Below are positions 1 to 64,000 of a stretch of 64,000 bases of DNA, one piece after another. Source of the stretch: Trichopria drosophilae (Eukaryota > Arthropoda > Insecta > Hymenoptera > Diapriidae); assembly GCA_030407085.1 (NCBI GenBank), contig CM059587.1:40465001-40529000 (forward strand), in the 5' to 3' direction. The translations under genes and the position numbers were made by a program. How positions within the stretch are numbered: the stretch's first letter is position 1; the number at the start of each line of letters is the position of its first letter. The notes under the pieces are model-generated. The model ran no database searches. It was not told the DNA's origin and saw nothing but the letters and a program-made list of their open reading frames with translations.

Positions 1-119
1 AAAATAGTCTAGAACTGGATAGATTCACATTAATTAAATAATAAAAATTGTTCTCAACACCGTAATTGACTACAACTATAAAATTATGTCTATTATTATA
101 TCTTTTTTTTTTCTCTTGA

Positions 120-276
120 AACTACAGCTCCATGTAAGAAATTACATTTACTTTTAAGTTAGTTTAAGGTCGCGGACAAGTATGTTACATACTCTTGCAG
201 ATTTTGTTACAATGTATTGGGTAAATCCCAACATGTAATACTATACCTGAATAAATTTATTATTATTATTAATTAT
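120..276 (+). mobile_element. 3' tail of a non-LTR retrotransposon (fragment)
   Basis: The stretch ends in an AATAAA-like signal (AATAAATTT) followed directly by a short TTA/ATT trinucleotide run, the usual layout of a 5'-truncated non-LTR element with a simple-repeat tail. No coding sequence remains. The family is inferred from the tail structure only. Nothing else is recognisable in 1-378. Confidence 0.35.
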
Positions 277-378
277 ATTTAAAATTCATGAAGTTTCACA
301 GGGAGCCAAATTATTTTTTGTGGTATCCTTTTCTTCAAAATTATTGACCGATGCAGAATTAACTATACACATTTTCAG

Positions 379-2000
379 GGAAAGAAGTTAGCGCTTGATA
401 ACCTGTTAAAGTTGATAACACGGAAACTAACAAAATCGACTGATCAATTGGGACTAAAACTCGAAAAGTCTAACTTAGCAAAAGAGAAATCGAAAATTCC
501 GTGTCCTCAGGTATTTTTGCCAAAAGTGGATAAAACTACACCAATTATTCCATCACTTTTCCCTTCAACGTCGATTCCTACACCCCGACAAATAACAGTT
601 TCGGATAGTCCGAAGAAAAATCCCTTGCAACGTATCTCCTCGATTCAAAAGCGACGTAGGTGAGTCACTTCTTTGATAAACTTGCAGATATTCACAATAA
701 TCCAAAAAGTATATGAAATCTATGTTTTGCATTTTGTTTCTTTCTTTCTATTGACGTATTGATCATCCGAGAATTTTATTCGAATTCATTCGCTCTTATA
801 CAATATTGTATTTAACCCTTTCGTTGGCATTGACGCAATAGTGCGCACATCGGTTTTTTTCTATTTAACTTGCTCCGATTTGGAATCCAAGTCTAACGTG
901 GGATTTTTTGGGGTCACTGAATCCGAAACTGAAGTAAAATTTAAAAATTCAAAATGGCGGATGCAATATGGCGGCCGAAAATGAAAAAAAAAGAAAAAAG
1001 TTACTCAGGGGTTTTCGGGTTGCTAATTATGAATTCAAGCTTGTAATTTCAAAATTCAAGATTCACATTCGCAATCAGCAATCTCGAAAACCCCCGAGTA
1101 ACAAATTTCATCACAATCAAGTAATTTTTTTCATTTTCAACCACCATATTGGATTCGCCATTTTGAATTTGCAAATTTTGAGTTCAAATTCGCGATCAGC
1201 GACCTCGAAAACCCTTCAGTACGGGTTGGAGTCGAAATGGCGATAAAAAAAATTCCTGCCATTCTGGGCACTTTTCGTGGAATTTTCTGTGCCAACGAAG
1301 GGGTTAATGCATTCCAAAAATTGATTTATTGCGGCTTAGAATAACTTTAAATTCTGTCAATTTAATCGAGGAATTGATTATATCGTTTTGCGTATTTCAT
1401 AATTCTCAAGAAAATATTCCGTTTTAGAGTTTTGAGTTCAAATCATTTGATAATCCAAAGTACTCGTTTTTTTGAGGTTATGTTTATGTATCGCATATAA
1501 TATCATATACTCTCGCATTCATAACTGAAAGAATGAGAAAGAAACAAACTTATTTCGTACTAAATCGTACACAGATTTTTCATATACTTTTTGGTTTGTT
1601 CATTAGGAACAAAAAATGATATTAAAATCTTTGCTTTTCCTGTAAACAGCGAAGGAAATTCAAATTTCTATCCGCTGATAGAAAACGCATCGGAAGAATC
1701 GAATCAAGAAGACTTAAACTTGGTGCCGAGTGCAGTGATAAAATACGAAATTGAAAATGGCGGTTCTTCGATAGGAAATCAAATGATTGAAAATTTTCGT
1801 ACCGAAATGCAGTCCGTTCTACAAGTTAGTATTCCACTTAAAAAATATATTCCTTTTTCGCGTATTTTGAAATTTAATCAAGAATTTTTACGAATCAGAC
1901 ACTTTTTACCGATGCTAGAATTGGAGAACCTACATTGCTGGCGTCTGACAGCAACGATAGTTACATATCGCGGGAAAGCACGGAAAGAAATGGAAGATAA
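379..2000 (+). CDS. 3' part of an unrecognised protein-coding gene (three exons)
   Basis: Three exons join in frame: 379-655, 1607-1824 and 1899-2000 (stop TAA at 1998-2000). Each junction has GT and AG ends and the phases match (1, then 0). Together they give about 198 C-terminal residues; the start lies left of the window. The protein is rich in Lys, Ser and Pro, with a basic N-terminal stretch, a proline-directed phosphorylation-like motif (SDSPKK), an acidic middle (ENASEESNQED) and a short predicted helix (NQMIENFRTEMQSVLQ). I do not recognise the family. The stop codon is 11 bp from the DIS3 exon on the opposite strand, so the two transcription units converge or overlap. The last exon is the least certain: another reading frame through the same bases is also open, but it needs a weaker acceptor. 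Confidence 0.5.
812..1307. mobile_element. piggyBac-type MITE with TTAA duplication
   Basis: Both ends carry TTAA (812-815 and 1304-1307). The termini are inverted repeats: CCCTTTCGTTGGCA on the left and TGCCAACGAAGGGG on the right. TTAA targets and CCC-starting termini are characteristic of the piggyBac superfamily. The 488-bp interior has no transposase and holds inverted copies of a module with the core TTCAAAATGGCGGAT that recurs elsewhere in the window. It sits inside the intron at 656-1606 of the unrecognised plus-strand gene. Its internal open frames are element sequence, not genes. Confidence 0.8.
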
Positions 2001-2010
2001 GAAAACCTAC

Positions 2011-3794
2011 CTCAGGTGTGATAATCCATGGTAATTTCGGTAAGAAACTGAGGACTTCGTCAGAGAATCTGCTGTGTGGAACGTCGTGTTCGAGAAGTAA
2101 AACTTCATTCTCCGTGTCTTTGTCTCCGATCTCTCCTAGAGCACGAACAAAATGTCCAAGAGGATATCGAGAGTTTCTTGGCCAAGAGTCGATTGCTACA
2201 ATGATTCGTTGTTTACGCAGGATCTCTACCTGTCTCGTTTCTATCCGGACCTTCGGAATCTTTCTTTCTGCCGGTACAAACAAGTGACGAGTATTCTGGA
2301 AATTGTCAATTTATTATGTGTATTAAACTCTGTATTGACGATAGAATAATTGTCTTACATCTTTATTATGACTCGGTTGAAGAATTCCGCAATATTGCCT
2401 CCATTTTCGTCTAATAATACCAACGATTCTTCCCGTTGGTATTTTTTCAATAGGTTTCGACGGTTTGGCCTGAGTTATAATTTTCTCGTCATCTAAGACA
2501 TCGCCAGGATCTTCTTCAACTTCGTCTTGCAAAATTATGTCACTCGGCGCAGACCATTCGTCTTCAGGAAGAAGTTCCAAGGCGACAGTGTCTCCGTCAA
2601 CAGCACGATTCAGTCCAACTCTTCCTTGTACCAAAATCTAACAAATCCAATTGCCTGTGAATTATGTAATATTTTTTTAAAAACGGAAATTACTTACAAA
2701 TTTCTCCATTCCTTCGACATTTACGCTTCCCTCGAGGAAATTTTCTCGCGAAGCTAAAAATGTGCCTTGAACAAGTTTTCCGTTCTTGATACCGTCGTGT
2801 ATCTGCGAGGGAGCTAAATGACACGGAAAGATTGCTTGTTTGCCTTCTCCTTCCAGAACGTAACTTTTTCTGCAGATTTTGTCGAGTAGAGATGCTGGAT
2901 TCTCCAGTGATGAAATGTACTCTTCCACTAAAAATATGACAATATAAGGTTGACAAAAATTATTTGTTTTAATACACGAATAAATTACTTGTGGCAACTG
3001 GAAGTTTAACTTCGATAGCTTTAGTTCTGTTATCAGCATCGTCGCTCAATAAAACTACATCTATTGGAATTTTTTGCGCACTGAGATGAGTATTGTACCA
3101 TTTCGTCGCAAGCCTAATGGCTCGGTCGTTTCTGTCATTCACTGATTCGCCAGGTTTTCTCTCGACGTATGTATCTCTTAAATTATTAATTAATGCAGAA
3201 TTATATATTTGACAAATGTAGATGAAAATTACATAAACGAAACTTACTTGTGGTGTTCGTTAACAAACACATAAAACTTTCTGTTTGGGTCTGCAATAAT
3301 TTCTTTTAATTTCTTATGAACATTTGAACTTCTATGGCGGACTTCTTCCAACACCACTTGGAGAATGATTACGTTGCATAAAACATTTTCTTCCAATATA
3401 TCTATCTAAAATGTAACTTCGTTAATGATTTATCAAAATCAATTTATTCATAAATGTTATTAAAATTAAAGTACTTGATTAAGAACAATATTTGTGTCCA
3501 GAAGTAAGTAATGAGCTTTAGGAAATAAAGAACTTGTGGCTCCTGGTTTTTCGTTGTCCAATAAAGTATCGATTCCTCGGCAGGAGCATTTCTCGCATGC
3601 CTCGGATCCACACCAAATGTCATCTCGAAGGTAATGTTCTCTAACAACCTAAGTTTTTAACATAATTCTCAATTAATTACCGAATAAATAAAATTTTGTA
3701 GTTTATAGAAGTTAATAATCAAAGTTGTTATAAAACTAACCTTAAAAATATTTCCACCTTTCGTTTTTCTAAAAAAAATTTTAGAAGTTAACAT
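2011..3794 (-). CDS. DIS3: DIS3 / RRP44 exosome ribonuclease, N-terminal half (seven exons)
   Basis: Exons in transcription order: 3794-3741, 3648-3475, 3405-3248, 3176-2989, 2927-2698, 2637-2359 and 2295-2011. All have GT-AG junctions and join without a shift into 456 codons. DIS3 is the nuclease subunit of the RNA exosome (3'-5' exonuclease plus endonuclease). Visible: the CR3 cysteine motif (C31, C36, C39); the PIN endonuclease with acidic residues D69, E97 and D146 and an Asp at 174-175; cold-shock domain 1 (QGTFLASREN); and cold-shock domain 2 (VAIDSWPRNSRYP). The last exon stops at PWIITPE before a clean GTAGGT donor, just where the RNB exonuclease domain should begin. About 500 residues of RNB and S1 are therefore missing here. 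Either they lie left of position 1 beyond a long intron that spans the plus-strand gene, or this locus is truncated. The start is the first ATG of an exon encoding the conserved N-terminus. Confidence 0.93.
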
Positions 3795-4110
3795 CTTCCC
3801 CCACGAATGATATCTGATTAAAGCGAATAATTAATCTTCATTAATTACTAATGAAATGTTTAATTAATAAAACACACTTTTCATGAAAGCATGCATGAAA
3901 GAAATCTAAACATACGGGAGGACAGCAAAAGTGAATCTCCCACGTTTTTGACACAATTATGAAAGAGAAAAGATCTGTTATGTATATCTATCTCGCTCCC
4001 ACTCGCGTACTTTGTGTTTAGTTTGAAACAACATGGCGGACCAATGAAAATTGGATGTTTTGACGTGTTTTTAAATACAAAACTCCAAACAGAATTCAGC
4101 GCCATCTACT
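3795..4110. promoter_or_regulatory. DIS3 5' flank
   Basis: This is the short unique sequence between the DIS3 start and the first transposon boundary. It should contain the DIS3 promoter. A CCAAT box (plus 4041-4045) is visible; no TATA box is placed convincingly. Inferred from position. Confidence 0.35.
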
Positions 4111-4775
4111 GTACCCTGTAAAACATTCTAGTGTAAAATGACTGCTCTGAGGGTAGGTATAACTTCTACGACACACCCTGAGAGTATTAAAATCCCTAGG
4201 AAAATTGTAAAATTGACATCGTGTTTTTACATTAATCTTTTAATTTACTGCTTCCAAAGTAGTAAAAATTACAACTTTCAGAGTAGTAAAATTACTACTC
4301 TCTCAGAATAGATAATTATTACGACCCATTCTGAGAATAGCAATTTTACAATTTTGTTGCAATATGTATCACTATTGCAATGGTATGATACCGAACCAAA
4401 TAGAAATGTTACACTTTTCAAAGTTGTGATTACGCATTTTCGCTAGTAAAACTGGTTTAATTTTACAACTCCCCTAGTAATTTTACAAAGGGATTTTTTT
4501 CAGTGCAGCTCACATCGTAAAATCGCATCTCTGAGAGTGGCAAAATTTCAATTCTGCTTAATATTTTACTACGAAAAAATGTAAATTACTACAAAAATTG
4601 TAAAATTGTTGTTCTGAGAGTACAATACAAGCCTTCAATTATGGCCGGGTCGGTGCAAGCCGATTTTATGGTAACCCCTCAATTATGGCCGAAAAATATA
4701 TAGAACATATCTCTTGTAAAGAGCATCACCAGAAACTAGTTGCTTTGAAATCACGACCAATCAGATATCAGCTCG

Positions 4776-5731
4776 TACCCTGCTTAGAAAAACGGATAGA
4801 AATGGATAGGATTGCAAGTCAATCCGCTTGCGTCCTGTTTTCTAAACGTATTATTTTAATCATTCTTTATCCGAATATTGGATAGAAAAATAATAAGTTT
4901 ACATCCAACTGATTTACGAAAAGTTCCAATCCGGTTCCATCCGCAAATGATGAGTATGCCAAATTAATACTTATCTATCCGAAATCTACCATGTACAAGT
5001 TTATCATGTTCCATCCGTTTCATTTTTATCCAATTCTTTCCATTTATTGTCCGTACTAAATGTAATACGTTACTATCCGATCTCGTGATTACACCTTTAT
5101 CCATTATCGTCCAGGCGCTCAAATTGCCAGTGAATACGTTTCTTTCTGATCTCTTGATGACAACTGTATCCATTATCGTCCGGATGCTCTCCTCGCAAGT
5201 GAATACGTTTCTATCCGATGTCTTCATGACAACTGTATCCATTATCGACCGGATGCTCTCCTCGTCAGTGAATACGTTTCTATCCGATCTCTTGATGACA
5301 AGATTGGATAGGATCTGTGTACGATTAGTGGACAGAGACGGATAAGATAGAATCTTCGGATGAAAGTGGAAAGGATTGGCGTTTAATCGATAGGATACAA
5401 ATGGATACAATTTTACATTTCATTTTCGGATGGTACAGTGGATTAGATTGGATAGGATCTGTATACGATTAGTGGACAGATACGGATAAGATAGTCTTCG
5501 GATGAAAGTGGAAAGAATGTGTATCCGTTAGGTCGGATAACAATGGATGAAATTAGTGGTTTTTAAAGATTCTTACAAAATTGGAATAAGTTGTAAAACT
5601 TTTTACGGATATTTTCGGATAAATATGAGTATATTGGATAGAAACGGATTGAAATGGATAGAAATGATCGAATTTTGGATAACATTTCTATTCATATGCG
5701 TCCATTCCTATCCGTTTTTTAAAGCAGGGTA
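4776..5731. mobile_element. Nested fold-back MITE with TA duplication
   Basis: It starts CCCTGCTTAGAAAAACGG at 4778 and ends with the complement of CCCTGCTTTAAAAAACGG at 5729, each flanked by TA. The interior is full of GGATAGAAATGGAT and TATCCGTTT motifs on both strands, so much of it can fold back. It lies inside the 4,621-6,017 element and contains the 69-bp tandem repeat. Confidence 0.65.
5101..5310. repeat. 69-bp tandem repeat, about three units
   Basis: The marker CCATTATCG recurs at 5101, 5170 and 5239, giving a 69-bp period. Because 69 is divisible by three, an open frame runs through it on each strand, but it lies within a MITE and is unlikely to be coding. Confidence 0.8.
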
Positions 5732-6448
5732 TCTAGTACACACATACATACACAACATGTATGTGTATAAAAATTATATTACATTTTTAAATATAATACA
5801 CAAATCAGAAAGTACGATGCATTAGTAAAATGTACAGAATTTTTGTCGCCAACTCCAAAATGCTGTCTTCGGAACAATCTTCCATTTTGAGATTGCACAA
5901 TTTTAATTTTCTGTAAATAACCTGTGGCAAATTTATAACTGCAACATGCGAGGTCCGGCATGCAATCATTTCGAGGTGCCATAATTGAGAGGGCCATAAT
6001 TGAGGGGTTGTACTGTAATTTTAATTACCCACTCTGAGAGTATATATGTAGTAGTTTTACTATTCGACTGAAAATAATAACCAGTATTGTAAAACTACAA
6101 TCTTCCACAGTAATATTTGTCGCAGAACGCGTTTACGAACTCACGAGGTGTATACCTTGCAAACACGAAAGTAACAGTCATGTAACAACTATGTAACATT
6201 TACGTAACAATGTAACTATTATGTAATTATATTACATAACTGCTACGTTTCGTAATCCCAGGGTATAGATATTAATCGATAGCATAAAGAATAAGAAAAG
6301 ATCAAAGATTTTTTAGAAAGCTTCAAAACATTAAAATAAGCGATGTGATTGACGCATAAAGTTTGCATTTCTATATCTTTTACATATAACAAACAATTAC
6401 TGTGATGTTTATTTTATAAGTGTTTATTTCGTTTTATAATTTAATAAA

Positions 6449-6820
6449 TTAAGGAGGTTCTAAAGTGCTCGTCCGATAAGGTAAGAATTGTTCACTAAAA
6501 ATCGTAAATAAAAAATGACTGAATCGATTTTTCAAAATTCGGGCTTTGTAAGGGCAATTTTAGTTACTTTAGACGGTATCCTAGAAAATGCCAAAGAAAT
6601 TAATTGACAACTGTAAATGTTATAAGTAAAAATCACTTATTTCCGAAAATTCTCAGTCAGTTCTTAACTAATATCTTTGGTACTTTCTAGGAAACTGTTC
6701 ATAGTGCTTAGAATTGACCTTAAAAATCCGGAATTTAAAAAATGCTACTCAGTCATGTTTAATTTACATTTTTAGTGAAATTTCCTACCTTCTCGGCGGA
6801 CCATTTTAGAACCCCCTTAA
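6449..6820. mobile_element. TTAA MITE, family GGAGGTTCTAAAGTG, copy 1
   Basis: TTAA is present at 6449-6452 and 6817-6820. Terminal inverted repeats are GGAGGTTCTAAAGTGCTCG at the left and the complement of GGGGGTTCTAAAATGG at the right. It is about 364 bp with no coding capacity. A second copy starts 200 bp away and a truncated third is at 39,746. Confidence 0.75.
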
Positions 6821-7018
6821 ATGCATTTCTCGAAAAATCATTTATTTTTATATCCTGAAACCCTTTGAAAGTAACACAAAGCTAAATAAATAATACCATT
6901 AAAAATACTACAAAATATATTTATAACATTTACAGACCACTTAACCTTCAAATGCAAGAGCAAAATCCGAATGTAATTTTACATCAGAAATTGCGATTTT
7001 ATTGCAATAATTGTAATT

Positions 7019-7396
7019 TTAAGGGGATTCTAAAGTGCTCGTACGATAAGGTAGGAATTTTCACAAAAAATCGTAAATAAAATGACTGAATCGATTTTTA
7101 AAAATTTGGGCTCTGTAAGGGCAATTTTAATTACTATAGACGGTATCCTAAAAAAATACCTAAGAAATTAATGGAAACCTGATCCAGAATTTTCGGAAAT
7201 AACTGATTTTTATTTATTTCCGAAAATTCTAGGTCAGTTCTCAATTAATATCTTTGGTATTTTCTAGGAAACTGTTCATAGTGCTTAGAATTGCACTTAC
7301 AGAGCCAGAATTTAAAAATTGTTATTAGTCGCCTTTAAATTACATTTTTTAGTAAAACTTTCTACTTTACCGATGAACCACTTTAGAACCCCCTAA
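7019..7396. mobile_element. TTAA MITE, family GGAGGTTCTAAAGTG, copy 2
   Basis: It matches copy 1 over most of its length (GGGGATTCTAAAGTGCTCG at the left). Left TTAA is at 7019-7022; the right duplication has decayed to CTAA. It has the same orientation as copy 1. Confidence 0.72.
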
Positions 7397-7508
7397 ATCT
7401 AATTTTTGTAATTTTACTGCACCGATTATAAATGTCAACCTTCCCGACCTTCCCGTCGAAGTCGGCGGTAAGTCACATTACCGTCTTGCGGTGGAGTACA
7501 TTTACAAC

Positions 7509-8073
7509 TACAGGGTGAATTCCTAAGGGCGGAACATGGGGCATTCCAAGGTATTCCGCTCAGCCAATAGCAATCGAGAATTACTGTGAGATCCGACTGC
7601 GTCAGCCAATTAGGTACGTCGCTGCGTTAGGGAGTCAAATGTTAAAACAATAATATGTAAGTATTCTTCCAAAAGTTATTTTCATTTCGTAATATTACAT
7701 TTGCATGCAAAATGACTGACAAAATGAATTATATGATTATAGCCAACGGAAAAACTTTAATGTATTTCGTAAACTGTTTGCCAAATTTTTCATGCGATTA
7801 AAAATTAGCTGTGATATGTAATCGCAAGTTTTTTCTTTGAATTTTAACAAATAATTCATTTTGTCAGTCAGTTTGCATGGAAACGTAAAATTACGAAAAT
7901 ATAATAACTTTTGGAATTATACTTATTCTGTTTGTTTTGATATTTTTTAACATAACGCATCGACGCATTCGATTGGTCGACGTAGTCGGATTTCACAGTG
8001 ATCCTCCACCGTCATTGGCTAAGCGGAATAACATGGGATACCCTATGTTCCGCCGTTAGGAATTCACCCTGTA
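7509..8073. mobile_element. Fold-back MITE with CAGGGTGAATTC termini and TA duplication
   Basis: The element runs from CAGGGTGAATTCCTAA (7511) to TTAGGAATTCACCCTG (8071), flanked by TA on both sides. Inverted similarity continues over about 100 bp on each arm (GGCGGAACATGGG against CCTATGTTCCGCC). This fits a non-autonomous Tc1/mariner-type element. Confidence 0.8.
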
Positions 8074-8284
8074 TACAGTAGTCTGTCCTAATTCATGCGG
8101 TTGGTTTTTAAAAAATAGCGGCCTCGTTCTAATTCACGTTTTTCTCCTCCTTGTTTGTTTTCCTCTCACTATAGCAACCGTAGTGGGTAGAGGAACGGAG
8201 GAGAAATTGTAAATTTGGACAGGTAATATTCGTGAAGATAGAGAGCGAATTAGGACAAGATGAATTAGGACAGGGACTACTATA
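8074..8284. mobile_element. Short MITE with CAGTAGTCTGTCC termini
   Basis: A roughly 205-bp element abuts the previous one. Its ends are CAGTAGTCTGTCCTAATTCA and the complementary TGAATTAGGACAGGGACTAC, with TA on both sides. It contains no gene. Confidence 0.65.
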
Positions 8285-8455
8285 CAACTACCTATGTATG
8301 TAATTACTTTTCTACTCTCAGACATACCTACTCTCAGCGCAGTAATTTTACTCTGAAATGTTTTCCAGTGTACTGTACAGTGTACATAGTGTACACTACG
8401 TACATTAATACATAACAATTTCTGAAAAGCACGTGCAAAAATAAAAGTCTCAAAA

Positions 8456-9304
8456 ATGGACGTAGTTGCTAAAATTCTTGATGAAAATAAAGAAGGAAAT
8501 TTAAAATCCATCAATGTCGAAAAAGAAATGGAATTGGATATTGACGTAGGTAGTCTCCTAGCATCCGACTACAATAACTTCAAGTTGCCGAACAATGCAA
8601 ATGACATTGAGGTTAGTTTGAAAAAGTTAACAAGAGATAACACGCAGTTATTAATTAACAAAATTTGGGAGTTACCAACAAAAAGTCTCGAAGAAACAAT
8701 CCTAGCAGAACTTCCAAAAGCAACATTCGTTTTACCTCGTGCAAGGAAAGTTCCACAACCGAAACCCCTGACCAAATGGCAACAGTACGCTAAACAAAAG
8801 GGTATTACCACTAAAAAGAAGGGTAAATCAAAACTTAAGTGGGACGATCTTCTCCAGAAATGGATTCCAGCTTACGGATTCAAACGTGCCGATGCTGATC
8901 GGCAAAAAGAATGGTGCGTTGAGCTTGGACAGAATGGAGAAGCAAAAGAAGATCCTGTTACTGCTTCAGAGGCAAAGAAAATAGAACGCAGATCCAAGAA
9001 TGAGCTTCAGCGTATGCGAAATATTGCTAAAGCAAAGAATGTAAAGATTCCGAAGGTTGGTGTACCAAGTGCGCAACCTTTCAAAGATTCTAAACAATTG
9101 ACAACAGCTGTAGTGGCTGCTAGAACGTCAACTGCGTCTTTAGGACAGTTTGATTCTGAAATACCAAAGGGCGGCATAAAGAAAACACCGAGAAAATCTG
9201 GAAAAGCTGGTCGTGTTAAAGAAATGAAGAGCTCGAAGAAACCTAAAGCAGGAAAGAAAAACAGAGACTTCCGCACCAAAGCTGGTGGTAGAAAACGAAG
9301 GTAG
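8456..9304 (+). CDS. RRS1: RRS1, ribosome biogenesis regulatory protein
   Basis: A complete single-exon frame of 282 residues starts at ATG 8456 (context CAAAAATGG) and ends at TAG. RRS1 is a nucleolar factor that, with RPF2, brings the 5S RNP into the assembling 60S subunit. The N-terminal half has the family core: an acidic lead (residues 1-45), the ELPKATFVLPRARKVPQPKP segment (about 85-105), and the LTKWQQYAKQKGI block followed by WDDLLQKWIPAYGFKRA. The C-terminal third is a long Lys/Arg tail ending GGRKRR, fit for nucleolar targeting and RNA contact. Length is close to other animal RRS1 proteins, which vary mainly in the basic tail. It is divergent from DIS3, with the transposon nest in between. 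It probably lacks introns as in many animals. Confidence 0.95.
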   Translation: MDVVAKILDENKEGNLKSINVEKEMELDIDVGSLLASDYNNFKLPNNANDIEVSLKKLTRDNTQLLINKIWELPTKSLEETILAELPKATFVLPRARKVPQPKPLTKWQQYAKQKGITTKKKGKSKLKWDDLLQKWIPAYGFKRADADRQKEWCVELGQNGEAKEDPVTASEAKKIERRSKNELQRMRNIAKAKNVKIPKVGVPSAQPFKDSKQLTTAVVAARTSTASLGQFDSEIPKGGIKKTPRKSGKAGRVKEMKSSKKPKAGKKNRDFRTKAGGRKRR

Positions 9305-9643
9305 TCGTGTGAAATGTTAGTTTCTTGTGTAAAAAGTGTCGAAAACTTACGAACTTAAAAATATTTGTATTTATCTACTCTTTTTTATGATGTTGAGAAA
9401 AGTGTTGTGACCACAGTTCTTGTGTTTTGTTTTACATCATCCATCGATAATGAATACACAATAATGTTAAATTAACATTGAATTAAAAGTGTTTGTATTC
9501 TTATATTATTTAGAAGTCTTATATTTTCATATGCCCTTCTTTTATTTTTAAGATTCATTATTTTGTTCGTTTGTTACTGCAAATCAGTTTGGAAAAATGG
9601 AAACAATAAGTTTTATAAAAAAAAATGTTTTTATTTCTTAAAA
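9305..9643 (+). other. RRS1 3' flank
   Basis: AT-rich sequence following the RRS1 stop, expected to hold its 3' UTR. No canonical AATAAA was located with confidence. Nothing else is recognised before the MITE at 9,644. Confidence 0.3.
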
Positions 9644-10352
9644 TTAACCCATTCACATACAGGCAAAACTGACTGGATAGAAAAAACTAATGAGCTACGG
9701 TTCTCATAGTTTTTGGGGTTGCTGATTACGAATCTGATGTCAGATTTCCAAAGTTCAAAATGGCAGATAACTTTTTTTACAAATTGATCGAATTGACTTA
9801 AAAATTGTTACTCAGGAGTTTTTAGGGTCGCTGATTACGAATCGAATGTCAGATTTCCAAAATTCAAAATGGCGGATAACTTTTTTACAAATTGATCGAA
9901 TTTACTTGAAAATCGTTACTCAGGAGTTTTTGGGATCTCTGATTACAAATATGATCCAAATATATCTTGGATCCGCCATTTTGAATTTTTGAAAACTGAT
10001 GTCATATTCGTAATCAGTGACCCCAACAAATCCAGAGGAGCAAGTTTCATGACAATCCGATTCATTTTTGCATTTGTTGTCCGCCATTTTGAATTTTAGA
10101 AAACTAACACCCGATTGGTATTCAGCGACCACGAAACCCCCGAGTAACAATTTTGATGCGGTTGAAAAATGTTTTAACAATTTGTGTTTTTTAAACAATA
10201 CGAATTTTTTAATACGATCTAGGTTACATGTTTTTCAAGTCCTATACTTCCTGAATAAAACGCACTAAATTTGACTAAAAAATATTAATTTTCTTCAAAG
10301 ATGTTGAGGTGTTGGAGGTGGGACATATGTCCCACGGACGTGAACGGGTTAA
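9644..10352. mobile_element. piggyBac-type MITE with internal module array
   Basis: TTAA at 9644-9647 and 10349-10352 flank CCCATTCACATAC at the left and GACGTGAACGGG at the right. The 701-bp interior holds at least five copies, in both orientations, of a 100-bp module. The module reads roughly TACTCAGGAGTTTTTGGG, GATTACGAAT, then TTCAAAATGGCGGAT. The same module occurs in the elements at 812 and 23,279. No transposase is present. Confidence 0.8.
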
Positions 10353-10380
10353 ATAAAAAAATTCTTATATAATTATTTTT

Positions 10381-10386
10381 TTTATT
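10381..10386 (-). terminator. Poly(A) signal of CA-A
   Basis: AATAAA on the minus strand about 100 bp past the CA-A stop codon. Confidence 0.6.
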
Positions 10387-10482
10387 CAATAACATTTTTC
10401 GAAACAATATACAACAAAATATTTACATTTATATGATAAACATAAATATAAAAACAAATTTTACATATTCCATAACAATGAA

Positions 10483-13400
10483 TTATACAATAATGAGTTT
10501 GCGTCCATTTATGGGTTGTACTGGTCTGTAATTATGATCATCGTTCTGTGATAAGCCAAGTGTTCTAAATGCTTTCAACTGAAATAAGAAATTTTAACCA
10601 TTAGAAAATTTACTTTTAAATATCTTAAAGTATATAAACTGAAAAAATGACCGTACCGCTGAATCTTTAATAGAAATAGGTTGTTGTTTCAATAACCAAA
10701 TAACTGCTTCATGGCATGGAGGTGTAGTTAGAGAGCCATCGTACATATAAAATTTATTAGAACTTTTAGTTGGACCACCTTTACCAAAAAGTAATGATGA
10801 TAATGGGAATGGTTCAATATCGACTTTATTTCCAATGTTTCTTATGCTTTTTAGAACATTGACCACCTTTTGAAGGCCTGGATTTGTGACTTTTTGTTTC
10901 TGTAAAAGAAGAAAAATAATATAGTTTTAATTAATGTTTAACTTAACCCTTAGAAGCTTCTAAAAAATATTGTATTAGTATATTATTTATGTTCAACAAT
11001 CGGGATCACATTTTATATATGCATTTCATTCATTAAAATCCATTTCGGTGGAGAAAATCGTGAAAAATTAAAAAAAATTTTAAAAAAAACATGGCCTTTT
11101 CTTTTTATTTTGTAAAATGTTTGCAAAAATAGTCGTCTTTTGGCCATTTTCTGGACGAGAATCGATAGAGCACACTTCAAAATAGTCGGAAATGTATTTT
11201 CCAAAATTAAAAAAAAAATTCTTTCTACTGCTGAAACTGAGGTGATGTTGACGTATCTGCTTCTCTCATTTTGCGCCAAAAAGGGTTAAGTTAACAATGG
11301 CCGCGGAACGAAGCAAATTTATTCAAAATTATTAATTCCGCGAAATAGGGATCATAGAAAGTTTGTTATTACGTTTTTTATATTGATATAAATATTTACT
11401 AGTTATGGACGAAAATTATAATAATTTTGAGTTGAATGGCGGATCCGTAATGGCCACCGTTTGTAAATTGTATCTCTTATATGCAAAGTTGTTGCATAAG
11501 TCTGTTTCAAAGATGAACATATATGCATATAATTATTATAATTTTCGTCCATAACCTTTCAATATTCATATCATCATTATAAAACTAAAAAAAAAGAAAA
11601 CTTTCTATGCTCTCTATTTCAAGGAATTAATCATTTTAAAAAACGTGCATCGTTTCGCGGCCATTTTGAATCGGCCATTGCTTCTAACAAATATTCTAGT
11701 ACATTATTTATGTTCAAAAATGGGGATCACTTTTTATATATGCATTTCATTCATTAAAATCCGTTTCGGTGGAGAAAATCTTGAAAAATAAGAAAAAAAC
11801 CTAAAAAAAATATAAATTTTTTTTTATTTTGAAAAACTTTTGCAGAAATAGTCGTTGACGGGAATCGATAGAGCACACTTCAAAATAGTCGGAAATGTAT
11901 TTTCCAAAAATTAAAAAAATTCTTTCTACTGTAGAAACTGAGTTGATGTTGACGTACTTGCTTTTGGGCAAAGAAGGGTTAATATATAAAAAAAGCGCAA
12001 CATTTTTGTTTTAAATTTACCTTTCCAAATAAAGCAATTACAGATAAACCATCTGGATATTTTACAGCTTCTGTCATGGATCCATATTCTGATTTGTAAT
12101 GTACAACATGAACTTCTATTGGCCACCTGTATTAAATCATGGCATTATTATACACCCTTATAAAGTATATTAATTATTTTTAAAAATTGTACTAACGCTT
12201 TTCCATTAGATAAGTGCTCACTTCCGACATTATCATTAGTACCCCAGTGGAAATGCAAATGAGAAAAGATATATTCTTCACGGAAGGGACCGGAACTGAT
12301 GGTTGGTGTATCGACATCATATGCAGCCGTCAGAACCGCTAAAAATAGTTTTGATTATTTTATCCGCCAACATGAAATGCGTTATTTATAGTAAATATAC
12401 GTACCAGATTGTCCATTATTTTCAAGTTGCATTTCTACAGGTACAACATCGTATCTATTAAATTTCACGGGACGACCGTATGAAATTGTATGATCAACTA
12501 TGTCTTCTCGGATGTCAATAGGCGACTGCCTACCTCCTCCACAGCTTGGATAACTTATATCCCAACCTGTCTTGTAAGTCCATCTCCTTGTATCTGCATT
12601 TATAATTGTTACAGATAGTTAACTATTATTTGCCATGTTAAGTTACTCTGGTGGCGAAAAATGGAACTACTGAGATGGGTTTCACTTATAGTACACAAAT
12701 GAAGTTTTCATCATTGTGTACTATATGTGAAAACTATCTCAATAGTTCAAATCTTGACACCAGAGTAAATTAACAAGGTGAATTTAAATAATGTATGTAC
12801 TGAATTTATTGCAAATCGTAATAAAGATTTTTTTATTTATTTTTTATACAATAGAGTCCCGATATATTTGTCAAAAGAAGGGGAGCGCCGCTTCTCCCAC
12901 TCTCCTCAATTGCGCTATGCTCGTGACGTCACAGTAGGTCCTTCCTAAGGCCGTAGCTCGCAAAGTGGGGGAAAAGAGATTTGTGACAGACAAATATAAC
13001 GGGACGGAAGCGGTCAAATATGCTGGGATGCAAATATAGCGAGAAGCCATTATACCGGGACTCTATGATGAAACTGTATGATTACTTTGGTGCTTTAATA
13101 TTCTTTATAGTTGCAGTGTGATTGCACTGAGAGAAGAATTTAGTCATATTTGCTGTCGTAGAAATAGTCGATAATCAATTGGTCATTTTCATCATTTATG
13201 TGGTAACATGTACTACGAGATAGTTATTTGTACTACTCGAATCTAGCAAGGGTTAGGACTAAATAAATAGTAGAATTTATTACATATTAGTGAAATGACA
13301 AGTTATTTATATCAGTTTAGATTTGAACTTGATTACAAAACCATTTTAATTAATAAAAATATATTTTTTCCTTTTTTCGTCCAAACCGAAACATACCGAA

Positions 13401-15065
13401 CGAATGAAATCGGTTTCAAAACTCAAAACAATAAACATGATCTGCAGAGATAAGATAGAGTTGCGGTGCATTTTAGAAATTTATAAATTAAATAGTTATT
13501 TTCGTACGGTGGGCGTAAAGTGCGACTTTACGCCCGCAGGCAATTCTCATGCCCGAGGGACGGCAAAGCCGGAAAGACGCTTCCATATTAGGAAAAGCAT
13601 AAGACAACAGTAGGAGAGCGGAAGGGCAGGAGCAAGTAGGGGGAATGGGGGGGGGGGGGGCGAAGCCCCCCGATACTTGAATATACATGCTTAAAAGTGT
13701 ATTTTGTTTTAGAATAAAGTAGTAGAAAAATATTTATTAATTAGTGATTCTTGATTTTAATTGATGCTGTAGCGTGTAGAACTTGTAAACTTGTAGTTTT
13801 GTAAACTTTAATAAATAATTTTCAACTCGTGATTTTAATTGAATTTTAAACGTTATTATTATGTTTATTGGCAACAAAATTTTAGATTAAAATAGAAAAA
13901 AATGTTTAAACTAGAATAGAATTTAATCTATAACACTAAATTTGAACTAGATTACATAATAAATAATTTCTTATTGTATTACAAATACATTGTATTCTTT
14001 TATATTAATAATTAATTAATTCAATTATTGAAATGAAGATTGAACGTAAATGTTTTCGATGTGTCGTTATTATTAACGGTTGCATTGTTGACATTTTCAC
14101 TGTTGTTTGCTTGCATTGTTTTTTTTTTTTTTTTGGTTTTACGGGAATTTCATCCGGATTTTCTATTGATTCTCATATAAACATACGAGTTATTGTTTAC
14201 AGTAATGGAGAGAGTCTTGATTGTCCAAGTGAGAGGGGTATATTTGTATATTCATAACCAAGTCACATTTCCCCGAATTTTTCACTTTACGCCTAGTAAG
14301 TGCGCGTAAAAGCGTACTTTACGCCTACTGTGGCGAAAAGTATTATAAATAAAAGTGAGTGAAAATTACTAGTAAGAGGGGACAAATATAAAAAACGGAA
14401 TAAGTTTCATCAATACTCTCAAAGAGGGGCTTGGACGATTACATCCATATTTAAAAAAAATAAAACTGTAGTGTCTTTAACGTAATTCAAAACATAAACA
14501 ATGTTTCTCATAGACATAGTTCTTTTTTTATTTAATTTTAATTTACTTTAAAAAAACTAACGTCCAATCGACTGAAATTTTTGTTTAACTTAAAAATGTA
14601 TTATTATTATTTCATAATATGTAATATATGGAAATTGTTATAAAAGAAAATATAGGCCGTGATATTTCTTATTGGAGATGCCAGATATATTATTATATAT
14701 TTTATTATTATTATTTAATAAAAATTTTTTTATTTTACATTTTATTTTAAAAAATAATTAAAAGTAATAAAATAAATATTAATTAATAAAAATATATTAA
14801 GTATAAGTTTAGAGAAATTTCATTTATATGCGTTGAATAAAAGAACACATTCGGTAATAAATATCGTGTTCATATTTAATCGTTTAAAACTCTAATGTAC
14901 AAGTGTAATGTGTAATTTTTGTCATGAAGCTTGATACGAGATTTTGGAGCCAAATGTGTTAAAAGTTAATTGATAGAAAATCGCAAAAAATATACTATAC
15001 AAACCTGCAAATGCAGATGCTGCCACTAACAGAAGTAAAAATGTGCAGATTTTGCCGGAAAACAT
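10483..15065 (-). CDS. CA-A: catalytically complete secreted alpha-carbonic anhydrase (six exons)
   Basis: Exons in order: 15065-15005, 12593-12405, 12338-12197, 12126-12021, 10899-10657 and 10578-10483. They join in frame (phases 1, 1, 2, 0, 0) to 278 residues. Alpha-carbonic anhydrases interconvert CO2 and bicarbonate using a zinc ion held by three histidines. All three are present: H112 and H114 in HLHFHWG, and H137 in EVHVVHY. Also seen: a 20-residue signal peptide (MFSGKICTFLLLLVAASAFA), the CGGGRQSPIDI block, gate glutamate in GSEH, the SLTTPPC active-site loop, and a C-terminal NYRPVQPINGR. The two cysteines in SCGG and TPPC should form the usual extracellular disulfide. The proton-shuttle position (human CA2 H64) is Gln here (NNGQS). 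No GPI-anchor tail is visible, so it is probably secreted. A spliced 5' UTR exon lies upstream. It is the most downstream and only zinc-competent member of the array. Confidence 0.93.
10944..11289. mobile_element. TTAA-flanked repeat, copy 1, in CA-A intron 4
   Basis: TTAA at 10944-10947 and 11286-11289 bracket a 338-bp element with CCCTTAGAAGC and AAAAAGGG ends. A second copy of the same sequence lies at 11,681-11,982 in the same orientation (shared ACATTATTTATG-like start, GGATCAC, CGGTGGAGAAAATC and CACACTTCAAAATAGTCGG). Confidence 0.65.
11291..11680. mobile_element. Palindromic fold-back element in CA-A intron 4
   Basis: It starts CAATGGCCGCGGAACG and ends CGCGGCCATTTTGAATCGGCCATTG, which are inverted partners. 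The arms continue inward (GATCATAGAAAGTTT against AAACTTTCTATG, and ATGGACGAAAATTATAATAA against its complement). It separates the two direct copies of the flanking TTAA repeat. Confidence 0.65.
11681..11982. mobile_element. TTAA-flanked repeat, copy 2, left end truncated
   Basis: Second copy of the element at 10,944. It has lost its first dozen bases at the junction with the fold-back element and keeps its right end AGAAGGG plus TTAA (11979-11982). About 40 bp present in copy 1 near the middle (the GGCCATTTTCTGG segment) are missing. Confidence 0.6.
12638..12773. mobile_element. 128-bp palindromic MITE with TTAA duplication, in CA-A intron 1
   Basis: TTAA flanks a near-perfect hairpin. The ends are GTTACTCTGGTG and CACCAGAGTAAA, and the arms pair over most of the length (GAACTACTGAGATGG against its complement CTATCTCAATAGTTC). 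Confidence 0.75.
12849..13068. mobile_element. MITE with ATAGAGTCCCG termini, in CA-A intron 1
   Basis: Inverted ends are ATAGAGTCCCGATATA and the complement of ATAGAGTCCCGGTATAATGG. The 220-bp interior is unusually GC-rich for the region (GGGGAGCGCCGCTTCTCCC). No open frame is present. Confidence 0.7.
13506..14335. mobile_element. MITE with GGCGTAAAGT termini, in CA-A intron 1
   Basis: The left end reads GTGGGCGTAAAGTGCGACTT; the right, complemented, reads CAGTAGGCGTAAAGTACGCT. Each terminus itself forms a TTTACGC/GCGTAAA hairpin. The body is AT-rich except for a GC-rich stretch at 13,510-13,680 that ends in a 12-13-base G run. Related TTTACG hairpins recur at 22,260, 47,088 and 54,373. Confidence 0.55.
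14336..15004. other. AT-rich part of CA-A intron 1
   Basis: Very AT-rich, with ATTATTATT runs. I see no gene, RNA or element boundary in it. Confidence 0.4.
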
Positions 15066-15079
15066 AGTATTTCAATACT

Positions 15080-15263
15080 CTGGAAATAAAATATATTGAA
15101 ATAAATTTTATATAACAACGTTACAAAATAAAAAATTATATTTTTATAAAAAGAAATTTTGTTTAGAACTTGGAATTCAACTTACATTTTATAATCAATA
15201 ACAAATTATTCCCGGCACTGATTATCACACTGACTTGAAATTTATGTTTCGATCAAATATATA
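15080..15263 (-). promoter_or_regulatory. CA-A core promoter and spliced 5' leader
   Basis: On the minus strand a TATATAT box (15263-15257) lies 32 bp upstream of the A of an arthropod initiator TCAGTG (15233-15228). The predicted leader exon runs to a GTAAGTTG donor at 15185; the coding exon then starts after a TTCCAG acceptor at 15080-15081. Spacing and motifs match insect TATA-initiator promoters. Confidence 0.6.
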
Positions 15264-15299
15264 CCATATATTCCATATTTATACAGATAATAGATTTAT

Positions 15300-18200
15300 T
15301 TTTCTTTAAATTTATCCAGAACAGCCGCTAATTACGACTTTTATTTGTTTAATAAGAAAAAATTATTTGTTATTTTTGTTGATTTATATTATGCGGGAAT
15401 TAACGATAAATTCATAGTAAATTGATATGCATTATCTTTTTATTTGAAGATTTTATTTTGCTACTGCGTTATTTGATCTAACAATTGCGATAAATTTTTA
15501 TATCGTTTTATAATTGAGAAAAAAATAGATAACATGGAATGGCGATTTAGAATACACTAATTTGCGGATTAATTCGATTTTAAACTTTGAAATGTGTTTT
15601 TTTTTCACGGGTCGCATTTGATGTGCTTTAGTCATTAAGCGAACAAATATTAGTTTTGAAGAACAAAAATAAAATTGACCTGTATAAAACGGACTATTTT
15701 CGGATCGATGATCATATACAGCTATTAAATTCCCTTTTATTTGTTTATTTTTTATTTTAGATTATAGTAAAGTATCTAATATTGTCGAATTAAAATAGCA
15801 GGTGTAGCTTACAAAAAAAGAAGAAATCAAAACATTAGTCGATGTTCATTTACAAGGTATATTATAATTTCTCAAAAATTCGAAACGTCAAATTTATATT
15901 TTTTATATTAATAACTAAACTCTGTACATTTAAATTAATTCACGATGATACAAGAATAAGCTAAAAGATGGCGTGATTACATTTCTCACGATAATGTTTC
16001 TCATAAAAGAGATTTCTGGAGGAGTTTCCTGCTTGGAAAGTGTCCAGAATACTCCACAACATTCCTCAATTTAAGTAATTTTTAAGTAGACTTTTTGTTG
16101 AATTGTATTAACAATTTTCGAAGAAGTTTAACCCCATTTTTGTACTTAAAAGAAGTGATATAGCCTTTTTTTATTTTTCCAAAAAATATCCAAAAGCTGG
16201 GTTTTTGAAAACAGTTTTCGCAAGATTCGGAGTTTACGATGGTATTTGATGATGGTATTTAAAAACGAAATATATATTTTTATAATATTTTTCGTCCTCT
16301 GCATTAAAAAAAAATCACTATTTTATTTAAATTTTCAAATGGCAAGTTCGGAATCGGCAAGCCCAAAACTTGAAGCAATTGGATAAGAATGAAAATATGG
16401 CCGAATATGTATCGAAATAATTCATATAAATTAACTATAAATGCAGATAATGTCGGATGGGAAATCAGCGGAAGACATTAACAATTTACAAAATGTTTCT
16501 TGCATTTTGCAAATATTATAATATCACCAGACCTCAATTTAACCACAGAATGTTTTATAATTTCCATTTTGGATTTCTACGTAAAAATAAAAATAAAATA
16601 TTAATGTCCCAGCTTTTAAATATGTACATACGTTTTATGCATTTCGGCTGGGCATCCATTTATTGAATAACTATATTTATCATCAACATATAACCACATT
16701 ATTTTTCTACTTTTTATGCCTATATATCAATATTTCCATTCAATCGGATATATTAAAATATATTTAACAAACTTATAAAAAATAAAGAAAAAATGAGAAA
16801 TAGTGAAAATGGCTGCGAGTTTTTGTAAAATTTTAAATTCTTAATGATTTTTTTTAGACGCTCCTCAACAAACGAAAAAGAATAAGAACGAATTCAGAAA
16901 TACGTTTCCAATTCTATCTATCTAATTCGTAGTTCATCGATTTGATATATATTTTGTTATTATTAAGAAAAAAGAAAAACAAATGTTACGTCCATGAGGG
17001 ATTGTTTACCTTCACATATATTATTATTACTTAGTTCCGGCGAAATTTTTAGGTTATATTTATGTTTTATTCACGTATTATATCGGATTAGAATGAAAAT
17101 GACTAAGAAACCGAAATAAATCGTATGTAATTCGTTTCAATTCTTTTTCATGTGCTGGGAAATTAATAATGGGTGTAAAGCAGCTGCTATAAAGTGATAG
17201 TCTGAATCGTAAATACTTTCAACAATTTAATTATTTTAATAGCACAAAACTATTCAATATTTTCGTCTTACCTCACGTGTAAATCTAAGTGTTTGACGTA
17301 CCTAACTGATGCAAAAAGGCTCGTTAAAATGATATGCATACAGCACAAGGAAATCATTTAAGAGACTTGAAATTTGAAAAATTTATAAAAATTGACCTAT
17401 AGCAACCTGTTATTGCACCCAACCCCTCAGTAATTTGTACTTCTGAGAAGAAAAAGTTTTATTGTTTAATTATCGTCCATGTTTTTCATTTAATGTTACA
17501 TCGATCTTGCCCTCATTTCGCTCTTATAACCGTTTTAGGGGCACATTAGTATTGTAAATCTTTTATTATTAATATTCTTTTTTTCGGATTAAATGATTTA
17601 GGAACCTGTATTCAGAATTTGAAAATTAATAACGGCGGCTCAAATATGATGTTCAAAAGCGTTTTAAGGAGCTATTCGAATTATATATGAAATTCGTTGC
17701 ATGGAGGTTGTTGAGTACAAATTTGAACTAAAAAATGTGAAAATTCAAAATTATTACAGAAATTTACACTTTTTCAATTGTTTCCTTAAAAAAATAGTGG
17801 CTATTTTGAGTTCCGGCATTCTTCCTCCACTATTTTCTATGTACGAGCATATATTTTATTGATTTGATTCGTTCAACACTCACTTAAGGCATACGATTAA
17901 TTTGGGAAACTTTTACAAGTGTTTCGCCGACATATTGAAACTGTTTTGTTCAAATATTTTTTTCGAAGTGTATGCTTTTTAAGTTCAGATATTAAATTGC
18001 ACGATATTTTAATAATTATTATTTGTTTATTATTTATTATTGGACATTAAACGAGTTTACCCGCAGTTCTTGTTATTTTTCATTTAACACTACGATTAAA
18101 CAATTGTTTTGCCTCTCCCCTTAACAAAAACCGTGTCCGACCTCTCAAAATTTCTTCGTTTCTGGAACTAACCTAATATCAATGTAGGTGAAAAACTGTC

Positions 18201-18620
18201 AACTTTATTTTATGTTAGAAATCTGTTTTTACAAAATCGCATTACATAAAGTTTAATTTAACCATAGATTTAAAGTTAACATTTTAAAACTTAAGAAACA
18301 ATTAAAATATTTAAAACTTTTTCCTTTCAGCATCGATTTCCCCTAGATTACATCATCATACTCTGACCTGGAGGTAATCAAATTTATTCAATAACTGTCG
18401 ATATGGTTGAACATACAATATGAAAAATATACAAGAAACTGTATACAGAACCGCATTCTTTTTTCAGGTCGGTTAAAAATATAGCGTATTGATTTTTTGC
18501 GACAGATAGCTTGCATTTTTGCAAAATAACATATACAAAAGATATTTCTTTATAGAGAATAGATTCCGTCGGCATAAAATATATTTCTTTAAAAAAGGTA
18601 TGCGTTAAACAAAATAAAAA
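15300..18620. other. Intergenic AT-rich stretch between CA-A and CA-B
   Basis: I see no gene with coding character here. Short frames (for example at 16,457-16,666) have AT-driven composition and no recognisable motif. Confidence 0.4.
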
Positions 18621-18624
18621 CTTG

Positions 18625-20000
18625 TAAAATGCTTTATGCTGACTGTCTCTCAATGATGCAATGGCCGTGTGCAAGGGGATCTCGAGGCTTTGCATGGTTA
18701 ATTGGTGTATCTCAAACAGCCTTTCCTTAAATTTAGAGAAGTGTAGGCTTCTTAGATTTTGTAGATCTACACTGTAAAAAATGGAAATGTAAATTTACAA
18801 CTTGTAGAGTTGGACACAATATTGCCCATGCTGCAAGTAGGACTTTTACGCAATATTATTGTAAATTTACATAGGCACTGTGAATATTACTTTTTTACCT
18901 TTGTAAATGTCAACTTGTGATTGTAAATTTACAATTGAAAGTGGATTTTACAGGTTACGGTAATATTACACCGTAGAGAAGTTTAAATTCTTCAAGAGAA
19001 TAGTAAATTTACAACAAAATACATATAGGAAAAATTTTAGGTTATGTACTAAAGCGCCATATAGCCTTTAAGCGGGCAGGTGATTTGAACTCTACATTAC
19101 GTGGTAAAATTTATGCACGTACTCCTGAAGCAATTGTAGTGGCTTGTAATAATAATTTGTTATTTTAATAATTTATGAATTTAGATTTTATGATTTAATG
19201 TTTTCATTCAACAAAAGTTTTATCGACAAAAGATTATAGCTCTAAAACTTGCTTTCGATCAAAGTTTTTCTATCAACAAAAGAATTTAGATTTAATGTTT
19301 TCTTTCGACAAAAGATTATAGCTCTAAAAACCTCTAAAATATTAAAATACATCTTATAATAAATTTTACAATATATTCCTCTGTTTTACATTTAAAAACA
19401 AAATAAAACTAAAATATGTGGAATTTTAATGTAAAAATTAATTTTACTACACCAATAGTTTTTCCCCTCATATTGTAAATTTACCATGTACAGAATGGGC
19501 TCGATTTTTACCCACTTATAGCGTCGGAAAAACGCGTTGCGTTGTAAATTTACCACCTTCCGTGTAGGGAATTTACAAATTGTTCTGAAATTCCTAACCT
19601 CCCGCGGGAAATTTACAACTTTTAACGTGGGAATATCACCATATTTTTAGGCAGGAAAATCACAACAAAATTGTAAATTTCATTTACATTTTTTACAGTG
19701 TAGGATTACTTGCACTTATCAGTATGGGATTAATAATACCGTGTTACAATCTGTTGACTCGATAAAGGATCTTGGGGTAATTATGTCTTCCTCATTATAT
19801 TATCCTTTGAGAATCATTTATCCCATATCACCACTAGAGATTATAGACAACTTGGTTTTCTCATGAGGTCCACTAAATGTTTTAAAGACCCATATTCCAT
19901 CATAACGGTCTACAAATCTTTGGTCCTTCCGATCCTAGTATATGCATTTCCTTGTGTGTTAAATCTGAATATTTTTACCGTTTAGTATATAGAACTTCAA
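18625..20000 (+). pseudogene. Decayed non-LTR reverse transcriptase, split by a MITE
   Basis: The plus strand shows broken reverse-transcriptase segments: LYAD from the catalytic box near 18,630, then CISNSLSLNLEKC up to 18,765. After the inserted MITE at 18,770-19,700 the frame resumes with QSVDSIKDLGVIMSSSL and YKSLVLPILVYA. These follow the expected order of a CR1/jockey-like reverse transcriptase (palm, then thumb). Several frameshifts and stops make it non-functional. It lies downstream of CA-B. Confidence 0.7.
18770..19700. mobile_element. MITE with CACTGTAAAAAATG termini inserted in a retrotransposon
   Basis: The ends CACTGTAAAAAATGGAAATG and CATTTACATTTTTTACAGTG are inverted partners. 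The interior has many GTAAATTTAC units on both strands. It interrupts a reverse-transcriptase frame that continues on the other side, which fixes the insertion boundaries. The ends resemble those of the outer element at 4,111. Confidence 0.8.
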
Positions 20001-22006
20001 TCGAATTCATTATCTCTATGTCGGGTAGAAGTAAATATTAATTCTGAGTGTTTCAATCGTATTTTATTTATCGATAGATTTTATATATACAATGGTTTCA
20101 GTCTAAGTAAATATTTTAATATACTTATGCAACATATTTTTTCGTTCCTGAAATAGTTGAAGTAACAAAATCGCAATGTAATAAGTATACTTTTTTTTTA
20201 AAATCTATAAATTCAGATTTTAACCAAACCAGAACAAATTTATCGGGACTAGTTGATTCTTGGGAGTAGTTGTAGAGCCTAAAATATTGCTGCACGTCTG
20301 GTTCATCTACGGGCACTTGAGATGGTGCACAAAAAAGCTGTAAATTCGCACCAACAATGAAAAAAGCACCAAGGAGCAGCGACGTTGGAGCAGCATCACG
20401 GATCTTCTATCTTTTTGATACTATACTTACTGTTTCATAATCTATGTCGGCAGTAATCGATTTTTTGTTATAAATTGTTCATATCACTGGCAAAATGGTG
20501 GAATAATACGAAATAATTTTTGTATATTTAATTTTAATAAAATATGTAAATAACGGCGTTGTATGCACAGTAGAGAGAAATGTTTCTCTACAGTTAATGT
20601 AATAGCTTCGTAGTAAAGCTAACAGAATTTAAATTATGCTCTTAAGGTAAGGCACTTTATTCTGAAGTTACCGTAATCTCAGATTCGGTTAAATTTATTA
20701 TGTTAATAGTTAATATAAGAATTTTAAATATTGTCGTATGCTGGGATCATTATGTGACATATTTACGCGCATGCAGTTTCCCCGAAATAGAGATAAACAA
20801 ACATACACACGCGGAGTTATCCGATTTTCTGCGAATATTTCGATGCATTGCTGACATAAGTACGCAGTTCAAACGACAGAATATAATGTAAGATTTATTA
20901 ACAATTGATGAACGCTCGTTGAATTTTAAAATATACGTGTTGATATACAATATCATTACTGGCATGCAGGAAAGTGCTGGTGTTTCGTCTGAAAGTTACC
21001 TGTTGTTTTTTACTTTTCAGTTACTGTTATAATAATGTGTAAGAGCCTTGAAATTAGCTTACTTCAACTATTAGTAAATAATTTCTCTTAGTGCAGTCAA
21101 AGACTTTAAGTTTTAAAAATTGTGATGTTATATTAAATAAAATAAAATGACAATAATTAAAAAGGAGGACCTAGGAGGGAGCAGTAAGATCCGAACAAGG
21201 TAAATTTCAAGGTCTGAAAAACTAAAAAAATACTTCTTTTGCTATTATTTTCAAAAATAGAAATCTAAAGAAAAAATCTTTATAAATAACGAAATATCGG
21301 AGGAGGATATCTTTTCGAAAGTACACACGTAAATTTTATACTAGAAATATGATGCAAGCAACTACTATATTTTTTTAAGAATCTATTAAAGGTGTTCTTG
21401 TGGAGTTTTGCACTTGAATTATCAGATCGAAAGTAAACTTAACCTACAAGCCATGGTTTAAATTTTTGTTAAAATTTTGTGAAAATCCTACTGAAAAGGT
21501 TATTGTTAGATAGAAAATTTAATCATTAATGACTTCATACTTTCAATATCCCATAGGGATTGTTCTAAGCAATATAAACAAATATTAAAAACAGCTCCTT
21601 TATGATGTCAACAGTTGCATGGGTCTACATTTTTACAGTCACTTATTAAAATCGGCGTTAATAATAATAAAAATAACTTTCATTACATATTGGTCAAAGA
21701 AAATTTACAGATTCAATTCATTTGCTTACAAGTATATAAGTCAAAGTTGTATAAATTAAACAAATTTCAAGATTTGTAGAAACAAAGTATGTCCAACATG
21801 AACCTTTTTTAATAACCTTAAGCAAAACATATCACTTTTTGAAATTATCTTACAAAAGTAACTCTAAGTTTAATAAAAAAGTAGTTTTTTTATTTTTAAT
21901 TATTTTTTTAAATTAGTGACCAATCAATTATGAATGAGAAAATATAGATTTATTCCAATTTATTATGATATGTGTCCTCAGCAATTGCATCTGTTTTTGC
22001 ACAAAC
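20001..22006. other. Spacer downstream of CA-B
   Basis: AT-rich. One minus-strand frame at 20,405-20,125 has a hydrophobic segment (see findings). Otherwise I see no recognisable feature until the CA-B poly(A) signal. Confidence 0.35.
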
Positions 22007-22012
22007 TTTATT
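22007..22012 (-). terminator. Poly(A) signal of CA-B
   Basis: AATAAA on the minus strand about 60 bp after the CA-B stop codon. Confidence 0.55.
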
Positions 22013-22071
22013 GAATTAGTAATATCTATTTCAATTAATTTACACTTGCTCGAAAAACGATTATTAAATTT

Positions 22072-25000
22072 TTACAAATAACTAAATATAATCTCACGTC
22101 CATTTCTTTCTTGAACTGGCCTATTATTGTTTGTGTCGTCATTGTCTAACTTGATTTTTCGAAATTCTGCTAACTGGAAGAATAAAATTTTATTAAATGA
22201 GTTCCAATATGACATAGAATATCTTACCAAATAGATATTTTCGAGACATAAAATATTTCGATACGTAAAATCTTACGGCCTTGTGTCGAACATTATTTTT
22301 CGGTACAAGTTTCGGTTCATTTTTCACGTCATCCGTGAAATTTCATTTTAAAAGTAGGCCGTAAAATCGGATTTTACGGTTATAGTTCAGAAACAGATGT
22401 TTTCATAACAAGGGCATAAAAACAGCTGGAGGCGATAGCAAAACCTTCCGGAGGGTATCAGTTATCCCTCCTGATGCAAAAGTGTTTACGCCCATGACAC
22501 GAATATGATTTTTCGACATAGTGTGTATAAAATTCGAGTATAGAGGTTACCTTTCGGTCGCTATTGCAACGATGTCTTATACATTAGACATTTTTGGATA
22601 CTGAAGATTCAAATTTACGCTACGTGTCAATGGAAAACATACTTTTCTAATTAAAAAAGGCATAAATTATTAATCATAAAAGACACCTACTTTTCTTAAT
22701 TCTGGCTTACAAAGAGTTGATTTAGCTCAAAGATTTTTTACACATATGGAAATTAATATGATGGAACGTGTGCAGCGAAAAGTTCTTAGATTCCTTGGGA
22801 TTAAGTCTGGTCATCGTATGCCGCGTTTGGATCACAATTACAATGTCATTGCCAAAAATTTTAAGTTTCCAACTATTAAATCATATATTGCATTCTTAAC
22901 ATGATGTATCATTTATAGTTTATCGCATTTTAAAGTTTCTATCAGGCGCCGTCTTGTCATGGATTATTTCCACACCATGTTCCAATTGGAATCCACAGAT
23001 TTTTTTAATCGACCTACCGAAATAATTACATATACTTTTTTGCTCCATTCATATACTTAAGCACGCGTGGAAGACTTCAAATGTAATTATTAGAGATTGT
23101 ATTTCTTAGGGTGGATTTAAACATTATCATAAGAATATTTATATGAATACTATATATGACACCAGCTCGTCGGCTAAGACTAATAAATGTTAGAAAATAA
23201 TAATATTGCACAATTTATTTAAAATAATTATTGATATAAACAAATTACTTTTAAAAAAGGATAATTTTCGGAAGAAATTCGGTATATCAGGGTTTTCGAG
23301 GTTGCTGATTACGAATACGGTGTGAAATTTTCAAAATTGAAAATGGCGGATCCAATATGGCCGTCCAAAAATTTTAAAAAAGGTCATATTTGGTATAAGG
23401 AATTTTTTAAGTAGTTGATGACGTATCTGCTATTAAGTTTTCAAAATTTTTAATGGCCGAACTGATGTGGTAAATGAAAATTAAAACAAAATATATTTTA
23501 TCAGAAATTTGATCTTTGGGCGTCAAGGAATATTTAATCACAAATAATTGAAATTTTCAATGTTTTTATGAAGATGCATGTATTTGGATTTCTATCTTTC
23601 ATAATTATAATTTAATGCAAAATTTTTTTTAGTATACATTTGTAAATTTTATTGACCAGAGCTTTTAGTCAAACCCAGAGACATATACGAGGACGTGCCT
23701 GTTGAAGTCACCATTTTTTTATTTTGTTTTTAAGTTTTTATTTTTTGAGTCGCATGTTTGACAATACCATCTCTTGGAGAATAAAAGTCCGCTTATGAAC
23801 CGATCATTATGCATTTTTATGTGAATTTCAGATTGACGCGGGTAAATGGATACTTCTAATGGAATAGAAATTAATTTAGATAGTCGAGTTATTGCAGATT
23901 TGACCGATGAAATCTTGTTGATCATTTTCATAGCGTATTCTTTGATAATGTTTTTACACGTATAGATTCACTCATATCTTTGAAAATTAATAACGTACCA
24001 GCTTATGGAATCAATATATCAAAATTATTTAAAAAAAAAATGAAAGTTTTTAAAAACTGTGGTCATATTGGATCCATTTTAAATTTTGAAAATCCCACAT
24101 GGGGTTCGTAATCAGTGGCCGAAAGAACCCCTATATAGCAAATAGTTGAAAAATTACTTCTTTTCTAAATTTTGGTCGGCTATATCGGATATGCCATTTT
24201 CATTTTTTAAAACTGCTCAAAAGTGTCAAGAACAAGCGCGAGGGCATCTTCACTTTAGCTAAACTACAGGCGTCTACCCCTAACTTGCAGCTTGTGAGGT
24301 TAGGAAACTGCTGTTACATTTGGCTCCCACTAATTCGGATGTAAACTCGAATTTCACTCCCACTATGACGAAAAATACATCGTTATACGGTGCAAAACTA
24401 TCTTAGTAAAAATGGAAGCGTACTCTAGGAGGAAGTAAAGCGTACAAGAAGCGTCCATTAATTGTACGGTTTAAATACATTCGGAAAAAAAGTAAATGGT
24501 TACTAAGCGTTTACAAAGCTGACTTTGAATAAAGCGAATTAGAAAAATAACCTTCCCTGGCGAGAATTGAAAAGTAAAACACGGAATTACAGAAAATAGT
24601 TACATTAACTATTTCGGTAGTAAACAAGACCATGGCATTGTTCCTTTTACTATTTTTTAATACTTAAACCTTATTTCAATACTTTATCCCCTTACATAAC
24701 CTCAAACGTACCGTACTTTTACAATCGAATAGTCCCTTTTAATATTCGTGGATAATAAAATAGATGTAACAAAATTAATTAAACGAAAATAATTACAATA
24801 TTCTGAGTTGTAAATATAACATACAATTAAGAACTTTTCACGTTGTTAATTCTACATTATTAGATGTTACAACCACTTCTACCTTTTTTCACGGTTCGGC
24901 CTTTTTAAACTGCGTGTGTACAAAATCACGCGTTTGAACAACTTGAAATGCGTTAAATGATATATCGAATTTTTAATCGGGTTAACCTGGCCGTATCCCA

Positions 25001-28000
25001 GCCCTGTTTCTATTGGGGTCAAATCGCACTAATTCTACTCGGGATCTTCAGGAGGAATAACTTTGTATACAATGTGTCCTCTTCTTAAACGCGAATCATC
25101 ACGTAGGTGGTGGAGAAAAATATTATTTTAAATGTACAATAACATCATCATACAGAAAAAGCTTGAGTAGCTTTATACAGTGTACGAATGCGCTTATTGA
25201 GCCGTACAAATCGTAAAATGGCTTCCCGGGAAATATGCTTCAATTTTTACCAGTATGCATAATTACGTAATAACTTAGCATCATGTATAATTTATAAAAT
25301 TAGTCATTGTTACGATTTTAAATGTTTTTAATAATCTTTTTGCTTTTGAAGAACACGTACCGTAGCTTGATTGACCATTGGTGAACTTTTATATATTAAC
25401 CAAATGACTGTTTCAGTGCAAGGTGGTGACGTTTTTGACCCATCGTATTTGGCGTAAGGAAATGTCTTATTTTTTAATAGTTCCGTTGAACTCCAAAGGC
25501 TAAGAGGGTGTTGTTCTAGTGGTATTGAGGTACCTGGTTCCTTTATTTGTGACAGAATTTTACCAAGTACATCAAATCCTTTAGTTATGTTATCAGGCTC
25601 GGCTGTCAACTAAAAGTAAGAAACCTTAATTCTATTATACAATATAAAAACTCTGAATTATTTTCATCGCATTTAATTAAAAACTGAAACATTTCCAGAT
25701 AGTGCGGACATTATATAATGAGAGAAGAAATTTATAAAGGTTAGTAAAACTTTAAAGATCATTCCATGCTAAAAATATCAAAGTTGTGGCCGATGTAACA
25801 GAATACAATGAAAAAGAAACATTTGAAAGGTATATATGTAAAAAATATTCTAGTGAAACATTTTTCTAATATTTTGAAAATGGCGGCCGTCACAACACGA
25901 TTACTCAATTTCTTAAAATTGCGTTAACTATTTGTCTAATTATCGGATTTAAATGTGACGACCGGCAATTTTTAATTAAGTGCTTTTATTGAAAAATAAA
26001 TTAATTTTAAAAAAATTGTCATTTTGTTATGAAATTGACCGAAAATATTTTTTAACTTTAATTTTGGTACTGAGCTTGTGTTTTTTTTTGAACCCGGATT
26101 AGGTATTTTGAAGAAAATGATCCCTAATGTCATTATTATTGAAAGTAGAATATATCTTCATTTATGTTTTCTGCAAAATCAAAACGTGTTTAGGGATACA
26201 GAAACAATGATTGAATGGAGCAAACAAAACACTACAAATGAGTTCTGACATATGACAGAAGAAAAGTGTTGCAACAACTGGAATGTTACTTTCGTGATTC
26301 AGAATTAAAATACATGCTATAAAATTTGGGTTAGATTATTAGGCACTGGTATCTACAGTTAAAAAGTTCTAACGGACAATCAAGATTTCTAGGTTAAATA
26401 TAAAAATAGAAAGTAATAATAGTAAGAATGGTACTGATAGCAACTATCCAGTAAATAGTTTTTTTTTGTATCAAATTCTATAATATACATACTCGAATGT
26501 CAGGAAACAGTAAATTTAATCATTTTATTTTGTTTACTTCAAAACCTAGCAAAATTCCTCCGTGTGTATTACACGATCTCCATTCATACAAACCTCTGCC
26601 AATTGAGTTACCATCATTATGCCATCCGATTTGTCTTGTGCGCTTGCGATATTACCATATTCTCTTTTATAACATGTCAACTGCAGTTCCATGGGTGAAC
26701 TGTAAAAATGATAATTTCACTATTTTTATGAAAAGTGTTATATATATCTATAAATAGTCACAAGTTATATTTAATCTTTTTGAACATATTCTTCATGTAA
26801 GGAAAAAAATTGTCTTAGAAATTTAACCATCCGAAGTGAAACAAAAATGAACGGGGACAAAATTCAACAATTCGGAAATGGAAGAAATAAAAAGATATAA
26901 CACCCGGTATAAAATTGAATGTAGAAATTGAAAGCTTTATTTCTGTTCAGAAACCCTTTGAGCCACAGACTGCCAGCAGTGCACCATAATCATTCATTAT
27001 TTTGTATACTCCTCGAGTGCAAAATGAAAGATTTCAACTCATTTTTTGCCTCGCTATCCTTCTGACAGTTTATACAAATGACAAACTTACCTTATATGAT
27101 TACAAATTTGTTAAATATGCTAACAACTGACCTTTAGAAACTTAAATAATTAACGTAAAAATCGTTTACCCGTTAGGTTATATAAATTTCAAACTGAGCT
27201 TGTAGGGGCTGTTTTAATTAAAAATGAAAAATGTATGGGTCAATGTGGTGGACGAAATAAACAAAATTCAAACAAAATTTTTCAAAGAAAACATACTCGA
27301 AATAGTTGCAGCAACTGAAAATATTTTTGAGGTATTATGCCCAAAATTTTTAGTGTAATTTATTATTTTTTAATTATTATTTTTTAGTCGGTTCAACCAT
27401 TTAGTTTTTTCCGTGCATCCTTACTTTTCTTGGAGACATTTCATATAATTGATTATAAAAGTCAAAACAGTTTTCGTCAAATTACATCTTTTGTTATTCA
27501 TTTTTATTTCCATATTAAATAACGAATATCACCTTTTTCCATTAACAGTATGCTCGCTGCCAACATCGTCGGTTGATCCCCATCGAAACTGCAATCTGGC
27601 ACATCGGTAATCGTTTTTCAGTGGACCATCCCTGTATGATACTGGGTTTTCATCGGCATATTCTGCATCGATTTGCACTGTCGTCAAGAAACAATAAATG
27701 AATATATTACTAAATGTTATAATATGAGGATTAAATTCTAATTTTATATTGAATACCAGTGTGACCGGTGTTAGTGATTTGCAAGTGTGATGGAAGAACA
27801 TCCATTCCTTCGATAGTCAAATGGCCAATGTTGTTTTGCCAATCTGCTGACTGGAAATCGAGATCAATCGGCGATTGCTTCTTTCCACCACAAGACGGAT
27901 AAAGTTGTGCCCATTGTTTGGTATTTTTATAGTTGTAATTTATTTCTGCTCAATTATATTAACGCATATACTGATGTGATATCGAATATTTAAAATGTAT

Positions 28001-31000
28001 TAATTTTGTTACTTCGTTATTTTGGTGAATTTACGATTAACATTCGCAGTATTTGTCATACAAACATGGTTTGGAATAATAAACTATCCTCATGAGACCC
28101 CTTTAACTTTTTAATGCTAGAAATATAGTTTTCGAGACTCGTTAATTCAGTGCAGTACCAATTAGAATAAAAACGTCGGAAAAGATTATTCCAAATCTAT
28201 ATTTGCCAATATTTTGGCATACTCATTCGATTGGCTTAGGTTCAAATGCATAAAAACTCATTTCAAACGGCATTTTTACCTTAAAATACCTGTCCTTTTC
28301 ACCTGCCTGGTTTTAAAATAGTGCAATTGGAATACGAAATAAAAAATTACTAGCTTAGATAGAAACTTAATTAACGTAAACTACAACGGATGAACGTTCG
28401 TTCAATGTTAACCCTTATTGACCCAATTTGTCCGTTTTTTTCTGTCAATTTTAAGCACGGACAATTGTTTTTATTTTTGCTAAAAGAAATCTAAACATTT
28501 GTAAATGGGTATTTTCAAGTGTACTCTTTCAGAATCCGTCACGAAAATTTTGAAAAAACCACCCTTTACTACCCTACTTCGAAAGAGGTCTTAGCAGAAA
28601 ATGTAAAAATAATAAAGTTATACACACAAGAAATTCATTTTTCGCCGTAGAGGAGTTATGCGACCACACCTAAAATGAATTAAAAACATGATAAATACCG
28701 TGCTACTTCCGGTCTTCATCCATAAAACTATCAATGATGAGTAGAGATTATTTCATAACTTTGTCATACGTATTGTCTTTAGTATAAAAGCTGCTCATAT
28801 TTCTTTATAGAACTTAATTTATTTGAACTTTTTCGTATCAAAAATAGTATTTTTGAACAACTGCCGATTTTCACCCCTATCTTATGGAGTGGTAACGAAA
28901 TTTAACCTTGGATAACAAAATGAAAGATATTTTTTCAATAAAATTTTTTGTAAAAGTGTTATTTTAGGTGTGGTCGCACAACCCCTTTGATGAAAAATTA
29001 ATTTTTTTGTATGTATAACTTTATTACTTTGACATTTTGAGCCGGAGTTTTCGTGCTGTCAATTATCGCCAAGACCTCTTTCTCAGCAAAAATACGATTT
29101 AAACAAAAAATTATCTTAAAAAATTATATTTTTTTTAAATTGAAAAATAGGGTAGGAAATGGTGGTTTTCAACATTTTTGTGCCGGATTCTGAAAGAGCA
29201 CACTTGAAAATACCAGTCTACAAATGTTCAAATTTTTGTTAGTATAAACAGAATTGTCCGTGCTTAAAATTGACGGACAAAAACGGCCAAATAGGGTTAA
29301 GTTAGTGTTTCTCATTTTTGTCACGAAATAAGTCAAACTTAACATTTCGATGTGACGACCACTCTGTTGTTCCTAATACTTTCTCGTTCACTATTTCTGT
29401 GAAAGATTAAGGCGAGATCATGGTTAGACTAGCCAGACATAATGATGTTTCGCCAGACTGATTTTTTTTTATACAGTTTGGCGACTCCAATTTTCTGTTT
29501 GAAAATGAATATAACGGTTTTTATATTTTAATCGGTCTCCCTTTTATCTAGCGTCGATCATTATGTCGAGTTTTATTGATTTTATGCAGAATAAGCAAGC
29601 TTTTTCGTAGAGAAGTTGATGTTCTGTCACTTTGTCGAAAACATTCTTTGGTCGAGCTGGTTCTTTGAAAATAAACGCAAAAAACGTGTATTTTTCACTA
29701 TTTTTAAATCGTTTTCCTTAATATATTTCTATTAACTCAAAAAACTAATCAGATGTAAGATAGGCCATGCCAAACAAGAACGTCCTACGTACTTTGTAAT
29801 CTGTATTTTTGTATTCGAATTATCGCATGTACAAAAAAAAAACACATTCAGACGGACGAGTGGCCAAGTCGGCCAAATTTTATACCTCGTCTGACTTATG
29901 TTCAGGTTCGAAGTAATAAAACACTAATTACACTTATGTAGGTGTACCCGTATGAGTACGATATTAGGTTTATTTCGATAGGTCATTCCATTCTCGAGAT
30001 GGAATTAAAAATGTCCGCCATCCATGGGACGTTACAATGCCACGAAACGTTACACCGACGATTTTCGTAATTTATTTATCTTAAAGTCTAAATAATTAAG
30101 AACATAATATTATGTCACTACGATTAAACAAAAATTTACATTTTACCATTACTAGTAGATCAAAAAGATAATTTTTTACAATATTATGACATGCATGTTT
30201 TTACTAAGTAAGAACTGTAACGTTTCGAAAGAAAAAGAAATCAAAATTAAATAACACACTGTACGAAAGTACTACTAATGTCAACGAAAATCAAATGCAT
30301 GAATTTCTTTAGTTCCGGAATGTTACATTTCCTTTTTTTATTCATTTTTCAAGATGTAAACGTGTACAAATATAATTTTGACTTGGTGTTATAATAATAC
30401 GAAATATCACACATGAATTTGGTTTATTTTAAATATGTAATACATCTTACAAAGAAAAAGAGCGTATCTTCATTGAAAAAAGCTTTAACTTTATTTTAAA
30501 AACCCACAATATATGTAAACTTCCACGTCAAAACCTTGAAAGTTGATTTTTTTAATCTTGTTGAAGGAAATAAGAAGCCACCATCTTAATTTTTTTAGAT
30601 TTTTTCAATTTAGAAGCTAGAATTTTTGTGAAAAAATCCGTTTTTCTAAGTAACTCTACGGTTCTATTGGTCGTACCTGGACGAATAAAAATTGATAATT
30701 TAGGATTTTTTGTGGCTATCCACAAATTTTTATCTCGTTTCAACATGCTATAAATTTCGAGATTGATGATTTCAAATTGTATGACACGTTTTCTTCATAA
30801 AATTTTCATGAATTTTTAACAATAAAACAAATTTTTTAAGGTAAACACCCGCAAGTATTTTTCATTTACATTACACGCGATATTTCATTCATCAATTTTT
30901 AATTCTAAATGATTGTTAACGACCATTAAATATATTCGAACGGATGCATACTTTGTTTTTAATGATTTTGACAAATTTATATTGTCAAATTTTTTTGCAG

Positions 31001-31511
31001 TTTTTTTAAATGATAATTCATCGCTTGAGTATTTTTGAATACTGCACATTTTTAAATTACGATATCTAAATTTTCATTGCTCGTACAGAAATGTATAAAT
31101 AATACATGTATAACAACGATATTATTGGGTTATTGCAGAAAACATTTTATTGTTAACCGTTTCGATTTTTATTTTACTTATTTATTTAACATTAGAAACA
31201 ATACTTTCACAAAATATATTAACGAATCTTTGATCCAACATGTTCGAGAGACAGTGAAAATGGACAGAATTTTTTTTTATTATTGGCAGAATTTGAATTA
31301 TTTTTATATTTTTAGAGGAAAAAATCAGTTGAGTGTAACTTTATGAAAATACAGATTCTATAATTAAATATATCAAATAATATATTTTATAATAAGAATG
31401 AGCAAAGATGCATGGAGAAAACGTACCGTTTTCACAATCCGATTGTGTTGTTATTTGGACGGCCATCAAAATTACACAAAGTACGGGGAAACATAAATTG
31501 CCGAAATACAT
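22072..31511 (-). CDS. CA-B: secreted carbonic-anhydrase-like protein without zinc ligands (six exons)
   Basis: Exons: 31511-31427, 27945-27757, 27677-27533, 26699-26594, 25609-25361 and 22173-22072, giving 291 residues in frame with the same phases as CA-A. The first exon encodes a clear signal peptide (MYFGNLCFPVLCVILMAVQ). The fold is intact: CGGKKQSPIDL, GSEH gate motif, SKTSPPC loop, and RPVQERNGR near the C-terminus. All three zinc histidines are replaced: Q121 and R123 (LQFRWG where active enzymes have xHFHWG) and Q146 (MELQ). The Leu198 equivalent is Lys and Thr200 is Ser, while the shuttle histidine is kept (NTGHTV). Carbonic anhydrase activity is therefore not expected. No frameshift or internal stop is present, so it is probably a working non-catalytic protein. 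Function unknown. Confidence 0.9.
22255..22520. repeat. Cluster of TTTTACG hairpins in CA-B intron 5
   Basis: Several short stem-loops follow one another: CCGTAAAATCGGATTTTACGG at about 22,350, CCTTCCGGAGGG near 22,443 and others. Similar clusters occur at 13,506, 47,088 and 54,373. Confidence 0.45.
22730..23200 (+). pseudogene. 3' fragment of a non-LTR retrotransposon in CA-B intron 5
   Basis: A plus-strand broken frame starts MMERVQRKVLRFLGIKSGH and goes on through RLDHNYNVIAKNFKFPTIKS, the region just after the reverse-transcriptase thumb. It ends near an AATAAATG signal at about 23,180. It begins in the protein close to where the fragment at 18,625-20,000 stops. The two flank the last CA-B exon. 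Confidence 0.65.
23279..24150. mobile_element. Fold-back element with the ATGGCGGAT module
   Basis: The left arm (GGGTTTTCGAGGTTGCTGAT, then GAAAATGGCGGATCCAATAT) and the right arm (ATTGGATCCATTTTAAATTT, then GTTCGTAATCAGTGGCCG) are inverted partners. The module is shared with the elements at 812 and 9,644. Ends are approximate. Confidence 0.55.
24970..25043. mobile_element. Remnant of the GC-rich CCCAAGTAGAATT element, in CA-B intron 5
   Basis: Short similarity to the element at 47,296-47,585 (TATCCCAGCCCTGTTTCTAT against its TATCCCGACTGGGGTCC region) plus the right terminus AATTCTACTCGGG. The left half is missing. Confidence 0.5.
25610..27532. other. CA-B introns 3 and 4
   Basis: Apart from the coding exon at 26,594-26,699, these introns are AT-rich and hold no recognised element. 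Confidence 0.35.
28408..29300. mobile_element. Long fold-back piggyBac-type MITE in CA-B intron 1
   Basis: TTAA at 28408-28411 and 29297-29300. Terminal repeats start CCCTTATTGACCC at the left and, complemented, CCCTATTTGGCCG at the right. Both continue into GTCCGT, TGTCAATTTTAAGCACGG and farther. The arms pair over roughly 400 bp (for example AGAATCCGTCACGAAAATTT against AACATTTTTGTGCCGGATTC). No transposase is present. Confidence 0.82.
29850..29922 (+). pseudogene. tRNA-like fragment (A and B boxes)
   Basis: GAGTGGCCAAGTCGGCC resembles the A-box arm of a class II (Ser/Leu type) tRNA, and GGTTCGAAG matches a B box about 40 bp later. The expected acceptor stem does not close, so it is at best a tRNA relic or the head of a tRNA-derived SINE. 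Confidence 0.25.
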
Positions 31512-31640
31512 TTTTAATTAGACTAAATATTATACAGAGAATTTAAGGAAATTATTTTTTTTTTCGTAAAAAACTTAACAATTCTTATTTACTGAGAGGA
31601 AACGATTGGCAGGAAGAATGCAATCGCAACTAATTCCTCT

Positions 31641-31680
31641 TCTGACTGTCATGATCCTTATTCAATGAACATTCTTTATA
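31641..31680 (-). promoter_or_regulatory. Candidate CA-B core promoter
   Basis: On the minus strand TATAAAG (31680-31674) lies about 36 bp upstream of an initiator-like CAGTCAGA (about 31,648-31,641). This is 130 bp upstream of the start codon. Confidence 0.45.
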
Positions 31681-31699
31681 GCTGGGCTATAAATGTGGC

Positions 31700-33300
31700 A
31701 TCGTAATTCATTGTTAATGTGATGGGTATTTATTGAAATCGTATTTTAAGTATACATTATTAGGACGTAAAAATGTTATCAAAAATTACCGATGTCACAT
31801 TTTGCATAGGTTGGATAACATGAATAAAAGAAAGAAACTGTTCTTTTCAGAAAAACGTAATTGTAAAAAATAAACAGATATACTGGCGTACAGTTTAGAA
31901 TAGTTTCATCGAGATTCATGTTTCATTTGTTCGGTATTAAATGTTGGGAGTTACTCAATAATGTATAACAATAAAAATTAAATTATAATAATCCGGACAT
32001 AATTTTTTTTTTAATCATAACCCATACTTTACCACAAATGAAGTATTTTATGGAATAATCGCGAATTGGTTGATAAACTAGGCAATCGGATTAAAAATCG
32101 GAAGCTTTGTACAGATTCTAATTTTGAACCATAAATGTCAGCAGCTTGTGCACGTAATTACCGGACAACATATTTAGTTTTAGTATCGATTATTTATGGT
32201 ATTGATAACGTGTTTATTCTTCGGGAAGGAAGAATAGAAATTCATTGTGTCGCGTCGTAATCTTAAAAAATTGGATAATAAACCCAACATTTATTTCTTT
32301 AAATAGTTAGATACATTAATGTATGATATGTGAAATAGAAAGGTTATTTATTAATATTTACGGATGGTCATAATATTTGTTGAAAAATATTTTTATACGA
32401 ATTTAGGGAATACATTGATTTAATAAATTTGCAGTATTGCACCATAAACTTCAACAAACACAAAAAAATATACGTAAGATAGAGAAATACCTTTTAATTC
32501 AAGTAAACATTTACTTACTACTATTTATCCGTATTATATACTTACTTTTATATAAGATCATAAAATGTTTGTTTCAGTGGACGTGTAATAAATTTTTCAG
32601 TAATTAGTAGCGGTTTAATTCAGTCACCATAATAAATATAATTTTGTATTCACGTTTCATTCTTGACGCCAAAGGACGTATAATAAATTAGACATTCCGT
32701 TTTAATGATTACTCGTCAATACTTACAGTTAACACAATCGTGACATTTTTAATTTTACCGTTTTTACACTTGATTACAGTTCAGACATCCAGAAAATCTT
32801 GGGATACCAAATTATATGCAATTCTATCTAAAATTGTGAACTTTGAATTTTCCAAAAACTTTCGTGTAGTTTTTTAGATTTTGATTAATTTTCGTAGTGA
32901 AAAATCCGGTTTATTTATTGAACGGATTCATAGCTCCCCCCGAACAGTTTCGTGAACTCCACATTCCATGAAATATTGATCGCTATTGGCATCAGAAATC
33001 CAATCAAGACCAAAATAACAATTTTTGTACCAATCTTGCAGTAAGGCGTATTTATTTATAATTTATGCAGTACAGTTTTGTGTCTGCACAGAAAAACTAA
33101 ATAAAATTATTGGCATTAATGAATACTGGTTGGAGTAGATAAATGTACGCCACTAACGATAAGTACTATCAAACATATCTAATATCACTGCAGAATTATA
33201 TAAAACTACTAAAAGTGATGTAAGATACCATTTGTAGTATTAAAACACGTTCCAAAGTCAATAAGTAGAATTCGAATCTATTACAAAGCATCTAAACCTA
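31700..33300. other. Spacer upstream of CA-B
   Basis: AT-rich, with no recognised gene or repeat. Confidence 0.35.
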
Positions 33301-33649
33301 CAATATTCCATATGACCTTCATATCGACCCACATGTGCCGAATAACCACACCAATCATGCAGATACAACGCTGTCCAGTAGATAACCTTAATAATGTGTC
33401 GAATAATTTTCAAAGTAACCAGGAATTTATCCATACACGACCTCATCGATATCGAATACAAAATCGAGGTACAAAGTCCTGTAACCGGTATCTCATCCCC
33501 CCTCTCATCCCAATCGGGGTACCATGGGACATCCAGGGAGTCGTCAAAAATCCGTAACTCCACTCGCAACAACCGATCTCGAAAAATTTTCTCGGGTCCT
33601 TTTCTACTAAAGCGGTGCCTCTCTAACTGTTCCTCCACCCCCGAAAGCT

Positions 33650-35190
33650 TTAATTTATTTATTGTATTTTTTTTTAATTAACCTCACATCTCTCGACTCC
33701 CGCCCCAGCGCCCTCATTCGCACTGAGTGCTCACTCACCTCAGTCGCCATTTTGTTTACTCCCACTCCTTCCTTTTCCACGACACAATTCGAATTACTCT
33801 ATCAACCACACGCGATTCTACTGACTATACCCCCTTTCCCTTTGAAATTTCGAACTTACTTTTATTGTCTCCCACTTTACTTTCCTCTCACTTTACTTCC
33901 CCCTCTTACTCGCTAGCTGTGAATTAAAATTTATTAACATACATGAAATGTTATTAAATACATTTTACATTGACATATATATCACATAAACTTATAATAA
34001 ATACATTATCAAAAAAAAAAATTTTTTTTTAAATATTATCTATTATCAAAGAATTATTATCACCCACTCTTTCTACTCACTTCTCGCTACACACTTTATA
34101 AAAAAATAATTAATTATCAATTAAAAAAAAGTATAAAGTACTCATTAATTAATAAATAAAAATTTAAATAATTATAAATAATAATTTTGAATTATTTATA
34201 AAAATTAATAATAAATAAAAAAAATAATTAAAAAAATAATAATTAATTATATAAATTAAAAAAAAATTTTAAATAATAAAAAAATTAAATTATTAAAAAA
34301 AATAATTAATTAATTATAAAAATTAATAAATAAATATTATTAATCATTTAAATTTCAGTCACGACCAATCACTAGCCGCGTCCTGTCACGGTCGCCATTT
34401 TGTAACGTTGAATTTTCTTTTATTTAATTTAAAAAAAAAATATACATGTACATATAAATTTCTCAGTTACACAAAAATTTTATTTTATAGGACGCGATCC
34501 AAAAATGCGGTTTCCGCTAAACTGGTCCGACTGTTATCGTTTTAGGCCCACGTTGCCGGAAGTGGAAATTCCCGGTCCTACCTTCCACACCAACTCCCCA
34601 AACTTCCTCTCTATCTTCCTCGCAACCCACGTCAACTACTCGCATTCACTTCCGGTTTTCGCTACTTCCGGTCCGACCCGGTAATTTAATAATCAGTTTA
34701 AAAAAAAAAGAAAACCCGATCGTTCGAATTTAAGTCCTTCCCTCGCCACTTCCGGTCTGCTTGTTACGCTATTAATTTACTAAACGATAAAAACGATCTT
34801 TAGTCTTCACGTCCCTCATTCGCCACTCTCGATCCACTCATGAATACAAAAAAAACGGTCTTTTGACTAATATTACTACTCGCCACGTCCGATTCACTCG
34901 TTACTTAAGAAATACGATTTGTCGATTTTTTTTTTGTCGATCACTCGCCACTTCCGGTCTAACCATCACTCATCTGAATCATCCGACAGACACCAAAAAT
35001 CACGATTATCATTCATTTAATTTTCCGGCTATGCCGTCTTACCTTTTTCCTCTTCCTGTACCTCTCTCTCTCTCGCTCTATCTTCCTGTCTCTCTCCTTC
35101 TCACTACTCTCCTATCTCTATCTCTTTCTCCTCTCTCACTAACACTCTTCTTTTTACAGTGGTCTCTGGTCTTCTTTTTACATCGGTACT
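33650..35190. repeat. Strand-asymmetric pyrimidine-rich block with diverged tandem units
   Basis: The plus strand is strongly pyrimidine-biased outside two A/T-only segments, and many of its G residues are in CG pairs. At 34,560-34,990 a unit containing CTCGCCACTTCCGGTC recurs with variation about every 90-130 bp. 34,020-34,350 is almost pure A/T (AATTAATAAATAAA runs), and 35,050-35,150 is a TCTCTC microsatellite. No coding frame is convincing. Confidence 0.55.
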
Positions 35191-35530
35191 GACCGATGAC
35201 GATTGTCCACCTCTCTCGCTACTTTCCTTCAAATTTTGAATTTTGCATTGGTGCGTCATATACCGCGCTAGTGTGTGTCGCGCCTGTATACATGCACACA
35301 CGCGTGGTCAGCTCGCCGATCGTCGCCTCTTCGTCGCACGATGGGAGACGCCGTCGCCGACACAACAAACCGGCGATCGACGGGGGAGATCGAGCGTCCT
35401 TCTCTTACTATTACTCGGGCCGGCGCAACTCGCATGCCTCTCGCTCCCACTGCCGAGAGAGAACTTGCCGTTCTTACGACGCGTATTATTATTGCCTAAT
35501 TATAATTAGTATTCTAGCAATTTTATATCG
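35190..35530. other. CpG-dense island in AT-rich DNA
   Basis: About 340 bp are rich in CG dinucleotides (GCTCGCCGATCGTCGCCTCT and similar), unlike anything around it. Open frames on both strands follow from low stop-codon density at high GC. It may be a promoter or non-coding transcript, or an inserted fragment; I cannot tell which. Confidence 0.4.
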
Positions 35531-36129
35531 TTAGATAATATAGTGACTTTGTCACAGTTGTTACATAGATTCTAATAATCAATAAAAAACATTTTCCTTT
35601 ATTACATTGTAGTCATCTTGTATTTAGTAAAACTAACCGCAGAATCATAATTAGCGACTTCGAAATCCTGTGAGTTACAATTTTCAAATGAATTAGATAG
35701 AAGAAAAAATCCGTGACTCAAAGGGTTAACCTAATCTAGTCTGACTAACCTAACCTTCTTAAAAGTAATGTTTTAGTATTTTACATTTGATATATTAAAA
35801 AATGCCAATATTATGAAAATCCTGTATTATATATATATAGATATAAACATGAGATCATTACAATTTAAATAAACTAAATAAGTGTTGAATATGCGCTAAA
35901 TGTATACGAATTGTACTTAAAATTGTTACACTTTTTTCCCCTTATTATTAATGCCTGTATAACCTGGTTTCGGGTATATTAGGCGTTTCTATAAATTTCT
36001 TACATGTTTACAATATTCAAATATACATATATCCGCAATTAGTAAGAAATAATAATTAATATGCCTACAAGTCGATTTTACATTTTTTCGTGAAATTATT
36101 AATATGTCGTAGAACTGTTACATTAGGTT

Positions 36130-36570
36130 GGTAGAAGAATTCTTACATGCAATAAGGTGATCGATACCCTAATTTTGAAAGTATTTTGCTTTCAAAAATA
36201 CAGCTGCGCTTAAACCAATTGGCGTCTCGAATTATATTTTTACGTGCAAGAGAACTTGCGAGATAGTAATTGTCTGTAGTTTTACATATATTTACCATTG
36301 ATACGAATTCACGCGGGAATTGTTTACCAGCGTACCATGGTTTTGACTTATTTGCTATATAGTTTTTAAAGTACTTTACTCCTTTAGTTAAACCTTTATT
36401 GTTTATATAATCCAGAACATATTTTGTTATGCTTTTGAATGTTTCTCGCAGATCCATGAGAGGTATTGGCAGTTCATGCGCATGCTTTACGCATTGTTGT
36501 TAATTTTGCGAGGCAGTCAGCTTCTTCATTTCATTTGATGCCTTGATGCGATGGAATCCAAAAGATCTTT
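36130..36570 (-). pseudogene. Non-LTR retrotransposon C-terminal fragment
   Basis: The minus strand carries WIPSHQGI, the end of an RNase H domain, near 36,555. Downstream is a frame to 36,143 resembling the C-terminal tail of jockey/R1-like polyproteins. The frame is broken between the two parts. Confidence 0.5.
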
Positions 36571-36959
36571 ACTGTTTTTTTTTTAATTCGATTGTATTTT
36601 TTTTTATGTCAAGAATGTATCTGGATGTCGTTGTGTATATTTTTTGATTTTGCAAACATTCAAGGGGGCTTAACGAATCAGAGAAAATGTAGAAGTCCTG
36701 TCCTATTATTTAAGGCGATATCTAGCCGAACGGAAATATATGAGTAATTCCACAGATTTTTTTACTTTCGAACTCCGTAAAAGTTGAAATAAAAATTGAT
36801 GGCCCACCTACGGTATCACATTTATCACAAAGTAGGATGTATATGATCCCTTAAAATCGTGACGTGCATAATTTTTTAGCAGGCTTATCGAAGGAAATCA
36901 AACTTTTTATTTTTTATTTCAACTGCTTATGAATAGTACATTACTCAACAAGTGAGGTA

Positions 36960-37045
36960 AAATAAAGAATGTCTCAGACTGCGTGCAATTTTTTCCCAAG
37001 GCGAAGCCGAGAGTGAGAAACATGCAGTCTGAGGCATTCTTTGTT
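36960..37045. repeat. Hairpin AAAGAATG...CATTCTTT
   Basis: AAAGAATGTCTCAGACTGCG and its partner GCAGTCTGAGGCATTCTTT form an approximately 78-bp stem-loop. A second GC-rich stem (CCGAGGGAAG against CTTTCCTCCCGG) follows at once. It may be the end of an unidentified element. Confidence 0.5.
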
Positions 37046-37689
37046 ACGTCCCGAGGGAAGTATACGCTTTCCTCCCGGTGTAAAGACAAATAACATACAA
37101 ATATAATTAGTGACTAATCATTTATTTCTTAAATGAGTAAATGTGCTTAATAACAAATATATAATAATATATTAAATATACAAATATATAAAGTTTTATA
37201 AATAACTAGTCCGATAAATGTTTATTTTTTGTTTTAACAATTTAATAGAAATATACATATGTTTTCGTTTCGAAAAGATTTGAAAAATGGATTTATTTAA
37301 TATTTCGGGGACTTTTGCCAAACATAATTTTTTAAAGATAATAAATAATTTACAATACTGCAATTCATTGTGTATCATAGAAAAAGATCGTATTATAATT
37401 TTTACAATAATATTCCTCGATTACGCCCAGTTTATATGTTTGTTTTGACATTTTTTTTCAAACGCTTTTTTTTCACAACTAAACAAAAATACTGAAATAG
37501 CAATGTGATTTTCAGTTAAAACATATCCGAAACTAACATGAACACTGGTTTCAGAGTATTACAAAATAATTTTCTAAATGTGCTATTGTTTTATTTGTAT
37601 TTTTTAGGTCGTCCACGTTTCATCATGACCATTTTTCAATGACATACGTATGCTCGTTATTGCGACACACCAATCTACCAAATTTAGTT

Positions 37690-38560
37690 TTTATTAGCAG
37701 TAGAAAAGAAACTTTTACCAAATTCTTTTTGAAAATTTCATAAAAATCAGTAAATGGGACAGATGTTTTTGAGTGGCAGCTTTGGCTAGTAAGTCTGCAT
37801 CTTTGTTATCATTAATACCTCTATGCGAGGGAACCCAAAACAGTTGAATTTCTTAATGATTTTTATTTTTCATTTTAAATTCTACAAATTTACTTTTTAT
37901 CTCTCTTATGTACTGATTGTTTTTATACATATACTTCCATGATTTAAGTGTTTCAAGTTCGCTTAGTGAGTCCGAAAATATGTGCACATTGCGCTGGTCT
38001 ATATTGAGAGCAATGTCCAAAGCATCCAATAAAAGCGATGTACTCGGCTGTGTACACTGATGCTTGATGATTAATAGCTTTTTGTTCATACATCTGAAGT
38101 TTTGGACAAATACAAGCTCCGCCAGCAAAGTTGGATCCAGACATTTTACTAATATCAATGTAAATGTCGATTGCATCGCTTTGTACAAGAAATTTGCCAA
38201 AGGCTTTGTTGGAATCTACAGCGGTTAATCATGATTTTCCAAGCTCAGTTTCGACCGGAATTGACGTAGTGACCGTTTTGTAATCCCAGAGATAAACTGA
38301 GAGATTTTCATCACTACCTATTTCGGTATTGTAATTTATCATTTTGAAGACGCATTTGCTGATCAGACGCTTAGGCGTTGGATTTATTTTTGTGCAGATG
38401 TTAAAGAATTTTTTCATAGTTTGAGTTGTAAGGGAGTTCTTGTTAGCTGTACATTTTGCAAACGAACACTCGCCTAGAAATTTTGTTCGTTGAGTGTTAA
38501 TGAAAATGGTGATAAAAATATTACATCTAACTGTATTTTGTCCAAAACTCTTTATGAATT
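37690..38560 (-). pseudogene. Non-LTR retrotransposon RNase H domain, broken
   Basis: Minus-strand segments in the right order: an ASVYTAEYIA-like start, HIFSDSLSELETLKSWK, then FWVPSHRGINDNKDADLLAK. These are the conserved blocks of the RNase H domain of jockey/I-type elements. Frameshifts separate the blocks. This is a second copy beside 36,130-36,570. Confidence 0.7.
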
Positions 38561-38898
38561 AATACTCGAAAGGGTAAGGATAGGTCTGAAATCGCCATTA
38601 CCCGCTATGTCAAAAAATTTGGGGAATATATATGTGGAAAAAATATATAAAAATATAAGTTAATTATATGTCACACATAAGTTACGTACGAATAAGTCGA
38701 ATATAATAAATAATTAATAAATGTAACTTTTCGTCGATTTTGCATATAAAATAATATAATAAAATTATATGTCATTTTATTAAAAACATACTTTTTCAAT
38801 TATATGTCAGTATATACGTGGCATATACGATGTCTTTAATAGGAATAATATGCATCTCCGCATGGAAAAAGAAAATCCACAAAAATATATGCGAGAAT

Positions 38899-39662
38899 AT
38901 ATATGAGGCTTTCCGTGCAAAAACAACCTAACCCGGCTTAGGTTGTTTTTCCGTAAATGATATTATTAGATACAGCGAACCCTTATTAATGAATAGATTG
39001 TTTAAAATAAACGTAATTAACATTATTGTTTGAATGAATAGTATTCTTTTGAAGCAAGTCGCACAGTCTGTCGCGCGCGGTTCCCTTGTTGCTCTTGGTG
39101 CACAGCTGACGATCAGTATAGCAAGCAACCCGTGCAGAGTTATAATTATTTATTCTGGAATTGTTTTTTTAAATACAAAATGGATGTGTCAATGACTGAC
39201 ACAACCTCGAGCTGAAAGAAGTGAAAGAGGATTTATAATCCACTGAATTTGTATCCGATGAAGAATCTGAATTTGAAAACTGAACATTTTTGCTCGTTAT
39301 ATCCTTGTAAAACGTGTAATTTTATAAATAAATTTTAATTTTTCACCATAATATTTAATATAATTTAATATATACCGTTTTTATTTGAAATTTATAAATG
39401 AATTTACTTAAAATACCCATTTGATGCAAAAACAACCTAACTTTTGCCCTTTTATTTTTATTGTTAAATTAAGGTTTAAAACAAAAATATTTTTATTTTT
39501 ATTGGATTCGGGTGTCAAACAGTGTTACTTTATGGCTGTAAAAGAATTTTATTTAAAAATATTATCGAAATCGTAAGATAACAGTATCAAAACTTTAAAC
39601 ACATTTATCTTAAAATAGGGATTTCAGAGTTAGGTTGTTTTTGCACGCAACGCCTCATATGT
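38899..39662. mobile_element. MITE with ATATGAGGC termini and AACAACCTAA hairpin
   Basis: Left terminus ATATGAGGCTTTCCGTGCAA and right complement ATATGAGGCGTTGCGTGCAA are inverted partners and continue into AAAACAACCTAA. At the left this runs straight into a perfect local hairpin (AACAACCTAA, five-base loop, TTAGGTTGTT). The interior has no convincing transposase. Confidence 0.72.
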
Positions 39663-39745
39663 AGGACACGCACACACGTAGCCACGCACGCACGCCTGTC
39701 ACTCTCGCGCGCTCATGCACGTACAGACATATACGTACACATATA

Positions 39746-39835
39746 TTCTAAAGTGCTCCACCGATAAGACAGGAGTTTTTACTAAAAACCGTAACTAAAA
39801 AGTGACTGAATCGATATTTCAAAATTCATAATCCG
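39746..39835. mobile_element. Truncated third copy of the TTCTAAAGTGCTC MITE
   Basis: Matches the left 85 bp of the elements at 6,449 and 7,019 (TCTAAAGTGCTC, CCGATAAGACAGG, GTGACTGAATCGAT). The right part is missing. Confidence 0.6.
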
Positions 39836-40337
39836 CGACGGGTTGAATTCATGGTCTTTTGAACAATCAAGGCAAAACGTAGAGTAAAAGGGCAAAATAT
39901 TTCACAAAACACTTGTAAGGCAGTGTTTTAAAATCTAAAGTAATAAAAAATCACAAATGGATGATGTAATTTTTAAGAAATAAATGCCCTTATTATGTAC
40001 TATCATAATAAATAAACAGTTTTTAAAGTTCTAAGACTGCTAAAAAAGTATTTTTGTAAAGATTATATATTTTTAGGACAAGGATGAACTATGGAAAATG
40101 CTTAACAAATTATTCATTGTAAGCCAAAAGTTTATTTATTACCCCTTATAACAACTTGGTGCTGATGGCTCAATTCGTGTCTGTTAATTTTAATGTGGAA
40201 ATTCGCTCTACAGGCAGGTCTGCCTTTTATTTCGGAATGTAGATGAAGGTGAGCTTCGATAATATGTCCTGAGAGCACATCGGCCCCACTAAACCGGCAA
40301 GTGAGTAGAAGATCTCGGAAATAAGGAAGAGAAATGA

Positions 40338-40394
40338 TGATGATGATGATGACGATGACGATAACGATGACGATGACGACGACGACGACGACGA

Positions 40395-40431
<37 letters not shown>

Positions 40432-40435
40432 GAGA
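40338..40435. repeat. GAT/GAC trinucleotide microsatellite
   Basis: About 30 units of GAT grading into GAC, ending GAGGAG. It produces long poly-Ser or poly-Asp frames that are not genes. Confidence 0.95.
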
Positions 40436-40668
40436 ATGAGTGCCTCATCATTATAAAAAGAGACTTGCTATTTGAAAAACAGCTGCCAATTAATCGCAAA
40501 AACATTTTACTGATTCCTTGTAAAGTATGTTTTCAAATGGTAAATTCTAGATGCTTTTTGATCGTGACGTTTAAGAAGTGTCATGTTATTCATTTATGGT
40601 AACCACTAAAATTGTATAAAATTGAAATATTGAAATATAAATTTGTCAAAAAATAGCTGATAAAATTG

Positions 40669-43600
40669 TTATGAATAACTATATATAATTTCCCGCCCAT
40701 TTCTTGCTTGAACTGGTCTGTAGTTACACTTATCGTTGTTTGCCAACTTGATTTTCCGGAATTCAGCCAGCTGAAATAGTAATATTATTATTTCATACAC
40801 AATAAGATTGAACAAAATGTATTTAAACTATTCAATGATTTAATTTGAAAGAATGAAATTGAAATTCGCATAACCATCGTTTATTGCGCACCGATAACAC
40901 AGTCCTACACGGTTTTTCGAAAGTGAAGGGTTATTTTCGAAGTTATTTTTGGCTTAGCAGTTTTTGGCTACTTTTCAGGTTATGTGCGGAAGACACATTT
41001 TAAGGATTTTTTGTTGTTGTTGGATCACATAGTCTCTTTCTCTTTAATATGAGAATCACAGAGTTCAGTTACGACGTTTCTTCACAAGACGCCATTTATT
41101 ATACACATGTAAACAAAATTTACCTTGAAATGCCCTTGGAGGGCAATTCAATATTAGGAACCTTTATAAACATAAACAACTATATAGAATTTGTATATTG
41201 ATAACTAAAAACCCCTTTGATTATTGTGAAAAAAAACTGAATTTTTTGGGCGCAAAACCTCAAATATTTAAAAATCCTGTTGTGGTGGATCAATTCGTAT
41301 TCTTCACAAGAAATTACGTTGGAAATTATTTTCCATTTTTCACCAACTGCCATGGCCCTATTATTTTCAGGCCTGTGCAATGAATTAAACACAATGAACA
41401 GGATATTATCAATTTTAATGAATTTCTGGAATACTGGCCGGAAAGAGTAGAATATAAAGTTTTTTAAGTAGCTACTGTGTATAAGATTCCTGTTATATGA
41501 TGAGATATTAGGTTGTCCAACTACAAGTTCTCGTGTACGACTAATACTTTTTATAGTATTAATCTATTTAGTAGTCGTAACTAGTAGTTGGACTAACCAA
41601 TTTCAAAAGACCTACGCACCAAAGATGAATTAACCAGGGGTAAACGTTCATTTACTGCCCAAATCACTGTTTCTGAACAAGGTGGAAAAGTTGTAGATCC
41701 TTGGTATTTCGCGTAAGGAAACGTTGTTTTTGGTTCGACTTCCAATTTGTCCCAGTAGCCAACCGGAAATGGATTCACTCTTATTACGGTACCTGGTTCT
41801 TTTATTTGTGGCAATAGTGGAACAATTATGTTGAATCCTCTAACTACATTATCAGGATCGTCCGTCAACTGAAAAATTAACATTGCATTCATCTGCTTAT
41901 AACATCATCACTTATATTCTTGAAAAAATGTTCGGCAATAAAACATTTTAATGGCTTCATACGTACGTCAACTAATTGGGATATTATCATCAAACCATCC
42001 AATTTATCCCACGCATTGGAAATATTGTCATACTTTTTTTTATAAAATAGAAATTCGAGTTCCATCGGTGCACTATCAAATAAAACTATCATAATAACAC
42101 TATCACATAACATGAACTACATCCAAGGTATTGCTATTATGTTGTTAATTTTACTCTAAATAACCGATATAATCTCAATAGATGACATTTTTCTAAGGTA
42201 GAACAAGGTACTCAAAATCTCTCATTTATAACGTTATGTTGAGTTTTTTGTGTTTCTTTGGAATTGAATTTGAACAACGTAGGTAACAATAAATATCAAA
42301 AACAAATTTGTCCTTGACATGATCTTCAATAGGATACTCAAAGTTACATTCGAAGTTATAGTTGAACATTACTTGCTTCAGATGTTAATGACTTTCGGCT
42401 GAACTTCAAGGTTATGCTTGATATATGATTTTAGTTTATAATTCAATAAATAATTTTCCTTTTTCTCGATTTCTCGTGATAAAAATAGGTGGTTATTTAA
42501 CAAAATTGGTGAATTTGAAACGATGTCAATGTCTTCATCGTATTTCTCATTCAAAATTATCAATCTTATATTCACTGCAGGTACATACATTATGAAATAT
42601 GCTAAAGAATCCGGTTATATTATTAATGCGGGGAAAATCATTATAAATTAAAGTAGTTGATGACATGTTTTGTAAAACTTCACCTTTTACCATTTAAGGT
42701 ATGCTCGCTCCCAACATCGTCTGTCGAACCCCAGCGAAATTGCAGTTTGGACCATCGGAAATCGTTATTAAATGGACCGTTCCTAAATGATACCGGATTT
42801 TCATATTCATACATTGCTTCAATTTCAACTGCATTTGTAAAATGTCAAATTCAAATGTTACTAAATTCACTATGGCATTAATTTCTACAGTCTACTTGCA
42901 ATTCATACGTAATCATTATTATTTACCAGTATGACCGGTGTTAGAGAGAAGCAATAATGTTGGGGTAATATCGATCCCTTCGAATGTGATATGACTAATA
43001 TTTGTTTGCCAGGCGGCATGTTCAAAATCTATGTCGATTGGCGATTGTCTATGTCCACTGCATGTTGGATAGATTTGCATCCAATCTTTGGTATTTGAGT
43101 AATTGTAATTGAATTCTGCAAAAGTGTCCTTTTATGTCGTACGCATCTTAAGGATTAAATTACTGTTATATGAATATATACATTACAATAAAAGTCTCTC
43201 AGTGCATATATATGTATCAAACCTTTTCATCCCATGTCATTTTCAAAATTTAATTACAAATTTTAAAACAATTTTTCACCAAGATAATCAATATTTAATT
43301 AAAAGTGAATATTTCCAAGAGAAAGCCTGTTAAAATCCATATTCAATAAATTTTTTTTTTACTACCCGTATTAACGAGAAATTAACCAAACAATGCAATA
43401 TTGAAAATTCGAAAAAATAAAAAAATACTCTAAACATTTTTTATGGAGGAATAAAAATTGTTTGTATTAGCTAAAAGTCAACATTTACATACCCAAATGA
43501 TAATATGTGATGAATATAGAAATTAAAAAATACGTTCGAAAAAGTGCGTTTCTTTATATGGAATGCCCTATATGTATTTCAAATTCATAACATCAGATTC

Positions 43601-44110
43601 AAATACTTTGAAAACTCTATCTTGCGCCAGAGGAGTCTATTACTAGTGACCATGTATTAACTGATATCATTTTGTGCTGTCAATAATAAAATATATAAAT
43701 TTTGTGTGACATCAAATTTTAACAGCCACACGGGGACTACCATTTTGAATTTTTATAAATCGGAGTATAGATTAATATTAATTAATTAACTTCAACAAGG
43801 ACTCAACATTTTTGTTATTTTGGCCTTTACGATGGTTAACCAGAAGTAAGTCAATTGGGATAGTGAAATGGAAAATATATTGTAGCTTCCGTTTAGGATC
43901 TCAGTCCCTTTCATCTTTCAGAGTTAACTTCAAACGTGACTCTGTTAAGCGACTTCTGATCGTGTTGTAAACATGAACTTTGAAATCAATTTGTAATATA
44001 TCTGTTATGAGTTAGCTGCGCATTTAATAAGAGTGTATATAAACACGTAAAATCTTACCGTTTAAATCCATCGCTTTCGTTTGCATAGACACATAGGTCC
44101 CAAATAACAT
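40669..44110 (-). CDS. CA-C: carbonic-anhydrase-like protein without zinc ligands, signal core lost
   Basis: Exons: 44110-44059, 43115-42927, 42828-42684, 42072-41967, 41868-41620 and 40770-40669, giving 280 residues with the array's standard phases. Zinc ligands are replaced by Q110, R112 (LQFRWG) and E135 (MELE). The shuttle histidine is kept (NTGHT), as are GSEH and the cysteines (YPTCSGHRQSPID and FPPC). The active-site loop reads STTFPPC, so Leu198 and Thr200 equivalents are Thr and Phe. The last exon (LAEFRKIKLANNDK, RPVQARNGR) is very close to CA-B, its nearest relative. The first exon is 33 bp shorter than in CA-B and lacks the hydrophobic core (MLFGTYVSMQTKAMDLNG), so normal secretion is doubtful unless another first exon is used. 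An in-frame TAG sits just upstream of this ATG, with a TTTTAG acceptor there that would allow a non-coding leader exon. Confidence 0.85.
41508..41598. mobile_element. 90-bp palindromic MITE in CA-C intron 5
   Basis: ATTAGGTTGTCCAACTAC and GTAGTTGGACTAACC form a long hairpin with inner pairing (TACGACTAATA against TATTAATC, GTAGTCGTA). Confidence 0.6.
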
Positions 44111-44580
44111 AATATACTAAAATATTTGTAAAAATATATTGATCATATGCATTTTTTGACCTGTACCTTTTTCAATACATTTATTTAGATAAATTAAAAT
44201 GTGCGTCTATAATATGAAATAAATATTGTATTACTTAACAATTGATACACGACGAAAGTCGAGATTTATGAACGCCTTCCACCTTTCGAAAGTGCAATGA
44301 GTAAACAAATGACAAAAAATTAAACTTCTACTTACTGTGAAAATGAAGATGTTTTATGCACAAAATAGTCACATTATTTGTTCTTCATGTGTTCAATATT
44401 TATCGTCATCGTAATTCAGATATGTTATGACCACGGTTTATAGAAAAACTACTGGCGTACTTACTATTTTGCATATGCTGATTACGGGTATCAATGTAAA
44501 ACGGAAAATACGATTTTTTTCTTTACAAATTCGCTATTCTTGAAAAATAAAAAATATAATTTATATTATGTAGGATAAGT

Positions 44581-45137
44581 TCCGGTGAGATTGGACACTT
44601 TTTGGAAAATCATTTCTCATACCGCACATGCAAAACTATCACAGGTATATAGTGTATATTATGTTTATTTGATATCTGAACCATATGATTACACGATTTA
44701 AGAAATATTTCTGCTGTTTTTCATTCGTGAAAGTACAATACAAAAAATTTTAAAAGTTGTTGGGTGAGATGGGACTTGATAAAAAAATTAAATTAAAATA
44801 GTGTTTTTTTCGTCCCCCTCTTGCAATACCTAGGGTGAACGCATTAATAATTACGACTACTGCTAGTGTTGTTTTTAATTAATTTGTTAATAATAACCAG
44901 AACGAGAAAAATAAACAATTTTGTATAATTTTAACGAAAAACATATGAAATAACGTATAAAGTCAAAACTCACTAATCTGTACTAGTTAATTCATGACTA
45001 CTATTACTATCATTAGAAAAATGATTTCTTCTCATTTCTCTTAATACAATATATCAAATGTATCTTAAAAAATATCGTTTCCAATGTACTTGACACTATC
45101 CTAACTCATTCGCCAAAAAATGTCCCATCTCACCTGA
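44581..45137. mobile_element. MITE with TCCGGTGAGATTGGACA termini
   Basis: The left end TCCGGTGAGATTGGACA and the right end TGTCCCATCTCACCTGA are inverted partners. It lies between the CA-C 5' end and the hAT element. No coding sequence is visible. Confidence 0.65.
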
Positions 45138-45699
45138 ATATGGCGGGGAACAAGTCTGGAATACAGGGTTTTTTTATTTATGGGTCGGGCTATTTTTGGC
45201 AGATCTTTTTGTCCAATTAAGCTGTTTCATTGCCTGAGAATATGTTTCATGAAATTTTTCCTCAATGAGGAACTGTCTTCACTATTTAAAATTATAGCTC
45301 ACGTCTAGTACTGGCTAAATCGTTAGTATCAGAACCGTTTAGAAGAAATATTGGCAACAAACAAAAATAAAAACTACTGAACTTAAAGAATCTTATGTAA
45401 TCCCCTTTTCCACTTATTTTGAATAAGTTTTAATATTTAATAAAATATAAATCGTATGATTTTTATTCTCATACACAGTATAAATTATCCTCAATCTAAT
45501 GCAGAGATTCCCAACCGATATGGCGTGGCCTCCAGGGGAGCCACAGGGGAGCCACGAGGATACTTGTTTTTCAATATGGGTTGGGTAGCTTTCTCTAGGT
45601 CAGCCAACTCTAGGGTTTTTTTAAATATAGGAGCAACAAAATCGGCACCAGGGCAACAAATTAGCAACAAAAAAACAACAAATTTTTCTCATCGTTATT

Positions 45700-45940
45700 G
45701 TCCTCATGTCGTTCTCGTATCGTTACCGTCGTGATTGTCATCTTGATCGTAATTTCTCATTGTCATCATAATCATCGTCATCGTCATCGGCGTCATCATC
45801 GCCTTCATTATCGTCATCATCATTGCCATCATCATCGTCATCATCATCGTCATCATTATCGTCATCATTGTCATCATCATCGTCATCGTCATCGTTGCCG
45901 CCTTCGTCAGCGTGGTCCTCGTCTTCGTCGTCATTGTACT
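45700..45940. repeat. ATC/GTC trinucleotide microsatellite
   Basis: Around 80 imperfect TCATCG/TCATCA units within the hAT element. It yields long His-, Asp- and Ser-rich frames in several phases, none of them a gene. Confidence 0.92.
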
Positions 45941-46007
45941 TCGTTATCGTCCCCGATGGCCCGGTTATCGTCTTCCAGTTCATTAAGGAACTATTATTTT
46001 TTATTTT

Positions 46008-46310
46008 TTTTTTTTGACGGAGGGGGGACATGCGTTAGGCACCATAGGGGGTTGAAGATGTTGGTTAACCCCCCGCGTGTCGGACTCAGGGCAAGCTTTA
46101 CCGACTAAAACCCTAACCTCCCTTGGCCCTCCATAATCCACTTGTGCAGTGTGCAGCAGAAAAGTGGCTCTGATATCCATCCCTTCCGCTGCAGACTGCA
46201 ACGGGCCATGCCGATGGTAACTGCACCATCGGGTTAGTGGTTGCAGGATCTCATTTGATCTCAGAAGACGGAGAGATCCCAGCAGCACTGCTTTTTGCAT
46301 TGATCTTTAT
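46008..46310 (-). mobile_element. Retroposon-like GC-rich insert with A tail
   Basis: On the minus strand a GC-rich segment ends in an A-rich tail (plus-strand TTTTTTTTTTTT at about 46,003-46,014). That is how a 5'-truncated SINE or LINE copy looks. A 99-residue open frame covers it, but I recognise no domain. Confidence 0.45.
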
Positions 46311-46742
46311 TATTATTGTTTTTCTTATTATTAATGTTATTGTTGCTGCCGTTGCTGTTGTTGTTGCTGTTGTTATTACGAGGACGAGAACGAAAACGTG
46401 GACAAGGACGACGAGCACGTAGACGATGACGTGACCGAGATTGAGGACGGCGATGACTAGTACGACGACGGGAAAGATAACATTATTTTCAACGGGGAGT
46501 CACACGACGTGTCAGGAGAGCCACGAGCTAAAAAGGTTGAACCCCTCATCTAATGTGTGTAATTTCCGAAATAAAATGGAAATGTCACCCGGAGTCAGCA
46601 GCAGTGGTTTTCAAGCAAATTCTGACAATATAGTTTTGTTTTTATTTGTTACAATTTTTAACAGGTTTGATAGACATTAAACCTTGTTTGAATGCGATGT
46701 ACAAAACCGATAGAATAATTATAGTTTTACAAGAATTTCAGA

Positions 46743-49700
46743 TTAAACAAATGTGAAGACTTCTACTTTTTGATCAATTGTACCTTGCACAGGGCGGTGG
46801 TTTTTCTTATCTCCATAAGATAAATTGATCTTTCTAAATTCCTTCACCTGAAATTTAAATTAAATCTATTAATATTTATTATCTTTTAATTAATTACAGT
46901 CTATTTTAACTAATTTGTCACCCCGAATAATTGATAAAATCCCAAATAAGGATTCAATGCAAAATTATTGGACATTCCAAGGAAAAGTAGACTGATAGAC
47001 AGTTTCTGTTAGGATAATAATATCAGTTTGTAACAAAAATACTTTTTGATACACGTGTCTCTAAAGTAGACACTTTACAGACTCCTTTTAGTCCGTAAAG
47101 TGTGATTTTACGGACTGATCTCTGCACTTTACGGACTAAAAATAGTCGGTGAAGTGCCTACTTTTGCGAACAGTGTATAAAAAAATAGTGTTCGCTCCTC
47201 GGCCGTAAAATTGTATGGTTTGGAGATTGTGCGATCTCCACTCAGTCTGTAAAATTGCTTTACGACCTAGGATCGAGAGGTACTATTTTGAGGTACCCAC
47301 GTAGAATTCTGAATCGAGCTCTAATCGAAACCCAGCCGTGACCTTCCCGGGTCACGCTTCGCCGACTGCAACTTGATCAGACTTGAGATACTAACCGGGC
47401 TATGTTCGGAACCCAACTAGGTTACCATATAAGGTAATTGTTGTATTCCGAATCCGAATGGATCGGATAACCTCGGCTGGATTACATATCAAGAACACGG
47501 CTCGAATTTTTAGTTGGATAACCAGTCCGTATCCCGACTGGGGTCCTGTTTCTACTGGGATCAAATCGGGCCGATTCTACTTGGGTACTACTCATGGACA
47601 CCCTAAAAGTTCCGTACCTCATTTTCGTCTTTGTAGACATTTCGACTTTTTACGATGGAATGCACTCATACTAATATAATTACTATAATAAAATAACTGA
47701 TAACAAATTTAATTGATTTGTATGTCGGTGAACGGTTAAATAATTTCTAATAAATCTACCTTCGCCTATTAAAAGTTTCATAGTAAAGATGGAAGTAATT
47801 CAACAGAAAATAAGCACTTTTTGTGATCGTTTTTAAATGTTTACATATAATAAATTTACATATACGATCTTAAAAGACCGACATCATCGAAAGAATATTT
47901 AATATAATATAAGTTATAATAGTAAAATATACATACGAAGGCAGCCGTTACTAATGGAACAGGCTCATGTACTATCCATGATACAGATTCTTTACAGGGT
48001 GGGAATGTTATAGAACCTTTATAATATCCATAACGGTTTCCAAGAAAATTTGGATCTACAAAATGCTGCATTGGAAAAGGATCCACCTTTATCGTACTCC
48101 CTGGTTCTCGAACTTGCGCTAAGAGAGGCTGAATAATTTGATATCCTTTGAGCATTTTTTCGGGGTCATCTGTCAACTGAATAAACAAAGTTAAGTATGA
48201 GTTAATTTTCACTTTATAATTAGAAACTATCCAGCTTACATGGTTTTTGGGGCCACTGAAGATGGATTTGCCATCAGATTTAAAAAATTCGAAATGGCCA
48301 ATCAGATATAAAAAGGTATCGTAAGTCCTTAAATTTCCAACTATCGTGTGCATTAAATTCATAGAATCTATTTTACTTAATATAATGTGTAAAAGGACGT
48401 CATAAAGTGTGAAAAAAACGAAAAAAAACTCCGTATATCTTCAGTCTCTATTATTACTTTTATTAACAATTATACTTTTGTAACGAATTCGAATAAATCG
48501 CTTATATTAAATATCACGCCTGTTTCTGTCGCTCAAAAAAATTAATTCCATTAACTTAGTTTTGAAAAGCTATCACAATTGGTAATTTACAAAATTCTGT
48601 GTTTCATAGATGACGCTGCTATTTAAATTGTCAGTATAGCGTGACTGAAACGCTGCCACAATATGGCAGATTTGTTGAAATGCACCTTCTGTACTTCTCA
48701 TTTTAGTCGAAAGTTATCACGTCCGATTACAGTTTGACAACCGTAGAATTCATTTCTAAGCTTAACGAAACTTTAGTTAGTACCATTTATTTGTAGAAAC
48801 ATCAATATCTGCGAAAGGTCGGTTTTAACGCTAGAATTAATGTTTACCACCCTACTCGACATCTAAAAAATTTCAGACTGGTCCGTAATGATGGTCTGAA
48901 ACAGATCCCTATTTTTGTGTATCGTAATTATTTATAATGTGTTTTCAACGAGTATAAAATGCTATTACTAATGATTGCTGACAACAATTGCACATCTTTA
49001 TTTCAGAAATGGGAGGAACATCCAAGGGAAACACGAAAAAGGCATATAAATTTCAAAAGCGTTAAGGAAAAAAATATTTACCTCTACTAGTTGAGTAGAT
49101 GCCATCATACTTTCAGATGCATCCCATGCTGTTGCTAGACTGCCAAACTCCTTTTTGTAAAAGAAGAATTGTATCTCCATAGTTGAGCTAAATCAGTATT
49201 TTGATGTCTTTTTCAAATCATTCAATATATATATTAGGTATTAAATTAAATATGTAGACTATATTTTTTTCGAGGTGGAAACGCGTAATTGTGAACGATA
49301 TAAGATGTTAATACCATTAGTTGATAATATATTAGGTTTTTATGATTTCCACATTATGCATAAACTGTTGTTAGAAAACTGTTAATAATTCAAAGCACTA
49401 CCCGGTTAATTAGTCAGTTGTCAAAAACGGTGAATTTAAATTACTTTTTATAAACTTTTCTCAGCGGCATTCGGAAGATGCGGTTTGATATATATCGGAA
49501 ATGATAGTTTGTCAAAGCAAACGTTAATTTTTGTAAATGCAATAAACAATCAAATTAAACGGAATACATTAGTTCACTTGGGATTTACATGGTTTGAAAC
49601 ATATCTTACAGAAAGTCATTAGAAAATACTGAAGAGGTATTACCTTTATCGACCCACATGCTACAATGTTGATTTTGTGGGCAATTTTCAGATACCAAAA

Positions 49701-52700
49701 AATTCAAAAGAATGATTTTTTTTAAAAACCTAACATTCAATTTGCTTATTTAAACGAGTTCTACAGCACCTTAGATTCGTCATTTAAAATTTACCTTTCA
49801 AAACATTTAACATGGGCATAAATAGTATGTTAATATACTTCTTAATACAATTACTCGAACATTTAATTAGTGGTGTTATAAAACATTAAATATGATTTTA
49901 CGTTTTTCCATCCACAATGTGTTCACTGCCAGCGCCGTTCGTTTTTCCCCATCGGAAGGTAATAGTTGAAAACTTGTACTCTCCGTCCAAAGGACCACTG
50001 CTGTATGTCAATGGATTATCGCCATCATAGATGACCTCCAATTCCACTATATTCCCAACAATTGATTTGCCATACATTTGCTCTTACATGTTGCGGAAAA
50101 TTTATTTACCTGTATGCCCGGTATTGTTAAGAAATATTATCGATGGAATGGCTTCGTATCCAACTCGAACCATAGTTGAGTTTTTTGGAGCAGGGACGTC
50201 TTTGAGATTGACCGTAATCGGTGATTGCCTTTGGCCACCACAGCCAGGGAATTTTTCTACCCATTGTTCGATGTGTTCGTAATCGTAAATTGTTTCTGAA
50301 AATGATTTTTACACAACTTGATTGAGTGTTATTATATATTGTTAAGTACCTATAAAGCGTCCATCGCTGTTAATATGTTTAGTTTTGATACCAAATTTAA
50401 CTTCTTAATAAATAATTTCTTAATGGTTGGTGACAATGAACGTAATAAGGCATGTGAAGAATGATGAAGTTGTTGAATTATGAAAAAAGGCTGCATGATA
50501 ATCATTAAAGTTCATTACCTACCATCATTATTCAATATTATCCATCAAATGAGAAGGGATTAATTTGAACCTTCGCTAGGATTCGAAATAGTCAACAATA
50601 ATTCAGATCAACAACATTTTCCTCACAAGCGCGGAAAATACATTTTTATACAGAAAAAGTAATAAAAATTCGCAGAAACAACTTAAAAAGAGAGTCATAA
50701 CGAACATCCTGATATTAACTGTTCATAGGGTGCGTAATACCGCAAGATTTTCAACATTGTCAATTACTGTGTACATACAGTTAGTCGCCACGAGATCTCG
50801 CCAAGCTTGCTTAATCCAGTTGTTTAATTATATTAATAAAATAATTTTCTCACACTCGGAGCGCAAAATACTTCACTATATTACGGGAGCAAAACAGTAC
50901 ATTCTCTCCCTTGGAAGCAAAATAAATATATCCAGGAGCAAAATAAGTTTCTCCCACTGGTCGGCAAATAGATATTTTGCTCCCTGGTTGCACAATCTAC
51001 CATTTGTATACTCGTAAACTTTGTTTGATCCCATAAACATCAATGGGTTATGGGCCCAGGCTTGCTCAAAGTCGTAAAAAGTAATAGGAAGTTAAAAATG
51101 TCAAGAATTGTCACGAAAAAGTTTCGCGTGCGCAATACTGGCCGAATATACCGTTAGTCACACGTGTTACAATGGCGCCGGAGCCAATTGGTTTAAGAGC
51201 GGTTACACGCTTCGATGGCACCAACTTCCTATTGTGGAAGTTTTAGATGCACGATATATTTGAAACCTATCGACCTCACAAAATCGTGGTAGGAACTGAA
51301 GCTAAGCCGGATGCGACGTAGAGAATTTTGAATCCTGGTGTACTCGGAGTACACAAGCAATTTGCATCATCTCTACATCAGCGGATTACAAACAGCTCGA
51401 ATTTCTGGTGACGCGTGAAAATGCATTTGCACTGTGGACATAGTTTTGTGCCACACATTAACAAAACAGTACTGTGAACAAATTAACGTTAATGTCGCCT
51501 TTTAACGATCTCAAGATGATGCCTGACGACAGCGTTGTACAGAAGCAGAACGTGGCTAAGATTGAGAACATCTCACGATATCAGTGAAGACTTGTCTGAG
51601 TACTTTTCCGCAAAAGTTTGACCCAGTGGTGACACCGTGAGATAGCGTTCGTGAAAAGGACTAAACGCGATTGAAGCTCGAACGTTTCATCAAAGAGAAG
51701 ACCAGGCAACAACGGGGGAATGACAATCAAAACAGATCCTACGAAACTGAGTAGAATGGTAGTAAAAAAAACATCTAATTTATTATCATTGAATATATAT
51801 TGAAAATATCAAAAATACATCGAGTAAAACCATAACTTTCGAAAATTCAAATGCATACAGCTGGACCGATATAACGCGTTTATAGTTTCGGAAACTTCTT
51901 TAATCCAGGATTTTTTTTAATCGCAATGAACAAAACGTTTTATGTTACTACTCAGGTGCTTCTAAGCACATGATCTTTAGGCGCGATTGGTTAGCCGATT
52001 TTCACGAAATAACAAATGAAACTCTTAATCTTGGAGAAGATTCGCTATGCAAAATTAATGGTCGTGGAGTGATAATAATAAAATGTTTTGTCGAGGCCCA
52101 ATGGAAGTACGGAAGACTTAAGAATGTTTTGTAGGTCCATCGCTATGAAGGAATTTGTTTTCAACAGGCGCGTATACAAATAAAGGACATTTCTTTTCCT
52201 TGTTTTCGGAAAAAACGACGTGGAATCCAATTCAATAACATACCGAAAATTAATGGTATTATATATATAACACGCTCATTTGTATTGTATATTGACTGTA
52301 GCGATGCTATTCAATGAAGACTACCTTTCGTAAAAACTAGTGTAAAGGCTAATATTGTAAAATCTGTTGGCAGTTCTCGGTATTGTACAGTTCAAAAGGA
52401 CGATTGTTCAAGCTATTGGACATTCTACTTTTTGCAAAATAAAACGACGCCTTCGCTAAATTTAAAGAATATAAATTGTCCGATGTTAGATCATATGAAA
52501 AAATAAAACATTAGTTTTGAACCGTCCGCGCCCTATGTTCACGAACAAAATGGTAGTGCTGAACGAGAGATTACAACCATAGCCGAATGCGCATGATAAT
52601 CAAAATGTTGTTTTAAAAGGCCCTTCGAGCAATTCACATTATAAATCGATCCCCATTTTCATCTTGCATTTTTAAAAATGTCTGTAAAACGGACTGGAAA

Positions 52701-53156
52701 TAATTCTAGCAGAGATATAGTCCCTAACAAAATACTACACGTCAATTGGCCACATTAGCGAGAAGATAAACCATCATACATAGTTACAACCCGTAAATCA
52801 AGTTTACCGCTACTAGTTAATGGGCATACATACAAAGTTAGGAATTGGAGCAAACAGCTTATTAAGAAATTTAGCTGACAAACAAAATTTTTAGCATTAC
52901 ATATATGATATAAAATTATTGTCGGTTCTTTGCAAGGCTTCCTTGCACGTGTATGCTATTGAAATTCGTTTACAACTTTTTGAATTATTTTTAATGAAAA
53001 TATTTATTAAGATTTCGATTTAACACTTTCTCATGTGTTTAGATTCCTACCATCTTCAGGATCCGCTTCTACTAAGAAATTCGTCAGTAAACACAACAAA
53101 ACTACCAGAATCCAATAGTACTTTTGAAAATGAGCACATTTTACAATGTATAACAT
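46743..53156 (-). CDS. CA-D: secreted carbonic-anhydrase-like protein without zinc ligands (six exons)
   Basis: Exons: 53156-53051, 50295-50110, 50046-49902, 49187-49082, 48176-47937 and 46847-46743; 295 residues in frame. The N-terminus has a short polar lead, then a hydrophobic signal segment (YYWILVVLLCLLTNFLVEA). Zinc ligands are replaced by T127, R129 (TITFRWG) and Q152 (MEIQ). Kept are the shuttle histidine (NNTGHT), GSEH, CGGQRQSPI and FPPC. The loop reads SITFPPC (Thr199 kept, Thr200 to Phe). The C-terminus (RPVQGTIDQKVEVFTFV) departs from the NGR ending of CA-A to CA-C. It is very similar to CA-E in exons, introns and 5' flank, so the two are a recent tandem duplicate. Intron 1 is 1.8 kb longer than in CA-E because of a Copia remnant. 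No pseudogene lesions. Confidence 0.9.
47086..47275. repeat. Row of stem-loops (TTTACGGAC family) in CA-D intron 5
   Basis: Consecutive hairpins are visible: AGTCCGTAAAG with its complement further on, GAACAGTGTATAAA paired with ATAGTGTTC, and GGAGATTGTGCGATCTCC. The block resembles those at 22,255 and 54,373. Confidence 0.5.
47296..47585. mobile_element. GC-rich MITE CCCAAGTAGAATT, in CA-D intron 5
   Basis: The ends CCCACGTAGAATTCTG and GATTCTACTTGGG are inverted partners. The interior is rich in GGGTT, CCCGG and GGATCGG motifs. The related copy at 57,336-57,557 occupies the same intron of CA-E, with similar flanking sequence on the right side. Confidence 0.7.
51140..52875 (+). pseudogene. 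Decayed Ty1/Copia retrotransposon in CA-D intron 1
   Basis: Plus-strand fragments in polyprotein order: a Gag start (RFDGTNFLLWKF, then MHDIFETYR) near 51,210; a protease/GAG-pre-integrase part (ASKHMIFRRDWLADF) near 51,960; and an integrase core piece (HEQNGSAEREITTIAE) near 52,540. Many stops and frameshifts separate them and no long terminal repeats are evident. It is absent from the matching intron of CA-E. Confidence 0.75.
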
Positions 53157-53340
53157 TTTGATCATCTTTCATAAAATCGGTAATGATATTTTGTCTAAAT
53201 CTCAATTTAATTACTGATCAAATTTTCTAACAACTAAAGTGCTTCTATTCAACTAAATCAGTTAATTTCAAAACTATAATGTCATTATCCTAACTTAAAG
53301 AAACAATTTTTTGCTAACGATGTAACAGAAGGTAAGAAAG

Positions 53341-53500
53341 TGCGTTATATAGTCACTGATGAAATTCTTCTGTTAATATATGATATCTTTAACCACTTTC
53401 AGGATTGTAATGGCTCACAGCACTGCTACGTTTCAAATTGTTTTTCAAAACGACAATTACAGAGATATGCGCGAATAAAGAAGCTATTTGTATTCTTAAG
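53341..53500 (-). promoter_or_regulatory. CA-D promoter and conserved upstream block
   Basis: A minus-strand TATATAA box lies at 53351-53345. From 53,385 to 53,500 the sequence (plus strand GATATCTTTAACCACTTTCA, then ACAGCACTGCTACG and ACGACAATTACAG) matches the flank of CA-E at 61,469-61,590 almost base for base in blocks. Confidence 0.55.
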
Positions 53501-53734
53501 GAATAAGATATAAGAAAGAAATAAGAAACGATTACACCACATTTAAATGTAAATGGGCAAATCCACAAAACTTTTAACTTTTACAGCGCTCTGAGCTTAT
53601 CTGTTAATGAAGGATGAAACAAAAATTCAACACACTGCGATTTACTAAATCTGCCCTATTTTTTAATAACAAATTATTAACAGTTTATTTCTCGATCGAT
53701 TTGAATTAAATATGATGGAATTTCTTCTTTTGAG

Positions 53735-53759
53735 GACGGGAGGGGGGGAGGGGGGGGGT
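53735..53759. repeat. G-rich run
   Basis: GGGAGGGGGGGAGGGGGGGG on the plus strand, capable in principle of forming a quadruplex. It lies upstream of CA-D. Confidence 0.8.
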
Positions 53760-54372
53760 ATATTTTCTACTTTTCTGCTTTTTCTTTTAATATTAAACCC
53801 AATAGTTATCGTATCGAACATTTTACATATAAGAATATAAGAAAGTAACGCGCTCGACGTGCATGGACATTCCAGTGACGTCTACACGGAAAAAAATAGA
53901 TTTTACCCGATAACATGCTGATCAATATGTTATCCGGTAACATCAGTGTGTTATCGGATACAATATTTTCTCTCCATGTATGTGTATATTTATTTGTTTA
54001 CATTTATTTACATTTTTACTCAAATTAAGTGACGACAAATACCAAACAAGTCCATCGTGTTCGGCATTGATAAAAAAATACTGAGCTTCACAAAAATGTA
54101 TATATATATATAAAAATTTTAATGACCGGTATTGGAGAGAAAACAACTATTTTATGAGCATATCATCTCGTCATGCGAGTACATCCGGAGCGGCATGTAT
54201 GTTAGTTAGTATTTATATAATTCGGTCAACTAATAACTGGATAAGGAGTTGGAGACATTGCATGATAGCCTCTTCTGAAGAGATCACATAGTCCAAAGGA
54301 CCTCGTACAATATGGCTGAAAAACGGTTCCCAGTTGATTTCATTGAATACGATATAATTAATTTTTTTTATG

Positions 54373-54485
54373 CAGTAGGCGTAAAAAGGTCATTTTAATA
54401 AGAAAATCAATTTTACGCACACAGAGGCGTGACATTGACATTTTAGGCCTGAAAACCGAGGTATAAAAACACTTTACGCGTACTG
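54373..54485. mobile_element. 113-bp MITE with CAGTAGGCGTAAA termini
   Basis: Ends CAGTAGGCGTAAAAAGG and CACTTTACGCGTACTG are inverted partners. The termini match those of the element at 13,506-14,335, so this looks like a shorter deletion derivative. Confidence 0.6.
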
Positions 54486-55261
54486 CGTTAAAAAAAATGT
54501 TTGAATCTCAGGCGTAGAATTTTCACCCCCATGAATCTCGAGCCGGCGCCGTCCCTCAGGTTCTTTCGTCGAGGCGTACAACTCTATTTTGCGCCCTTGA
54601 TACAACAATAACTATTATGCATTAAATATCTCGTAGGACAGGAAGACCAGCAATGGCTAGTTTTCATGATATTCGAAACATTGGAAATGTAGATGTCTTA
54701 GCGTATGTATTTAGCTTTAATATATCACGCATGAAGAGTGTGCAATAGATTCCGCCAGTAATTTAGAACATATTTCAACCTTCGGAGAGCCGGAAAACGT
54801 TCTGAAGCGTAGTACACTGAGTAAATTTTCCTAAGAAAAATTCCCATCCTGTCCGGGAAATGACAGTATGGGCATTTTTACATGGAATCATTTTCTGAGT
54901 GTACAAAAATGAAATTTTTGTACTAATTTTTAAAAAATCTAAATTGCTTGTAAATTCGTGTCTGACTGTTATCGATCTCCTAATATGATTTTACATAAAA
55001 AATAATTATATTCAAAATGACGGTTGCAATATGATACTGCAGCGAATCTAATTATGTGAGTCTATGAGCTACTTCAGATATAGATATGGATTTCGGGGTT
55101 GTCGTCACCTAGCGGTAATTTTTGCTAATATTAAATGAATATACGTTGATTATAATGTATATACGTTGATATATGCTCAGTTAAACAGAAAAAATTGTTG
55201 GAAGAAAGAAGAAACTGAAATATTAGTTCATGGCGCCCTCTATAAAATTTTTGAAGCAATA

Positions 55262-56428
55262 ATTTATTTATTTATTTTTTTATTTATTGAAAATTAGACG
55301 GGCATAGGCCCTTTGCAAGCGATGAATGACAATGACAAGTCCATCTGAAATACAAAAATCTAAGAAGTACCGAGCGATAACAATTGAGCACGTAAACGGG
55401 ACAGAATAAATTTAGCGAATCACAATCTACAATGTTCGGTGGAGCATACACTTCCAAATACGACGTAAACAATTAAGAGAAGAATAGAAGCTGTAATTCG
55501 CGGAAACACACATCTCATTTAATATACGAGGTGCGCGAATATTGTACGGAATAGACCGATAAAAAAAAAACGAATTAACGTCTTTGCATTCAAACAACTT
55601 ATGAACTGTTTTAAAAGCAACTATGTGATCATAAAAATTGTGTACCTCACGGACGGGAAGAATGCTGTATTTACGCATAATTGGAACAAAGTCGTGATCT
55701 AAATAACTCATTTGGCTCTCGGTTTTAATAGAAAGATATCCTAATATTTTATGCTGAACTAATTTAAGCTGATGAAATAAGGTTTGAGTATAGGGAGACC
55801 AAATTGATGAAGCATAAGTTAGAATAGGTAAGACTAATGAATTATAAAGGTATAAAATTGTTTCTGGCTTTACGAAATCAAACGTCACCCTTTTTATAAA
55901 ACCGGTCACATTCAATGATCTTACTATAATATTATTTACATGGCTTACAAAATGAAGAGATTTATAAAAAATAACGCCCAAATCCAGAGCAGACTCAACT
56001 CTGTCCAATGGAAAATTATCTAATAAATATATGTATTCAGAAAATTTTGTCGTTTTATAAAAAGTCATCACCTGACATTTTCTAAAATTAAGGTTCAATC
56101 CATTTTCAAGTGACCATTTGGAAAGGTTAACAATGTATACTTGCAGCTTAGTGGTATCCATATGACAGGTAATTCTTGAGAATAACTTTATATCCTCAGC
56201 ATAAATTAAGCATCTGGCTGAACAGATACAGGCCGGCAAATCATTGATAAACAAAATGAATAAGACCGGCCCAAGATGAGATCCTTGAGGGACTCCAGAT
56301 GCCATTACTGTAATAACGATACAAACTGAATCAACAGAAAATATTAAAAACAAAAATAGTGCATTTTTTTTTATTTTGAAAATTTTAACATTTGGTGTTA
56401 CCAAAGGGTGTGGACTCGCCAACATCAC
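55262..56428 (-). pseudogene. 5'-truncated non-LTR retrotransposon with reverse transcriptase
   Basis: A minus-strand frame of about 333 codons covers the catalytic half of a CR1/jockey-like reverse transcriptase. It shows SGVPQGSHLGPVLFILFIND, then YAED where active enzymes have YADD, a KCQ/LGV segment (LDLGVIFYKS), and the thumb with LVLPILTYASSIW. It ends near a 3' tail of TAAA-type simple repeats at 55,262-55,290. The 5' part is missing, and the Asp-to-Glu change in the catalytic box should weaken or abolish activity. It is the best-preserved retrotransposon in the window and lies between CA-D and CA-E. Confidence 0.85.
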
Positions 56429-57144
56429 AACTTAGTTTAGCCCTAACTTACGGGTCTTAGACAACGTTTCCATAAAAAAATGCGTTTTGGCAATTTTCCG
56501 AAACCCGAGTGCTTTAAAGGTTAACGTAATGAAAATTGATACCCGTGTGGTTGATGATAATTCAGGTTGTCAATTTTTTATCGAACTACCTTGTAATCTC
56601 TTCAAAAGAAGCCCTGATTTAATTGCACTCAGAGATAAGTAGGTTTAATCGGTGAATTAGACGGGCTGCATCAAAGTTGTACTGTACATCCAGAAAACTG
56701 TATTTTAATGTAATTCAGTTTATATTAGGTACACAGGCAGCCTTGTAAAAGATAGAATCACAAAACACAAGTGAGGTTTGAAAATATACTAAACATTTGA
56801 AGATTGTAAGCATCAATACAAATGAAGTTGATAAACGTTTTCAATTTATAAAAAACAAAAACCAATTAATAACGTTCACATTTAAAGATAGATTATTTAA
56901 CAGAATATGCAGTTATCATTTCGTGTTTATATATTCCTTGTATTTATTAAATTCATAATATAAGGAAACTGGTAGATTATATGGAATCAGTGATATTGGT
57001 ATCATCTGTATGTTTTATTTTTATATTGGCCAATGTTATTTTTTCATTGAGTTGTTTAACGACTAATATATACACTAAGCTTTGAATGTAATATACAATA
57101 CGCATATATAAGTTACAAATTCAATATTTTACAAAAACTTTACA

Positions 57145-60100
57145 TTAAACGACTTTGAAGACTTCCACTTTACGATCATTTGATGCTTGCAAAGGGCGGT
57201 TATTTTTCTTGTCTCCATAAGACAAATTGATTTTTCGAAATTCCTCGACCTGAAATTGATATAAAACATAAAACTCATAATAGTCATTATGATTTCATTT
57301 AATTTAATATATTTTAATCAAGCGTATGTTTACTTCCCAAGTAGAATTTTTAACTGTACCCAGACCGAAATTCAGCCGGGTTCCCCTAGATAAGTCGGGA
57401 TATGACCGAGGTTAACACGCTCCCCTGACTAGAGCCCGGTCAAATTTGAGATGCTGACCGGGTTATAGTCGGAACCCGGCTAGATTCCCCCGCAGCTGCA
57501 TCCGAATGGATCGGGCTAGCCCGGCATTCGGATCAAATGGGGCAAATTCTATCTGGGTTATGGTATCTGAATATTCCATACATCATTCTCATATTTGCAG
57601 ACACATATGGAAGACGCGAATACAATTATTATCGATATAGATTAATTATCGATACTAGTCCAATTATACGTTTAGGAATTTATAAAAATTGCATTTATGA
57701 TTAACAAGTCAACCATGCACATATTTAATCGTACTTAAAATCGACAAAAGATGAAAAAATCTGTATTATTCATTTTTAAATTTCCGTTTTTTAAGACGTT
57801 AGAGAAAGAACGCATACGTTTAAAATCAATTGGTGTATATTATCTAATTAAAAATAGTATATTACGATACAAGTGCGCGAAGTAGGTGATTTGCGCACGA
57901 GTGTAACGAATGCGAAAGTTACCTACAGCGCACGTATATCGTATTCTATTTTTTTTTGACTACGTGAGAGAAATTCAATTTCGCGCACGCAGTTAAAAAA
58001 AATATATATTAGGGTACATAAAAAAAAATCGATTTTTCGAAATACCTTACTGTGGAAGAAGTTGGTTTTCGGCAACACGAATAAGTGACCAAAAACCCTA
58101 GGTTGAGAAATGGTATTCGGTAAACGCCTTGAAATTTATCGTGGGATTTTAAATAGGAAAACACAATTTTTGTTAACTCCCAAGTACATTAAATAATGTG
58201 GAAAAGAGTGAGGAATTCGATGAAAAAATATTTCGGGTGCCATTTTTATCTATATTTATTATATTTAGTTATCGCGCAATAACCAAAAAAGAAATATCTC
58301 CTATTTAAAATCCCATGTTAAATTTCAAGGTTTGTCTACTATTTCTCAGCCTAGGGCTTTCGCTCATGTATTGGTGTTGCCAAAACCAACCTTTTTTGCA
58401 CTGAGGCATTTCTAATTTCGAACAATCGATTTTCTTATGCACCGTATTATATATTTAAAAAGACTGAGTATTTGTCAACATTCAAAAATACCGTTAATAG
58501 CGAATGATTGGTATAAATTATGATAACAAATTACATACGAAAGCAGAAGTTACTAATGGAACAGGCTCATGCACGATCCATGAAGCAGATTCCTTGCATG
58601 GAGGGAAGCTTATGGAACCTTTGTAATATCCAACACGTTTTCCAGTGAAATGTGAAATTGCAAAATTCTGCATGGAAAATGGCTCCACTTTTATTGAACT
58701 GCCTGGTTCTCGGACTTGCGCTAAAAGAGGCTGAATAATTTCATATCCTTTGGGCATCTTTCCAGCATCATCTATCAACTGAAGAAATAAATCGGGCATG
58801 AATAAGTCTACTTTAGTTTTGATGATATTAATTGAAGATTCCCGACTGAGTAAGACTAGGAGTCAAGCAATTCATCGCAAGCCATTACTTGGAATGCAAG
58901 ACATAATATCATCTACATACCGATAAAAAAATAATGGCTTTGTAAACAATCCACTTCCAAGCCATCCATTACTATATCAGTTAAAACAGGAGAAAGTAGT
59001 GAACCCATTGAGGTGCCAAAATTCTGTTTATAAAAGTTGTTGAATTGAAAAAAGGTGATATTCGTAATAAATTTTATCCCAAAAATCATTATTTACCTCG
59101 ATCTCAATATTTATTACATTCATACCTATGGAATCTATGTATGTCGGCATATATTGGGATAAGCGTAACAAGCCAGATTGAGGCCCAGGGTATGGTTGGG
59201 AAAATCTAGTTTGGGGCCCCGCCTGGCTTCACAAGGGTCGTAATAGATATATCAGTGATCTTTCGTTGTTGACTTGGGAATCATACATTTAAATGTTTAA
59301 TTTTAAGACTATTCCATATATTTACTAATTTAGATACGGGCGAGCTAAAATAGAATTCGGTTGATATTCGATTTTCTTAAATCGATTGCGACCTTTGGCT
59401 TTCAGAGAAGACCAATGCTCACCTCAGCTAAGTGAGTAGATACCATCATGCTTTCGGGTTCGTCCCAAGCTACTGAAAGACTCCCAAACTCTTTTTTGTA
59501 AAAGATGAATTGAATCTCCATAGCTGGGCTGAAATATAATTCATTGTATTTTTATATTATCTATCATTCATTAAATGTTTATATATCCATTATAAAATTG
59601 TTTAAATGATCATTCTTAAAATTAGACGAAAAATTGGAATTCTGAATATTGTGGACTTCAGGATCAATTAAATCCTTTCAATTAAAAATAAGTTCTTGAT
59701 ATTAAATCAATTGGACTATATCATTTTAAAAACGATTTTACTTTTTTCCATCTACGATGTGCTCACTGCCCGCATCATTTGTTCGTCCCCATCGGAAGTT
59801 TATAGTGGAAAACTTGTAATCTCCATTCAAAGGACCACCACTAAACGTTACTGGATTTTCAGCATTAAAGATGATCTCTAATTCGACTGTGCATTATTAT
59901 AATTAAATTGTGTGAATTTGCAATAGTTTGCGTTGTATCAATATGTATAATTCAATATGCTCGTACACGTAGTTAATAATAAAAATTCACTTACCTGTAT
60001 GCCCGGTATTGTTAAGAAATACTATGGATGGAATGGCATCGTATCCTTCCCGAACTATAGGGGAGTCTTTTGCAACGGGATCTTTAAGATTTATTGCAAT

Positions 60101-61213
60101 CGGCGATTGTCTGTGGCCACCACAGCCAGGATATCTTTCCACCCATTGGTCTATGTGTTCGTAATCGTAAATTGTTTCTGAAAATGATTTTTACACAACT
60201 TGTTTGATTGTTATTAAATTCTGTTAAGTACCTATAAAGCGGCCTTCGCTAGTTAATATGATTAGTTTTAATACCAAAATTAACTGCTTATGGGCTCTGA
60301 ATTGATCAAATAATTTCGTAATAATTAACGATGACTGGTGATGGACGTAATGAGGCATGGTATGGGATGATAGTGAACGGCAAACGATAATCAGTTTTCT
60401 TCATCAATATCATAATTACGAACATCATTATTATAAACTTTAAAGTTCATTATTACCGATCTTTGTTCAGCAGTACCCATCATCCGTGAAATGATTAATT
60501 TAATAACAAGCAGTAACATAGAATGACTCAAAGTAGCAGTTTATTTTTATGAATAAGAATCCAAATACCTAACTAGTAAGTAATTTCTAAATTATTCGCA
60601 AATATTTCTCACTTATATCACAAACTTATCCTTATTTAAAATTATTTTCTTTATAGATTTCTAATTTTTTAGATAAGTATATTTTCATTTTAATACAAAT
60701 TTTGCCACTCTACGCAAAGTATATTGTTATTTATACAAGAAAAAGAAACATATTTTCTTTACCACCATAAATAAGGACCTTCGAGCGTGCTGGTGGCTGC
60801 ACAGAAAGCGAGGAAACTTTGCGTCGTAATCATTAACTTTTTAGACCTTTTTTACAAAATTTCTTTACAGAAATAAGTTCCAAGCTTTCAGGTTTAATTT
60901 TTGTTAGTTACAAGCAACAACTCGTAGTCATATTACTTCACTCGGTAGCCTTGTGATGAAGATCATATTTCTGTACAGAAAGGTTGAAAAAAGATCTAAA
61001 AATTGCTTCGTGCATTTTCTCACTTTTTTCGATACAATTTTATTGCTTTTACAAAATTATTTGAGATCTTCTCATAAAAGGTTGTTAACATTGATTCCAA
61101 TACCTACCGTCTGCAAGGTCCGTTTCCGCTAAGAAATTCGACGGCAAGGACAGTAATACTGCCAGTGCGCAATAATACTTTTGAAAAGGGGAAAATTTTG
61201 CAATATAAAACAT
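57145..61213 (-). CDS. CA-E: secreted carbonic-anhydrase-like protein without zinc ligands (six exons)
   Basis: Exons: 61213-61108, 60177-59995, 59886-59742, 59528-59423, 58778-58539 and 57249-57145; 294 residues in frame. The signal segment follows a short lead (YYCALAVLLSLPSNFLAE). Zinc ligands are replaced by N126, R128 (TINFRWG) and Q151 (MEIQ). The shuttle histidine (NNTGHT), GSEH, CGGHRQSPI and FPPC are kept. The loop reads SISFPPC, so even Thr199, the residue that orients the zinc-bound hydroxide in active enzymes, is Ser. The C-terminus (RPLQASNDRKVEVFKVV) matches CA-D. It is the most upstream member of the array. No frameshift or stop. Function unknown; a binding role is an inference from other inactive members of the family. 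Confidence 0.9.
57336..57557. mobile_element. GC-rich MITE CCCAAGTAGAATT, in CA-E intron 5
   Basis: Ends CCCAAGTAGAATTTTT and AAATTCTATCTGGG are inverted partners. The interior shares CCGAATGGATCGG, GTCGGAACCCGGCTAG-type and GAGATGCTGACCGGG motifs with the copy in CA-D intron 5. Confidence 0.7.
57854..57950. mobile_element. Palindromic mini-element in CA-E intron 5
   Basis: TACGATACAAGTGCGCGAAG and its partner TACAGCGCACGTATATCGTA form a long GC-rich hairpin. A GCGCACGCAG segment just outside (57,970-57,990) suggests that the original element was larger. Confidence 0.5.
58012..58447. mobile_element. Fold-back MITE in CA-E intron 5
   Basis: The termini TATTAGGGTACATAAAAAAA and the complement of CTTATGCACCGTATTATA pair. 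The arms then pair for nearly 190 bp (CCCTAGGTTGAGAAATGG against CTATTTCTCAGCCTAGGG, GGGATTTTAAATAGGAAA against its complement). Confidence 0.75.
58870..59160 (-). pseudogene. Penelope-like element reverse-transcriptase fragment in CA-E intron 4
   Basis: The minus strand reads FYKQNFGTSMGSLLSP, then LTDIVMDGLE and, after one frameshift, FYRYVDDIMSCIPSN. FGTxMGSxLSP and YVDDI are reverse-transcriptase blocks of Penelope-like elements. The preceding sequence (IEVNNDFWDKIYY) fits the same frame. It is 5'- and 3'-truncated. Confidence 0.65.
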
Positions 61214-61368
61214 TTTGCTATTCTCTTATAAGATCTACAAATTTTTTTTAATTTGAATCTTATTCTTTTGATCAAATGAAGTAATATGTAAAGTATTTTT
61301 ATTTAATAAAATCAGTTGCCTAATTTTAGAAATGTATCGTCGTTATCTTAAAGTAAAAAACATATTTT

Positions 61369-61590
61369 ACTGACAATGTAATAGATTGGAAAGAAGACGC
61401 GTTATACCCAGTGACGAAATTGTTCTTTTTATACAGATGCAAATGAAATTCCGCTTAAATTAACAGATATCTTTAATCAGTTTCAGGATTTTAATGGCTT
61501 ACAGCACTGCATATCTATGTTTCAACCTGTTTCTAAAAACGGCAATTACAGTGATGTACACAAGGAAAGAAGCCATTTGTATCCGTAAAC
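61369..61590 (-). promoter_or_regulatory. CA-E promoter and conserved upstream block
   Basis: Minus-strand TATAA (61406-61402) lies about 35 bp upstream of an initiator TCAGT (61373-61369). The sequence at 61,469-61,590 matches the CA-D flank in blocks, including GATATCTTTAA (plus strand), CACAGCACTGC-like and GGCAATTACAG. Shared position and order indicate a duplicated promoter. Confidence 0.6.
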
Positions 61591-61599
61591 GGCATCTAT

Positions 61600-62640
61600 T
61601 TATTTGCGACAAAGCATCGTTTTTTATCTCGTACATTTATTACGCATTTGCATTTTAAAATGGATTCGTTCTTCGACATTTACGAATTGTGAGAAACTAA
61701 AAGAAATAAAAAAGTCCAAAATGTCTTCGAAAATAAAAAACAGATAAATTGCTTTGATGACATTTCAATGTCTACTTTGTAGTTTGATTAAATTAAGCAA
61801 ACGCTGCAAATCTATAATTTCTTAAATTCGTTTGGCATTTTTATTTATTATCGACTATTTTTAATAAATTTTTTCCAATGGGGTTTTAGCACTAACAATA
61901 TATTGTTGGAATACATTAAAAGTAAAGGTTTTCAGTATAGTCTATACAACCTTGGAATTAGATTTTTTTGCACATCCATCACTATTTGAGATACAAATAT
62001 TTTTTAAGCTACTACCGCTAACTCACGTTAGCTTCAGCTATTTTATTGCCTCCCCTCTAAATTAGCAAGGGCAATGAAGAGTTTTCAAAGGCTGCTAAGC
62101 CATTTAGGTAGGAGAACAATAAGTTAGCAGAGGATGCTAAAATATAGCAGCTTTGATTAACTTCTTTTCAAAATATTCAAATATTTTGATCGCAAAAATT
62201 TTGAAAAATATAAATTTTTATGAAAAACTGTTTTCTTACTTACCGCAATTAGCAGCATAATCAGAATATATAAACCAAATCGGTCGGTGATTTCCTTTTC
62301 TGCTGAAAAATCCTAACATGTTGTCGATTTACTTCAAACTTTAAATAACGGTTATTGTAAAACACGATTATACATCGTACGAAATAATTTTAAATAACAA
62401 CAGTGCTGCACAGTGTAAAATAAACCTATTAATTTCAGTATTTCGGCATATTTTAAATAGATTCTAAATTTGTCCAATATGGTGAATGTTTCCTAGCCTA
62501 GTCGTAACGAAATAATTTTGGTAATATTGATGCAACCATATTGCTAAAAAGTGGACCTAAAAGTTAGATATCTGGATAAAAAATATTTCTATTCGGACTA
62601 TATTTTTTCGACAAATTTTCAAAACGCTACATGAAATATA
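61600..62640. other. Spacer upstream of CA-E
   Basis: Mostly AT-rich. A TTAGC/GCTAA-rich patch at 61,990-62,160 may be a decayed MITE. A possible phase-1 exon at 62,319-62,244 is discussed in findings. Nothing else is recognised. Confidence 0.35.
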
Positions 62641-62679
62641 TGTTTAATCTATGTCGTGAAATATTAAATCGGTAGCAAG

Positions 62680-63264
62680 TCTTTATTTCACAGACAAATG
62701 ATCACACGAGAAAATATCACGGACATTTAATCAAACCTCAAATTATCACAATGATAAAATGTCACATCGAAATAATATCACACATTTAAAAATGTCTCTA
62801 TGCAGCGATATTCATTTATGCATTATTAGGAGTAAGCGGAGTTCTGACTGGTTATATTAGGTTAGTTTTAGGGAACGCATATACTTTTAGGCATTATTAG
62901 GGGTACGCAGAGTTCCGATTACGTTAGGTTATTTTTGTGACGTTGCCATTGCTTCGCTTCCCCCATTTCACTATACGAATTTTGAACTAAAATAATACTC
63001 TCGACAAAAACCAGGGTCAAATAGACTGGCACCAAAACGGCGGACCCAAAACGGCGGGGCTAAAACGTTCTGGCGCCAAAATGGCGGGGCCAAAACGTCC
63101 TGGCGCCAAAATGACGGCCACAAAAGACTGACATTTTTATTGGGCTGGTTTTTTGTCAGAGTGATATTTTTGATTATGGTTATTTGTCCATGTGATATTT
63201 TATCGTGTGATCAATTGTCGTGTTCTATTTTGTCGCGTGAATAGTTGTCACGTGAAATAAGGAC
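62680..63264. mobile_element. Inverted-repeat element rich in TGTCACGTGA words
   Basis: The ends CTTTATTTCACAGACAA and TTGTCACGTGAAATAAGG are inverted partners. Both arms consist of repeated short words such as ATATCACA and GTGATATTTT. The centre holds two 40-60-bp direct repeats (GCATTATTAGG...GAGTTC at 62,820 and 62,892) and an ACGGCGG/AAAATGGCGG repeat at 63,030-63,125. Confidence 0.55.
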
Positions 63265-63680
63265 GTGGAGACATTAAATCATGTTTAAAATGAAAATTAA
63301 TTTAGCAGGTAGTTTCCTTATAAAACTCATCTAATAAAGGCAAAAAGAAAGGATTCTATCCTTTTTCAAAAAGATAAAATCTGCATTTGTGCGATGAGAA
63401 AAATATATTTTCCATCATATATCGAGGTTACGGTCCTCCAACGGGCACCAAATCCGGTGACAAAACGTGGAAGAAAAAATTGATTAATGGACTGGTATTG
63501 TCCAATTTTATAATTAAGTATAGAGCAAACCTGCAATCATTTATGAAACTCTGAAATCAGTAAAGCAGCAAATTTATCCAACTGAAAAAAAACTAATCTT
63601 GAGCACATTAATAGAATTAAACATAACAAAAGCATCAAAGTTGAAGGATATGAGCCTGAGCTCCATATGTTTCTACTAGA

Positions 63681-63916
63681 GTAGGTAAAGAGAACGGGCA
63701 CCAGCACATTTCTCCTTTACCGGTCGAGTTTTCGGGGTTCTAGTCAGGGATAGATTCCTTCCTTGAGGGCATTGGGAAATGCAAACGGCCTGGAGGCGAC
63801 GTGTTTCACAAGGTAGCAGAAAATTCCTTTGGCCTGGGGGAAATATATCCCTGACCAGAATCCCGAAAATTCGGCCGGAAAGTAGAACCGTGCTAGTACC
63901 CGCTTTGTTTACCTAC
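63681..63916. mobile_element. GC-rich fold-back MITE
   Basis: GTAGGTAAAGAGAACGGGCA at the left pairs with GTACCCGCTTTGTTTACCTAC at the right. The arms continue inward (GTTCTAGTCAGGGATA against TATCCCTGACCAGAATC). No open frame. Confidence 0.72.
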
Positions 63917-64000
63917 TTACTAGTTTCGCAGCTAGAACTGAATGCTTTTGTACTAGATTTTGGCTTGTCAATGTGTAGTGTGATGTTCATAGCGTCTTTT

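Follow-up and report, generated by a model that had tools for sequence, protein, structure and literature searches.

What can keep a carbonic anhydrase (CA) gene open once its zinc site is gone? The window, i.e. the whole stretch of 64,000 nucleotides of Trichopria drosophilae DNA analysed here, raises this question with four alpha-CA genes, CA-B, -C, -D and -E (B-E), which lie together on the minus strand at 22072-61213.

Results

Gene models and family membership

Genes were modelled with our own spliced profile-to-DNA script followed by manual finishing. The tandem arrangement of four genes with matched splice sites, described in the first-pass annotation, is reproduced by these models: the 23 coding exons of B-E (6, 5, 6 and 6) are bounded by GT-AG at every modelled splice site, contain no internal stop or frameshift and are conserved in length, the two exons carrying the ligand positions being constant at 145 and 106 nt. 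The models, with the intact gene CA-A as comparison, are as follows.

10483..15065, minus strand: CA-A, 278 aa, intact zinc site H/H/H; exons 15005-15065, 12405-12593, 12197-12338, 12021-12126, 10657-10899, 10483-10578
22072..31511, minus strand: CA-B, 291 aa, ligand positions Q/R/Q; exons 31427-31511 (signal peptide), 27757-27945, 27533-27677, 26594-26699, 25361-25609, 22072-22173
40669..43115, minus strand: CA-C, 263 aa without exon 1, ligand positions Q/R/E; exons 42927-43115, 42684-42828, 41967-42072, 41620-41868, 40669-40770
46743..53156, minus strand: CA-D, 295 aa, ligand positions T/R/Q; exons 53051-53156 (signal peptide), 50110-50295, 49902-50046, 49082-49187, 47937-48176, 46743-46847
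57145..61213, minus strand: CA-E, 294 aa, ligand positions N/R/Q; exons 61108-61213 (signal peptide), 59995-60177, 59742-59886, 59423-59528, 58539-58778, 57145-57249

The initial base of the first CA-C codon was taken as G by analogy to B, D and E, and the end of the fourth CA-E exon was placed manually to match the 106-nt length in A-D. All five proteins match Pfam PF00194 over its full length (164-245 bits against a curated cut-off of 27), with E-values of 1.7e-72 (A), 5.6e-61 (B), 1.3e-56 (C), 4.7e-48 (D) and 1.6e-48 (E). A search with the mature chain of CA-D against ~5.8 billion predicted proteins returned 139 candidates, none at E <= 0.001.

The frames of all four genes had been called full-length and their products secreted. 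Both statements stand for B, D and E, which open with a clear hydrophobic exon, a signal peptide as judged by hydrophobicity. These three are therefore predicted to be secreted and, having lost at least one zinc histidine, fall under the broad definition of secreted CA-related proteins; for C, the CA domain is complete, but exon 1 was not found, the best similarity to the exon 1 region of B scoring 29, a value that the best of 50 shuffles also reached. A signal-like frame upstream of C was rejected as exon 1 on account of an in-frame TAG, seen on reading the letters. After this TAG, a short frame runs from 44110 and is open to a phase-1 GT. In B-E, a stop codon immediately follows the CA domain, with no downstream transmembrane or phosphatase part as in RPTP-beta/gamma, and the search for a transmembrane segment in the C-terminal half gave a maximum 19-residue hydropathy of at most 1.01.

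The zinc site

Catalytic alpha-CAs carry His94, His96 and His119 (CA2 numbering); B, C, D and E have none of the three. As reported earlier, all three zinc histidines are replaced in each gene, and the second ligand is Arg in all four.

27583..27591, minus strand: CA-B codons 94-96, Gln-Phe-Arg (residues 121-123)
26681..26683, minus strand: CA-B codon 119, Gln (residue 146)
42734..42742, minus strand: CA-C codons 94-96, Gln-Phe-Arg
42054..42056, minus strand: CA-C codon 119, Glu
49952..49960, minus strand: CA-D codons 94-96, Thr-Phe-Arg (residues 127-129)
49169..49171, minus strand: CA-D codon 119, Gln (residue 152)
59792..59800, minus strand: CA-E codons 94-96, Asn-Phe-Arg (residues 126-128)
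59510..59512, minus strand: CA-E codon 119, Gln (residue 151)

The ligand codons read CAG/CGA/CAG in B, CAA/CGC/GAA in C, ACC/CGA/CAA in D and AAC/CGA/CAA in E, so that Arg96 is constant, with one synonymous codon difference, while position 94 varies (Q, Q, T, N). Around the ligands, D aligns to CA2 without gaps. The cysteines and core residues are indeed kept, with Cys23, Cys203, Glu106, His107, Glu117 and Trp209 present in 4/4, and His64 and Thr/Ser199 are retained as well. Position 92 is R, K, T and T in B, C, D and E, respectively. B differs from the other three at positions 67, 135 and 200; C, D and E share Trp135 and Phe200.

A wider set of zinc-dead paralogues and more than one origin

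The tandem array extends past the window and comprises at least 12 genes, in which intact and dead copies of a common exon plan are interleaved. The picture of a family of four beside one enzyme had to be given up, since the zinc site is intact in A, F, H, I and J, five genes of the 12-gene array, and B-E belong, as one branch, to a larger collection of zinc-dead CA paralogues of this genome. Among 28 genes whose three ligand positions could all be typed, a non-random sample of its CA genes, 20 are zinc-dead, eight of these without any ligand. None of the 11 copies so typed in the clusters at C1:216.6, C2:155.7, C2:174.8 and C4:7.3/11.5 Mb is intact. Array genes G, K and L carry Glu92, and loci on C3 and C4 presumably resemble CA10. 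No telomere repeats were found in eight stretches examined at contig ends.

B-E form a clade with support of 100/100, or 99.8/100 with the ligand columns masked. Together with the shared Arg96, this supports one ancestral change behind their ligand loss; the single loss event proposed before holds for this clade, but not for the tree as a whole, where a single origin of its 16 zinc-dead copies was rejected (AU p = 0.003). Likewise rejected was a grouping with B-E of M2 (AU p = 0.0005), a Q94/K96/Q119 gene that is sister to intact M3. The Gln/basic/Gln site has thus evolved at least twice, and because M2 arrived at it independently, a basic residue at 96 suggests itself as a favoured replacement. 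On the best tree B-E join N/O/Q/S, with weak support (83/78 and 78/84 in two trees). They group with the array genes, apart from a C3 locus that is presumably CA10-like and is represented by one fragment with 92 residues in the alignment.

Selection on the genes and on the cavity

Pairwise omega is 0.214 for D-E (dS 0.64) and 0.218 for B-C (dS 1.28), and omega = 1 is rejected for both pairs (2 delta lnL 61.0 and 68.1). The first-pass annotation had proposed retention of the four genes and had named dN/dS on each branch as a check. Purifying selection is supported for both sister pairs, and, when a single terminal branch was tested with the others free, for B (2 delta lnL 8.4) and D (5.1); omega = 1 was not rejected on the branches of C (0.9) and E (0.4). 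A free-ratio codon model brought no significant gain over one ratio (lnL -3682.6 vs -3687.7, 6 extra parameters), and its per-branch values, with E at the upper bound (omega 7.4), were set aside.

The catalytic cavity was taken as 21 positions known from CA2, ligands excluded; the pairs compared are non-independent and the sets small. Cavity identity among the intact A, F, H, I and J is 149/210 (71%) vs 678/1932 (35%) for the rest, with 0 of 5000 random sets as extreme, whereas B-E reach 69/126 (55%) vs 578/1157 (50%; 1408/5000). Similarly, the N/O dead group gives 77/180 vs 700/1312 (4349/5000) and K-L 10/21 vs 90/186 (2782/5000). Between the pairs BC and DE the cavity is somewhat better conserved, at 42/84 vs 314/770 (929/5000). 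Conservation peaks in the cavity in the intact paralogues, but not in B-E.

Discussion

We consider it probable, at roughly 0.58, that B-E are secreted pseudoenzymes retained for their fold and surface, which would bind a partner outside the cell, with Arg96 perhaps substituting for zinc. The observations behind this reading are open models, three replaced ligands, a single clade, purifying selection at the level of pairs, a signal-like start of B, D and E, and conservation of the cavity that no longer exceeds that of the other positions. In such proteins the alpha-CA fold and the Cys23-Cys203 pair would be preserved, zinc would not be bound and CO2 hydration would be impossible. The guanidinium of Arg96, buried and gripped by Glu106 and Glu117, could replace the zinc cation and stabilise the emptied core, and the surface, perhaps also the cavity, which in C, D and E may be remodelled by Phe200 and Trp135, would bind the extracellular partner. 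Retention of Glu106 and Glu117 is in itself no argument for this salt bridge, because both are also kept in the dead genes G, K, L, M1 and Q2, which have no Arg96. Other zinc-dead paralogues of the genome may have diverged toward different partners. Carried further, and only as a tentative proposal drawn from sequence comparison, the fold may here have diversified into 20 or more binding proteins that do without zinc and are for the most part secreted. The window branch would have exchanged zinc for an encoded cation, a buried Arg96, with Lys96 in its place in a lineage of separate origin; the dead site would then be a salt bridge inside the protein, leaving the entire surface available to new partners.

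The surviving His64 and Thr/Ser199 weigh against a surface role, which needs neither, and, with Glu106 and Glu117, they would suit a pocket that catalyses another, zinc-free reaction. There is a model for such neofunctionalised enzymes in the club-moss CA-like proteins PtCAL-1 and PtCAL-2, which lack two and three of the histidines and whose biosynthetic activity is described as zinc-independent (PMC10700139). Yet a common new reaction should preserve the pocket, so that a cavity not clearly above the rest in B-E, and even less so in the N/O group, counts against it, as does the divergence of B at 67, 135 and 200; we regard this alternative as unlikely. We are more sceptical still that the dead copies would serve an active secreted CA, for instance CA-A, as a pairing partner or stabiliser: their interleaving with intact copies of the same exon plan would fit, but the clusters without any intact typed copy speak against such a partnership. 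Relaxed duplicates on the way to pseudogenes meet with the same scepticism, although no exon 1 can be recognised for CA-C, omega = 1 cannot be told apart on the terminal branches of C and E, and residue 94 is free to vary. Against decay, all 23 exons are open with GT-AG borders, and omega = 1 is rejected at a pairwise omega of 0.21-0.22. That wrong exons or sequencing errors simulate the ligand loss is hardly credible even for self-made models, given the agreement across four genes, the gapless alignment of D to CA2 around the ligands, exons of fixed 145 and 106 nt, and the replacement of 94/96 and 119 in separate exons.

Comparison with known systems

For secreted pseudoenzymes, our preferred reading, there are several parallels. 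Secreted CA-related proteins are an already known kind: those of cnidarians, e.g. CruCA2, resemble B-E in fold, secretion and lost zinc histidines and are described as repeatedly reinvented under few structural constraints (PMC4981384). In CruCA2, Tyr and Arg, spaced two residues, stand in place of two histidines (PMC4981384), so that Arg at position 96 probably has a coral precedent. The cnidarian proteins have one or two ligands altered, B-E three, and here 20/28 typed paralogues are dead. The loss of all three ligands is not unique: PtCAL-2 of the plant Lycopodium has, like B-E, all three histidines replaced and is catalytic (PMC10700139). PtCAL-1/2/3 are plant members of the CA family active in scaffold formation (PMC10700139), whereas the cavity of B-E is not clearly conserved.

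Vertebrate CARP VIII, X and XI and the invertebrate CA10-like proteins are acatalytic with a conserved alpha-CA fold, as proposed for B-E (PMC2873310, PMC4539348, PMC4393933), and such relatives apparently occur in all animal genomes, with poorly understood roles (PMC4539348). The CA-RPs in PMC4393933 have Glu92 throughout, in contrast to R, K, T and T in B-E, which at this residue sets the latter apart from the CARP VIII/X/XI type. Gln119 of B, D and E is common to CA10 and CA11. CA10 combines Arg94 with a retained His96; B-E have neither. The CA-like domains of RPTP-beta and -gamma serve in protein binding. They have the fold without CA activity, as proposed for B-E (PMC2873310).

Among arthropods, Daphnia shows a comparable radiation in copy number and tandem layout, with ~30 alpha-CA isoforms, 25 in one radiation and many in tandem (PMC4393933). 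At the level of titles and abstract openings, the literature yielded no arthropod in which zinc-dead CAs have radiated. In true bugs, CAs are known from saliva or from transcripts of the venom gland (PMC12825922, PMC4773796), a likeness at the level of the CA family; by analogy to these other species, a salivary or venom role may be one place to look. Secreted CA-like proteins should have their histidines checked before they are named pH-regulating enzymes. Altogether, one genome pairs intact and dead copies of the same exon plan, with at least two independent routes to Gln/basic/Gln, and the special constraint on the catalytic cavity is measurably lost in the dead copies; the reuse of an enzyme fold as a binder can therefore be tested here by comparison.

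Zinc site and gene models

Five alpha-carbonic-anhydrase (CA) genes, CA-A to CA-E (here A to E), lie in the window (C6:40465001-40529000), all on the minus strand and each with a complete CA domain (Pfam). Alignment to human CA2, the source of our residue numbering, returned for B-E precisely the ligand residues of the first-pass annotation, while the adjoining CA-A retains His94/His96/His119. Arg96 is invariant in B-E and its codon differs synonymously; His64, Glu106, His107, Glu117, Trp209, Cys23 and Cys203 are also common to all four, and further site positions are altered.

Residues of B-E at the zinc ligands (94/96/119) and at altered site positions
CA-B: Q/R/Q; 92 R, 135 Q, 198 K, 200 S
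CA-C: Q/R/E; 92 K, 135 W, 198 T, 200 F
CA-D: T/R/Q; 92 T, 135 W, 198 I, 200 F
CA-E: N/R/Q; 92 T, 135 W, 198 I, 200 F

The roles of the ligand, proton-shuttle and gatekeeper residues of CA2 follow the available portion of PMC4981384; those of its other residues are taken as general background.

The gene models were obtained with a spliced profile-to-DNA script, their ends being set by hand. In B-E the frames are open, every modelled splice site is GT-AG, and the ligand-bearing exons measure 145 and 106 nt in all four, followed by an exon of 240 nt in D and E and 249 nt in B and C; the matched splice sites described earlier thus stand. B, D and E each comprise six coding exons, of which the first is clearly signal-like, and the first exons of D and E resemble each other. 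In CA-C, five coding exons were found and no signal-peptide exon was detected in 43116-46740: the B exon 1 region scored 29 against DNA upstream of C, equal to the maximum of 50 shuffles (29), and the most signal-like upstream frame carries an in-frame stop (letters read by eye). CA-C may have an alternative exon, have lost secretion or be at the onset of decay, and the description of all four as full-length holds for B, D and E and, in C, for the CA domain.

Other features of the window are:
1930-3045, minus strand: open frames, Dis3/Rrp44 exosome cold-shock domain matches (PF17849, E 4.7e-23; PF17216, E 1.1e-4)
8426-9304, plus strand: 292-aa open frame, ribosome-biogenesis protein RRS1 match (PF04939, E 1.6e-51)
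32001-36000: marked strand bias (GC skew -0.20 and -0.28), several overlapping open frames
34147-34344: AT-rich tandem array
40336-40430 and 45757-45895: GAC and TCATCG-type unit arrays, <1 kb from the CA-C and CA-D 3' ends
55427-56431, minus strand, between CA-D and CA-E: 334-aa open frame, reverse-transcriptase match (PF00078, E 2.8e-11)

Zinc-dead paralogues across the genome

A PF00194 profile search of the whole genome (936 Mb, 509 contigs) gave 108 exon matches, and 41 separate places, by our own row count, match the PPC-motif exon, some of which may be gene fragments. The array runs on past the window with seven further CA genes, F to L, and CA-like clusters lie at C1:216.57-216.61, C2:155.70-155.76, C2:174.84-174.87, C4:7.30-7.33 and C4:11.47 Mb.

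Zinc sites of array genes beyond the window and of selected paralogues (M to T) elsewhere
F, H, I, J: C6:40529001-40689000, zinc site intact
G: C6:40529001-40689000, Q/H/Q
K: C6:40529001-40689000, plus strand, Q/H/Q
L: C6:40529001-40689000, plus strand, R/H/Q
T: C6:41.18 Mb, H/H/H
M2: C6:5448360-5451088, Q/K/Q
S1: I/T/L
S2: I/S/V
N4: I/Y/V

All three ligands were typed in 28 genes, a non-random sample in which T, M2, N3, N4 and S2 were typed by eye from translations. Models of the N, O, Q and S genes are incomplete, and the later exons of M2 are poorly modelled. Eight are H/H/H (A, F, H, I, J, M3, M4, T) and 20 are zinc-dead, that is, without one or more zinc histidines (B, C, D, E, G, K, L, M1, M2, N1-N4, O1-O3, Q1, Q2, S1, S2). 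Ligands 94 and 119 are both gone in 20/20 of the latter, His96 is retained in 12/20, and B, C, D, E, M2, S1, S2 and N4 have lost all three. In the C1, C2 and C4 clusters, two or three zinc histidines are missing from each of the 11 fully typed copies (N1-N4, O1-O3, Q1, Q2, S1, S2). Seven more loci, outside these counts, were read at 94/96 alone (Y/H, F/H, F/H, I/H, V/F and two H/H). S2 has GGHH in place of the GSEH motif. The zinc-dead array noted at first is real, yet it is not limited to the window: the dead paralogues form a larger set, of which the window holds only some.

Repeated loss of the ligands

A first tree, built from an alignment with masked ligand columns, joins B-E in one clade (99.8/100), in which B and C (95.3/99) and D and E (99.8/100) are sisters. 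It also joins K and L to intact J (99.4/100), and a second tree joins M2 to intact M3 (99.7/100). A single group of the 16 zinc-dead copies of the first tree was rejected (AU p = 0.003; M2, N3, N4 and S2 lay outside that tree), as was M2 joined to B-E (AU p = 0.0005). The dead sites therefore have more than one origin and the Gln/basic/Gln site at least two, M2 having lost its three ligands independently, with Lys96 as the basic residue. B-E may have their loss in common with the dispersed clusters of N, O, Q and S genes (C1, C2 and C4), but support for this is weak (83/78 in the first tree, 78/84 in the second).

G, K and L (C6:40582052-40680093) have Glu92, the residue reported for carbonic-anhydrase-related proteins (CARPs), and R/H/Q of L is the signature that cnidarian CARPs are reported to show often. 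Since the tree puts K and L with intact J despite these CARP-like residues, the likeness of G, K and L looks like convergence.

Selection and the distribution of constraint

The sister pairs are clearly constrained: pairwise maximum likelihood gave omega 0.214 for D-E (dS 0.64) and 0.218 for B-C (dS 1.28), omega = 1 being rejected in both (2 delta lnL 61.0 and 68.1, respectively); silent sites are saturated in deeper pairs. Across B, C, D, E and I, a one-ratio model gave omega 0.19, and separate ratios brought no significant improvement. Neutrality (omega = 1) set on one terminal branch, with the others free, was rejected for B and D (2 delta lnL 8.4 and 5.1) but could not be rejected for C and E (0.9 and 0.4). 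Constraint is thus shown for the pairs and not for C or E alone.

We compared identity at 21 positions, which we take to form the cavity, ligands excluded, with all other aligned positions, using 5000 random position sets; the sets are small and the pairs non-independent.

Identity in the cavity and elsewhere, with random sets as extreme
Intact A, F, H, I, J: 149/210 (71%); 678/1932 (35%); 0/5000
B-E: 69/126 (55%); 578/1157 (50%); 1408/5000
Sister pairs of B-E alone: 27/42; 264/387; 3703/5000
BC versus DE: 42/84; 314/770; 929/5000
K-L: 10/21; 90/186; 2782/5000
N/O dead group: 77/180 (43%); 700/1312 (53%); 4349/5000

Including the ligands gave the same pattern. Special protection of the catalytic pocket is mostly gone, whereas whole-protein constraint is retained; BC versus DE shows a mild lean to cavity conservation, which runs counter to the pseudoenzyme reading proposed below.

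Proposed role of B-E

The best explanation, with a probability of roughly 0.58, is that B-E are secreted pseudoenzymes. By established CA chemistry they would hold no zinc and hydrate no CO2, and they would act by binding; signal-like exons are directly seen in three of the four genes. Arg96, placed between Glu106 and Glu117, may replace the zinc cation; this is suggested by where it sits in the chain, by its being unchanged in B-E across a synonymous codon difference, and by Lys96 in M2. Against this, Glu106 and Glu117 are also retained in dead G, K, L, M1 and Q2, which have no basic residue at 96, although in N1, N2 and O1-O3, likewise without one, Glu117 has given way to G, S or A.

That B-E are new enzymes using the former CA pocket is improbable. 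This alternative is slightly strengthened, and the pseudoenzyme reading slightly weakened, by an Arg precedent in coral, by the BC-versus-DE cavity result and by Glu106 and Glu117 in genes without Arg96. Although likely, the pseudoenzyme reading falls short of certainty, because the plant CA-like enzyme PtCAL-2 has lost all three ligands, as have B-E, yet is catalytic (available text of PMC10700139).

Comparison with known systems

B-E are alpha-CA fold proteins and not catalytic CAs. Among arthropods, Daphnia has a large CA radiation, with ligand loss unmentioned in the accessible part of PMC4393933, and true bugs have CAs in saliva or venom-gland transcripts (excerpts of PMC12825922 and PMC4773796). 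By the position-92 test, B-E differ from CARP VIII, X and XI. In the trees they group with array genes and apart from a putative CA10-like sequence, a single C3 fragment of 92 aligned residues. The class that fits them best is the secreted CARP in the broad cnidarian sense. According to the sections of PMC4981384 consulted, cnidarian secreted CARPs were reinvented recurrently with one or two ligands altered, whereas B-E have three, and coral CruCA2 carries Arg at probable position 96, as B-E do.
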